Both the position numbers and the translations under genes were made by a program. This document shows positions 1 through 64,000 of a stretch of 64,000 bases of DNA, piece by piece; within the stretch, counting starts at the first letter, position 1; each line of letters begins with the position of its first letter. The notes beneath the pieces are model-generated. The model had not been told where the DNA came from. It ran no database searches and worked only from the letters and a program-made list of their open reading frames with translations. The stretch comes from Magnolia sinica (taxonomy: Eukaryota > Streptophyta > Magnoliopsida > Magnoliales > Magnoliaceae): assembly GCF_029962835.1 (NCBI RefSeq), contig NC_080586.1, positions 64,302,001-64,366,000 on the forward strand, read 5' to 3'.

Positions 1-442
1 AGCACCATATTAGTGCATCTTCTTAAACCTTAACTCCTTATAAATAAGATCCTATCAGATGGGGAGTACATAGAAGAGAGAACTTTGGAGCCCATACCCC
101 CAGAGCATCACCACTCAGAGAAAAACAAAAAGAGAAAAGTGAGAATCCTCTCTCTCTCTTTCTTTCCTTCCCTATCCACACGTCCATAGGTGTGGGGTCC
201 ACTGCGCATGGATCTCTATGCGCTGCCCTAATCCCGCTCTATGATAAGTGTGTTAACTTTCCTCTCTTCATCTGGGATAGATTTGCAAGAGAACCTTTTA
301 CTTTGAAGGTACAACTTTGGCATTTGAATGGTTTTGACAACGACGATCAAAAGGTATATCTAAACCTAAACTTTGATTTTGGGTTTCTATAGAAACTACA
401 TGATATCTAAACAGTGATCCTTAGGTTTAATCTATTAATTTG
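1..442 (+). repeat. LTR-like terminal repeat, left copy (cut by window edge)
   Basis: Aligns along its length with 9650-10197: shared landmarks are taactcctt(a/g)taaataagat, the (ct)/(ga)-rich stretch, ttttactttgaaggta and gtgatccttagg. A near-match to the plant initiator-Met tRNA primer site follows at 496-507, as expected just inside a 5' LTR. The true start lies left of the window. Fossil; clearly diverged from its partner, so old. Confidence 0.5.
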
Positions 443-495
443 GATGTTGGAAAAATTATAATTTTCTTTGTTTTTCCAAAACTCTAAAAAAAAAA

Positions 496-507
496 TGATA
501 TCAGAGT
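496..507 (+). other. Primer-binding-site-like motif
   Basis: tgatatcagagt matches 10 of 12 bases of tggtatcagagc, the usual plant LTR-element primer site complementary to initiator tRNA-Met. Its place just after the left repeat supports the LTR reading. Confidence 0.4.
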
Positions 508-2224
508 AGTCTTGTATTAGAAATTAGTTAGTTTCTATTGCTTATTGCCCTGATATGTTAATTCTCGCTATGACTGGCAAGATGGTGAAAACCTTAACAA
601 GGAACGTCCTTGCCAAATTTGAATGCAAACAGATATGTGGATTGGGATTTGGGAGATCCATTTGATTCAAGCTGGTGTATCTTTAATGGTCAATTTTGAA
701 CAAATAATTAATTAGGGCACATGGGGGCTATTTTAATTATTCCTTTTGAATGGGGATGATGTGGCATGTTTTATGGTTTTGAATGATAGTTTGGATCAGT
801 TTTATAGCTGTGATTTATTGGTTTAATTGAAAATTTACATGTATGTATGGTTAATATACGACAATTTAGTGGTTGTAATTTTTATTTTTATTTTTATTTT
901 TTCTAGATTGATCATTATATAGCATCTTAGATGGCTTGGATTAGCCAGAATTGTGATGTAAAGTATTAGATCTAGATGGTTAAAGTCATGCCATTGATGA
1001 AAATCCAAGGATGCTCAATGGATGATTTGTGAAAAGAAGAACATGAAAAGAATACTTGGGATAGTGGGAGTATGAAGGACGACTCAAATCATCATTAAGG
1101 GCACCACATGAGGGGTGTTGGATTGACCTGAAATTGGAGCTGGATACTCCCCTCATCATGCTTAGTGAGATGGATGGACTGGATCTAACAGTTACTAGTC
1201 AGATCTGAACCGGTTTGACCATGGCTTGTCATCATGTTTTCAAGGGATCTCATTAATTTGATATCAAAATGGGCTAAAACTTGAACCCTAGCCCAATGAT
1301 GGTTTACTGAAGACATTTAATAGCTTTACATTGACCGTCTGATCACCTGATCTGGGAAATTTAATAAGATCAATCCATTGTTATTGCATGGCGAGATCCG
1401 AGCCGCACATTGACTCCTAATTGTCATGGTCATGCTTGTACATGGTTGGAATGCCCTAGCAGTATGATGATTGTTATCATGTGATGTGGATGGTTGCATG
1501 ATCGATTATAATGATGAAATATGGTCTCTCCTACTTCCCTCATTAAATATATCATATTGTGGGACACCTTGGTCCTAGTTGAGTACTAACCGGATGAGTT
1601 AGTGGGCATGCAACAGAGACACCATAGTCTCTATAATGCCTTAGATGTCCAGGCACTTAGCCCATTATGTGAAGATGGGACACCATAATCCCTGACATGT
1701 ATTAGGTTGTGTGAGCGTGTGAGTAGACCATTCGGATGAGGCCATGTACTCATGTGGGACATGTTGTGTGACAAGTATAATTCTAGGCATATAGTGTGAG
1801 GTACTTAATGGCTTACAAACTAGGAGAAAGCCCTGGCTGTACACATAGTTGCAGAACTTAATTTTAGAGATTGAGACAAGACAATTCCCCCATCAACATC
1901 CCTGATTCTGATGTCCAAAAGGTTTGTTGATAACTACAACATGAATAAGATTGCTTATTTAGAGACAGTTGCACACACAGTTGATCATCTTTAGGGCCAA
2001 TAATAAGACTAACAATCCATGTGTTTTCAATTGACTGAGGGATCCTCTGCCAGTTTCTAGATGCAAAGGTATATGTTGCCTATTGCTTCTTGATCACAAG
2101 GGAAGAGTGGTATGGACCATCCCTCGCCAAAGGAATTTGTTGGAAGAGGAAGTGGGATTTCAAACTCCATGGTTTGCATCTTAGAAAAGTTTGGACGATT
2201 CTCCCTGTGATCGTTCTACTGGCT

Positions 2225-2808
2225 TCTTTGTGGATTCTCTCCGAGGAAGGATCAAACACATACATCGTTTCTGTGGTTTTATGGGGCTTCTCCAAAGGTT
2301 ATGACCCTGGCTTGGTTGGAGGGAAGGAAGGTGTTGATGATTGACAATCTCCATCAGAGAGAGATGCTAATCATCAATGGATGCCTATTGTGCTTATGGG
2401 AATTGAAGTTGATTGACCATCTCTTTATTCATTGCTATTTCACTAGAGAGCTTTGGGAGAGGTAACCCGGCATATTTGGTGTGGCTTGGGTGTTGCTGAA
2501 GTCAATTGAAGGGTTCCTTCTTTCTTGGCACGGAGGAAGGGTGGGGAAGTAAGGCAAGAAGATTTGGAGGGTAACATTATTGGCCGGCCCATGGGCCTTA
2601 TGGAGGGAAAAGAACAATCGGTGCTTCCGCAATCGTGTTGGGGCGGTTGCGGAGGTGAGTCATTTTGGATGTAATGCACTGGGTTTTGTTTTTCCTCATA
2701 TTTGGAAGTGAGTTCTCTTTCTTCTCAGTTAGGGGCTGGTCTGTAATTCTTTTGGCTATTGGCTTGCACTGAATAAAGAGTAACTTTAAAATAAATAAAA
2801 ATAAAAAA
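2225..2808 (+). pseudogene. LINE-1 3' end (zf-RVT region) with A-rich tail
   Basis: Plus-strand reading gives a typical plant L1 C-terminus: SPKVMTLAWLEGRKVL, then DNLHQREMLI, then the zinc-knuckle-like region NGCLLC...DHLFIHCYFTRELWE, then WALWREKNNRCF. This is the zf-RVT segment downstream of reverse transcriptase in L1 ORF2. The 3' end has AATAAA-like bases and an A-rich tail (2770-2808). Frames are broken and the reverse transcriptase itself is missing, so this is a 5'-truncated dead copy. Confidence 0.7.
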
Positions 2809-5059
2809 TCATATGGCAATAAACCCAAGTCCAAGGGACATAGAAGGAGTAGAGAAAAGGGAAAGAACAACCCTAATCATGGTATGCCAAAACAGTTCAT
2901 GGCTGTTACATAACAATAACGGTGGTAACTATTATGCGTTGCAGGGCAAAATGACCCATAACGGTCTTTTCGTGGCCCCGTAACAGTCCCAAAACAGATT
3001 TATTTATTTATTTTTTTATTTTTTAATATTATTATTTAGAAAAAGGCTGTAATGGCCCATATCATAATGGTAATGGTGGTGGCCATTGCGGCCACCATTA
3101 CTACTATGGAACACTTTCCCTAATGGCCCAAAGGGTGGTGTTCAGAAGCTAAGGGCAAGTCAAGGAGCAGTGGCAAGAAAGTAAAAGGACTGTTGGGAAG
3201 CCTAGTCATTTTAAGAGTGAGTGTTGATCGTGAGGCATACAAAAGTGTGGCCCGCTCACTTTCCTATGATCAATCTAAATAGAACAACATCCATGCTTCC
3301 TGGCTATTGCTAAATGGTGACTGTGATAATGCTTATGGTCAAAAGACTCGGGATGGAAAATGGAGAGAGGACAAGATGTATAGGAGCCAAAGATGATGAG
3401 AGCAGTGAGGATAGTAATACCATAGCTACATGAAGACTTTTAATGATTTTTTTTTTCGATCTATGACTAGTTTTGATACTTTGAGAGTACTGGTCGTTCA
3501 TTTGAGAAATAGTCTTACACTTGATGATGATTATCTTGGGTTAATCATTATTCCTCATATAGCTTCATGTCTGCTGCTCACGATCCTTGGTTGATATTGT
3601 CTATAATTCATGCTATGTGAAATGGTGATGACAGAATCCTCATTTTGGGAAGTTTTCCAAGTTAAGAATTGGTCCTTGATTATGTTATCCTAGTGAGTTG
3701 AATCACAAATTCATCATAGACACCCAATCAAGGGTTCATAGACTGTAACAAAGACTTATGATGAGATCTTGTGCGGAATGTCCAATAATGATGGAATTGA
3801 TGATTTGATGCTCACCTTAAGAGACAAGATTTGATTCACCATATATGTCATGATCCTTTGTTACAGTGTTTAACACACTCATATGCTTATGGTGATGGGT
3901 TTGGGTTGAAGTACGAGATATATATGATCCATATAAAGGATGATGTCTAGGATAGAAGTTCGTTTATGCTTCATACGGGTGTGTTAACCCGGTTAAATGA
4001 GCATGTTATCCTAGAATAGATGCATCCCACATGCCTCATGAATATTTCATGATAAACTCGGTTTAAATCATGTTCAGTTGCTCATTGACACTTTGAAGAG
4101 ACTAATATTCTGATATGTCACAATATTCCATAAAATGTACAATATGTGTGTATGCCATAGAATCTCCCTCATGTCTTAAGGATGGGATCATGACATGTTG
4201 ATCATAATGGATGTGATATGGGTTATATCTTGGTGGGTCTATCTTCTTCCCACGAGATATTAGATGAAACGAGGAGTCGCTCCATGTAACATTTGGCTTT
4301 CTCACCAGCCATGGGGAAAAATGCCTTGACACATGTTTTATCCACTAGTGTTGATCTCCAAGTGAGATGAGAAAAAGTAGTTCCTAACTTTCTGATAAAA
4401 GGAATTTGGCGTATATTGTACATTGTATGATATGCGATGTCGAAATGTCTCATTCCATGGGGTCACACCATGATTACCCAGTTATTGATCACTTATATGA
4501 GGTCATTCGTGCTCTATAAAACTCGGTCTGAATATGGCTCCGTGATCCACTCATGTGGATGTCGTATTTTCTCTCTTGAGTAACATCTTAGATAGTGGTT
4601 TTTCTCGTCATTGTTATGGTAATGCTATTGGGCATTTTTTTGTATAATGCACATTAGTTCCATGATGATCTAGATGCATGGTTTGTACATGTTTCATTCC
4701 TAAGGATCATGAGATTTTTTAATGAACTTCTGGTTGTTTGGTGATCGGTCTAGATCACAGAATTAAATGCACAGTGAATTAGAAAACAGTAGGATTTGTT
4801 ACACAGTTTATGTGGCACCATGGTGTGGTTAAGCTCTGCATGTGATAATACCAATCACCACTAGAGTACATACATATGTACATTCTTTATGGGCTTCCGT
4901 GATTGGATTGAGTCCTATCCAGCAGGAATACTCAAGTTTTAGTGCGATTGGCTTTTTGGGTTGTGGGAGTTTGTTAGTATTGTGTGCCTTGCAAAGCAAT
5001 GTGTTAATTTTAACCTCTAACTTGATGACCAAAGGTCCTGTGTAGACATGTCATTAATT
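2809..5059. other. Non-coding stretch; small CCGTAACGG-type foldback at 2885-3120
   Basis: No gene is recognisable. At about 2885-3120 are inverted tracts built on gttacataacaataacgg / ccattactactatgg with taacggtc and ccgtaacag cores, resembling a short foldback MITE; similar bits recur near 5070-5200, 8155-8220 and 58610-58676. The remaining short ORFs (for example minus strand 4102-4453) match nothing I know. Confidence 0.3.
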
Positions 5060-5781
5060 CATTAATACCTCAACGATTGTTACATAATGGTAAAGGTGCC
5101 CATTGTTACACAATACGGGGCTATAACGCCCCGTTCTATTTTAAAAAATGAACCATAACGTCTGTTATGGGGGTCGTAACAGTTTTGCGTAAATCCCTTT
5201 ATAAAAAGAGTTGTTTTGCATTTTATTTTATTTTCACTTTTCTCCTCCATTTTTTATGATTTTTCTTTATTCTCGTGAGTGTTTCTAAGATAATTTCGAC
5301 CAGCTTTGTGCAATATTTGAGATTAAAACACAAGATCTATCTGTTTTTGAAGAATCGAAGCTCCGAGGGCCGAATTTGGGGAAATTCAAAAAATAGGTAA
5401 AAGCTCTCTTCTTCTTTTTTTCTTTTTGTTTTTTGGTTCTTTCTTGCTGGAAACGTTTAGATTCAACATTATATAACCAAATCGACCCGATCTTACTAGA
5501 TTTGTGGTTGATTTGACCTCATTTTTTTGTTGCTATTTTTACGTATTTTTCAGCAATATTCGATTTTTTGTTTGTTGTGGATTCTTGAAATACATGTAGA
5601 GAGCTTAGAGCTACACATGCATACAACAAATAAGAGGCCATCTAATTTTCTATTTTTTTGGTATAATTTTTTAATTTCAGTTACTTTTTGGTGATAGTGC
5701 CATATTTAATTTTTAAATTTTTTCTTCAAATTATTTGGGAGGGAATGATGTCGAATACTTGTGGATGTGCATTAGTGGGAT

Positions 5782-6719
5782 CAGTGTTCAAAATATCAGT
5801 ATCACGTTACGTATCGCATCCGTCAGATACAAATATGTATCAGTTATCGCATGTGATATATCGTTTGTATAGGGTAATTTATCGCACTTTTTGGGAAACA
5901 TGGGGAAATTAGGAAAATGGTTGAATTTTTCAATGAAACTTCAGGGATTGTTTGAAAAAGACCTTAATACACACTTTTAAATGATAACATCTCAAGAAAG
6001 AAGTGCACCTAATAGGTTTCCTTTGTATAGCGTCTTAAGCTATGCATTGTTTGACTGAACTAATGCAACTATATTCAAATTGAATGCATAACATTTAGAG
6101 TGTATGTGATTTATCATTTCATTGAACACTCCTAAATACTTTGAAATTAGTCTTAATTGGCAGCTGGTTGAGGGAAATTTCGAAAAAAAAAATTATTTTA
6201 ATAACTTTTTATTAATTTTTATTTTTTGAAAATTGACAATGACTTAACAAATCAGTAGATCAGCCCTCATACATGCTTGATTTCATGTTTGGAGTGCAAC
6301 ATTGCAAGTAATTTGGGAGAAATTGGGAAATTTTCGAATTTTCCTTAATTTTTCCCAAATCAGACCACCTGCACTCAAATTTCGAAATTAGTCTCAATTG
6401 ATGGCTGGTTGAAGGAAAATTTCGAAAAAAAACCCGGAGAACAAGAAGAACCAATGGATATCGAAATCAAAGCTCCAACTCCATGATTTTTATTTATTTA
6501 TTTTTTTTCCATGCAAAACATGAAGAACCAATGGATTTGTAATCATTTGACATTGATTTAACATAATTTCAACAAAAAAGGGATCAAAAATTGAAAATGC
6601 TCACCGGATCAAACATGTGGGATATATCGATGCTACTTGTGTGTTTCGTATCGCATAGGTGGGATACAAGATATATCGTGGGATATATCGGCCGATATTG
6701 TCAAATATTTAAAATAATG
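5782..6719 (+). mobile_element. hAT MITE family B, copy 1 (938 bp, perfect 8-bp TSD)
   Basis: Starts cagtgttcaaaatatc, ends tttaaaataatg, and is flanked on both sides by agtgggat (5774-5781 and 6720-6727). An 8-bp duplication and a CAGTG start are hAT hallmarks. The inside is non-coding, rich in gatatatcg and gggaaatt motifs, with a diverged second copy at 11526-12501. Confidence 0.8.
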
Positions 6720-7084
6720 AGTGGGATGAGTTCCATAGATTGTATGAATTTTAGGCTGATTTGGGGGCATTCGAGTAGTCCCCCATGGTGACACTTAATT
6801 CATACAAATTTAAATTTAAATTTTTGGTTTGTATTTGTTTAAGATAATTTTGTTTTATTAATTATATGTTAATATTTTGGCAGGAGCTTGGTGCTTTTAA
6901 AGTAGTTTAGAGTTGAAGACTTGATTCAGTTGATGACTTGGACTTGGAGTGGGGTAGAACTTGGACTTGGGGTAGAACTTCTGCATTGTGACCAGTGTTG
7001 GAAGCAGGAAAAAATGACTGCCCAACCAGGAATTGATGATTTTGGATGACAACATTGTAAGAGAGAGGGTGGGAATAGGCATAC

Positions 7085-7500
7085 CATCAAATGCAACTAT
7101 TATGGTAGAGTGAAACAACATTTGGCACATCAAAAGTGAAACAACATTTGACACATCAAAGGGGGCAAGTCACGAACTACCCAAGAGTGCCAAGAGAGAT
7201 AAGGGAGTCGATGCAATAGAATTTGTAAGAGATAAAGGAGAAAAAAGCTACCACATAGAAGAAGAAGCAAGATGCTCTTGATGCAACCCAAGTAGAGGTT
7301 TTTGGTCATGATTATATGGGTGTGGCTATGGTGGCTATGATTACGGGTCTACATCTGACACTAGTGCCAATTCTTATTTGGGTCCAACGCAACAGATGCC
7401 CAATGACAATAATGATCATGATCGCTCATCCTCGAGTTTCATTGACATGATCTTTCCCTCAGGTTATTATGGATATGATTATGATGTGGAGGTTGAGTAG
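7085..7500 (+). pseudogene. hAT transposase remnant: BED finger end and C-terminal tail
   Basis: One frame reads VKQHLTHQRGQVTNYPRVPR then EIRESM, matching the His side and following CP.VP.EIR segment of plant BED-finger hAT proteins. Another frame reads a Gly/Tyr-rich tail (YGGYDYGS..., then SSSSFIDMIFPSGYYGYD) like the C-terminus of such proteins. The DDE core and dimerisation domain between them are missing, so this is an internal-deletion relic. A 26-bp unit (gtgaaacaacatttggcac...) is tandemly duplicated at 7111-7162. Confidence 0.5.
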
Positions 7501-7641
7501 CCACAGGCAACATGATTTTCTTTTTGGTGGTGACACGATTAGTGGGTAATGTTTATGTCTTTATATTTATCCTTCAGGCTTTGACATCACTTTATCACCT
7601 ATGAGTTATGAGTTCATTTTATACTCATACATTAACATCTT

Positions 7642-7788
7642 CTTCCTTTTCACACGCACACACGCTCCACACACATGCACACCCACACACTCATGCCGTA
7701 GTGGGATTTCACCACCTATGGGTACTCAAACCCTTGACTTGGTGTTGAAACTCTTGTGAGTCTACCACCGGGGCAAGAGTAAGGACCC
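7642..7788 (-). mobile_element. tRNA-derived SINE (Au-like), minus strand, perfect 16-bp TSD
   Basis: Flanked by identical catacattaacatctt at 7626-7641 and 7789-7804. The minus strand holds an A-box-like segment (cccggtggtagactcac) and a B-box-like segment (gggtttgagtaccc), as in RNA polymerase III promoters of tRNA genes, then a GT-rich tail. Long target duplications and this box layout are typical of SINEs. The Au-SINE assignment is from memory. Confidence 0.8.
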
Positions 7789-8391
7789 CATACATTAACA
7801 TCTTATGGACCTACACTAGTATGTTATGGTTGTCTCTGGTAAAATGGTTATATTTAATATATAATTGCCTCATCATTAGATTTATGCTCATATTATCTTA
7901 TTTATATTGAATTATTATCTCCTTATTTAGAAAATTAAATATAGGAATTTTATAGTCAATTTAAGCTTGCTAGGTTAATAAAATCATCGGGCAGCACGAG
8001 GTGGCATTCATACTAAAGAATGGCCTATTACACTATTATAAACATGTTTAAAATTTATTTTTATTTTATTTTTAAAAAAAACATATTTGGAATCCTCTCA
8101 TTTTTTAGAAAATTTTCAATATTTTATCTGATTTTTTCTTTTAAAAAAATTTAGCCGTAATAGTAATAACAACCAATAACGTAACGATTTTCATAGTAGT
8201 CATACTGTTATTGAATGGTTAGCCATATCTAACATGCGGGTATATCTTAAATCGTACATATATACGGTCCAAGAAGAGGAATTCCTCTAATTGTTCTTGA
8301 GAACTTGAGATTGGGCACAACCGCCACTAGTCAAGCGAGAGTTGTGTTCCACAGATCTTATTACCCCATTCCTCCATGACCACTTAACAAG

Positions 8392-8910
8392 CAATGTTTT
8401 AAATAGCTTACACTGTGTAGCATGTAGTTAATGCTACGTAGCTCATGAAGATAACTTAAGTCACGTGTAGCCTACGCTACAAGATAATTTGCATAAGCTA
8501 CATGCTACGTGCTACATGCTACTTGGTTAACATTAGAAGTTATTTTTCACTACATTAAAATCAATTGATTTATTACATTTTGCTATTTTCAATAAAAAAA
8601 TAGTTTATCTTTTCAATGCTTTTAGCAAAATAATATAACTAACAGTACTAAATCAGTTTCTTTGCTCTTTTTTTACTTGTATACTTAATTATTGTCCTTT
8701 CCTATTACTTTAGGTTGTGTTTGGTTGTACCAAATGTGATGAAATTTCATTAAATTCAATTGTGAATCAATCTAATTCGGTGCAAAATATTATGAAATTG
8801 GTGCAACCAAGTGCAACCTTGACAAAAATCAAGAAGTATCGTGTAGCTTACACCTTGCGCTTTAGAGGGGTAAACACTACGTTACATGCTATTCGTTATT
8901 TAAAACACTG
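8392..8910 (+). mobile_element. hAT MITE family A, copy 1 (519 bp)
   Basis: Terminal inverted repeats caatgttttaaatagct / gttatttaaaacactg. The flanks ttaacaag / ctagtagg are a degraded 8-bp duplication at best. The interior is full of gctac/gtagc palindromes and contains an inner palindrome beginning aggttgtgtttggttg (about 8711-8820). Close relatives at 10400-10934 and 13983-14542. Confidence 0.7.
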
Positions 8911-9649
8911 CTAGTAGGTTGTAGGACAAACTTGTGGTTGCTATCATTATTATGTGATCATTTTGTGTGAGGGACTGATGACAAATCAGGATTGAGGTCT
9001 TGATCATCGGGTTCAACGACGAGTCTGCTTGTGCCCTACCGTAAATAGGAGTGTAAGTGTGTCATGGGAATAGGCTCCTAGTATTGGACCTATTGGGCAC
9101 TTGTATTTAAGGATCAATTCAAGTCTCTAGACTGGGAGACTCATCATGCTTGGACCATGATCGACTTGTGTATGTACTAGTTTTGAGACCTGAGCACATA
9201 CGAGAAATTCAAGTTCTTGATGCAATGTGTTTTTAGCCCGCCTCACGAAGTCAATTGCAATGGCTCATATGTGGGTGTTGTTGGTTCATTTATTAGGATA
9301 CGGTTGAGGTGCATATGATCCAACAAGGGATCCATTGGTCTCCTAGGGGTACACTTATGGATAAGATCTGGTGGATTGGACCATCCATCAAGTGGGTTTT
9401 CACTTGTATTGGTACCCAAAAGGCTTCAGATGGTTTTATGAGTGTTTTCAACCGTTGATCTTTTATTTTAACCATTAGAATGTTTTCATTACACTTGATG
9501 ATAATTTTGACAATCGAGATCTTGCATGGAAATTGGCTTGAAAATGGATTACTATGATCAATGAAGAGATGGAGTCAATCAGGTAAATGATCAGGAATGA
9601 TTATAAACTTTAGATGTGGTGGGGCATACCAAATTCTATAGGGCAGTTG

Positions 9650-9766
9650 AGCATCATACTAGTGTCTCTCCCTAAAACACTAACTCCTTGTAAATAAGAT
9701 CATATCTCAAAGGGTGATTACACAGAAGAGAGAGCTTTGGATACTCATACCCCCTAGGGAATCACC

Positions 9767-9806
<40 letters not shown>

Positions 9807-10197
9807 GATGAGATGAGAAAAGAGGAAAGAATCCTCTCTCTACCCTACGTCCACAAGTACAGATGTGTAGGGTCCACTATGTGTGTGTCTCTGTGCACTG
9901 CCCTAGCCCCACTCTAGGGTCAGTTTGTTGGCTCCTCCTCTCCTCATCTGGCATAGATTTGGGAAAAAACCTTTTACTTTGAAGGTATAGCATCAATGTG
10001 TTGACTTTCCAAATCTCATCTACGATAGATCTAGGAGAGAACCTTCTACTTCGAAGGTATGGCTTCGACAATTGAATGGTTTTGACACCAAAGATCAAAA
10101 GGTATATCTGAACCTAAATCCTCGGATTTTGGTTTCATGTAGAAACTTAATGATACCTAACTGGTGATCCTTAGGGCTTAATTTATTAATCTGGAGT
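9650..10197 (+). repeat. LTR-like terminal repeat, right copy
   Basis: Partner of 1-442. Carries a (GA)n microsatellite (about 9771-9802) and an A-rich end at 10200-10218. Divergence from the left copy suggests an old insertion. Confidence 0.5.
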
Positions 10198-10399
10198 TTT
10201 AAAAAAAAAAAAAAAAAAGGTTTTCCACTACATTTCCAAATTCACCCACCGTGTTGTATATATATGAAATCTTTGCCTAGTTTGGATAAAGGGTCAGGCC
10301 GAAAAATCAGGTTGTTTCAAAATTTAGGTGGACCCTTGTGGAAATCATGGGTGGGCATCCCCTATCACATTGTTCCTTGTGTTGTGGCACACCTAATTG

Positions 10400-10934
10400 C
10401 AGTGTTTTAAATAGCTACGTTATGTTATACGCTATGCAGCGTAGCGTAGCCGTAATGCCATGTAGCTCATGAAAATAGCTCAAGTCACATGTAGCTTATG
10501 CTACATGCTAATTTTACATATGCTACACGTTGCATAGCTTACACTATAAGTTATTTTTCACTAAAACATTAAATCAATTAATGTTCTCAACGATTTCTTA
10601 CATTTTTCATTTTTTAATAAAAATTTGTTAATCCCTTTATTTTAGCAAACTAATATAAGTAATAGAATTAAGTTAGATATGTTGCTCTTTCTTTACCTTT
10701 ATACTTAATCTTCGCCTTTTTTTCCTATTATTTTAGGTTGTATTTGGTTGCACCAAATTCATTATTAATAAGATTAATTTGGTGAAATTTGGTGCAAAAT
10801 ATCATAAAATTTCATGATATTTGGTGTAATCAAGTACAACCTTAATTAAAAATATAAAAATAGCATGTAACTTAAGCCTCACGCTTCAGAGGAGTAAACG
10901 CTACGTTACACACTATTTGCTATTTAAAACACTG
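10400..10934 (+). mobile_element. hAT MITE family A, copy 2 (535 bp, 8-bp TSD)
   Basis: Starts cagtgttttaaatagc and ends ctatttaaaacactg. Flanks cctaattg (10392-10399) and cctaagtg (10935-10942) match at 7 of 8 bases. Same inner palindrome as copy 1 (about 10735-10845). Confidence 0.8.
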
Positions 10935-10942
10935 CCTAAGTG

Positions 10943-11525
10943 TTGGATCAGGCTGCTTTTTGACACCTAGAGGTAGTATGAGGTGGTGCATTTGATCGGG
11001 TACATCATGTGGGCCCCACATCTACCTGGTACCACCATAAGCTTACAGTACTGTCGGTACCACTCGAGCATTCCCCATTAGACAATTACTGTACACAAAT
11101 AAGAAAGAAACTGGCCCATCAAGATTAGATGCCTAATAGCCTCTCAATGGTTCAGTTTGGAACAAATCTTTGTGCTTTTAATAAGCATAACTCCTATATG
11201 CTATGTTCCTAACCATGTTAAGAGAAACAAAAAATGACCGTAAATGTTTGAGTCGGCATGAAATTTAAAATAAAATTAAAAAAAAAGGATCCTGTACATG
11301 GATATGATGCATGCTAGGGTGGACATCTCTTTATTTTTCAGTCCCTACAGGAATGTGAATGCCACCAAAGAATAACCAAAAACATCAAAGGAACCCCTTC
11401 TGAAAATTTAAAGAGAAAATATAGAGTGCTTGGGCAGAATAATGTGTAAGTATCATTTAGGCTTTCGGTTTTTATAAACGTAGCCTATGGTGGTTCAGTG
11501 ATCCAAACCAATGATATGGTAGGCC
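10943..11525. other. Stretch without recognised feature
   Basis: AT-rich unique-looking sequence; I see no coding signal, repeat or target duplication here. Confidence 0.4.
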
Positions 11526-12501
11526 CAGTGTTCGAAATATCGGTATCGCATTATGTATCGCATCCTTAGGATACACATACGTATCAGTTATCGCACGGTA
11601 TAAATCATTTGTATCAGGTAATTTATCGCACTCTTTGGGAAACACAGGAAAACATTGGGAAAATGGTTGAATTTTTCGATGAAACTTCAGGGATTGTTAA
11701 AAAAAACCTTAAATACACACTTTTAAATCATAACATCTCAAAAAAGAAGTGCACATAATAGGTTTCCTTTGTATAGGGTGCTAAGATATGTGTTGTCTAG
11801 CTGAACTAATGCAACTATATATTCAAATTGAATGCATAACATTTATAGTGTATGTGATGATCATTTCATAAAGCACTCCTAAACTTCGAAATTAGTGTCA
11901 ATAGACAGCTAGTTGAAGGGAGATTTCGAAAAATAATAATAATTTAATAATATTTAATTTTAAAATGATTTTTATTTTCCGAAAATTGACAAGGACTTAA
12001 CAAATCAGTGGATCAACCCTCATACATGCTTGATTTCATGTTTGGAGTGCAACATTGCAAACAATTTGGGAGAAATTGGAAAATTTTCAAAATTTCTCTA
12101 ATTTCCCCCAAATCGGACCACCTACACTCAAATTTCGAAATTAAATCATTTCATCAAATACTCCTAAATACTTCGAAATTAGTCTCAATTGACAGCGAGT
12201 TGAAGGAAAATTTCGGAAAAAAAAAAAAAAAAACATGGTGACCATGAAGAATCAATGGATATCGAAATCAAAGCTCCAACTCCATGATTTTTCACGCAAA
12301 ACATGAAGAACCAATGGATTTGTAACCATTTACACTGATTTAACATAATTTCAACAAAAAAAGGGATCAAAAATTGAAAATGCTTACCGGATCGAATATG
12401 TGGGATATATCGGCACTACTTATGTGTTTTGTATTGCACAGGTGGGATACAAGATATATCATCGGATAAATAGGCCAATATCATCAAATTTTAAAACATT
12501 G
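11526..12501 (+). mobile_element. hAT MITE family B, copy 2
   Basis: Collinear with 5782-6719: starts cagtgttcgaaatatcgg, ends ttttaaaacattg, and shares cttgatttcatgtttggagtgc and gggatatatcgg blocks. No clear target duplication (ggtaggcc / ggcccact). The end boundaries are therefore less sure than in copy 1. Confidence 0.7.
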
Positions 12502-13496
12502 GGCCCACTGTATATGGCCCATGCACCAGAAATTTCTAAGTTGGAAACAGCCTAACTCTTTAAGAAAATAAAGCAACAGTCTACATATAGCAAAGAAAGG
12601 TAAAATTATTCTATAGCTAGGATCTACCTAAGGAGCTCTTGTGCATGGCCATCCAGGATGAGGACCATCATATCAATAGTTTAGACGACTTAAGCATGGG
12701 CACCATTTTTACAAACTAAAAATCCAAGCGTTTTGTACACTCTCAACCTGAGCATTGTCTATACATAAATACATGACAACAAAAATGAAAACTATAATTC
12801 TACCATCACATTGCTGAAAGAGCGGTTAGGTTTTGAATAGCAAGAGACTAGAAAGATGGAGTAATTTGATCCACAGATTTATGGAGTGCCAAAAGAGGAG
12901 CTGGGTTTCGTAGGAAACAGGGAGATGGGTAGTGTTCCTCATAGACAACCCTAGTTTCCTACACCAGGCAGGGAAGGTGTTTATGGATATGATCATGGGC
13001 CTCACTCTGGAGTCTACAATATATTTCAGCTGCCACATTACCTCGTCAAGGACCAAGGTCATTGATGTCAAATCGGCATGATTATCCATATTAGGCTTAT
13101 CAGTCCCCGTTACTGAGGATGTATACCTTCCACACATAGATGATTCAAAGAACATGAGAGGGTTGAGATCGAGAACTATTTTACTTAGGGTGGCTTTTGT
13201 GAGGGGTATATTTATAGGGAAACATTTGGGGCATTTGAAACTAGGTAGACATAGTAGAACTGTAGAGATTATAATTGCACATAGCATGCAACGAAGCAAC
13301 AATAGATTCAGGTGTAGGAGCAAGGAAGACAAGTTTGTTTCAATTGGTTATCAAGTATAAAAGGCTAGGAAGCCGGAGCAGGAGTGATAGTGCGAAACAT
13401 GGTTTGAAGAGGGAGCATCACTTGGCTACAAGGATCTTGCAACTAAGGTCAAGATTCACGAGAAATTTTTTGCCAAATATCCCCTCATTTCAAATG
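12502..13496. other. Unassigned stretch with a 168-codon minus-strand ORF (12826-13332)
   Basis: The minus-strand ORF has a Leu-rich start and a segment DEVMWQLKYIVDSRVRP followed by TFPAWCRKLGLSM; I recognise no family in it. The opposite strand also has open frames, so chance is possible. It lies between a MITE and an RTE LINE tail, so a decayed transposon gene is as likely as a host gene. Confidence 0.25.
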
Positions 13497-13982
13497 CCCC
13501 AAAAGTTCCCCAAATTTTATATGATGACTATAAGACCAACCAGGCTTTATGGGACAGAATGTTGGGCAATTAAGGAACAACAACACGTTAATAGGATGAG
13601 TGTAGCTAAAAGGAGGATTTTGAGATGGATGAGTGTAGTTAAAAGGAGGATTTTGAGATGGATGAGTAGCTAGACGAGGAAGGATCAATTTAGAAATTAT
13701 TGCAATTGAGGGAACTTAGGAGTCGCATCAATAGGTAATAAGATGAGCAAAGTAGACTTAGATGATTTGACAATGTGCAACAGAGAATAAGAACTGCATC
13801 AGTTGGAAGGAATGAGTTAGTTCAAGTTGAAGATTCTAAACAGGCAGGGAGAATTCCCAAAATGAGATGGGTGGAGGTAGTAAGAAAAGGCTTGATGACC
13901 TATGGTTTAACTTAGGACATGGTCCTTGATAAAGAGGAATGACAAAACAGGATTCGTGTAACCGACACCAATTAGTTAGGAT
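13497..13982 (+). pseudogene. RTE-clade LINE 3' fragment
   Basis: Reads TIRPTRLYGTECWAIKEQQ then MSVAKRRILRWMS, the conserved segment after the RTE reverse transcriptase, then a degraded GNLGVASIGNKM. A 33-bp unit (tgagtgtag(c/t)taaaaggagg...) is tandemly duplicated near 13601-13666. The 3' tail is split by the MITE at 13983-14542 and resumes as aaggcttatttgg at 14551. Confidence 0.75.
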
Positions 13983-14542
13983 CAATGTTTTAAATAGAAA
14001 ATAGCATGTAGTGTAGCATGCACCCCTTTGAAGCGTGAGGCGTAAGCTACATGCTACTTCTAGATTTTTAATCAAGGTTGTGCTTGGTTGCACCAATTCC
14101 ATGATATTCCACATGAAATTAGACTGATTAATAATGGAATTTAGCAAAATTTCATGACATTTGGTGCAACCAAAAGCAACCTAAAGTAATAAGAAAGGGT
14201 AATGATTAAGTATGAAGGTAAAGAGAGCAACAAAACTAATTTAATATTGTTACTTATATTATTTTACCAAAAGCATTTGGAAAGGTTAACTAATTTTAAT
14301 TGAAAGTAGAAAAATGTAACAAATCATTGAAAACATTCATTGATTTTGGGTTGTAGTGAAAATTAATGTGTGAGCTACATAGCATGTAGCATAGTCTATG
14401 TAGCGTGTAACATAGGCGAATTATCATGTAGCATAAGCTACACATGACTTAAAGCTATTTTCATAAGATACGTAGCATTAAGGCTAAGCTACAAAATGTA
14501 GCGCAAGCTATACACTACATAATGTGGCTATTTAAAACACTA
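13983..14542 (-). mobile_element. hAT MITE family A, copy 3, inserted in the RTE tail (perfect TSD)
   Basis: Inverted relative to copies 1 and 2. Starts caatgttttaaatag, ends ctatttaaaacacta; flanked by gttaggat at 13975-13982 and 14543-14550. The duplicated bases belong to the 3' tail of the RTE LINE, so the MITE is younger than the LINE. Confidence 0.9.
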
Positions 14543-14550
14543 GTTAGGAT

Positions 14551-15336
14551 AAGGCTTATTTGGTGATTATGAAGATATATCTTAATTAAAGGTGATTAGG
14601 GAACAAAAATGCCACCTAAGATAAGTTAAATGGTCAAAAGGGGGTCAAAATCATGGGAAATCATATAAAAAGGGTATCGAGCGGGTGGAAATTGAATTTC
14701 CACATGTCTAAAACCCCTCAACATACAAACTCAAGGAGGAGGAAATCCAAATTTGCACCCCCAAAATTTTCATAAATTAAAAAATAAAATTGGGCATGGA
14801 AATTGGAGTGTGGAAATCGAATTTCCTCGGGTATAAAACCCCTCAACATGCAATTTTTAAATGATTTTTTTTCTTTTTTTTCTTTTGAGATGCAAAAGAA
14901 AATGTATAGTATTTTTTGGACATGCATATAAATTATACGTAAAATTGTTGAGTATACACAACCCATACAATAGGTGTATAAGGAGTTTTAGTAGTAGTCG
15001 GACTTTATCCTTAAATTTCCTTAAATCTTTTAATGCAAGCTGCAATAGTTTAGGAGTTTTTTTTGTTTTTTTTTTTTAAAATTTTATTTTTTATAATGTA
15101 TGGAGGCTTTTAACCTCGGCTTGATTTTTAAAAAGACCCCAATTATGGAAAGATTATTGGACTTTTGAATGAATAAAATTGGATTGTCTTGTTTCCTGTA
15201 AATTGTAATAGGATTCAAAACTTTGAAGAGCAATTCTTCTAGATCCCCTATGGCTTTACTCCTTAGGGTTCTTTTTGGAGTGGTTCCGCATATTTAACAT
15301 TATTTGTTGTCATTTCTTGATGATCACCTAGTGGAG
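14551..15336. other. Stretch without gene
   Basis: Contains two related segments (gtggaaattgaatttccac near 14688 and gtggaaatcgaatttcctc near 14810), a poly-T tract (15058-15077) and AT-rich sequence. No coding signal. Confidence 0.35.
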
Positions 15337-16224
15337 AGACAAGTGGGTTTCCAATTATTGTAGGATTGCACCAAGGGTCACAACATTGAGCTCTTATCTT
15401 TTCACATTGGTTATGGACTAGTTAGCAATGCATTTGTAGGAAGAGATCCCATGGTGTAGGTTGTTTGCAGATGACATAGTTTTGCTTAACAAAACGAGTG
15501 AGAAGGGTGTGGACACAAAGCTAGATTAATGGAGGGGTGCTTTAAAATCTAAAGGATTTAAAATTAGTCAAGGAAAAAGAGAGTGTATGAGTACAATTTT
15601 AGTAACAATAAAAGTGCAAACAAGGAATAAGTTATGATTGTTAACCAAGAAGTTTCCCAAAATGACCACTTTCAATATCTTGGGTCGATAATTCATGAGA
15701 GTGGAGAGATTGAGAAGGACATTGCCCATAGAATTCAAGCTGGGTCGAAGAAATGGAGATGTGCCTCTGGAGTTTTATGTGATCGTCTCGTACCACTAAA
15801 ACTTAAAGGAAAATTTGAAGGATTGCTATAAGCGCAGCCATGCTTTGTGGGAAAGAATATTGGGCAGTTAAGGGATGTGGCGCAAGAACAAAAAGGATAG
15901 AATTTGATGCGAATGCATTCAAGGGAATTTAGGAGTAGCACCAATTGGTAATAAGATGAGGAAAAGTAGACTTGGATGGTTTGGTCATATGCAAAGGAGA
16001 CCAAAAACTGCACCGGTTAGGAGTGAGTTGGTAAAAGTTGAAGACTCTAAAAGGGTAAGGGGAAGGCCCAAAAGGACATGGATGGAGATGGTAAGAAAAG
16101 ACTTGATGACCTATGGTTTGACTGACGTTATGGCCTTTGAATCTTGATAGAGTGGAATGGCAGAACATGATTCATGTAGACTACCCTAATTAATTGGGAC
16201 AAGGCTTTGATGATGATGATTGGA
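15337..16224 (+). pseudogene. RTE-clade LINE: reverse-transcriptase end through 3' tail
   Basis: Reads GLHQGS, then the catalytic box as PW.RLFADDIVLLN (about 15448-15490), then HFQYLGSIIHESGEIEKDIA, WRCASGVLCDRLVPLKLKGK, MRKSRLGWFGHMQRRP and RPKRTWMEMVRKDLMTYGL: the ordered blocks of plant RTE elements. It ends in tgatgatgatgatt, the simple-repeat tail usual for this clade. Several frameshifts and stops; 5'-truncated. Confidence 0.85.
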
Positions 16225-16228
16225 GCTC

Positions 16229-16273
16229 TTTTTCTTCTTCTTCTTCTTCTTCTTCTTCTTCTTCTTCTTCTTT
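16229..16273. repeat. (CTT)n microsatellite
   Basis: About 13 uninterrupted ctt units, just after the RTE tail. Confidence 0.95.
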
Positions 16274-16905
16274 TTAATTTTTTTTAATTTTTTTTTAAAA
16301 TTTTAACCTGAAGGGTGACCATTGGATCAATTGAAGACATATAAGAGTGTCTAGAGATGGAATCAATCATAAAAAAATGGTAAAAATTTTAATCTACACA
16401 AGTCAAAAGTTCAATTTTATCTTTCATGCTTCATTACATACTCACCTTCAACATCCAAATCATCTTCATCTACATCTTTTCCACATCCATCCCACATCAC
16501 TATTCTAGTGTTTATAGCTTAAAATTTTCATTCTCAGCTCTTGCTTACGCAAATCTAAACCAGAAACATCTCAAATTTTAATGCTACTGACCGTAGCTTG
16601 CATATCAAAGCTACATAACTATAGAACAAAAAAAAAGCAATGGCCAGGACATTAACTTTGCAAACCACAAATGCAATGAAAATGAGGAAAGCTAGAATGT
16701 AGAGCCCAAGATGTGGGAGATCAGGCAATAATCATAGATAAGATAGTCAAGTTTAAACAAGATAGCCAAGCAGCTGATCATGCAAAATAAGGCTTTGAAT
16801 GAAAGAGGCGAGGAAAAGGAAAGAGGAGAACTATATAAAGATCTCCTTGTACAAGAAAAATGCACAGAATAAAATAAAGAACCAAAACTTTATAATACAT
16901 ACAAT
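16274..16905. other. Stretch without recognised exon
   Basis: This would be intron 2 or downstream DNA of the reductase gene on the minus strand. I looked for its next exon (start of the region usually reading DPAVKGT) and did not see it. Confidence 0.35.
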
Positions 16906-17279
16906 AGCTTTGCTAAGCTCACACGCGTGTATAATAAAGCTCATGTACACGCCACACATGTGCCATCATGACACAATCAATCCAAGATCCAATCCATCTA
17001 TCAGAACAGCCCCACTATCTTGATGCCCTAACCCAAGAATCAGGTTGATCCACTGGTCAGGTGGGCCATAGTTTGCAAACTAAATGTACGGCTCAGAAAA
17101 ACTTGGCTGAAGTTTTCTAACCAATCCACCTGTTTCCAATATTAGGCCCACATGCTGATTGGGCCATATTTTTTTTTTTTGGTAAAACATGTGCAAGATC
17201 TCACAGCATTTGTGCCATGCAGGCAAATGTGCTGCAGGTTCACGAGCTTTATTGAACGCATGCGCACTTAGCAAAGCTC
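16906..17279 (+). mobile_element. Mutator-type MITE family C, copy 1
   Basis: Terminal inverted repeats agctttgctaagctcacacg / gcgcacttagcaaagct. Interior shares gatgccctaacccaagaatc and gttgatccactggtcaggtgg with 58475-58993, where a 9-bp target duplication supports the Mutator class. No clean duplication around this copy. It sits 72 bp beyond the end of reductase exon 2. Confidence 0.7.
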
Positions 17280-17350
17280 CATTTCAAAAACTAAAATTTA
17301 TAGTAACCGTTTGAATGAGGCTATCAGAAAGGAAATAATATGGGGCAAAC

Positions 17351-17519
17351 CTGCGGAACCATGACATTATGATAAAATGGGGATGCTGTATGGAAAACCC
17401 CTTACGCCCATCGACCACAGCATCAAAGGCTCCCTCTTCCAACAAGTTTGCTTTGAACAAATGAAGTCTTTCTTTGGCTCCATCCAGGGCAAGCAAGTGT
17501 CCTATCTTCTTGGGACCAT
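17351..17519 (-). pseudogene. Reductase gene A, exon 2 (CCR/PAR-like), one frameshift
   Basis: Follows acceptor tcattgcag and joins exon 1 (25852-25969) to give [20 protein letters not shown], then [16 protein letters not shown] and AVVDG, the hallmark second exon of the cinnamoyl-CoA reductase / phenylacetaldehyde reductase group of NADPH-dependent extended short-chain dehydrogenases. After AVVDG the frame slips by one base in a run aaggggtttt (complement of about 17388-17397). The shifted frame continues [10 protein letters not shown], the family's usual sequence, up to a donor cag|gtttgc at the usual family junction. The slip could be a real pseudogene mutation or a homopolymer error. Splice phases match exon 1. 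Later exons are not visible in 1-17350: they are lost or beyond the window. Confidence 0.88.
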
Positions 17520-19467
17520 CTGCAATGACGTATGCTTGGATTTAATAAATAAACAAGAACGAGGTTAACATCTTAAATATGTTGAAAGATAAAATTGACA
17601 TGAACATTTATTCTGTGATAGATGTTTGTCTGGACTCATCATTGAATTTGCACTAGAACAATTAGATGACAACTTGTTTGCCCGAACAATGGGGAGTGGG
17701 GACCAAAGTTGACATTCAATATCAATGCATAAGAGAGTTCTAGAACTTGACACTGAATCTATCACAATTCACAAACTATAAACAGAGCAGCTAACTAACC
17801 TGTCATGTATTGCACAAATGGAGATGTATCGGGCACAATGGATGATACATCTCCATATCAGCACAACCTGAGACACGATATGTGGGTATATCGCTGTCTC
17901 CGGTATATTCACATGCATCTCAGCATAGATGCAACCTCATCAGCTACTACAGCCTGTACCAGGTCTGATCAACATTGTCAAACTCGTGTGTTTTGAGATA
18001 TCATTCATACAGCCATATCGTATCGCACACCACACGATTTGAATTGTAAGTTCATATGGCAAATCTCAAAAAATCGTAACCAAATCGTATCAAATCATAC
18101 AAATCATACAAATCATAAGATATATGTGAACTGAATAAATGGGGCACAAATTTACATAAAAATTCAATTTTCATTTTTATACATTTTTTCTTGTTTTTTC
18201 CTTTGCTTTTAAAACATGTAAAAGGGCTCCCCTATTAGAAATCCTCACTTTCGTCTTTTGAGAGAGGGAGAGAGAGAGGAGCTTTGGAATTTTGATTTTC
18301 CAAAATCTAACAAAAAGACATCACATTATCTTTTCTTTGGTCAATAGAATCAAAAGCCACTTTTCCAATGTGATTCTACACACAGAAGGGTAAATTATTG
18401 AAGAACTCTTGTATGTTTTTAAGGCAGGTTCTTGGACGCAAAGAATGAAGGAAAGACAAGAATCCTTTAGTATTATCATGATATGTATTCCTTATACAAG
18501 TTCTCAATTGCCAATATCATGACATGTATTACTTCTCTTGCTGCCCACTGATGTGAAATGGATGATTGATGAGTTCTTAACTTCTTGTTTTTCCTGATTT
18601 TATGTTCTTCCAATTTATTTTTTTTCCAATATTTTAAGAAAATCAGAAAAAAAATTAAAAAAAATCTTACAATTTGTGATAAGATCTGTGATTCAACATG
18701 AATCAAGCCCTGTTACAACTTGCAACATAATAATGATTTTGACACCATTGGGTCCAATATGCACTTGACTTGGGCCAAGACGCTTAAATGCATTGTTATT
18801 TCCATTTTCACCTTTTTCACCTTTTCTTATTTTTATTCATTTTGAGCTGACATTCAATTACAAAAAAATGTGACACAACACATAAGAGATTCTAGGAATT
18901 TACATAGAATATATCACAGAATATAAAAAGAGCAGCCACGTAACAGTCCTATCTTAAACAATGTTGCCCGGAATCCAACAAGCCAAACCTCAGTTTATCT
19001 GTCTTTTTTTCTTTTTTCTTTTTTTTCTTTTCTTTTTCTGAAAGACAGCCTCAGTTTGTCTTTCTAGTTCATATAGTGATTAGCAGCAACAAGATGGCCT
19101 TCCAAATCTATGAGGAAACCAATTCCCTCATAGATGTGATTGGTATTCCCTCCGTTATCAGTCCCAAAACGAATTATTAAATAAAAAAAGAATGCTGTTA
19201 CATTCTACCAGCAAACATGAAAAGCATGCCTCATACAGCTGCAAGACAAGCTATACAACAACAAACATGCCAGATTTCTCCAGGAGAGATTCCAAAGATG
19301 ATATAGTACAAGTCAAGAACAACTTCACGGATGGTCAGAATTGAATGAAATTGGACTGAAAAGTTTGATTTAGGGCAAAACAGCCAAAATGCGTGCTATA
19401 GCTTCCAACGCCATTGAGTAACATCAGTTTTTTTCCTCGTTTATAGGGATTTTATCTCCTTTTGAAT

Positions 19468-20720
19468 TGATGCGGGCTGAAGTGGGCCCAAAATCCATGG
19501 GCCAAGCTCAAGCTCCACAGCTGGCCCATCAATAAGGAGGCCCAAGCCTCTATGCAAAATCAATCAGCCAACCATGCAATAAAATCACATTAGATGTCTC
19601 GTATCCATTAAGCATCTTTCTTATTTACTCTTCCATGTTTTGCAATAAGTTATCAGTTGTCAATGACAACCTACCTTCTTCGCATGTCTAAAAAGGTTAT
19701 TTAAGGGCCTGGCATAAGTAGTATGAAGGCACATTACAAGTGAATAAAAATTCTAGTTAATTGCTTCTACTTTGTTTGTGATTCTTATGCTTAGATTGGA
19801 GATGCCTATGTTTAGGTGGATCCTTCCCATCAGCAAGTCTTGCCAGATTGGTATCAGAGCAAGTCTAAAGGCTGGATTGAAGTCCTAGATCAACAAGCTA
19901 AATATTCTGCTTCCAGGTTCTTTAATCATAAAAATCTGCATCTTTTCCTTTATTCTCTTCATTGCATCTAGTCATCCTACCCCCATTCACTTTTTCTTTT
20001 TCTTTTTTTTACAAAAACCAAATGTCCAATTGACAAGGAAAGACTCTGCCGAAATTTTGGCAACCATCTACCCTCCCAATACCCAGCCTACTAACAATCC
20101 AAAATCCAGCCCCTATTCCAGTTCAAATCCAGCCCTATTCCAATCCAAATCCAGGCCTATCCTAGCCCATTAAAAGCCCCAAAATCCAACCCATTATTAG
20201 TACAAATCTAGCCCTTGTTTCAATCCATTAAAGCCTAGAATCTCATCTCATTAACAGTTTTGTTTTAAACCAGAAACCACCCTATATTTTATCCATTACT
20301 TTGTCGACGTCGCTACCTAATATGATATTTACTCATAGTGGTCACATCTATCGAGGGAGGCTTATTAATCAACATTGAAACAATTGCATCATTGAGCTAT
20401 TCGCAAGGGTTGTCAACGCCGCTATTAACCATCTATGTGGAGAACAACATGGAGAGCAACCTGATTCCATCAAAAACCCCGATGGTAACCCAAAACTGCA
20501 ACCAGAGTTCTAGCCATAACCTTCAGCAACTCAAAATGGTATTGGTCCTCAATAGTCTGTTTATGACTTTGTGTAACAGTTCTTTGCAGGGAAAACCCGT
20601 GACGCCTCGATAGAGATGCTCGAGAAAGACGATATCACCAAGAAAGTACGAGTTAAAGTTCCAAACTTCACGGGTCAACTTGATGCAAAGGCTTTTGTTG
20701 ACTGGATTACAACGGCATCC
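19468..20720 (+). mobile_element. Ty3/gypsy fossil: 5' LTR, primer site and start of gag
   Basis: LTR about 19468-19845 (tgatgcggg...cttgcca, with a TATA-like ttatttaagg near 19697), primer-binding site tggtatcagagc at 19849-19860, leader, then a gag-like segment near 20640-20720 reading RVKVPNFTGQLDAKAFVDWI, typical of plant gypsy gag. Broken and truncated: only the 5' end remains and no pol follows. Old. Confidence 0.7.
19849..19860 (+). other. Primer-binding site, exact
   Basis: tggtatcagagc, complementary to plant initiator tRNA-Met, four bases after the LTR end. Confidence 0.85.
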
Positions 20721-21104
20721 AACAAGTAGCCTTTGTCAAGGTCAAGCTAAAGGGCCTAGTTCTAGACCCATTTAATGATGATGACCTTGGCACACCATCT
20801 ACGATTTGATCGGGCCCTCTAAACTTTTCATCTGACCACTTCCTGGCCCTTAGTGGGAGTGGTATGATCCCGACTTGACAACAAATGATGCAAATGGCCC
20901 AATTATGGGCCATTTTGTCTCATCAAATGTGACCAATGGCACCACCAATGTAGGCCTCGACATAAGGCGTACCCTTCCTACAAGTGCTCCTTCCCAACCA
21001 GTTGATGGACCATGTGAGGCTTCCCATCCTCAAGGTTGAACGAGTTGTTTTAGCACGAAGAATGACAACAATGTTGACCTAATTTACAACCCACCAGATC
21101 CATC

Positions 21105-21289
21105 AGACCCCTCCATGTAGCTTTCACAAGGAAATACTCCTTGGATGTTATTAAGGAATGGAGCAATCCTCTTGTAGGGTATTTCATTGGAAAGAAACCT
21201 TACTTCTAAATTGTTAAAAATGTCATTGAGAAGGCTTGGAAAGTGCCTAGTGGGGTTGAGATCCACTCCTTAGAGGACCTTAATAAATG
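21105..21289 (+). pseudogene. LINE ORF1-like fragment (DUF4283)
   Basis: Reads IKEWSNPLVGYFIGKKPYF then VIEKAWKVPSGVEIHSLED with a stop between, matching the W..LVGY..GKkP....v...kaW pattern of DUF4283, common in plant LINE ORF1-type proteins. It abuts copia integrase sequence directly, so the junction is a rearrangement. Confidence 0.5.
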
Positions 21290-24200
21290 ACTTCTCGAGA
21301 TACACTAAGGTATACCTACTAAGAAGTAAAGATGAAACATTGGATTTCTTTATCAAGTATAAGACATAAGTTGAAAAGCAGTTAAATAAGAAAATCAAGA
21401 GAATTAAAACAGATAGGGGAGGTGAATATGAATCCTTACGGTTTAAGGAATTCTGTGAAAATAATACATTATACATGAAACCACTACCCCTTATACACCT
21501 AAACAAAATGGTATAGCAGAATGGAAAAATAGAACTTTGAAAGAAATGATGAATGTAATGTTAAACAGTTCTGGTTTACCCTCAAACATGTGGGAAGAAG
21601 CCATTCTTTCTGCTTGTCACATCTTGAATAGAATACCTTATAAAGTTACAGGTAAGATACCATATGAACTATAAAAGAAACATCCTACTAGCTATAAATA
21701 CCTTAAAGTATGGTCGTGCTTAGCAAAAGTAGGGTTATCGGAAACTACGAAAAGAAAATTAGGTTCAAAAACAACAGGCTGCATATTTATAGGATACGTA
21801 GAAAATAGTGCAGCCTACGGATTCTTAGTTTTGACATCGAAGTATAACATCCTAAACCGTAACATTATTATTGAGGCAAAAGATGCAAATTCTTTGAGAA
21901 TGTTTTCCAATGAAAGTTGCATCTAAAGAAATTAAAAATAATGATGCTTCAAGTATTAACTCAAGTAGTAAGACTGTAAAAAGAAAAAACGTAGACGAAA
22001 TAAAACTAAGGAGTATAAAGGTTAGAAAAAAAAAAAAAAAAAACTATCCTAGGAGATAGATTCTATACTTTTCTCATTGAGAATGATCCTTTAACCTATA
22101 CATAAGCTATCAATTCATCTGATACATCCTTTTGGAAAGAAGTTATAAATGATAAATGAGAATCTATTTTGTCTAATAAAACTTGGGAATTAGTAGACCT
22201 GCCACCACGGAATAAGACAATAGGATATATATGGATTTTTAGGAAAAAGTTAAAACCTGGTGGTACCACTGACAAGTTTGAAGCTACATTAGTGGGAGTT
22301 TCGAATAGAAGGAAGGGATAAAATACTTTGATACGTATTCTCCTATAGCTAGGATCTCTTCTATCAGAGTCGTTATAACCATGGCCTCTATATACAAATT
22401 TCTTGTACATCAAATTGATGTCAAGATAGCTTCTTCTTTTTTAATGGGGATTTAGTAGAAGAAATATACATGGATCAACTTAAGGGTTACAAAATTGAAG
22501 GTCAAGAAAACAAAGTATGTAGATTAATCAAATCCTTATATGGCTTAAAACAAGCTCCTAAACAGTGGCATGAGAAATTCGACAGTGTTTTGAAATCTAA
22601 TGGATATAAAATAAATGACGCAGACAGATGTATATATAGTAAATTCATAGGTAATGAAGGAGTGATTATTTGTATGTAGATGACATGCTCATTTTTTAAA
22701 CAAGTCTTAGATGATTAATTCTACTAAAAAATTCTTGTCATCACATTTTGATATGAAAGATCTAAGCGAGGTCAATGTGATTCTTGGAATAAAAGCAATT
22801 AAAAAATATGATGGTTTTATTCTATCTTAATTTCATTACATTGAGAAAGTGTTAAAAGGTTTTAATCACTTTGATAGCATATTTGTTAGCACTCATTATG
22901 ACTATTTCATACATCTAAAGAAAAACACAAGTGAGAGTGTATCATAACTTGAATATTCTAGAATCATTGTTAGCCTAATGTACTTAATGAATTGCACAAG
23001 GCTTGATATAACTTATGCAGTAAATAGATTGAGAAGATATACTCATAACCCTAATCATGATCATTCAACTACTTTATCTAGAATATTGAGGTATTTGAAA
23101 GGTACAATCACATATAGTATACATTACATTGGTTTTCCCGCTATATTGGAAGGATATAACTATGCTAACAGGATTACAGATTCAGATTAAACAAAATCCA
23201 CAAGTGGATATATTCTCATTTTGGGTGGAGTAGTTGTCTCCAGGAAATCCACCAAACAAACTTGTATTGCTCGGTCCAATATAGAATCTGAGTTCGTTGC
23301 TTAAGAAAAGGCTGCAACAAAAATAGAATGGAATAGAAATCTATTGGTTGATATACCTTTGTGGCCAAAACTTGTTTCAACTATATCTTTGCATTGCAAT
23401 TATCAAGCTACTATAGCAAACAATGGCTAATAATAAGATCTATAATGGCAAAAATAAGCATATTTGACTTCGGCATAACATAGTAAGACATTTACTACAT
23501 GGAGTAATAACCATTGATTGTGTGAGATCAGAGAGGAACTTGGTAGATCCTCTGACTAAAGGATTTAATAAACAACTAGTCGTAGATACATCGAAGGGAA
23601 TGGGGCTGAATCCAATATCATGAGCTACTAGTGTTAGTAACCCAGCCTATACAAATAGAGATCCCATGCGATAGGTTTCAAATGGGTAAAGAACAAAACA
23701 CTAGGAGACATTTAGCATTGCGATAAGAAAGCCCCTTTTATGGTGTAGGCAACGTAAGCGACAATTAGTAAGGTTGAGTCTCGAACTTTTAATAAATCCA
23801 TATGTCATATACTAGTTGGTGGTGTATTCAGTTGTTGCGTAAACTTATGGAATTCACCTATACTAGTGTGGAGGTGAGGCCGCTTGCTATGAGAACTTGG
23901 ATGAATTTTCTAAAGCACTAGTGAAATCCAGGTAAAGGTGCATGGCCAAAAAGCATCAAACCACATAACCATCTGTATCGGAACAATTGTGTGAGTGACA
24001 TGTGTAGTTATTTTACATTAATAGGAATCAGGTTTAAGATTGTCTGTCACCTAACTCCTGTGAACCTACCTTATCTATTCTAAGTATCGATTCAAGTCTA
24101 TTAAACATCAATATAATGCACAATTATTCAGGTTTAACTTGAAAGTCTTTATTTTGAAACATGTGGAGGATTATTGTAATTTGGTGTTTCGAAAAAAAAT

Positions 24201-25078
24201 CTCCTACAAATTTTAAAAAAAAACAACAAAGGCATTTTGTCTTGTTGTAGTGTGGGTTTAGTTCCACATCAGACAGATAATGAGAAAAACTTGGGTTTAT
24301 AAGAAGAGGATTTTGAATAGGGCTTAGGCTTCTTTCAGGAGGCATGTGAATTTGGTTGTTTGGGGAGGCTATGCCAACAACCCCAATCTATGCCATGAAC
24401 TACACCCGCGCACACGCTGAGCCAAGCCGAGCCGTAGCCGTAGATGTGGGGCGGTGTGGTGCAATGTGGTCTGGTGACTATGCGCACATGAGTATACTTG
24501 CAAGCTTAAAAGTTTTTTTGTTGCCTTTTGAAATTTCGGTTAATCAGAACGGGTCATTTATTTTGAATTTCCGAACAGAGCCGAAAAAAGAAAGGTTTTT
24601 CTTTTTCAAAAAACATAACAGCCAGGACTGCCGGGGTGTGTACACACCCATTCGAGGCAACCTTTGAAGTCTATATAAGGAACTTCTCTGGTTCCGAATT
24701 TAATATCAATTCAATCTTTCGTCTCTCTTTCTTAAATCAAATCTCTGCAACGATTTCTTTCCGTTCATCTGATTTAGTCTTCGGGTTAGACATACAAAGA
24801 CGGTTCGGGTCTTTGTACATCGAGTGCGCCGGTGTGACGAGACAACATTCGAGGGTATCCTGGAGGTTGATTATCCAGTATTCCTATTGCACTATGGACA
24901 TCATCCAAAGGAGGGCAAATCAATTTCAACCCAAGTGACTGTCACCGCGCATTGAATCAAATAAGTTTTCTAAATTATTCCTCAATCAAATTTCTAATTT
25001 TTTTTTAATTTCTTTTTACAATTATTTTTAAATTCTGAATTTCCATAATTAAGAATTTACATATCCAAAATTCCTACA
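21285..25078 (+). mobile_element. Ty1/copia fossil: integrase, reverse transcriptase, RNase H, 3' LTR
   Basis: In order: integrase (about 21285-21900; SRYTKVYLLRSKDET, TDRGGEYESL, PYTPKQNGIAEWKNRT), reverse transcriptase (about 22130-22960; VCRLIKSLYGLKQAPKQWHE, then YVDDM), RNase H (about 23190-23620; STSGYI, ending DPLTKG), then about 500 bp and a 3' LTR. The gag, protease and 5' LTR are absent; the left end joins a LINE scrap. Roughly ten or more breaks, so old and dead. Its tree position within copia would need comparison. Confidence 0.85.
24172..25078 (+). repeat. Copia 3' LTR
   Basis: Begins after a purine-rich tract (gtggagga) and ends ...aaattcctaca. Holds a TATA-like tctatataagg near 24670 followed by a pyrimidine-rich segment, as in plant copia LTRs. 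No 5' partner in the window, so age by LTR comparison is not possible here. Confidence 0.65.
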
Positions 25079-25154
25079 GTGCCAACCCTCCTTGCCCCAA
25101 GAAAGATGAGAGCTCATGTATGTGTGTGGATAGCCGGGCTATTAATAAAACATT

Positions 25155-25415
25155 GGTTGTACATGAGAAAATCATACAACTAGCTCCCCACCATGAAAAT
25201 GGCCTCCCCAAAAAATCAGACTGATCCAACCATCAGGCAGGCGACCACCTGATGGAAAATTTTGGGCAGTTTTCCATTGTTTCCAAAGTTGTGGCCCACC
25301 AGTTGATTAGGTCAGTCCATCTCCATGGGGAGGCCACAATCGATGGGTCGGATGCCATATAGAGACCGTGGTGGGCCCAACCCACGGCTAGTTGCACAAT
25401 TTTAATCATCTACAA
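25155..25415. mobile_element. Foldback repeat
   Basis: Left arm ttgtacatgag...caactagctccccacc and right arm ggtgggcccaacccacggctagttgcac are imperfect inverted repeats. Between them ttgggcagttttccattgtt recurs near 32960. A non-autonomous DNA element is likely. Confidence 0.5.
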
Positions 25416-25851
25416 CTACTTGCATGCGAGGTGTTCTCTAGGAAAAAAGAAAGAAAGAAAAAAGATCCAATATAACCTGAGCCCGCCATTGCAAATGAAC
25501 GATGTAGAAACAAATGATCCTGTTAGTTTGTTGGCTCTGGTTGATGAAATGGAAGTAACCAATTCAGCATACATGAACATTGATATGGCCAATCCAAACC
25601 GTTCAGCCATTGTGGGTGTAGCTAAAACCCAAAACCCAAATCGATCTTACAATCGAAATCACCAGATTTTCCCTATCGTATTCATCCAGACATTCAATAC
25701 TACTTCTAACCGTCCATTCAAAGGCCACCAATCGGATGGTTAGAATCACGCAATCAGCGTGAGTTTGAGGCTATGCCCCATCTACAACAGTACCAACAAC
25801 TTTAATGGTGTGGACTGACATAAAAAGCATGAGGAAGAAGGGAGAAATTAC

Positions 25852-25969
25852 TGGGGTCGCGAACAGTGGCATTGATGGAGTAGCCACGATCGAGAATAAG
25901 CTTCACCAGCCATGATGCGATGTAACCAGAAGCACCCGTCACGCACACCAGCTTCCCGCTTCCGCTCAT
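25852..25969 (-). CDS. Reductase gene A, exon 1 (CCR/phenylacetaldehyde reductase-like)
   Basis: Minus strand: ATG at 25969-25967 opens 39 codons plus one base, ending at donor a|gtaatt. It reads [20 protein letters not shown] then [28 protein letters not shown] is the TGxxGxxA NADPH-binding loop at the N-terminus of extended short-chain dehydrogenases, and ATVRDP is the usual end of exon 1 in cinnamoyl-CoA reductase/dihydroflavonol reductase relatives. Such enzymes reduce aldehydes, CoA esters or ketones in the cytosol, for example in phenylpropanoid or scent pathways; the substrate cannot be told from this exon. The exon itself is intact. Upstream is a (GA)n-rich leader; the giant MULE ends about 800 bp upstream. 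Confidence 0.9.
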
Positions 25970-26216
25970 TTTCGCCTCTTCTGTTCTCTTTGTTTTTCTT
26001 CGTCTCCTTCAATCCCTTCGCTTTCCGAATACAAGCACACACACACTCTCTCTCTCTCTCTCTCCGCATCGTGGTTTTAACTGATTGGGTACTGGCCCGG
26101 CTTGTGCCGACGGCGGCACGATTTGATGGTCGGGTAGCGGGTGCGGCTGTCAGAGGTGAGTGCGCACTTCAGCGAATAACTTCCAAATGAAAGCATTTCT
26201 AACGGACGCTGTCTGG
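25970..26216 (-). promoter_or_regulatory. Leader/promoter-proximal region of reductase gene A
   Basis: On the minus strand a (GA)n(GT)n tract (complement of about 26035-26064) lies 66-95 bases before the ATG, as is common in plant 5' leaders. I see no convincing TATA box. A foldback element (26217-26711) lies just upstream and could affect expression. Confidence 0.35.
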
Positions 26217-26711
26217 GTACTACCCCGCCTATTCCAAACGCGGTACAGGCTAGGGCTCTGAGGGGCCACTGTGATATATGGATCTTGTCCACACTGTACA
26301 TCCATGTTTTCGTACGATTTTGGATTAGAAAATAAAAAAATGAAGAATATCCAAGTCTCAATGGACCACACATTGAGGATTAAACATCCACAGTTGAAAA
26401 CTTTCTGGGGCCAATAAAGCTTCGTATCAAGATAATATTTATGTTTTCTTTTAATCCATATTTATATGAAATTATGAATAGGTTGGATGGCGAATAAACA
26501 TCTCAGTGAACCCTGTATAAATGTTTCAACATTGAGCGTCATTAGTACCATTGCTTACTTTGCTGTTGTCCTCTTGAGATTTAGATATGCCTTATGTTTC
26601 AAATCAGAAACTAAAATGATACAAAAAAACGTATAGATGGTGTGGACATCATGGTGACCCACTGGAACCCCAGCCCAGCCTGTTCCAAGCTTGGAACAGG
26701 CGGGGTGGTAC
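26217..26711. mobile_element. Foldback MITE upstream of reductase gene A
   Basis: Arms gtactaccccgcctattcc and ggaacaggcggggtggtac are inverted repeats about 450 bp apart. The right arm also contains gcctgttccaagcttggaac(aggc), a 24-bp perfect palindrome at 26678-26701. Interior motifs (atccacactgtacatccatg, tccacagttgaaaac) resemble the hairpin repeats at 50-51 kb and 56 kb. Confidence 0.55.
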
Positions 26712-26771
26712 ACAAATGTCGTCCATTTCAAACGTACCATACGGCTTGCATGTTCCGACGTCTGATGAGAG

Positions 26772-27075
26772 GGACGCGGATTAGCTACCGACCGGTTGAG
26801 TAGCTGATGAAGTGACGTTACCGAGTTCTATAGTACCACCCTGATGTATTTGTTATATCCACACCGTCCATCCATTTTGAGAGATCATTTTAGGGCAAGA
26901 ATTTTAAGACTGTGGACCCCACCTTTTAGCCAGCTGTTTTTATGAAAGAAGATAAACCTTCTTCTGCAACTTAGACATGCATGTGCGGATTACGAATTTC
27001 AGGACAAAAATGCCCTTCCTTTTTTCATACTCTTTTCGCTACTGCTTTTCAGCGTTGCTTTCACTCCCTTGACGA
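26772..27075 (+). repeat. Left terminal inverted repeat of the giant MULE
   Basis: Reverse-complement match to 49941-50568. Shared blocks include gactgtggaccccacctttt, agccagctgtttttatgaaa and gtgcggattac(g/a)aatttcagg, ending gctttcactcc. About 310 bp of hairpin present in the right copy is missing between ttttagggca and gactgtggac. Confidence 0.8.
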
Positions 27076-27384
27076 ACTATAAAGCATCGAGATATCCATC
27101 TAGATATTGTTATTCTACATTTTCTATATTTCATCTTGGCTAGGGGTACGTGAAATCCAATGAACTGGTTGCATCTTCTTAAAAAGGTTCAAAATATTCC
27201 CTCACTACAAAGCACCTCTCTTCAACCTGCATTTGACCGGTACTGCAACAGTCGGAGGTATAGATCTTGGAAAAAAAAGCTACACTCGTACAATGGCATT
27301 GCATGCGAAGTTTGGTCAATTCCATGTGTTACGCTTAGTCAATTTCATGCATTAGGCTTAGTTAATTTTATATGTTGATCGATT

Positions 27385-28480
27385 GAATCCATGTCAAACT
27401 TGCTCAATTCAATTTGAAGCTCACCCAATTCTATGTTAGAGCTCACTTGATTTGATGCTACGCTCGCTGAATTCCATGTTTACCCTGCTTAATTTCATGC
27501 TAGGATCGCTCAATTTAATGTTTGCCTAGCTTAATTTCATGGTAGATAAGGTCAATTTAATGTTTGCCGCGATAAATATAATGCTAGATTCGCCCAATTT
27601 AATGTTTGCCTAGCTTTATTTCATGGTAGATAAGGTTAATTTAATGTTTGCCGCGATAAATTTCATAATAGGATTGCTCAATCTACTGTTTGCCTAGCTC
27701 AATATTATCTTATGCTCGCTCAATTTACAGTTTGCCCATTCAATATCCATGCAATGCTTGCTCAATTTAATATTTGCCCCGCTCAATACCATGCTTTGCT
27801 TGCTCGAAGAAATGTTTGGCCAACTCAATATCACGCTATGCTCGCTCGAAATATTATTTGCCCCGCTCAATTTCGTGTTTGCCCCGCTCAATTTCATGTT
27901 TGCCCCGCTCATTTCCTAGTTTGCCCTACTCAATTTCATGTCTGTCCCGCTCATTTCCTAGTTTGCCCTGCTCAATTTCATGATTGGCGCGCTCAATTCT
28001 TAGTTTGCCCCACTCAATTTCATGTTTGCCCCACTCAATTTCATGCTTGCCCTGCGCATTTCCTAGTTTGGCCCACTCAATTTCATGCTTGCCACGCTCA
28101 TTTCCTAGTTTAGCCCGCTCAATTTCATGTTTGTCCCGCTCAATTTCATGCTTACCCCGCTCATTTCCTAGTTTGGGCCGCTCAATTCCATGCTTGCCCC
28201 GCTCATTTCCTAGTTTGCCATGCTCAATTTCATGCTTGCCCCGCTCAATTTCATGCTTGCCCTGCTCATTTCCTAGTTTGCCCCGCTCAATTTCATGCTT
28301 ACCCCGCTCATTTCCTAGTTTGCCTCGCTTATTTCCTAGTTCGCCTCGCTCAATTTCATGTTTGCCCCGCTCAATTTTATGCTTACCCCGCTCATTTTCT
28401 AGTTTGCCCTGCTCAATTTCAGGTTACTCCCGCTGAATTTCTATTTTGACCCGCTCAATTTTCAAGTTGCCCTGCTGAAT
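27385..28480 (+). repeat. Left subterminal 21-bp minisatellite
   Basis: About 50 tandem units of gccccgctcaatttcatgttt, alternating with gccccgctcatttcctagttt; degenerate before 27780, regular after. The same unit recurs reverse-complemented near the right end (44.3-49.0 kb). Because 21 is a multiple of three the array shows long but meaningless open frames on both strands. Confidence 0.9.
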
Positions 28481-28681
28481 TTCATGTGTACTCTGCTCAA
28501 ACTGATAATGCCTCCCTCGCTCAATGGCATGATAGATAGCGTCACAAAATTAAACAAGCACCACTTGAAACCATTTGTTAACGACGAAGGTCCTTCATTA
28601 TTTAATCGAGTTTTGTCATATGGCATGGTTCCATTGATTTATGATTTACTGATAATGTGTCATTGTATTGGTTTTCAGATA

Positions 28682-31084
28682 ATGGCTACAAGAATCATGT
28701 GATTTTTTGGCGGGGAGTTAGAATTTGAAAACAAGCGATACTCGTACACGGGTGAAACATCAAAACAAATGACACTATGTCTTGAGACTACGTACGAGGA
28801 TCTTCGATCTAGAATTTACAAGATTATTAAGAGCAGACCAGAAGATTGTGATATTAGGATGAAAGTATTGAATCCTTGCACTAACGAATCAATGCCTCCA
28901 ATCGAAATCGAAAACGACGATGATGTCAAAGAGTTCTTGTCTTACCAGTTTGAGCATTCGGATAAATTCATCACGTTAGTCATCGAAACAATCCAAAACA
29001 TCAATACCACAACATACGTGGACAGTGTGGCTGATGAGTATGACATGGAATTCAAATACAATCCCTCTCCATTATAAGTGGTAGTAAGCAATGATCAAAT
29101 ACCCGAACCGCCGCAAACATTGAACGTCGTGACTACGCAAGTTAGTGGTGCGGTTGACATTAAAAGTAATTATGAATACAAGACACCGCCGTTAGCATCA
29201 ACAGTGGATCTGCCATCATCGTCCACCCTCCCATCTGTGCGTGTAAGTGACATTCTGCTTTAAGACCTTCCCGATACATCAAACCTCATGACTCGTCAAG
29301 TTCTTATGCCATTTGATGATAATGCATTCACCAATGCAAAAATGCTGGAATATACTGATTTGTTATGTGAACCGACCGATATAGCTATTGGGCAAACGTT
29401 TAAGGACAAGAGTCAGTGCCAGTATGTTTTAAGTCAATTTGCAATTCGGAATAATTTTCAGTATAGAGTAATATACTCAAATTCCAGGAGATTTACCGTG
29501 GTGTACTTCGAAGATGCATGCGAATGGAGGGTTCATGCATCTCGGGAGAATGATACGGGTATATTCAAAATACAAACTTATGAATCAAAACACACATGCG
29601 GCATGACATGGATGAAGAGCGATCACCGACAAGCTAGCAGTAAGCTAGCGTGTGATCTGGTTATTAGCCGCATTGAACAACGCCTAGGGTTGAGGCCAGC
29701 TGACATTATCTTCGCCATGCAAGAGAAATATAATATTCGTATCAGTTATTGGAAGGCATGGAAAGCTAGGGAACTTGCAATTAATCACGTGATGGGGTCT
29801 TACGAAGATTCCTACAATCAACTCCCTTTGTATTTGCATGAGTTGAGGAGGGCCAACCCAGGGACAGTTACTGCCATTTCTGTAAACCAACAGACTTGGA
29901 GGTTTGAGAGATGTTTTTTAGCTCTCGGACAATGCATATGAAGTTTTCAGAAATCATTGCGGAGCATATTGGCTTTTGACAGGACACACTTAAAGGGTAA
30001 ATATAAGGGTGTGCTATTCATCGCCACAGCCTTAGATGGGGACAATCATATATTTCCACTTGCGTTTGACATCGGAGAATTAGAGAACAACAGTAGTTGA
30101 AATTGGTTCCTTACCCACCTTAACAATGTCTTAGGGTATGTGGAGGGTCTTGTCATTATATCCAACCGACATAAAGGTTTAATGAAAGAGGTTCCCCAAG
30201 TCTTCCCGCGTGCAATCCATGGGTATTGTGCGTACTACATGTACAAAAACTTGGTGGACACTTTCAAGGACAAGTCGTTGGAGATGTATTATTGGATGGC
30301 TGTGAAGACTTGCAGGATGGCCGAATTTGAAAAAATAATGCATGATATCGAAATGACCAATCCCCCAGTACATGCATGGTTGATAGAAATCGGGTACGAG
30401 AGATGGACATCTTCGCACTTTCCAGGAAGAAGATTCAACTTGGTCACGATGAACATTTCTGAGTGCGTTAATGCCATTTTCAAAGAAGCACGCGAATACC
30501 CCGTTATGAAATTGATAGAGGCTGTAATACTGAAGATACAGGAATTGTTTTACAAGAGACGAGAATCTGCGGCATCATTTGTGGGTCCATTGACACCATG
30601 GGCGGAGAATCAGTTAAAGGATATCATGTAGAAGGCGTGAGATGTTCGCTGCCATGCTATTTCTCGAGATGAGTACTATGTCGTTAGAGATTATAACGAT
30701 ACGGTGAAGCTCAGTGAGTTTTCATGTACATGTCGTGAGTTTGGCGTGAAGGGGTACCCTTGCATGCATGTCCTGTCAGCTTGCATAAAGTACAATCTGG
30801 ATCACTACTTATACTGCTCCCCATTTTACACGGCGCATAATTATCTGGCCATGTATAGTGAATCGGTGTATCCAATACGCGACAATAGCGAGTGAAAAAT
30901 TTCAGCGGGGATGAAGGAGTATTATGCGCAGATTAAACCCCCAAAACAGAGGAGGTCAGCTGAAAGACTCAAAAATCTTAGAATTCCATCACGTGGAGAG
31001 GAATCGAAAACAGTAAAGTGTGGGCGATGCAAACAAACCAGACATAATCGCCGGTCGTGCAAGCTTCCGATACCCGGTGTGTAG
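28682..31084 (+). pseudogene. mudrA: MULE transposase (MURA-like), decayed by point changes
   Basis: One uninterrupted register of 800 codons with eight in-frame stops (28700, 29075, 29261, 29939, 30098, 30629, 30638, 30893) and no frameshift. Domains: N-terminal region (about 28769-29077), MuDR N-terminal domain (about 29370-29700; FKDKSQCQYVLSQFAIRNNF, CEWRVHAS), MULE DDE domain (about 29960-30240; AFDRTHLKGKYKGVLFIATA with Asp at 29978, PLAFDIGELENN, WFLTHL), SWIM zinc finger (30704-30800; CTC...GYPCMHVLSA) and a C-terminal CX2CX4HX4C knuckle (31018-31065). The second catalytic Asp (usual ISDRHKGL) is Asn at 30164-30166. It binds element ends and cuts and joins DNA in the nucleus. The start was chosen at the ATG just after a possible acceptor ttttcag; upstream lies the minisatellite and TIR, the expected promoter side. 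Confidence 0.9.
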
Positions 31085-31110
31085 CATATCGTGTAATTTA
31101 TATAATTTAT

Positions 31111-31168
31111 GTACTTTGTATGATACATACAATTGAAAGTTATATATTGCTCCTAGTTGATCTTCATG
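31111..31168. repeat. 58-bp direct repeat bordering the helicase fragment (partner 31804-31860)
   Basis: tactttgtat(g/a)atacatacaa...gatcttcatg occurs at 31111-31168 and 31804-31860 with few differences, bracketing the helicase exons. gtatagcatatcgtgtaa-like bases are also repeated at 31081-31096 and 31169-31184. Looks like a filler or repair duplication made when the fragment was captured. Confidence 0.75.
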
Positions 31169-31269
31169 TATAGCATATCGTGTAAAAATGCACCAATTGT
31201 CAGCCCTATCTATACATGCATTCCATAATGCCCCCTTGTATTGTAAAAAGAAATTATCCACTATATTAC

Positions 31270-31806
31270 CTGCATAACAAGGGTGACATTTGGATAATCA
31301 ACACCATGTACAAATACATTAGAAGTCACAAGAATAAGACCTTTTGACTTCTGAAACTCATCTCCAACCATGGTTCTATAGAATGGATCTCCCGCACATT
31401 CAGGTTCAACTCGGAAAGAAGGTTAGCAACCAGTCTTGTGACCATTACATTAGTACAAAAGACAAGAAACTGCAATTAACTTCGACTGGTATAAACCAGA
31501 GGTTGTGGACTGAAGAATCTTGGCAAGAGGAGTAAAATTGATTTCGGTAACTGTTACAAAGTAATGATGCATACCTTATGGTCAATATTCTCTGATATAT
31601 GCTCTATGAGAATGCTATATAGTTCTGAAAATTGCGTGTCAAGAGGGGCAACTAAATGTGTCTGTCTGATCTGAGTCATAGTCCACATTGAAATATTTAT
31701 GGAAAAAGCAACTGAATAGGTTGAGCCACCCATCTAAAAAAATTTGTCATCACCAATCAAGAAGAAATCATGCATATGCTTTACCTGTGAGTGTGTCTCC
31801 TCATAC
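31270..31806 (-). pseudogene. Captured DEAD-box RNA helicase fragment, three exons with splice sites
   Basis: Minus strand. Exon piece 31785-31806 reads EETHSQ before donor cag|gtaaag. Exon 31575-31670, after acceptor gactcag, reads IRQTHLVAPLDTQF then SELYSILIEHISENIDHK and donor aag|gtatgc; its frame is intact. Exon 31270-31469, after acceptor aattgcag, reads FLVFCTNVMVTRLVANLLSE, LNLNVREIH, then (after a frame-breaking deletion where SRKPQS is usual) KGLILVTSNVFVHGVDYPNV, ending at donor cag|gtaata. These are the helicase C-terminal domain blocks of plant Mss116-like DEAD-box helicases (RH25/26/31/48 type); the usual VTSDVSARGVDYP is degraded. Introns are kept, so it was copied from genomic DNA. 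It lies antisense to, and directly after, mudrA. Confidence 0.85.
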
Positions 31807-31847
31807 TTTGTATAATACATACAATTGAAAGTTATGTATTGCTCCTA

Positions 31848-31916
31848 GTTGATCTTCATGTTTCTCACGTTAGAACATGTTGAAGGAATTTCACCACTTA
31901 GCCCATTGCTATCCAT
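31848..31916 (-). pseudogene. Captured leucine-rich-repeat exon (receptor-kinase type)
   Basis: Minus strand reads MDSNGLSGEIPST then CSNVRNMKI followed by a stop. LSGEIPST..N...(M/L)..I is the plant extracellular LRR consensus, and DS.G.SGEIPSTFANL is characteristic of LRR kinases of subfamily VIII, whose LRRs sit in roughly 72-bp exons. The piece is about one such exon. A chance match cannot be excluded at this length. Confidence 0.55.
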
Positions 31917-32070
31917 GCATATGTTAAAAGCAAGAACAGATTAGTAATCCAATTAGAAGATTTCTTACGCTCTTATTAGCTAGGGATTCCACAAACCAAT
32001 TGGATGAACTTAATTGAAAGTTCAAATAAACCATTTAGAGTTCTCGTCGATGGGCAACCACACCTTTCCA

Positions 32071-32151
32071 CCCATTTTCCGGTGCCTGTCTGTCCGTATG
32101 CGAAGATGCAGGCACTGTAACCATCAAAGGCAGATTTGATCACTGGCTCAA
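32071..32151 (-). pseudogene. Captured kinesin motor-domain exon fragment
   Basis: Minus strand, after acceptor ttttccaaag: EPVIKSAFDGYSACI then FAYGQTGTGK. FAYGQTGTGKT is the kinesin P-loop (ATP-binding site), preceded by the usual EP.I.SA.DG. The match stops right after GTGK, so the piece is truncated inside the motif. The third unrelated host gene in 0.9 kb and on the same strand as the helicase and LRR pieces. Confidence 0.8.
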
Positions 32152-32159
32152 CTTTGGAA

Positions 32160-34690
32160 AAAAAAAATTCGATTAAAAGTTTTCAAGAACGAATCCAACT
32201 GAACAATTTCACATTGAGAAGCAACTAGGAAACTGCATTTATAACAATAGATAAATGGGACCTCCTTCATACCTAAAGATAGAGAGATTCAAATTAGGTC
32301 CCAAGTGCCCCATTAGCAAGGCATCTGACCAGAACAATGGTCCCAATCAGCATACATATTTGCGATGGGTGTGGTGGTGGAGCAACACCTAATAGAACTT
32401 CACGAAGCACAACATAATAGCATCTCTCGATGCCACATTGCATCATTCAGTACATAATCGTTATGCATATTATTGCATCAGAATGCACAATTAACATAAA
32501 GATTATCTGAAATCATTTGCTAATGTGGAGTATAGATAATCAGGAAGGAACATATGACATGGATTTAGAGAAAACGTCTCTGATATATAGTAGGATACCA
32601 AATTACTACTTCAATAAATCGCTTATAACAAATAGAAGGATCAATTCCATGTTGAAGTTATAGTTCGAGTTTAGGCTAATTTTGGCTTAGATCCAGCTTT
32701 CCTGCATGATTTCTTTTGATCATGGTCATCCATGAAGTTATGTCACTTGTTCTACATAAATCATCAATTAGTCTAATTTTTCAAAGAAGCCTTTGAGAGT
32801 TCACTAGCCTTGATGAACAGTTTGGATGGGTGATGGAAATGCCAATGAGGTGATTGCAACTATAACCCATCCTCCAGTGGGTCACCCCACCACTATAACA
32901 GGACACCTTTAAATACCTGGCCAGTACAACTATTGAATGGCCCCACATGAATTTGAAGGTTTTTGGGCAGTTTTCCCTTGTTCTCTATGGTGTGGCTGAT
33001 TGGATTGGTCTGTCTTTTAAGGCATCCTATTTCACAGTGGGGATGTGACCCTACAGGACAGTTTTCATGCCACACACATGCTAGAGTTCCACATCCATGA
33101 CAAAATAACAGAACCCTATAGGCCAAAACAGCACCGTCCTTTTCACAATTTAAAAATTCAAAAAGAAAAAGGATAATAACTTACCAAAAGAAAAATATGA
33201 GAGATACCAAAATATTGATGACAACATACAATAACCTGTATGAATCAAATTCAAACCAAAACAAGCCAAACCAAGACAAATTAAGACACACCCAAAACAA
33301 CTCTACCTTTATACCTCCAATTTTTTTTTTTAAATAATAATAACAAGGCAAAGCAAAAATGCCCATTACTTGCACACCCATGACAAAATAACAGAAACCC
33401 AAAATAGCTCTATCCTTATGAAAAATTTAAAAAAACAATACAAAAAAAGAAAAGGAAATACCTTGCTAAGAGAAAAATGAGAGATAACCAAAACATCAAT
33501 GCACCTGAGGCGCATGTTAGTAGGAGGGGAAGGGAAGAGGGTTTTGAAGCTCACCATTGCTCCTGCTACCGTTGTTGCTGTTGATGCATTAATCGGCATC
33601 CCTAATGGAGAATAAAATGCTATAATCGGCATTCTTAGACCACGAAAGCAAGCAAACCTGTAACTGATTCGGTAGTAGGGTTCCTGAATGGGTAATTTGT
33701 CCACTACCGAGAAGAGATCGAGAGCATGAACAGGAGATATAGCATGTATCAAGTAATCTTGTTGTGATCAGATCCAAATTTGAAATTTCTCATTGTAAAA
33801 TAAAAATATAAAATATGTAAGGAAAACGAACAAGTTGAATCTTTACCAAATTCAGGGAAAGAAATCATATATGCACTTCATTATGCACATTGATAATTAT
33901 CCGAAACCTGACTGGAATCAATCAGAGCCAGAAGATAATAAGCATCCAAATGGAATCAAATGCAGCAAGTTCACATATCATGAGAAAACATATAAATTTG
34001 CCAAGCAGACAACAAATTCATAACACCACGTACTATAATCACAAAAGTCATGAGGCGAAGATGCAAGGTCAATGAGGAAGTTCATTTATAATCACACTTA
34101 GAGATAAATAGTTTGAAGGGGTCATGGTGAGGCTATGGGCAACATGGTTCACCAAAAAAGAATTTAGATGGCAAGCTGTAGTAAACTTAAGGCTGGGCTG
34201 AGTTCTTTTTTCAGTTTTGTCGAATGGGCAGATTGATATAAGAGTGGCAGTCGGGTGTGGCAGAGGATTGAGGGGATAGTTTATGAATAATGAATTCTTT
34301 GATAAAGGTGAATGGCATGGTTGAGATTCTTGAGTACATCTACAGTCCAGAGGAAGTGCATAAATAAATTTCATCATAACACCAAATACTATAATCAAAA
34401 TAAGTACCCCAAGTTTAGGCACTAAAATCATAGTCCCCTGGATCAGTTCAAGTAAAATTAACGCCACTATTTAAAGAAACAGTTTGACAATAATATCCGA
34501 TAGGCTTGGCATCCCAAAAAGATACTTGATGCACAAGCCAACAGACATGACTAAATGCAGTCTATCTGGACGGACCGCCATCCAGTGGAGCAACATCATC
34601 ATGCCGGCAGGTGATTGTGGCAATAAGGGTGTCAATCTTATCCTCGACCCGTTCCATACCCTTCTGGATGGCCTAAGAAAGCCGCTCCAG
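32160..34690. other. MULE interior with unassigned pieces
   Basis: No certain gene. 32890-33120 carries a dispersed repeat (ttgggcagttttccc..., relative at 25260). Minus-strand 33500-33777 has an open stretch (IHAISPVHALDLFSVVDKLP) with donor-like cag|gtttgc and an ATG-led MVSFKTLFPSPPTNMRLR, possibly another captured exon pair of unknown origin. 34069-34467 (minus) is an open frame I do not recognise. Confidence 0.3.
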
Positions 34691-35869
34691 TCACGTGAGT
34701 CGTTTGTCCTGCTCATCCATGTGCCTGATAATGTGTGCCCTGCGGTTACGGTATGGCATCCTTCGACTAGTATGACCATACGAGGATCGTGGCTGCTCTC
34801 CCTCTGTAGGATAGTCGATGTCGGCTGCCTCTGTCTCAGCCGCGTCCGTCCCTGCAGCCTTTGTCTCCACTGCCTCTGCTTCTGTCTCTCCCATAAAATC
34901 TTCACTGCGCCTTACTGATGTCGAAGCCCCTTTCAACCTCAGTTTCATGCGCTCGATGTTGTTTTGTGTAAACATTTTCATGGGTCTGGGTCGGTCAGTG
35001 GTGGGCATTAGGCCAACATGACGGGAGAGTAAACATAATAGGTGTGGGAATGGAATGGCATCCTTTCTCGTGGTTGCTATGCTGTCGGCAATTATTTGAG
35101 TAATGATGGTGGGCAAACACAGACGAATACCATGACAGATGCTGTATAGAATATCTAACATATACGAAGTAATGTCAGACTTGTTCGAGTCCCTCAGATA
35201 AACGTTCCAGGTGAAGATACTGTGTAGCACCTTGTACTTGTCTTCCAGGTGCGTTGCTCTCAGTGCATTACCCTTATGCCAAGGAACATTCTGTCCTTTA
35301 CAAAAATACTTCGTCATTTCTAGCCGCATAGTTGGGTCATCAATGTTGTGATCCGTTAAGCCTCGACCTGTGGCTGGAATCCCTAAAAGCTATGCAACCA
35401 CCCCAATATCAATGGTGGTGGTTATCTCTCCAATGGTCACCTGAAATGAAGCAGGGTGCGTTATCGGCGAGTGACAGTATGATAGAAATATGATCACTTG
35501 CTCATTTCTAATTGTCCCTCCAAAATCTAACAGGTTACTCCACCCAACATTCTCCAAAATCTGTGAAATCCCAAATTGCTGGATGCAAGCTCGATCGACT
35601 TTTTTCTTATATACTATTTTTCGGACGCGATATTTGTCATACATGTTCGCAGGGGGAGGAGGAACCTGTGGGATCAATTGTTCTGGTTGTATTGGTGGAG
35701 GGGGATCCTAAATTGGAGTACTCCTTTGAATACGAGCTCGCCTAGCCGGCGATTCGGTCGGGGAAGTCCATTCCTCTGCCCGTTTCAATCTACGTCTTGA
35801 ACAGAGTTTGGTACGATCTCCCTTGGATGACTCTCCAACCATGACCTTTTTTCCTTTATTCTTAGGCAT
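34691..35869 (-). pseudogene. Putative plant transposon protein (PF20167-like)
   Basis: Minus strand, start at 35869 (MPKNKGKKVMVGESS, a basic N-terminus). One register runs to 34691 with two internal stops (35708, 35390) and no frameshift. Conserved blocks: KIVYKKKVDRACIQQFGISQ then GWSNLL (N-terminal half) and KYKVLHSIFTWNVYLRD...SYMLDILYSICHGIRLCLP...FPHLLCLLSRHVG (C-terminal half), matching the pattern of the 'putative plant transposon protein' domain often found in plant mobile elements. A Glu/Ala-rich segment (ETEAEAVETKAAGTDAAETE) and a basic end MDEQDKRL follow. The biochemical role is unknown. Decay style matches mudrA: point stops only. Confidence 0.6.
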
Positions 35870-36504
35870 TATGACGATTGAGATGATATTGCCTGTTATA
35901 AACAAAGGAAATAATAAAATAATGCAATTAAGGTAATTAAGGTAATAAAATCATCTGAAGGAAATTTGTCGATATTATGTGTGAGAATGTTCCCTAATTT
36001 GGAAGGAGAAATGGATTGGTTCCAACAGCCCTAATTATATTTCTATTAATTTGGAACTTTTGGCTGGTCGCAAGCTCAATCAGTGAATCAATGATGTTTA
36101 TGGGCCACTTGCTCCCACAGCTAGTGATCGACAATACTAATGGGTCACTCACCACCCATATTACTTGAGACATGAAAAAGCAGAAACAATTCAATTAAAC
36201 AATATCATTCAATACATTCAAATTGTAACAAAAGAACACAATGGTTAGAAAATAATTCTCAATTTTTTAAATAAACTGATTCACCTCTGAAATGCTGTGA
36301 ATAAGTATATTAATGAAAACGTGCACTGTCAACATATGCATGCAAATTGACATAACATATACGAGAAAAATAGATTGTTAGAATAAAAGAATGGTACATA
36401 TTCAACATTCACATCCTATCAGCCCAATGAAGATCTGTGCCCCTACTGTTGCCAAATTGTTCATTTGCCGGCCAAGGCAATTAAGGTAATCCGGGGACAC
36501 ATAG

Positions 36505-37129
36505 TTAATTCATTGCTCCCCAAATCGTATGATCAGTGTTTGCAATCTTGATAGCGTCGGTATCACAGTTCACACAAATTTCAAATATTTGGTCCAACCA
36601 AACACACCCAACATCAGCAATAATTTTTTTTTCTTTTATTTTCGGATTTTCTTCGCATAACTTACAACGACAAAGGCAGGTTAGATCACATTCCTCTATT
36701 CTTAAACCAAAGACCACCATCATAGGCTCATAGATTTGTAACTGGGGCATCTCTCTATAGGAATGATGAATGAGATAGACTCTAATGAAACTTCACCACC
36801 ATTTCAAAAATGGTGGGGACACGACCATCATATATATTGTATGGCACGTTTCCTAAACCATAACTATGACAAGAAGATCAAGAACTTATCCACCATCAGT
36901 GCTTCAAGAACCTGTAGAACACAAACACAGCATTTCACATCGATTGCAATGAAGACAAACATACCGAGATCGTCAAAGAAGAAATCCCTCGAAGAGCCCC
37001 GTTGCTAATGTGGAGAAATCCGGTTGAGATGAAGTGGAGAGAACGTTTTGGAAGATGGATTCTAAAAATGGAATTTGAGAGAAATAAAGGATGGTTGGTG
37101 AAAGTAGTTAATGCTGTATTTTTTTTCAA
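36505..37129 (-). other. Possible two-exon Cys-containing ORF, unassigned
   Basis: Minus strand: a leader (about 37129-36963) with donor-like tcg|gtatgt, a short intron ending ctacag, then ORF 36750-36505 starting MPQLQIYEPMMVVFGLR with closely spaced cysteines (CDLTCLCRCKLC, later EICVNC). The Cys spacing hints at zinc binding, but I recognise no family. 35906-36500 shows nothing clear. Confidence 0.25.
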
Positions 37130-37139
37130 AACCGAGCAT

Positions 37140-38080
37140 CGTCGATAATATCGACAACTTGTCGATATATCGACACTATCAAAATTTCAACGGTCAGAGC
37201 ACTGGAGAGTTCAGTTCTTTGTTCGATATTATCGACCAATAGTCGATATATCGACAATATGCTGTCGATAGTATCTAGAACATGTCGATATATCGAGTAA
37301 AATGGAATTTTTGGAGTTTTGTTACTGGATACATTCAGACGTAATTCAATATTATTGACAATCTGTCGATATATCGATAAGTGGCGAAAAATCTACAATA
37401 GATATATCGACAAGCTATCGATATATCGACATATTATGAAAATGGATCAAAACTTCGCTGCACATTTGCACTCCAGAGTCTATATTATCGATACCTCATC
37501 GATATAATCACAACTTACGTCGATTATATTTGTAATATGTTGATCATATCTACAACTTACGTGGATCATATCGACGATATATCGATAACATCGACCGTGC
37601 ATTTCTGGTTGTTAAATTCGTAAATATCATCGACATATCGTCGATATATCGACATTGTGTCGATATGATTTATAAATTCTCGATATATCGATTAAATATG
37701 GATTTTTTTGGGTTTGCTCGCTGGACAAATGAGGACATAATTCAATAATATTCACAAGATGTCGATATATCGACATGTCATCTGGTATCGATATATCGAC
37801 ATGTTGTCGATATATCGATTAAATATGAATTTTTTGGGTTTGCTCGCTAGACAAATGAGGACATAATTCGATAATATCCACAAGATGTCGATATATCGAC
37901 ATGTCATCTGGTATCGATATATCGAAATGTTGGCGATATATCGATTAAATGTGGAATTTTTGGGTTTGTTCGCTGGACAAATGAGGACATAATTCGATAT
38001 TATCCACAAGATGTCGATATATCGAGATGTCTTCTACTATAGATATATCGACATTGTGTCGATATATCGATATACAATGC
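37140..38080. repeat. Palindromic CGATATATCG array with a 125-bp higher-order unit
   Basis: More than 20 copies of (t)gtcgatatatcgac(a) or near variants, each self-complementary. From about 37740 they sit in units starting attcgataatatccacaag at 37740, 37866 and 37991, period about 125 bp, sharing gggtttgctcgctggacaaa. Earlier units are more degenerate. No coding signal; located in the centre of the MULE between the two convergent gene sets. Confidence 0.9.
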
Positions 38081-38357
38081 AAATCAATATACAGCTGATA
38101 TTTTATTTTTTTTAGTGTATTTTTTTTTTGGAATTTATTCATGTACATTTTTGTTGGTGTATTTTTTTATTTATGTTTGGGTTAGTTTGTTGAACATACC
38201 CTCCATGTTAGCCACCCCCACTAGGGATCGATACGAACATAAATAAATTTCATCATTGTTTATGTTTGGGTTAGTTTTTTTGCTTTTACTACTTGTATTT
38301 TTTAGCAACCAACTAAGGAAAACGTACCTAAATATCACTTTAATTTCACTACTAAAC

Positions 38358-38776
38358 TATGGAGGTGTCCCAAAAGAAAATTTTGATGGATCTTTGGAGC
38401 AATGCTTTGAATGATGCTCAAAATGTTCGTTCCAATAAGCACATTGCATTGAAAGGTATGTTTTGTACTTAAGACCTATTAGATGTGTTGTTGAAAGCGA
38501 TGGAGACATATACTGGGTGTCAAGAAATCTAGGAGTTCATATACAATTGCCAAATTATAAGAATGCATGCTTGTGATTGTTCAAATTGGAAATGTTCTTT
38601 GCAGGAATGACAAGCACGGTTGCGTGAGATGTATGGGTCTTCTGCAGCAGCAACGTGCTGCACACTCACCGGAGCTCGTTTTCTTCATTCTTGTGAACGC
38701 ATCATACAACCCTAGACACCAGATTTGCATGGGCGAATGGTTGATAGTCGGCGGCAACTTTTGTTTCTACCATTAA
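38358..38776 (+). other. Splice-like ORF pair, unassigned
   Basis: ATG at 38358 opens MEVSQKKILMDLWSNALNDA then QNVRSNKHIALK, ending at a good donor aaag|gtatgt (38456). An acceptor ttctttgcag (ends about 38604) precedes exon-like sequence, open in two frames (NDKHGCVRCMGLLQQQ or REMYGSSAAATCCTLTGARF). No family recognised; could be another captured gene piece. Confidence 0.3.
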
Positions 38777-38797
38777 CTTTTTCTTTTGAATTCAGAT

Positions 38798-38980
38798 TCA
38801 AGCGGAATGCATCTCCTCACTTTTATCTGTTTGACTATCAATTTCCACCACTGACCCACTACAAGCACCGATTTCTCTGAATATATCATCGATCCAAAAT
38901 TCTAAAAGGTTATACCATATTTGGTACCAATGCTCCTCCCACCCAAAGACTGACCATTCCCCCCAGTTTTGTAACTTCAT
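38798..38980 (-). pseudogene. LINE ORF1-like scrap
   Basis: Minus strand reads WYQIWYNLLEFWIDDIFREI then GACSGSVVEIDSQT, like the end of DUF4283-type LINE ORF1 (W..v..lP...W....f..IG...G.vv.iD..T). Short, so moderate confidence. 38990-39980 shows no further feature. Confidence 0.4.
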
Positions 38981-39984
38981 GATTTCCCATTTCGATGATT
39001 TCCTCCCATTTGGCCGAGACAGTAGCTTTTTCTTAACAAATGTTTCCCATTTCGATGATTTCCCCTCTTTTCCAACCCAGATGTATCATCTCTCTCGATA
39101 ACCCCTTCTTCCTTTTTCATGCCAAGTTCTTTTAATCACTTTCCAATATGCCAAGCAATATGTCCCAAAAACCAAAAAAGAAAGCTTCATCGACTAGATA
39201 ACGACATGAGGATTAAAATAAGAATACAACAAAATTCCCTTCATGTCGAGATGCATGTTCAGACGTGGCAACCCGATCTTGCATTGTCAACCCCTAAGAA
39301 AGATGGATCTTAGAGGATGTATATGAACAATCATGCATGATTAACCAGGTCATTATCAAATATCAAGTACCGGTTTCTAATTCTACGACTAGATAATATA
39401 TTGGACGTATTGTATTGAACAAAGATCTTTTTGAAGATTGACCTAAGGAGTGGAAAACATTATTCACATCCAACATGAGTTTGAATGGAAGACTGCGTTT
39501 ATAACCTAAATGGGTTGCATAAGTGGGCATGTGAGTTTGAATGACATTCTTGCTTTCAGTCCTTGATTATTTCTTGACCTTAATTATTTACAATAAGTAT
39601 TTGATGTACCACAGAAGATGTCACCATATATTAAGTTAAACATGAGCTCTTTCCTTGTCCTTGGTGTTTTGTTTTGGGTTAAATTGTTTCTACGAAAGGG
39701 ATCGAGGTAGACTAGGAGAAAATTTGGGCCTAGTAGAGTGGCCCATGCCTCAACTATTATACCACTTGTTACCATTTGCATGCGCATAGGAAAATTTGAA
39801 TAGACGAAACTAATGGGAAAAAAGGCTTCAATGCCATCAAGAAGAAGATGATGGAGGTCAAGATCTTAAATATCCAAAGTTCAACACTCTTGATATGGAA
39901 AGCGGCACTTCAAATGTTGGTACGGTGCAATGCTAAGTTAGAAAGGAAGGTTTAAGCTGATTGCTTCCTTTAATTAGAAGTTTA

Positions 39985-40285
39985 ATGAAGAATGTACCTA
40001 CTCCATATATGATATTAAGTTCGACTGAGTGGTCTAGGCGCTGCAACATTGAAGGCAATACTTGATTCATTGCAAAATTTTCTCTATTAGGATCATGAGT
40101 CATTGAGATATTTCAACTCACAATAGAAGACAAGTGCTCACTATGCAAAGTGGACATCATTTTTACAATAGCATAATTTCTTTTGCATTATAAAGCTGAA
40201 ATACGGAACAAAGTAGCAGACACTTTGAGTATTAGGGTGTTGCTATTGGGGAGACTTACCATAGAGGTTGTTGGAATCCCTTGTC
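39985..40285 (+). mobile_element. Ty3/gypsy pol scrap (RNase H end)
   Basis: Fossil fragment inside the MULE reading DHESLRYFNSQ, AKWTSFLQ, YKAEIRNKVADTLS and RLTIEVVG in turn, the same lineage as the chromovirus at 60.4-63.6 kb. Heavily broken; no LTR near it. Confidence 0.6.
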
Positions 40286-40778
40286 CCATCTCAAAAGTGA
40301 ATAAAAGCATCCAACTAAGAGTAAATGGATACAAGGATCATACAATTCCACTTGGGTGCATTGGAAGAATGAGCACAATGATCATACAGGTTTCAATTTT
40401 AATATTCCCCACATAATAGTCACCCAGTTTCCCCTGCTGCAGTTTGGCATGAACCCATAGTTTCCAAACATGGCCTAGAGAAAACACAAACATCCCTAAA
40501 CTCCCTTTAAAAATCACCCCATTGCAATAAAAAGGAGTAGGAAGTGCCCTACAGTGGTTGCATCATTGTGCATAAAATCCGTACAATCTGTAATATCAAG
40601 ACATTGAACTTGATCTAGAGCAATTGCCAAGCATCGAGTTCCATGTGCATTGTACTTGATCGATGAGCATATCGAGACAAACTGAAAATATTGTTGGACA
40701 GTATAAAGTTCATTTCATCATTCACTAAAATTAAAGAGTATGCTATACATCGAAACTTACACTTCCGGTGAGTATGCA

Positions 40779-40919
40779 GAAAATTTTCAAGTATATGCAT
40801 TTCAGTGCGAGTTCTTTCTCTAATCATGATAGACTTGAGAGGAATTCGGATCAACCCTTCCAAGGCTATCGTGATTAGAGAAGGAACTCGCACTGAAATG
40901 CACATACTTGGAAATTTTC
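40779..40919. repeat. 141-bp hairpin, arms 54 bp and about 93 % matched
   Basis: Left arm 40779-40832 and right arm 40866-40919 are reverse complements with four mismatches (gaaaattttcaagtatatgc... / ...ttggaaattttc). The 33-bp loop is itself partly self-complementary. It lies just beyond the stop of the Ulp1-like gene, so its transcript could fold here. Confidence 0.9.
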
Positions 40920-40992
40920 AGCGCTCCAAGATTACTGTAAACCTCCAAATAATACATTCTTATAAAATTTTCTCCCTTGCACTGCACAAATA

Positions 40993-43900
40993 TCACCTCC
41001 TGACTACAAACAAGCAATCATATGCTATCGACTTCCTCCAATCGGAGGTGAATTTTTGCATGTCTATTCTCTCCAAGGTGAGACCGCTACACAAAATGTC
41101 AATGAATTTCATTACGAATATGCCGCAGTCATAACCATTGTCCCGCTTTGGCGCGGATTCATCGAATCTGACGGTCCACTTCTTCCCTTCAAGCGCAGTA
41201 ATGTCTCCAGTGGCATGGAAGAGAACGGGGAGTGCATCGGTCATATTCTTCATCTTATGCTTGAACTTCGGTGTTAGATATGTGTATAAGCTATCCACAA
41301 TAACAATTTCTCTTTCTCTAGGATAGATGACAAGAAAAAACCAATGTGAATTGTCATGATTTATTGGCGCATAAATCTGTCCATGATTCACAAAATAATA
41401 TATTTGTCAAAACATGATAGAACATATAACAGTAAGAGAAGATGTTCTGTGACGAGTGCATTACCCGTTCATAACACCAAATCGCTCTGGCATATGGTTT
41501 ATCTCGCTGCCTGCCAATTGTGTAGGCCATGGTCAGCTGGCCTATTAGCGACGACCGTTCTGAAGCCGAATTGGAGGCCTGGTATGCGATCAAAACTGGC
41601 AAACACCCCTCAAGGCTTTGCTGTTACAAACATGATGAAAGTTCAATACATGTAATAAAATAAAATTTTCAAACAGATTAAAGATTGCCGTAATAAACAT
41701 TTACCGTAAAATACGTAGGATAAAACTTGCAATCATGAGGATATGCTATTGAGAGGGCGTTATGCCTTTTCTCAAGGAAGTCGATGTATGTGTCGATAGC
41801 CTAATCTCCATGATAGTATGATTTCATCATATATCCATATAACAATTAATTACATGGCAATCGATGCATATAGAGAATAAATTAGTAATAATTACCTCGC
41901 TATCAACCCAGGCATCCTTCATCCATATCATTCTGAACCATTTTCCCTCTGACATGTTCTTGTTTACTTCATACCAGTCCTCTGCCTCTTTCACCTCCTG
42001 TGCGGATAGTATCCTGAAAGGATCCATCTGTACAGGAAATGGTATCGGAGAAGTAGCAAAAGTTGTTACTTATTCGGGTTCACGAACCGCCCCAGGGGTT
42101 GTATCGAATGCAGACAGGCCTTGTAATATGACGGCGTCAGTATCCTTTTGGTTCTCCTTTCATAAACGGGAGGAGAAGTGGATGCATGTTCAAGTTCTTT
42201 ATCTTCAATATCATTTACTTCCACTCTATTCCTCAACTCCTCACCCTCCTCATCCTTCACAAAATGCCCCCTCTGTTTAGGACTACCTTCCTTTTCCTTA
42301 TTAAACTCATCCCTCTCATTCGCTAACTTTTCCTTGTCCGCCCCAGGGGTTGTATCGAATGCAGACAAGGATAAGTATAGAGAAATCTTGTAATATGACA
42401 GCTTCGGTATCCTTTTGGCTCTCCTTTCATAAACGGCATGAGAAGTGGATTCATTCCATACATTACCTTTGACATTACTATATGATTGCACATCAAGATC
42501 CACATGTCCAAGTTCTTTATCTTCATTATCATTTACTTCCACTCTCTTCCTTAACTCCTCACCCTCCTCCTCCATCACATTATGTGTCCTCTGTGTACGA
42601 CTACCTTCCTTCTCCTTATTAAACTCCTTCATCTCATTCGCTAACTTTTCTTTGTCCTTGAAGAATCATTCTTTGTCCACAAAGAACAATTCCTTCTCCC
42701 TCCTCAATAACGTTTCCCTGTCATCAAACAATGCTTCTTTCCTTCTCATCTCTGCCCTCTCTTTTCTCAATTCGTCCCTCTCATTTTTCAATTCCTCTTC
42801 TCCTTCTTCAACTCTTCCCTCTCAATCATAAATTCCTCCATAAGAACAACATTCGGTCTACCACCCCTCGTTCCCTCTCCCTTCTCGCCCTTCTCATCGC
42901 TATCATCTGACTCGTCACCCTCCTCGTGATCAATCTCATTACCCTCCTCATCATCTTCCTGAGTCTCAGTAAGCTACAAAAATATATAGATGGATATGTA
43001 AGAGTAAGGATAACTTTATAATGGCAGACATGAAAATATAGTTCATTTTCAGTAACATCTCACCTGGAAACTGTCACGCACAGAGCGAACGGCATCCGTT
43101 TCTCATTCTCATAGTGTTGGTTCTAATTTCATTACTACTGTTGTCTGCAAAAGAAAAAAAAGTAATGTTAAATAAAAAAGCATATACGTCAAGTTAAGCA
43201 AAGTAAATGATGGGGATATATATATATATAAACTTATAGCTTTACTCTCGAAAATAGCATGTATTCTGTTATACCTTCAACCCTTCCAGCCTCGATATTG
43301 AATGAAGCGTGGAATTTGATGCGGAACGTACGAAACAACACACTCTTGTAGGGCCGGTAATATCTCTACTGCCCATACCTATTAGAATGAAATTGTACCA
43401 GGTTAAAAATCCATAATTGACTATAAAGGGAAAACATATATAAAGTAAAAGGTGTTCTTACTTATAGAGGAAGGACACAATCACATACAGTGTACCGAGG
43501 GGAACTTAATGCAACAACAGCAGATTCGATTCCTTGCGACATTGTATAGTATCCCAAACTACCCCAGGGATACCTATAGAAATCATCTAGCGAGTCAACT
43601 AGGTAAATATAATCCATGTTGCACATAGTTTTCGGTTCGGTTCCCCTAAGAAAGTACTCCATAACTAGAAGTAGGGCAACCTTCACGACGTCCTCATGCT
43701 CGTTGGTGTCAACTAATCTCTCAAACACCTCCATTAGTTGCTTCTTTAATACTGAATATTCTTTGAAGTATTTGTCTCTTAATGAACCCGTACTGCAACG
43801 ATTCTTCGGTACAATTAGATCTCCAATCTTAAGACCGGTAATGAGGGCGAAGTCCATCTCGGTAAAGTGCAATAGCCTCCCCTTGATCTCAAATAGTAGA

Positions 43901-44040
43901 TCACTTTTGTATCTTACAAAAAGAAGGTGAAATAGAGCCCCTAAAAATCTAAAGGATGTAACATGCAATAGAAACGAGAAAGAAGATTGTCTAAACAAAT
44001 TTAGACGACTATCGTGCTTATCCACTCCACCCTTCACCTT
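40993..44040 (-). pseudogene. DUF1985-Ulp1 (peptidase C48) gene of the MULE
   Basis: Minus strand, several exons. DUF1985 lies at about 44037-43462 (FRFLGALFHLLFVRYKSDLL, MDFALITGLKIGD, DDFYRYPWGSLGY), donor-like ata(a)|gtaagaac, then an exon near 43385-43270 (WAVEILPALQECVVSYVP, IPRFIQYRGWKGLK), a Lys/Glu-rich coiled-coil linker (about 42850-42060), and a Ulp1 protease domain (41391-40993): NSHWFFLVIYP (catalytic His), IVDSLY (Asp), DNGYDCGIFVMKF (Cys). The Gln usually six residues before Cys is Arg (CGG). Ulp1 enzymes cleave SUMO from proteins; DUF1985-Ulp1 proteins are a known cargo of plant MULEs. Frames are interrupted. It reads inward from the right end, facing mudrA. Confidence 0.8.
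42089..42657 (-). repeat. Tandem duplication inside the Ulp1 gene linker
   Basis: Units 42089-42339 and 42340-42657 share gccccaggggttgtatcgaa and the segment coding EFNKEKEGS...GEELR(K/N)RVEVND(N/I)EDKEL...VYERR(A/T)KRI. The Lys/Glu-rich linker is thus doubled; the first unit carries a deletion. Confidence 0.85.
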
Positions 44041-44289
44041 ATCAAACCACCATGTAAGTAAACACCTACATGTTGGGTTGGGGATTACGGTAGAATATTC
44101 GTCGCCTACAAAGATGAATTAAAAAACATATCAAACATAAAATTCACAAGATAAACGTTGTGGACAAAATCAGACTACGTTGAAAAGAATGTAGTATTTC
44201 ATTAATTTGAACAAGCTTCATATAAAATGGAGATAGAACTGGAACGGGAAATACCGAAAATTGTGCAAGCCAAACTACCAACGTAAGCA

Positions 44290-45030
44290 AGATAAACTAT
44301 AATTTGATCGGGACAAACATGAAATTGAGCGGGGTAAACTACATAATGAGCAGGGCAAGGTAGATATTCAATGGGGCAAACTATAAAAAATTCAATGCAT
44401 AATCTCCTGAACGATGTGTATTCCTGATTAATCTCATTTTTCAATTATTCAACCATATCATTTTACCAAGTTCAACGTTAGCTAGATTAGTGAACACATA
44501 TATGTTTCGATGCAACAAGAAGATGTTATTTGTAATTGATTTTGTTGGTTGGTTAATTAGCCACAATTTCTTCATGAAATGGGTTGGATTCGTATTAGAT
44601 CAAATAAGTAGATGTAATCAACTAGGGCAAACATGAAATTGAGCGGGGCAAACTACAAATTCAATGGGTCAAACTAGAAACTCAGCGGGGCAAACATAAA
44701 ATTGCGCAGGGGAAACTAGAAAATCAGCGAGGCAAACATGAAATTCAGTGGAGCAAACTATGAATTCAGCGGGGCAAACTAAAAAATCAGTGGGGCAACC
44801 TGGAAAATCAGCGGGGCAAACATGAGATTGAGCGGCGCAAACATGAAATTGAGTGGGGCAAACTAGAAAATCAGCGGGGCAAGCATGAAATTGAGCGGGG
44901 CAAACTAGGAAATGAGCAGGGCAAGCATGAAATTGAGCGAGGCAAACTAGGAAATGAGCGGGGCAGTCATGAAATTGAGCGGGGCAAGCATGAAATTGAG
45001 CGGGGCAAATATGAAATTGAGCGGGATATA
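44290..45030 (-). repeat. Right subterminal 21-bp minisatellite, block 1
   Basis: Units caaacatgaaattgagcgggg, the reverse complement of the left array. Scattered at 44290-44395, regular at 44625-45030. It lies upstream of the Ulp1-like gene, mirroring the left array upstream of mudrA. Confidence 0.9.
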
Positions 45031-45052
45031 CTACATACATTCAATGTGGGCC

Positions 45053-46530
45053 CATCTAAGTGTAGGTTATAGGTTTAGGTTATAAGTGTCGGTTATAGGT
45101 TTAGGTTTAAGTTGGGTTATAGCTTAAGGGTTAGGGAACTGAGAATAGGTTAAGGTTTAGGTTTAGGAAATCGGGTTCGGGACCGGGTTTAGGTTTGGGT
45201 TTTCAAGTTTAGGTTTAGGTTAAGGAGATCATATTAAGATTAGGTGTAGGTTTAGGTTTAGGGATTTGAGAATACATTTAGGTTACGGGTTTAGGTTTAG
45301 GTTATAAGTGTTGGTTATAAGTTTAGGTTTAAGTTAAGTTATAGGTTAAGGGTTAGGGAACTGAGAATAGGTTAAGGTTTAGGTTTAGGAAATCGGGTTC
45401 GGGACCGGGTTTAGGTTTGGGTTTTCAAGTTTAGGTTTAGGTTTAGGGATTTGAGAATACATTTAGGTTATAAGTTTAGGTTTAGGTTATAAGTGTCGGT
45501 TATAGGTATAGGTTTAAGTTAGGTTATGGGTTAAGGTTTAAGGAACTGAGAATAGGTTAAGGTTTAGGTTTAGGAAATCAGGTTCAGGACCGGGTTTAGG
45601 TTTAGGTTAAGGAGTTGAGATTAGGATCAGGTGTAGGTTTAGGTTTAGGGATTTGAGAATACATTTAGGTTACAGGTTTTGGTTTAGGTTATAAGTGTCG
45701 GTTATAGGTTTAGGTTTAAGTTAGGTTATAGGTTAAGGTTTAGGGCTCATTTGCCCGGGCGGATTGGAAGGGATTGAATGGTATTAGGGTGGATGACATG
45801 GATTTCTAGGTAATGGTGTTGTCGGTGGATTGTCTGGAGATCCATGGGATTGCTATATCCCTGGATTGTTATATCTAGTTTGTTTGGCACGCCCGACCAA
45901 TCCTGGGATTAAACCTTCTCATCCCTTCCAATCCCTCAAACCAAACACGTCCCACGCAAATTTGAAAGGATTAGGGTGGATTGGATGGGATTTAAAGGTA
46001 ATGATGGTGTTGACAGTGGATTGTCTTAAGATCCATGGGATTGGGATCAAATCACCGACTCTGTTTGGCACGCCAGGCCAATCCCGGGATTTGACTTCCA
46101 ATCCCTTCCAATACCATCCAATCCCTTCCAATCCGACCGGCCAAACGGGCCCTTAGGGAACTGATAATAGGTTAAGGTTTAGATTTAGGAAATCGGGTTT
46201 GGGACCGAGTTTAGGTTTGGGTTTTCAAGTTTAGGTTTAGGTTAAGGAGTTAAGATTAGGATTAGGTGTAGGTTTAGGTTTAGGTTTAGAGATTTGAGAA
46301 TACATTTAAGTTTTAGGTTATAAGTGTAGGTTATAGGTTTACGTTTAAGTTAGGTTATAGGTTAAAGTTTAGGGAATTGAGAATAGGTTAAGGTTTAGGT
46401 TTAGCGATTTGAGAATACATTTAGGTTTTAGGTTACAAGTGTACAATATAGGTTTAAGTTTAAGTTAGATTATAGGTTAGTGTTTAGGGATTTGAGAATA
46501 CATTTAGGTTTTAGGTTTAGGTTTAGGTTT
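45053..46530. repeat. Telomere-like (GGTTTA)n-rich minisatellite, block 1
   Basis: Runs of ggtttaggtttagg mixed with ttataagtgt(c/a)ggttatagg, gaactgagaataggttaagg and gatttgagaatacatttagg in a repeated order of roughly 200-300 bp. The base unit is mostly TTTAGG, not the plant telomere TTTAGGG. Interrupted by a MITE at 45743-46152. Confidence 0.85.
45743..46152. mobile_element. Tourist-like (PIF/Harbinger) MITE, copy 1
   Basis: Inverted ends gggctcatttgcccgggcgg / ccgaccggccaaacgggccc, TSD TTA on both sides (45740-45742, 46153-46155). The interior contains two similar halves around atccatgggattg. A TTA duplication and a GGGCC(C)GTTTG end fit PIF/Harbinger. Confidence 0.8.
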
Positions 46531-46534
46531 AGGT

Positions 46535-46999
46535 TTTGAGCGGGGGCAAACATGAAATTGAGTGGGGGCAAACTAGAGAATCAGCGAGGGAAACATGAAA
46601 TTGAGTGGGGCAAACTAGAAATTGAGCGGGGCAAACATGAAGTTGAACGGGGCAAACTAGGAAATGAGCGGGGCAAGCATGAAATTGAGCAGGGCAAACT
46701 AGGAAATGAGCGGGGCAAGCATGAAATTGAGCGGGTCCAACTAGGAAATGAGTGGGGCAAGCATGAAATTGAGCGGGGAAAACTAGGAAATGAGCAGGGC
46801 AGGCATGAAATTGAGCAGGGCAAACATGAAATTGAGTGGGGCAAACATGAAATTGAGTGGGACAAACTGAAAAATCAGCGGGGTAAACATGAAATTGAGC
46901 GGGGGAAACATGAAATCAGCGGGGCAAACTATAAAATCAGTGGGGCAAACCTGAAATAGAGCGGGGGAAACATGAAATCAGTGAGGCAAACTAGAAAAT
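46535..46999 (-). repeat. Right subterminal 21-bp minisatellite, block 2
   Basis: About 22 units of the same sequence, inside the first 2-kb duplication unit. Confidence 0.9.
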
Positions 47000-47119
47000 C
47001 ATTATGCCCACTGTTTCCCGTGGTATGATTCACTTGATATTTTGATATGCTTCAATTTGAGGCTCAACCGCTAAAATTAGATGGATGGCGTAGATATACT
47101 ACATACATTCAATGTGGGC

Positions 47120-48515
47120 CCATCTAAATGTAGGTTATAGGTTTAGGTTATAAGTGTCGGTTATAGGTTTAGGTTTAAGTTAGGTTATAGGTTAGGGGTT
47201 AGGGAACTGAGAATAGGTTAATGTTTAGGTTTAGGAAATCGGGTTCGGAACCGGGTTTAGGTTTACGTTTTCAAGTTTAGGTTTAGGTTAAGGAGTTTAG
47301 ATTAGGATTAGGTGTAGGTTCAGGCTTATGGATTTGAGAATACATTTAGGTTACGGGTTTAGGTTTAGGTTATAAGTGTCGGTTATAAGTTTAGGTTTAA
47401 GTTATAGGTTAAAGGTTAGGGAACTGAGAATAGGTTAAGGTTTAGGTTTAGGAAATCGAGTTCGAGACTGGGTTTAGGTTTGGGTTTTCAAGTTTAGGTT
47501 TAGGTTTAGGGATTTGAGAATACATTTAGGTTATAGGTTTAGGTTTAGGTTATAAGTGTCGGTTATAGGTATAGGTTTAAGTTAGGTTATGGGTTAAGGT
47601 TTAGGGAACTGAGAATAGGTTAAGGTTTAGGTTTAGGTTAAGGAGTTGAGATTAGAATTAGGTGTAGGTTTAGGTTTAGGGATTTGAGAATACATTTAGG
47701 TTACAGGTTTAGGTTTAGGTTTAAGTTAGGTTATAGGTTAAGGTTTAGGGCCCGTTTGCCCGGGCGGATTGGAAGTGATTGAATGGTATTAGGGTGGATG
47801 GCATGGATTTCTAGGTAATGATGGTGTTGTCGGTGGATTGTCTGGAGATCCATGGGATTGCTATATCCCTAGATTGTTATATCCAGTCTGTTTGGCACGC
47901 CCGGCCAATCCTGGGATTAAACCTTCTCATCCCTTCCAATCCCTCAAACCAAACATGTCCCATGCAAATTTGAAAGGATTAGGGTGGATTGGATGGGATT
48001 TAAAGGTAATGATGGTGTTGACAGTGGATTGTCTTAAGATCCATGGGATTGGGATCAAATCACCGACTCTGTTTGGCACGCCAGGCCAATCCCAGGATTT
48101 GACTTCCAATCCCTTCCAATCCGACCAGCCAAACGGGCCCTTAGGGAACTGATAATAGGTTAAGGTTTAGGTTTAGGAAATCGGGTTCGGGACCGGTTTT
48201 AGGTTAATGAGTTTAGATTATGATTAGGTGTAGGTTTAGGTTTAGGGATTTGAGAAAACATTTAAGTTTTAGGTTATAAGTGTAGGTTATACGTTTATAT
48301 TTAAGTTAGGTTATATGTTAAAGTTTAGGGAATTGAGAATAGGTTAAGGTTTAGGTTTAGGGATTTGAGAATACATTTAGGTTTTAGGTTACAAGTGTAC
48401 AATATTAGTTTAGGTTTAAGTTAGATTATAGGTTAAGGTTTAGGGAATTGAGAATAAGTTAAGGTTTAGGTTTAAGGATTTGAGAATACATTTAGGTTTT
48501 ATGTTTAGGTTTAGG
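47120..48515. repeat. Telomere-like (GGTTTA)n-rich minisatellite, block 2
   Basis: Same composition and order as block 1, with the same MITE at the same place (47748-48140), so it arose by duplication. Confidence 0.85.
47748..48140. mobile_element. Tourist-like MITE, copy 2 (duplicate of copy 1)
   Basis: Same insertion site and TTA flanks (47745-47747, 48141-48143) as copy 1; a copy made by the segmental duplication, not a second insertion. Confidence 0.8.
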
Positions 48516-48519
48516 TTTT

Positions 48520-49005
48520 GAGCATGGGCAAACATGAAATTGAGTGGGGGTAAACTAGAGAATCAGCGGGGCAAACATGAAATTGAGCAGGGGAAACATG
48601 AAATTGAGTGGGGCAAACTAGAAATTGAGCGGGGCAAGCATGAAATTGAGCAGGGCAAACTAGGAAATGAGTGGGGCAACCATGAAATTGAGCGGGGCAA
48701 ACTAGGAAATGAGCAGGGCAACCATGAAATTGAGCGGGTCATACTAGGAAATGAGCAGGGCAGGCATGAAATTGAGCAGGGCAAACATGAAATTGAGCGG
48801 GGAAACATGAAATTGAGTGGGGCAAACACGGAAATAAGCGGGGCAAGCATGAAATTGAGCGGGACAAATTGGAAAATCAGCAGGGCAAACATGAAATTGA
48901 GCGGGGGAAACATAAAATTAGCGAGGCAAACTATAAAATCAGTGGGGCAAACATGAAATTGAGCGGGGAAACATGAAATCCGTGGGGCAAACTAGAAAAT
49001 CATTA
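48520..49005 (-). repeat. Right subterminal 21-bp minisatellite, block 3
   Basis: About 23 units, inside the second 2-kb duplication unit; internal order of variants differs slightly from block 2. Confidence 0.9.
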
Positions 49006-49117
49006 TGCCCATTGTTTCCCGTGGTATGATTCACTTGATATTTTGATATGCTTCAATTTGGGGCTCAACCCCTTAAATTAAATGGAAAAACGGATGGACG
49101 GCGTGGATATACTACCG

Positions 49118-49806
49118 AAAATGGATTGGCTACTCCCCTTGCCACCAGCCAATGGCTGGTGTTCGGTGCTCCGTGGGCCCCATCATGATGTATGTGTTTC
49201 ATCCATGTCGTCCATCTATTTTTATAAATTATTTAATCATATTATACAAAAATTGAGGTAAATCCTAATCTCAATTGCACCACATTATAGGAAATAGTGT
49301 TTAATGAACATCGACCATTAAAAACTTTTTGGGGGCTATAAAAGTATTGGGTCAAGATGATCTTTGTTTTTAGCCTTCATCTGGGTCTTTATCACCTAAA
49401 AAATAGATTGGATTTCAGACAAATAGTACGGTGGGCCTCAGGAGGATGAAATTTCCATCCAAATTTCCATATGGGTCTTAATCACCATTGTTTTCCTCTA
49501 GCAGGCCACCAGCCAAATTTCCATCTAATTTGGGGCTCAACCCCTTAAATTAGATGGAAATTGAGAGGACAAAATGGATGAAACACATACACCATGGTGG
49601 GGCCCACAGAGCACCAACCACCAGTCACGTACACCATGGTGGGACCCACAGAGCAACGACCACCAATCACGTACACCATGGTGGGGCCAAAGAGCACCGA
49701 CCACCAGCCATGTACACCATAGTGGGGACCACAGAGCACCGACCACCAGCCACGTAGATCATGGTGGGGCCCACAGAGCACTGGAGAAGCAGCCAATCTG
49801 TTTCCT
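49118..49806. mobile_element. Foldback element with one arm amplified in tandem
   Basis: Left end gaaaatggattggctactcc, right end (reverse complement) ggaaacagattggctgcttc; arms share gtgctc(c/t)gtgggcccca. Flanks tatactacc / tatacccat match at 6 of 9, suggesting a Mutator-type 9-bp duplication. It interrupts the third copy of the gatatactacatacattcaa junction. The right arm holds the 43-bp array at 49590-49777. Confidence 0.65.
49590..49777. repeat. 43-bp tandem repeat, about 4.5 units
   Basis: Unit tacaccatggtggggcccac + agagcaccgaccaccagccacg. Equivalent to one segment of the opposite arm (49165-49205), so the arm was amplified. Confidence 0.85.
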
Positions 49807-49940
49807 ATACCCATACATTGAATGTGGGCCCAACTGAGTTTAAAATATACCTGTGTTGCGTGCTTTCTTCGCTGGACCGACCATTTTCAGAAGAAGACAA
49901 AGGGGGCCCCACAAAAAGGGTTTTTTTGTCTTTCTAACTA

Positions 49941-50568
49941 GGTGAAGAAAAGGAGTGAAAGCAAGGGCACTGAAGTAGCAATGGAAAGGGAAAGGAAAAG
50001 GAAACAGTTGAAAGGGAGAAGAAAAACAGCAGTGAAAAGGAGGGGTATTTTCGACCTGAAATTTGTAATCCGCACGTGCAGGTCTAAGTTGCAAAAGAAG
50101 GTTTGTCTTCTTTCATAAAAACAGCTGGCTAAAAGGTGGGGTCCACAGTCCTAAATTTCTCTTTTAGGGCCTGAGACAAATAATGAGGCAGATCCAAAGC
50201 TGTAGTGGACCCCACCACAGAAAACAGTGGAGAGATTAATTGCCATCGTTGAAACCTTCCTATGGTCCATTATGATGTTTATTTGAGATCCAAACCGTTC
50301 ATGAGTTAACGCATTTATTAAAGAAGGGAAAACACAAGTATCAGCTTGATCCAAAACTTTTGTAGCACTTACAAATTTTTAATGGTGGGCGTCACTCTCT
50401 CCACCGTTTTCTGTGGTGGGTCCACTCGAGATTTGGATCTGACTTATGCTTTAGCTCATGCCTTAAAATGGTCCCTTCAAATGGATAGACGGTGTGGATA
50501 CAAAACATACATCATGGTGGGACCCACCGAACTTCGCTACTCAACCTGTCGGTAGCTGATCCGCGTCC
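49941..50568 (-). repeat. Right terminal inverted repeat of the giant MULE
   Basis: Longer partner of 26772-27075. Between its matching blocks it keeps a roughly 310-bp hairpin (about 50155-50480) whose arms carry ccaccacagaaaac / gttttctgtggtggg and cagatccaaa / tttggatctg. Confidence 0.8.
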
Positions 50569-50631
50569 TTTTTAGCCAATCAAATCCTGCCATGTGGTGG
50601 CTAACGCAGACGTGGAATGCCGGCCGCAGTC

Positions 50632-51280
50632 GGACGCCGATTAGGTACTCACAGGTAGCAGCGAGACTAGCTATTGAAGTGGGTCACGAAATTCTGTTGG
50701 CTGCACGATGATGCGTTGTATCCACATCATCCATTCATTTAAAGAGATAATTTTAGGGCGTAAGCAAAAATATTGAGGGAGAGTGACAAATGGGAGCCGA
50801 TTAGATGGGCCCCTCCCTCAACCTGTAGGGTCCAGTTTAATGTATGTACCGTATAATGTATTGTATATCCACTCAGTTTGTCCATCCGTTTTCCAGCTTA
50901 TTTCAAGGCATAAGATAAAGCATATCCAAATCTCAGATTGACTATACCAGAAAAAAAACAGTGGTAATTGACGCCCATCATTAAAAATTTCCTAGGGCCT
51001 ATCTTATACCCACTGTAATTTTTATTTGTCATGCAACATATTAATAAGGTCACACAAAGCTAGATGAAGGGAAAATAAATAAATATCATCTGCTCCAAAA
51101 CTTATGTGACCCACAAGAAGCTTTTTAATGGCCAATTATTACCTTTTTCCTGTGGTGTTGTCCACCCGAGATTTGGACCAACTTCAATTTTGGATTCATG
51201 CCCTAAAATGACAAGAACAGATGGACAACGTGGATATATGATAAATACATCACGGTGGGCCCCACAGCTAAGGTAGCACC
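50632..51280. mobile_element. Hairpin-forming MULE-like repeat next to the giant MULE
   Basis: Starts ggacgccgattaggtactc, similar to the left end of the giant MULE and in the same orientation, about 60 bp after its right end. Interior arms: gcgttgtatccacatcatcc / ggacaacgtggatatatg, ccaaatctcagattg / cgagatttgg, gacgcccatcattaaaaatt / tttttaatggcc. Confidence 0.55.
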
Positions 51281-52471
51281 ATGTTTGGTGAGGCCGACTC
51301 CCGTGTCAAATACGGCTGTGATTTCGAAAAGATCACAATAGAATACATTAAAGTTTATTTTCATGATATATAGAATACGACTAAAGAGATTTTTACAAAA
51401 ATAGCTCCAAGGTAAATGTTTAGCCTCTCTTTCCCTTCTATGGTTGAGTGAAGGAGAAATTTTAGGGATCAATGTGGATGTATGACATGGCGCAACGTGA
51501 AATGGAGATCCAATCTATTCATTCTCTCCGTGGCTTACTATTTTAGTGAGAAAATAGTAAATTTAGCCTCTTTCGAACTCTTAGTGGCCCCCAACAATCG
51601 ATAATGGTAGTCATTCACTTTTAATTGTTTCCTTATAGTATAGTTCACCTTATATATAGGTATGACTGATTCTCTGGCCCATTGCCTTTTGTGAAATTCT
51701 GACTCTAATGGACAAAGTGGATTCGACACATACTCTACGGTGTGCCCCACAGATGGTGCCCAAAGACCCTTTAAGTGGGGCCAAGGTAGTTTGAGGACCC
51801 TATTTTCAATTTTTATTTTTATTTTTACATAGGGTTTTCTTCTTCCTTTCGAACTTTCCTTTGTGGGACTCCCACCACCCTCCAAATAATATATTTTTCC
51901 AGCGTATGGTCACCAGCATGCAGTTCTCTGGCATACAACCCTCGGCTTGCTTCAGCATGAAAAAATGACAGTTTCTTACAATTTGGCGACCATACTTTCT
52001 AAAGATGGAGGCCACTAGTAAGACAAAGATATTTTAATTGATTCTTATAATATTTTTACAAGATACCATCCAATTTGGTAGTGGGTAAAACAGATTGTTA
52101 GACGAGTACCCCTTTTTTTTTTTGGGGGGGGGGGGGGGGGAATGGATGTGTCTATAAGAGATTGATGTTTGGATAGTTGGGATTGTAATGTTGAAGACAG
52201 TGAAGGAGATAAACAGTGTTTTTTATGTATTGGCCTGGTTGAACACTTGTTGAACAACCTCGGCCTTTAACATGACAACCTCAACCAACCTCAACCTGTA
52301 ATACATGACAGCCTTAATGGTTAGCACATGACAACCTCAACCCTTAGCACATGCCATGTAATACTCCAAAATTTTCACACTCTTGTATATACACAAATGA
52401 CTTAAACACGTGTACAACTCTTTTGAACTCATTTTTTCTTTTTCTTTTTTGAAAAACAACACTTGAACTGT
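51281..52471. other. Stretch without gene; poly-T/poly-G run at 52112-52140
   Basis: No coding signal. A run of T then about 17 G at 52112-52140 (possible assembly weak point) and repeated catgacaacctcaacc near 52270-52345. Confidence 0.35.
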
Positions 52472-52479
52472 ACAATTAG

Positions 52480-52630
52480 TAAGGCTGTACACGAACCGGG
52501 CTAGCCCTGTTAACTTGCTTGACTCGGCCTGAAAAGCTCGACTCAGCACAACCCGGAACTGAGTTCAGTGTGGGACGGGCCATTTCTTCAGCTCAAAACT
52601 GAGTTCGGGCTGAGTTCGAACAGATCTCAG

Positions 52631-52697
<67 letters not shown>

Positions 52698-52970
52698 TAC
52701 ATACTCACCATAACCATTTGAGACAGAGAAGTGAGAACACCGCCCAACCCATGAACTTGCTGTAAGGTCTGAAAGTGGCCCAAACTCGCCCGATTGTTGA
52801 CTGAGCCGAGTTCGGGCTAGACATGTTGGCCCGGTGACCGGGCCAGACTAGGTTCGGGCTGGGTTTGGCTGGTGACCAGGCCAGGCCAGGTTCAGGCTAG
52901 GTTTGGCTGGTGACCGGGCCAGGCTGGGTTGAGCCTAGTTCGGCTTGGTTCGGCTAGATATACACCCTTA
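52480..52970. mobile_element. hAT-like MITE (491 bp, perfect 8-bp TSD acaattag)
   Basis: Ends taaggctgtacacg / tacaccctta; acaattag at 52472-52479 and 52971-52978. Contains (TA)n(CA)n at 52632-52697 and a 38-bp tandem repeat (gaccgggccaggct(a/g)ggtt...) at 52837-52950. Confidence 0.85.
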
Positions 52971-52978
52971 ACAATTAG

Positions 52979-53585
52979 ACCCTTGAAACACCCTATATTG
53001 GCCTTTAAGACCTTTTATACCAACACATACTTGATCATCCAACCAACCGTCACTTAAAGTAACTTCTCATCACCAGATTTAGCCATCCAACCATCCAATC
53101 GCCCACATTAACCTTCGAAATACTCCCATCTCATCTGCTCGTGTACATGTCCATCTGTAAATCTAACATGTACATCTTACCTATTACCCAAGTACAAGCT
53201 TAATCTACCGATGGATTCACAATCCAATGACCCCACTTCCAAATATATGCACATATACAACTTTCCATGCACTACCAACTCTAACCATACACACTTAGTT
53301 TATTGTCGATTTGAGTTATTGCAAATATCCCTCACTGCCCTATCCAATCATTCATTTACAATATGGACCAATCATATATTAAGTCTTAGTTAACAAATCA
53401 AAAACCATCCATGCTTGTATTCTATTCACTCAGTAGTCGAACATTGGCTTCCCATTATTCCTTGTTGCGTGGTTTACCTAACATTTGGACGATGTGGATT
53501 TCGCATGGTCATCTTAGTAGGACCCATAGCCCCCTTTTAAAAATAATAATTCAAACTAAAGTCAACGCTGCTTGACCAATACTGA
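52979..53585. other. Stretch without recognised feature
   Basis: C-rich unique-looking sequence (ccaaccaacc, ccatccaatcgcccac); no gene or repeat recognised. Confidence 0.35.
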
Positions 53586-53593
53586 CATGTAAA

Positions 53594-54372
53594 TAGAGAT
53601 GGGTACAAGACAACTCGCCTGACTCGACTTGTCCGACTCGTTCAGACCCGACTTGACCCGAACCGAATAGGTGAATCGATTCGAACCAAGTAAGCTTCAC
53701 CCAATCCAAATTCAAACTGAGTCGAGTTCGAGTTACCCAGTAACTTGACCCGACTTGACCTAAAACTTGATTCGGTAAAACTCTGACGTGATCCGAAACC
53801 GACTTGACTTGGATTCGGGTATATATATATAATAAAAAAATCCTAATTTTTAAGTAAATCTAACCCTATATGCCGCACCTGACCCCAACCCGTTCCCAGA
53901 CCCTCTCTCTCCCTCCCTCATCCTCCTCTTCCAAGCCCAACAACCACCCGCCACCATCACTACCCTCATCCTCTCTTTCTCTCTCCTCCCTCCCTCCCTC
54001 CTCTTCCAAGCCTGCTAGCCACCCACCACCATCACCACCCTCCTCTCTCTTTCTCCTCTCCATTCCCTCCCTCCTCTTCCAAGCCCGGCAGCCACCCACC
54101 ACCATCGCCACCCTCCTCCTCCTCCTCTCTCCCCCCCCCCCCCCTCTCTCTCTCTCATCTCTTGATTCGAATCGGTGCCAATTTGAACCGACTCAGTACT
54201 TTTGATGACCGGGTCGGACTTGGTCCGGTTTAGTCTAGACCCAGATTTGGATCGGTTCAAGCATGCTGGACTCGATCCCAAGTCGAGTCCAGTTCGGATC
54301 AGGCCTATTTCAAAACCGGATCGAGTGTGTTCAACCCTAACTCGGTCTGACTCGACTCGATGCCTAGCTCTA
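53594..54372. mobile_element. hAT-like element (779 bp) with CT-rich tandem core
   Basis: Ends tagagatgggtaca / tgcctagctcta; flanks catgtaaa / cctgtgaa match 6 of 8. The outer parts are rich in gactcgacttgacccgaacc-type motifs; the centre (53885-54160) is a tandem of about 75 bp (ctcctcttccaagccc...caccaccatc). A simple-repeat ORF here is not a gene. Confidence 0.6.
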
Positions 54373-54380
54373 CCTGTGAA

Positions 54381-55069
54381 ACCAACCCGACCCCAACCCC
54401 GCTACCTCTTCGCTTTTTCTTCTTCGACGCACCAACCGCACGCCGCACCCATGTGGGTCTTAAGCCATCCATCATAGTGGACCTCTGATCAAATCTGGAC
54501 CATCCATTAGATTCGGACTTGGGGAAAACTCTGACCATCCAAATCTTCTACTTTGTTTCCAATCATGCGGCCCACCAGAGAGATCCTAATCTTTTTCATT
54601 TTTAAACTCTTGACAGCGAAACCTTCTACCGCTCCAAGCATCCTTCGCTAATCTCATCTGTTCAAAGCCTTTCCATTCAACGGCTTTTCTCCCTCCAATG
54701 AATTTCCTCCCCAACAACCAATCCTAGCAGTTCCCTCCTCGAAGACACCTTCTCGAACGTAATTTGGTGTGTCCAACTGCCACACAAGCTTCGGGCATTA
54801 AACCCACGGGCAAAATCCCATCTAAGCCTCGATTTCTTGCTTCGGTGAGATTCCTACAAACAATCTGGACCGTCCAAAAAAAAATAAAAATAGAAGGGAT
54901 AAAAACTCAATGGACATGATTATGCTGCTATTAACAACCTGTCATCTCCCTCACCGAACACCACCACCACATGATCTTTCGTACTTCTCGAAACCAGATC
55001 CAATCCGTGCGTCGTCATATAGCCTGACTAGTGTATATTTGATCACTCAAAATCAAAATCAACCAAAAA
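54381..55069. other. Stretch without recognised gene
   Basis: Codon-like composition in places but no recognisable family on either strand. Confidence 0.3.
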
Positions 55070-56059
55070 TGTAACGACCCAGATTTTTGTGACCAATTTG
55101 AGACCCGGTTAAACAATTTAATAATTTGATTTTTTTTCCTTCATTAACAAAACCAAACACTTAACTTAGTTAGAAGGAGCTCTCACAGTGGTGAGATAGG
55201 TCAGTGGATTGATTTGATGAAAAACTCTAAAATTTTAAAAAAAATAAAAAACAACGAACAATGTAACGAAAACTACCCGGCTTCATCGATCGATCAAACT
55301 CACTGATCAATTCATCAAAGATAGTCAATTTTTGTCCAACGACCAAAATTTAATCGATGACGATCCAATTTATCTAGCGAGTAAACTGATTTAATTCGAC
55401 CAAGCTTGATCAATCGGTGATCAGAGTTCGATTGACCGAGAGTGGCCAAAAGTGTCTAGAGACTTTGGAAATTAAATTTGAAATTTATCGATCCCTGATC
55501 GATTAAGGGCCCTCAAGCTGTCTCGATTGATCGACTGCATTGATTGACAATCCCTATTGTTTTCCAATTTTAAAATTTAGAATTTATGTTCGATCATTTA
55601 TTTAGATCAAAAGTGGACCCTACTTATTGGAATAATATGATTAAATTGTGGTATGCTAAACCATCTTAATAGGAATTCAAACTATAGATTTCAAAGCACC
55701 AAATTAATTGAAGGATTCGACCCTACCATAAATAGGTGAGTGGATCCTAACGTGTCTCATATCTAAGTGATTAAGTAAAATGATTTGATGGTTAAGATTG
55801 TTCCGATTGATATTAACAATAGTACAGAAACAGACGATGTAGGACGACCTAATCAGGTGCTGGAAAATGAGACCACGTTGGCAGATGAAACTCAATACCA
55901 ATAGTTGTACTTGGTGGAAGACAAACTCAGTTGCATTCAACAATTGATTTGATTTGAGATTTAATTTAGGAATTTTAGTTTCCATTTATACCGCTGTTAC
56001 CCGCCGTACGGCTCATTCCAGTTTCCGATCCTCTCCTCATTTTTGGTCTTACACCTAAC
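55070..56059 (+). mobile_element. Possible solo gypsy-type LTR
   Basis: Starts tgtaacgacccagattt, a common start of plant gypsy LTRs, and ends cttacacctaaca. No matching partner or target duplication found. Fossil; weak call. Confidence 0.3.
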
Positions 56060-56139
56060 ATGAGCTGGAAATAGGATGAACGGATTGGATTTCGACTAAA
56101 CGTCACGGTGGGCCTCACCTGCAGTGGGGGTCACGCTTC

Positions 56140-56800
56140 CCATCCTCGTACAGAGTCGGGACTCCCGTTGTAAACGTGGCAGAGGGATGAAATCCGCAAT
56201 TGGAAGAGAGCCGGAAGTTAGGTGGGGCCCATCTTGATGTTTGTGAAAAATTCACCCCATCCATCTGTTTTGCCATCTCATCTTAGAGAATGAGCCCAAA
56301 AATGACGGAGATCCAATGCTTTAGTGAGGCCACATGAGAGGGAAACAGTAGGGATTAAACGCCAACCGTGCACACATTGGCTGGGCCATAGACGTATTCT
56401 GGGCAATCTATGATGGCTGGCTGTTTTGCCAAATCACTTTAGGGCATGGGCCAAAAATGAGACAGATACAACTCTCACGACACTAAATAGAGGGAATTGA
56501 ACGCAAATCGTTGAACTCTTCAGTGAGGCCAGAGACGCTTCCTGCCAACTCCAGTACATCCATTTACTTTAGTAGGAAATTTTAGGGCATGAACCTGAAA
56601 ATGATGCAGATCCAAATATTGAGTGGGCCACACAACGGAAAACAGTAGAGATTGTACATCCACTGTTAAAATATTCATGGGGCCACAAAAGATTTGTATT
56701 AGGCCAATATTTTTGTGCTTTAAGTTTATCCAACTGAGAATGAACTTATGACATATAAACATCATGGTGGACCACAAACACTTCTAATTTAGGAAAGGAA
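56140..56800. repeat. Three direct half-units of the dispersed hairpin repeat
   Basis: The order cacttt/ttttagggcatg...aaaatga..cagat.caa...ggaaacagtag..atT recurs at about 56285, 56440 and 56580. Related to 50.1-51.3 kb but here in direct order. 56801-57250 shows nothing clear. Confidence 0.5.
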
Positions 56801-57259
56801 TTCATGCACAATATGGAAGTTCCCTGTTAAACAAAGGATCAAAACTAAAATGACCCTATAGTTTAGTGATCCAGACCATCAACATGACGGGGCCCCACTT
56901 CAGATGGCCCTTCCACTAAAAATCTCCTTGATGGGAAAGTTCTAATCCTTCAATTTGTAACCAGCAAAGAGACTCTTAGTAAAGAAAATACAGCCGTGGT
57001 CCATATTCAACTGTAAGAAAATGTCCAAAGATCCGAATCATCGATCCTCATTACTGTCCTTAAATCATTCCATACGAAATCATCGATCATACCAAGTTTT
57101 CACTCTACTGGAATTTGCACCTCACACTAGTCTAGTTCTTTTTCTTTTGTCTGAATGATCCTATCTACCTTCCTATATTCTTGCAGTTCTTCCCATCAGT
57201 GAAGAGAATGAAATTATGAAGCATGAGAGTAGAAGATGAGATCAAAAGTACCCACATCC

Positions 57260-57265
57260 TTTATT
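57260..57265 (-). terminator. Poly(A) signal of reductase gene B
   Basis: AATAAA on the minus strand, 32 bases after the stop codon. Confidence 0.6.
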
Positions 57266-57296
57266 TTTGTCTGTCATTACAAGCAATCTCCAACAC

Positions 57297-57441
57297 TCAA
57301 AATTTGGCAAAACCCTTCTCTTTCAAGCTTTCGACGGTCTCCTTGATGGACACATCCAACGGTATGTATTTGACACCCAGGCTTTTTGCTCTCTCCTTGG
57401 ATACCAGGTACGTCGGCTTAAAGGGTTCATCATCTGCGCAC
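57297..57441 (-). CDS. Reductase gene B, terminal exon (CCR/PAR-like)
   Basis: Minus strand: acceptor gttattgcag then 145 bp ending TGA (57299-57297). Reads [20 protein letters not shown] then [20 protein letters not shown] and EKGFAKF. This is the standard last exon of the phenylacetaldehyde/cinnamoyl-CoA reductase-like family (usual form [20 protein letters not shown]), with the usual phase-2 junction (the first G completes Lys). The exon is intact and a poly(A) signal follows. Upstream exons must lie at higher coordinates; none is seen up to 64000, which is filled with repeats, so it is either a gene with a very long intron or an orphan exon. Same strand and family as gene A (25.97 kb), hence a cluster. 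Confidence 0.88.
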
Positions 57442-57566
57442 CTGCAATAACAAAGAACACGAGTAGCTGTAAAATCTGATGTGTGGTCAGATGCAACTAG
57501 TATTGATTAAAAAATCTGATGGACGCATGACCCCATTGGGTAAAGCTATAACAATGTAGTCAAACA

Positions 57567-58221
57567 TAGGGCTGCAATTTGGGTACGGATCAACCCGAAC
57601 CTGATTGACCCAATATGGCTTTTGCAAGCACCTCGTCCCGGGAATTGGTATATCAATTGGTTTCTCCTGGGTTCAGCTTGCTAATTACGGAGGCTGCTTT
57701 GTACATTGAGAACATGGGAAGGTCCAGTCTAGTCTCCTCCGCGTTTGGTTCAGCAGGTTCATCAATTTGATCCACCGGTCAAGTGTCTGACGCAGGTATT
57801 GCTTTTGTACCTCCATGATAGCATTCGCTCAGTGACAGAAAGAGCTCTACTGGGAACTTGTACATCATTCAGGTAACTTCAAGACAAGGTTGATTCTCAT
57901 AGTGTGGCGTCCTTGATTGTTAATGGCGATGCAGGGGTTTAGGGAGTTATGGCCCAGAGGATTTGGGGTTCATTTCAGAAACCCAAGTTCGGGTCAGTTT
58001 GGGTTGAGTTGTCAAGATCCTCAGGTTGGGTTCAGATTGAGCAAATTCCAGTCGGGTTAGGTTGGGCTGGGAATATTCACATGTATTTGGATCAGGTTGG
58101 GTCGAGTATAGAGGACTTCAATTTGGTTTGGGTTGGGTAACTCGGGTTGGAATTTGTGTCAGGTTGAGTTGGGCCCGGGTTGACCCTCAATCCAACCCAA
58201 CTCGCCTGAGTTGCACCGCTA
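57567..58221. mobile_element. hAT-like element (655 bp, perfect 8-bp TSD gtcaaaca)
   Basis: Ends tagggctgcaatttggg / ctgagttgcaccgcta; gtcaaaca at 57559-57566 and 58222-58229. The right half is rich in gggttgggt-type motifs. It lies in the intron upstream of reductase B's last exon. Confidence 0.85.
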
Positions 58222-58474
58222 GTCAAACACTTGGAATAGCCTAAGCAACTGACACCGTCCGATGAACAGAAAGAATCAATAGTTATATTTCCTAGGTGAC
58301 TGCTCAGAGGCAGATTAGTCACTGTGACAACCAACCTGAAGTTTCCCAAAGGAAGAATCAATCTTACTCTTATTTCCATGATAATTGAATTTAACCACAA
58401 GTTCAAGAGAAGAAGATATCTTCAAACAGAAATTAAACACAGCTAGATCTGAAGTTTCATCCCAATGGAAAGAT

Positions 58475-58993
58475 GAGCTTTGTTAAATGCACATGTGGGT
58501 GCAGTAAAGCTCATGTACACACCACACGTGGCAGCATGGCATGATGGGTCCGAGATCAAAGTATGCAAAAATGGTTACATAATGTAAACAGATGAAGTGG
58601 GTCTCGGAAAAGGTATTCTGTAACAGTAACAGTGGCCGTAATGGCTACGGCCGTCATTACCATTACAGAATACCTTGTCCAAGACCCAATTCATCCGTTA
58701 GAACAGAACCACTACATTGATGCCCTAGCCCAAGAATCAGGTTGATCCACTGGTCAGGTGGCCCGCGGTTTGCAAAATAATGTAAGGCTTTGAAAAACTT
58801 GGCTCTAGTTTTCTACCATCCACCTATTTCCAATATTGGGGCCCACAAGCTGAGTAGATCAAATATATTTTTGAGAAAACATGTAAAAGGTCGGACCAAC
58901 TGATAGATGGTTTGGATCTTGCACTGTGCCATGCTTGCACATGTAACATATCCATGACCTTTACTGCACATGCGGTTGTGCTTAGCAAAGCTG
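58475..58993 (+). mobile_element. Mutator-type MITE family C, copy 2 (perfect 9-bp TSD tggaaagat)
   Basis: Starts gagctttgttaaatgcac, ends tgcttagcaaagctg; tggaaagat at 58466-58474 and 58994-59002. Collinear with 16906-17279 but with about 125 bp extra around 58556-58680, including a palindrome. Confidence 0.88.
58610..58676. repeat. 67-bp near-perfect palindrome nested in the MITE
   Basis: aaggtattctgtaacagtaa pairs with ttaccattacagaatacctt, centre gtaatggctacgg. Same CCGTAAT/ATTACGG style as the small foldbacks at 2.9, 5.1 and 8.2 kb. Confidence 0.9.
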
Positions 58994-59003
58994 TGGAAAG
59001 ATA

Positions 59004-60390
59004 ATGATGTAGGATAATTAACCACTAGCTCTAAAAGCTCGAACTGTTAGAGTATGGCGAATTAATCCCTTTATCTCATTGCCCAGGCCCCATGTCTCAT
59101 GGGTTAGGCCCTCAGTTGAACCCCCCTCATGGGCCCCAAATCACATGGGTACCGCCTCACACGAGCCACCCGAGTCACACAGGTGGGGCCCGCATCTCAC
59201 GAGCCACCTGCCTCACACAGGCCACCCACCCCGAGTGTGCCCCTGCATCTCACAGGCCACCCCACTCGAGCCCGGTGTGAAAATGCCCCCGCATTAATCA
59301 CCCTCGGTGAGGAGTCTCGAACATGAGACCTTCCGCTCTGATACCAATTTGATGTAGGACAATTAACCACTTGCTCTAAAAGCTCGAACTATTAGAGTAT
59401 GGTGAATTAATCCCTTTATCTCATTGCCCAGGCCCCACGTCTCATGGGTTAGGCCCTCAGTCGAACCTCCCTCGTGGGCCCCAAATCACATGGGTACCGC
59501 CTCACACTAGCCACTAGAGTCACACGAGTGGGGCCCGCATCTCATGAGCCACTTGCCTCACATAGGCCGCCCACCCCGAGTGTGCCCCTGCATCTCACAG
59601 GCCAATGCCACCCCACTCGAGCCAGATGTGAAAATGCCCCCGCATGAATATTTGATGTAGGACAATTAACCACTTGCTTTAAAAGCTCGAACTGTTAGAG
59701 TATGACGAATTAATCCATTTATCTCATTGCCCAGGCCCCACGTCTCATGGGTTAGGCCCTCGGTCGAACTCCCCTTGTGGTCCCCAAATCACATGGGTAC
59801 CGCCTCACACGAGCCACCCGAGTCACAGGGTGGGGCCCGCATCTCACGAGCCACCTGCCTCACACAGGCCGCCCACCCCGAGTGTGCCCTTGCATCTCAC
59901 AGGCCACCCCACTCGAGCCTGGTATGAAAATATCCCGCATTAATAATTTGATGTAGGACAATTAACCACTTGCTCTAAAAGCTCGAACTGTTAGATTATG
60001 GTGAATTAATCCATTTATCTCATTGCTAAGGCCCCACGTCTCATGGGTTAGGCCCTCGGTCGAACCCCCCTCGTGGGCCCCAAATCACATGGGTACCACC
60101 TCACACGAGCCACCCGAGTCACACGGGTGGGGCCCGCATCTCACGAGCCACCTGCCTCACACAGGCCGCCCACCCCGAGTGTGCCCCTATATCTCACAGG
60201 CCACCCCACTCGAGCCCGGTGTGAAAATGCCCCCGCATTAATCACCCCTGATGAGGAGTCTCAAACACGAGACCTCCCGCTCTGATACCAATTTGATGTA
60301 GAACAATTAACCACTTTCTCTAAAAGCTCGAACTATTGGAGTATGATGAATTAATCCCTTTATCTCATTTGATGAGTATATGAGTCTAGA
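59004..60390 (-). repeat. Retroelement-derived tandem array, about 300/345-bp units
   Basis: Units start (t)gatgtaggacaattaacc at about 59004, 59350, 59652, 59949 and 60293; spacing 346, 302, 297, 344. The two longer units end in gctctgatacca, the reverse complement of the LTR primer site, directly before the next tttgatgtagga. So on the minus strand each long unit looks like an LTR end plus primer site plus leader. Fossil; no coding part. GC-rich with many gggcccgcatctcacgagcc motifs. Confidence 0.75.
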
Positions 60391-60435
60391 TTTATTGAGT
60401 TAATTTTCATTTGAGGAGTATATGAGTCTATATGC

Positions 60436-63400
60436 ATGAAATCTATTCTGAAGTCTCTACATATCATAAATGCAAAAGAGTTTGAAAAAGAGACAGCGGA
60501 TGATTCGACGGTGAACGCCCTAATGGCTAGGGAAGTTACACTCGAGGTTCATGTAGAGTTACCCCCTAAGGTGACTTCGGTTCTTGAGGAGTACAATGAT
60601 GTATTCCCTGAGGATTTACTAAATGAGCTTCCACCTATGCAGGACATCCAGCATGCCATTGATTTCGTCCCGGGGTCTTCTTTACCGAACCTTCCTCATT
60701 ACAGGATGAATCCTGCAGAGCATGCAGAGTTGCATAGATAGGTAAATGAGCTCCTGCAAAAAGGTTTCATCTGTGAGAGCATGAGTTTGTGTGTCGTACC
60801 AGCGCTCTTAATGCCTAAGAAAGATGGTAAGTGGCAGATGTGTGTGGATAGTAGGGCCATTAATAAGTTCACGATCAAGTATCGGTTTCCGATACCGAGG
60901 TTTGATGATATGTTAGACATGATGGCTAGATCCATCATTTTTTCTAAGATAGACCTCAAGAGCGGGTATCATCAGATACGTATACGTCCAGGAGATGAGT
61001 GGAAGACAACCTTCAACACGAAGGATGGGTTGTACGAGTGGTTGGTCGTGCCCTTTGGCTTACTAATGCACCCAGTACTTTAATGCGTGTGATGACCTAG
61101 GTTTTGAGACCCTTTATGGGGAAGTTCTTAGTGGTTTATTTTGATAACATTCTCATATATAGTACCACTATAGAGCTGCATCTCGACCACTTGAGGCAGG
61201 TCTGTAGTGTCCTGAGGGCGGAGAGGTTATGTGCGAACCTTAAGAAATATTCGTTCCTGTCTGATAGGGTTGTCTTCTTCGGGTTCATAGTGTCGTCTAT
61301 AGGGATGCGAGCAGATCCAGAAAAAGTCAAGGCCATAGTTGACTGGCTTGAACCGCGGAACATACATGAAGTGAGAAGCTTTCATGGCTTAGCCACATTT
61401 TATCGTCGGCTCATTCGAGGGTTTAGCACTATTATGGCTCCCATTACTAATTACATTAAAAAGGGAGAGTTCATATGGTCTAAGGCCGTAGGTAAGGCAT
61501 TCAAAGATATTAAGGGCAAGATGATAGAGGCTCCCGTCATGCGTCTTTCAGATTTTTCTAAAGTCTTTGAAGTAGCGTGTGATGCTTCAGGCGTAGGTAT
61601 AGGAGGAGTACTAAGCCAAGAGGGTCATCCAGTTGCCTATTTCAGTGAGAAACTGAATGAGGCAAAACAAAAGTATTCCACCTATGACAAAGAATTTTAT
61701 GCAGTTGTGCAATCGCTACATCATTGGCGTCATTATCTTCTACCGCAAGAATTTGTCTTGTTTTCTGATCACGAGGCTTTGAGGTATTTGAATTCCCAAA
61801 AGAAGCTTAACCTAAGGCATGCCAAGTGGGCAGTGTTTCTTCAGGAATATTCATTTGTCCTTAAACATAAAGCCGGGATCAAGAACAAACCAGCCGATGC
61901 CCTTAGTAGGAGAGTGACATTGCTCAATTCCTTGAGTGTAGAAGTTGTCGGGTTTGAGCAATTGAAAGACGAGTATCCCATGTGTCCAGATTTTGGGGGA
62001 ACATACGTGTCACTCTTAGGTGCCCAGCATAGTTCGGGTGAGTTCGTGATGAAAGATGGTTTCCTTTTCAAAGGACACCGACTTTGTATTCCCCGCACTT
62101 CCCTCCGGGATTTCCTTGTCTGAGAGCTTCATGCTGGAGGTATTGTTGGCCATTTTGGTCGAGATAAGACCATCGCCCTAGTGGAGGATCAATTTTATTG
62201 GCCAAGTCTCAAGCGAGACATAGCCAAAATTTTAGGGCAATGTCGAACATGTCAACTGGCAAAATAGAAGCAAAATACTGGATTGTATACGCCATTGCCA
62301 GTGCCACACACACCGTGGCAAGATATCAATATGGATTTCGTGCTTGGACTTCCTAAGACAATTAAAAAGCACGATTCCATTTTTGTGGTCGTGGACCGTT
62401 TCTCAAAAATGGCCCACTTTCTCCCTTGTTCTAAAACCTCAGATGCGTCCAATATAGCTAAGATTTTCTTTGAGGGGGTAGTTCGATTACATGGTTTGCC
62501 TAGGACCATAGTGTCTGACAGGGATGTCCAGTTTACTAGTTATTTTTGGAAGACATTATGGCATATGATGGGGATGAGACTTCAGTTCTTGTCTGCCTAC
62601 CATCCTCAAACTGATGGCCAAACTGAGGTTGTGAATCGAAGTCTCGGAAATCTACTACAATGTTTGGTAGGTGAACACATTAAAACTTGGGACTTAGTCC
62701 TGCCAGTCGCCGAGTTTGCATATAACAGTTCCATTAATAGGTCTACGGGTATGAGCCCATTCGAGATTGTTAGTGGTTACAAACCTAGACTTCCCATAGA
62801 TTTGTTACCTATGTCAGTCACCCAGAGGACCTCAAAGTCAGCTGATGCATTTTCCCATCACATTCATGAGTTGCATGTAGAGATTAGGAGGCAGATAAAT
62901 GCTAGTAGTGAACAATACAAAATTTTAGCTGACTTACATCGTAGAATTCAAGAATTTAATGAGGGTGATTATGTAATGGTTAGGATGAGGCCAGAACGGT
63001 TCCCACAAGGTACCGTTAAGAAGTTACAAGCACGCAGTGCTAGACCATTTAAGATTCTGAAAAAGATTGGGTCCAATGCGTATGTGATAGATCTTTCACC
63101 TCGCATGGGGATTAGTTCAACATTCAATGTGGAGGATCTCATGCCTTGTTTAAGCCATCCCATAGACCCTAATTTTGTTCAAACCATTGGCCAATTTCTA
63201 AATTTTCTTCCCAACCTACACCACCTATGCCTACTATACTTGAGATAAGAGAAGAACTTAAAGGAATTGTGGATGAGCAAATTGTTTCCACTCGAGACGG
63301 TGGATTTCAGAGGTACTTAGTGAAGTGGAAGAACAAACCATCATCTGACTGTACATGGTTGACAAAAGCAGAGTTGCAGCGACTAGATCCAGATTTGTTA

Positions 63401-64000
63401 GAAAAGCACAAGAGTTTTATCTTGCCGGAGTCGAGATCTTCTCAGCCAAGGGGAGTTGATGTGGACACCAGGCCATTCAAAGTATATCAACACAAGAGGC
63501 ATGCGTTACCCGTGTCAATGTGGTTAGATGACAAATACGGGTCAGGTCTCTAGAGGTTGAAGACCTTACACATGTGTTCGTGACATGTGTAAGTTGCTTA
63601 TAAAAGACATTTTGACCGTTGGATCGCGAGGATGGTGTGATCGGACCGTTGGATCGTCACGGCCCACCCTCATTACACCACCTTCACAGCGCTATCATCG
63701 GGGCCCATCGGGCATTTTCAATTTGCATTTAGTTTATGAACAATTGACTGATTTAAGTTTTGAGACAATTCGTGCACAATTTTGTGCAAATTTCTTTTTT
63801 TTTGAAACTTTTTTTTAGTAGGGGTATTTTGGTAATTTCATGTAATTACGAATTTATAAGGGTTGCCCTTAACCCCTAGGATGTTATGTTATGTTATGTT
63901 TTGTTTATGAAATTAAAAAAAAAAAAAAAAAAAGAGTTTTTTTGCTTTTAACGATTTCGTCTTCGACTTCTAGTGATTGGAAGAGGCCATGAGGCCCAGG
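60436..64000 (+). mobile_element. Ty3/gypsy chromovirus fossil, 5'-truncated, runs to window end
   Basis: Parts in order: start of reverse transcriptase (about 60560; SVLEEYNDVFPEDL, QDIQHAIDFVPGSSLPNLPH), RT core (about 60780-61300; [19 protein letters not shown]), RNase H (about 61540-61920; EVACDASGVGIGGVLSQEGH), zinc-binding and integrase (about 62080-63150; VVDRFSKMAHFLPCSKTSD, HPQTDGQTEVVNRS), chromodomain (about 63230-63430; RYLVKWKNKPSSDCTWL). The chromodomain makes it a chromovirus; the integrase style suggests the CRM/Reina/Galadriel side. Gag, protease and 5' LTR are absent, replaced by the tandem array. About four breaks, so fairly young. 63560-64000 looks like 3' untranslated/LTR sequence with a (ttatg)n and poly-A run; its end is outside the window. 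Confidence 0.85.

Follow-up and report, generated by a model that had tools for sequence, protein, structure and literature searches.

The window analysed here, a stretch of 64,000 bases (39.2% G+C, no N), contains at 26772-50568 an element of 23,797 bp with matching inverted ends. The families found among the genes of the window suggest plant DNA. By analogy with the Arabidopsis VANDALs, we somewhat favor reading it as a decayed, formerly autonomous MULE bearing terminal inverted repeats (TIRs), of the VANDAL/Kaonashi working type, with an array of 21-bp units as the presumed target. All structural statements are based on one copy of the element, in the 64-kb window. In that copy, a mudrA relic and a DUF1985-Ulp1 coding region face each other between the inverted ends, arrays of one unit stand in front of both, and the units carry a trace of decay.

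The left TIR lies at 26772..27023 on the + strand and starts with GGACGCGGATTAGCTACCGAC. The right TIR (50035..50568, - strand) contains about 295 bp (50161-50455) without a left counterpart, and these include most of an imperfect hairpin. About 250 bp can be aligned per end, in an outer pairing of 26772-26900 with 50568-50456 (74%, E 2e-15) and an inner pairing of 26898-27023 with 50160-50035 (91%, E 1e-44). The terminal 33 bp are identical at 31/33 positions and the inner 126-bp block at 115/126; anywhere else in the window, both strands included, the left terminus is matched at no more than 22/33 positions, at 50632. The inverted ends described in an earlier note on this DNA are thus real and do pair, but their alignable part stops at 27023 and 50035 and not at 27.08 and 49.94 kb. 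Sequence similar to the hairpin is found again at 49.2-49.4, 50.7-51.3, and 56.6 kb, and, because this is a repeated family, the 26836-26902 part of the outer match weighs less. The hairpin family may resemble repeats of magnoliid and tea genomes.

As regards MULE membership, transposase domains and TIRs are present. At the one length considered, 9 bp (the MULE range is 8-11 bp), no target duplication was found: the best agreement between the flanks is 5/9, with shifts of up to 8 bp per side, a level that 234 of 300 randomly chosen pairs of places exceed with 6/9 or more. Such a duplication could have been lost through age or rearrangement. A continuation of the inverted ends outwards was considered and dropped, the signal being too weak compared with shuffles (a score of 18, matched by 2.8% of 2000 shuffles; in the 300-bp flanks, a score of 20 vs. 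a shuffle mean of 18.1).

Read from the left, as had been proposed, a mudrA-type transposase relic occupies 28682..31084 (+ strand). DBD_Tnp_Mut (PF03108), MULE (PF10551), and SWIM (PF04434) are found above the Pfam cut-off in a single frame, together with a PB1-like N-terminus that matches below the cut-off and a CX2CX4HX4C knuckle at the C-terminus. Eight premature in-frame stops occur ahead of the terminal stop; since all domains share one frame, no frameshift is seen. Asn replaces the second catalytic Asp of what we assume to be the usual MULE motif.

Two Pfam domains are read from the right, again as the earlier note had it. DUF1985 (43543..43917, - strand; 57.7 bits vs. a cut-off of 35.1) lies within an open stretch at 43462-44118. 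The Ulp1 (Peptidase_C48) catalytic domain (41029..41376, - strand; 69.6 bits vs. a cut-off of 20.7) follows on the same strand, 2.2 kb downstream from DUF1985 and opposite to mudrA. In an alignment to yeast Ulp1, the residues H, D, and C, which we take to be catalytic, are kept, and Arg stands at the position of the Gln that presumably belongs to the oxyanion hole. Between the two domains there is a tandemly duplicated charged segment (42087..42657, - strand) with copies at 42087-42339 and 42338-42657 that share 70.6% DNA identity; the charged stretch has a stop within its longest frame. The order, strand, and spacing of DUF1985 and Ulp1 point to parts of one putative gene. AlphaFold models of the DUF1985 stretch (mean pLDDT 33.9) and of the PF20167 stretch described next (mean pLDDT 44.3) are too low in confidence for interpretation.

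A third transposon-type gene had also been announced. The open reading frame is present (34691..35869, - strand, two internal stops), but its partial match to PF20167 (Transposase_32) remains below the cut-off (33.9 bits vs. 45). Because PF20167 is also known, in the part of the source covered, from an extra ORF of a sunflower Athila LTR retrotransposon (PMC11728184), we hold this frame as a possible third gene, and an Athila-type origin is possible. Upstream of the frame, at a distance of 1.3 kb, lies an array built on the palindrome TCGATATATCGA, partly with a 126-bp unit (37130..38080, without strand). Exact copies of the palindrome number 14 in the window; they all lie within 37.0-38.5 kb and are, the motif being a palindrome, each found on both strands.

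The 21-bp unit forms one array on the left and three on the right. The left array (27440..28540, + strand, 47 units) points at mudrA and stops about 150 bp ahead of its start. On the right, R1 (44220..45040, - strand, 24 units) adjoins and points at DUF1985-Ulp1; its dense part begins at 44625, some 500 bp ahead of the DUF1985 open stretch, and below this the units are scattered, with a lone one at 44318, 200 bp before that stretch. Further out are R2 (46530..47005, - strand, 21 units) and R3 (48510..49005, - strand, 22 units). On both sides, the units are upstream of the end gene and oriented towards it. The right arrays are embedded in a tandem block of about 2 kb (44624..49115, - strand), present in two-and-a-bit copies that are 84% alike, and its content is a 21-bp array plus a TTTAGGTTTAGG-type array. 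Another, unrelated array, with a 42-bp unit, is present in the element at 49584-49781.

With up to eight mismatches to the consensus, and in the sense orientation of each block only, the units number about 114 (47 left, 67 right), and 98 of the 110 steps between successive units measure 21 bp exactly; after shuffling, the arrays contain on average 2.5, 1.8, 1.5, and 1.5 units and never more than 7. A search of the whole window on both strands with up to four mismatches yields 65 matches, all inside the element (25 on the + strand at the left, 40 on the - strand at the right), compared with a mean of 0.05 in 20 simulated first-order Markov sequences, which bears out the internal arrays reported previously. 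A 13-base core of the unit occurs 47 times, 46 of them in the element (17 + on the left, 29 - on the right) and one at 61922. The orientation is uniform: among the two-strand matches in the element, every left-hand one is + and every right-hand one - (65/65; core, 46/46). There are two unit subtypes, interleaved in 4/4 arrays, with one subtype only in the outer part of the left array; since both subtypes are found in all four, the left and right arrays are probably of common origin. The length of the unit corresponds to about two helical turns. A coding role of the 21-bp arrays was rejected, as the information at codon positions (means 1.11, 1.14, and 1.34) gives no clear protein-like pattern; the long open frames in the arrays are accounted for by the 21-bp period, which leaves them by itself.

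The units have changed unevenly. Compared with the consensus of the unit, C has changed to T, or G to A, at 46/228 CG, 16/114 CHG, and 45/798 CHH positions, and transitions at A/T positions amount to 41/798 (subtype positions excluded). For CG vs. CHH, the Fisher test gives P 4e-10, a value that is too small because the units are related by duplication and not independent. The CG rate exceeds the CHH rate in 4/4 arrays (in the order left, R1, R2, R3: CG 15/94, 9/48, 10/42, 12/44; CHH 23/329, 11/168, 6/147, 5/154). The CHG signal comes from one position and is clear on the left only (12/47 vs. 4/67 elsewhere; per array 12/47, 3/24, 1/21, 0/22). Transversions reverse the trend (CG 10/228, CHG 7/114, CHH 93/798) and, since they are commoner at CHH than at CG, decay does not account for every change in the units. 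The pattern of the letters suggests that the arrays were probably methylated for a long time. The trace speaks for silencing and not for anti-silencing.

These features recall two groups of Arabidopsis MULEs. The VANDAL MULEs with VANA, VANB, and VANC (VANDAL21/Hiun, VANDAL6; Hosaka 2017; Sasaki 2023) have in common with the present element a transposase of the mudrA type, a DUF1985 protein whose variable middle is tandemly repeated, one more coding unit, and tandem arrays in non-coding DNA beside genes. VANC is the protein by which these MULEs counter silencing. In the passages covered of PMC5735166, VANC proteins are described with DUF1985 and variable regions with tandem peptide motifs, and the short motifs that VANC binds are tandemly repeated in non-coding stretches of the VANC-encoding elements themselves, among them the region upstream of VANA and introns of VANB and VANC. 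Silencing and anti-silencing target the same non-coding regions, according to the part consulted of PMC10398659. The mudrA relic shares SWIM and the CCHC knuckle with the VANDAL group, a likeness of domains and not a tree-based placement in the VANDAL clade; a table in PMC6446971 lists TIRs of 46-174 bp for that group and, in the same excerpts, Arabidopsis VANDALs are mostly without long TIRs. Unlike the VANDALs, the present element has long TIRs, an Ulp1 domain, a size of 23.8 kb, and a decayed state, and its repeat unit is different, longer, and in front of both end genes.

The kinship with the Kaonashi (KI/KIU) MULEs (Hoen 2006, via PMC2528002 and PMC13317346), which the earlier note had suggested, is supported by the opposition of mudrA and Ulp1, the orientation given for KI-MULEs in the section covered of PMC2528002. 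Excerpts of PMC13317346 define KIU as VANC genes bearing Ulp1 and describe Kaonashi genes as one of the three coding genes of their MULEs; the Ulp1 gene would likewise be one of three coding units here. A layout with three genes, claimed as unusual, is therefore less of a novelty than was thought. KI-MULEs are described, in the sections covered, as non-TIR, whereas this element has TIRs; ULP1 is reported there from both TIR and non-TIR MULEs of grapevine (PMC2528002).

In the reading that we favor, the cutting and joining of the ends would have been the work of mudrA, and the DUF1985-Ulp1 protein would have bound the 21-bp arrays and served the element as its own sequence-specific factor against silencing. 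With arrays beside both the transposase gene and the gene of the protein itself, the two would have been freed from DNA methylation together. The host would have methylated the arrays, leaving the decay trace at CG, plus CHG on the left, and the element would have died with the eight premature stops in mudrA and the change of the second catalytic Asp into Asn. We infer the binding of the arrays, the demethylation, and a once functional protein from the Arabidopsis VANC work. DUF1985, Ulp1, the opposed mudrA, the peptide duplication, and a two-type array beside both end genes argue for a dead relative working on the same principle. What goes beyond the earlier note is that each of the two end genes is preceded by 21-bp arrays, in the same sense, as can be the case with arrays of VANC targets, and these may be such targets. 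The VANC21 and VANC6 motifs of Arabidopsis are at chance level here (2 vs. 2.2 expected and 4 vs. 3.1, respectively), so that the identity of the target is proposed by analogy; their lack of enrichment is expected if targets differ between families and gives no support either.

The arrays could instead be ordinary minisatellites, grown by slippage inside the two ends of a large MULE, with DUF1985-Ulp1 a passenger without any relation between protein and array. In favor of this, the element has expanded in tandem by units of 21 bp as well as of about 2 kb and contains other, unrelated arrays (the TTTAGGTTTAGG type and the 42-bp unit), which indicates a sequence prone to arrays; binding of the arrays by the protein is, moreover, proposed by analogy. 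We nevertheless consider it unlikely, since one unit is found at both ends, in one orientation to both genes (65/65), with 98/110 exact steps of 21 bp and two subtypes in 4/4 arrays; neutral growth does not predict arrays beside both end genes of a VANC-class MULE. It is less probable still that the arrays are subterminal binding sites of the transposase, or extensions of long TIRs, and not targets of the VANC type. Their position inside both ends and their mirror orientation are as for a subterminal repeat recognized by a transposase, but on the right the innermost array stands near the gene, some 5.5 kb away from the end, and VANC-type targets are documented for the class of protein that is encoded alongside.

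A further related end, directed outwards, is found 63 bp beyond the right end, at 50632, which means that several copies or fragments are present here. This end and the missing target duplication are what one would see in a composite, in which two insertions of one MULE family contributed the left end and the right end, joined by deletion or recombination, with genes from different copies. We regard this origin as very improbable: arrays of one kind are mirrored inside the two ends, mudrA and Ulp1 are opposed in the manner of KI-MULEs, and old insertions are often without a recognizable duplication (only a subset has one in the pages covered of the grapevine survey, PMC2528002).

Experimental proof of sequence-specific anti-silencing encoded by a transposon comes, in the literature covered, only from Arabidopsis VANDALs. 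The VANC-class protein and the 21-bp unit would constitute a candidate pair of protein and target outside these, in a TIR-MULE, and the presumed target arrays bear a methylation scar of the kind that an arms race between silencing and anti-silencing would predict. The element also bears on the question of whether the anti-silencing system began in TIR-bearing MULEs. Rather doubtfully, we propose a 24-kb, TIR-bearing relative of the VANDAL system with one and the same 21-bp array in front of the transposase gene and the anti-silencing gene, through which a DUF1985-Ulp1 protein would have activated its own gene jointly with the transposase, while a different, palindromic array preceded the third gene; such a relative would be independent of, or older than, the non-TIR VANDALs of Brassicaceae. 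A literature search thin on subscription journals met no TIR-MULE described with one such array in front of the genes at both ends.

The same search met no MULE above 17.7 kb. That is the size of Mutavine-1 of grapevine (70-bp TIRs); Mutavine-18 measures 16.2 kb and has TIRs of 230-263 bp and an ULP1 region (Benjak 2008; excerpts of PMC2528002). Both resemble the present element as large TIR-MULEs, and Mutavine-18 also by its ULP1, but they are shorter, and the passages covered mention neither DUF1985 nor arrays. With TIR-MULEs of 16-18 kb in grapevine, the 23.8 kb of this element are less exceptional than the earlier note held. Its reading of one large MULE-like unit with opposed genes stands; size, layout, and third gene are its weaker parts.

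The possibility that a nested LTR retrotransposon accounts for the size was rejected. Between 31 and 41 kb, leaving aside the TCGATATATCGA array, no pair of direct repeats is longer than 137 bp (74%; 33087-33215 and 33370-33496), and the next-longest measures 58 bp. No match to two patterns of primer-binding sites was found in 32-41 kb. Neither reverse transcriptase nor integrase was found in the frames of + 28.6-33.6, + 33.0-42.9, - 31.2-33.0, - 33.0-40.5, and - 40.0-44.6 kb. A viral collection scanned with two patterns and three proteins yielded no relative, and a scan of a genome collection gave eight loci in bacterial records, each with a single match, which were judged to be chance.

Captured scraps of host genes between TIRs are shared with Pack-MULEs, which are mostly 1-2 kb (part of PMC6431247 consulted); unlike these, the present element has kept a transposase relic and accessory genes. 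The captured pieces already noted are confirmed as a fragment of a kinesin motor with the P-loop region (32075..32164, - strand; 30 residues, E 2.9e-8) and a piece similar to the C-terminus of a DEAD-type helicase (31112..31861, - strand), the latter with a weak match to Helicase_C at about 31270-31377 (E 0.046). A direct repeat of 58 bp (31112-31169 and 31804-31861; 96.6%) brackets the helicase piece and looks like the footprint of its capture.

The palindromic TCGATATATCGA array, upstream of the PF20167 frame, occupies positions 37130–38080 and is CG-rich with only slight decay, since its observed/expected CpG ratio is 2.25 (vs. 0.66 for the whole element). An imperfect palindrome of 147 bp, with 83% self-complementarity, is present at 40776–40922, about 100 bp past the end of the match to the Ulp1 domain. 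Further to the right, degenerate, telomere-like arrays of the TTTAGGTTTAGG type extend over 45050–48520 and alternate there with the 21-bp arrays. All 30 exact 12-mers of the TTTAGGTTTAGG type in the window fall within the bins at 45.0–49.0 kb.

At 50632–51265, 63 bp beyond the right end of the element, a second end of the same kind as those of the element points outwards (with 22 of 33 positions matching the left terminus of the element in the window) and is accompanied by a hairpin sequence related to the hairpin of the element. No partner for this outward end was found in the window.

Other repeats occur outside the element. Two direct repeats of ~0.95 kb (5782–6714 and 11526–12496) share 81% identity, and with them additional repeats, some inverted, are found at 8.4, 10.4, and 14.0–14.5 kb. 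Direct repeats offset by ~345 bp occupy 59005–60369, with up to 94% identity between the first and last parts. The open reading frames at 61101–63553, judged by eye, look like the reverse transcriptase, RNase H, integrase, and chromodomain of Ty3/gypsy.
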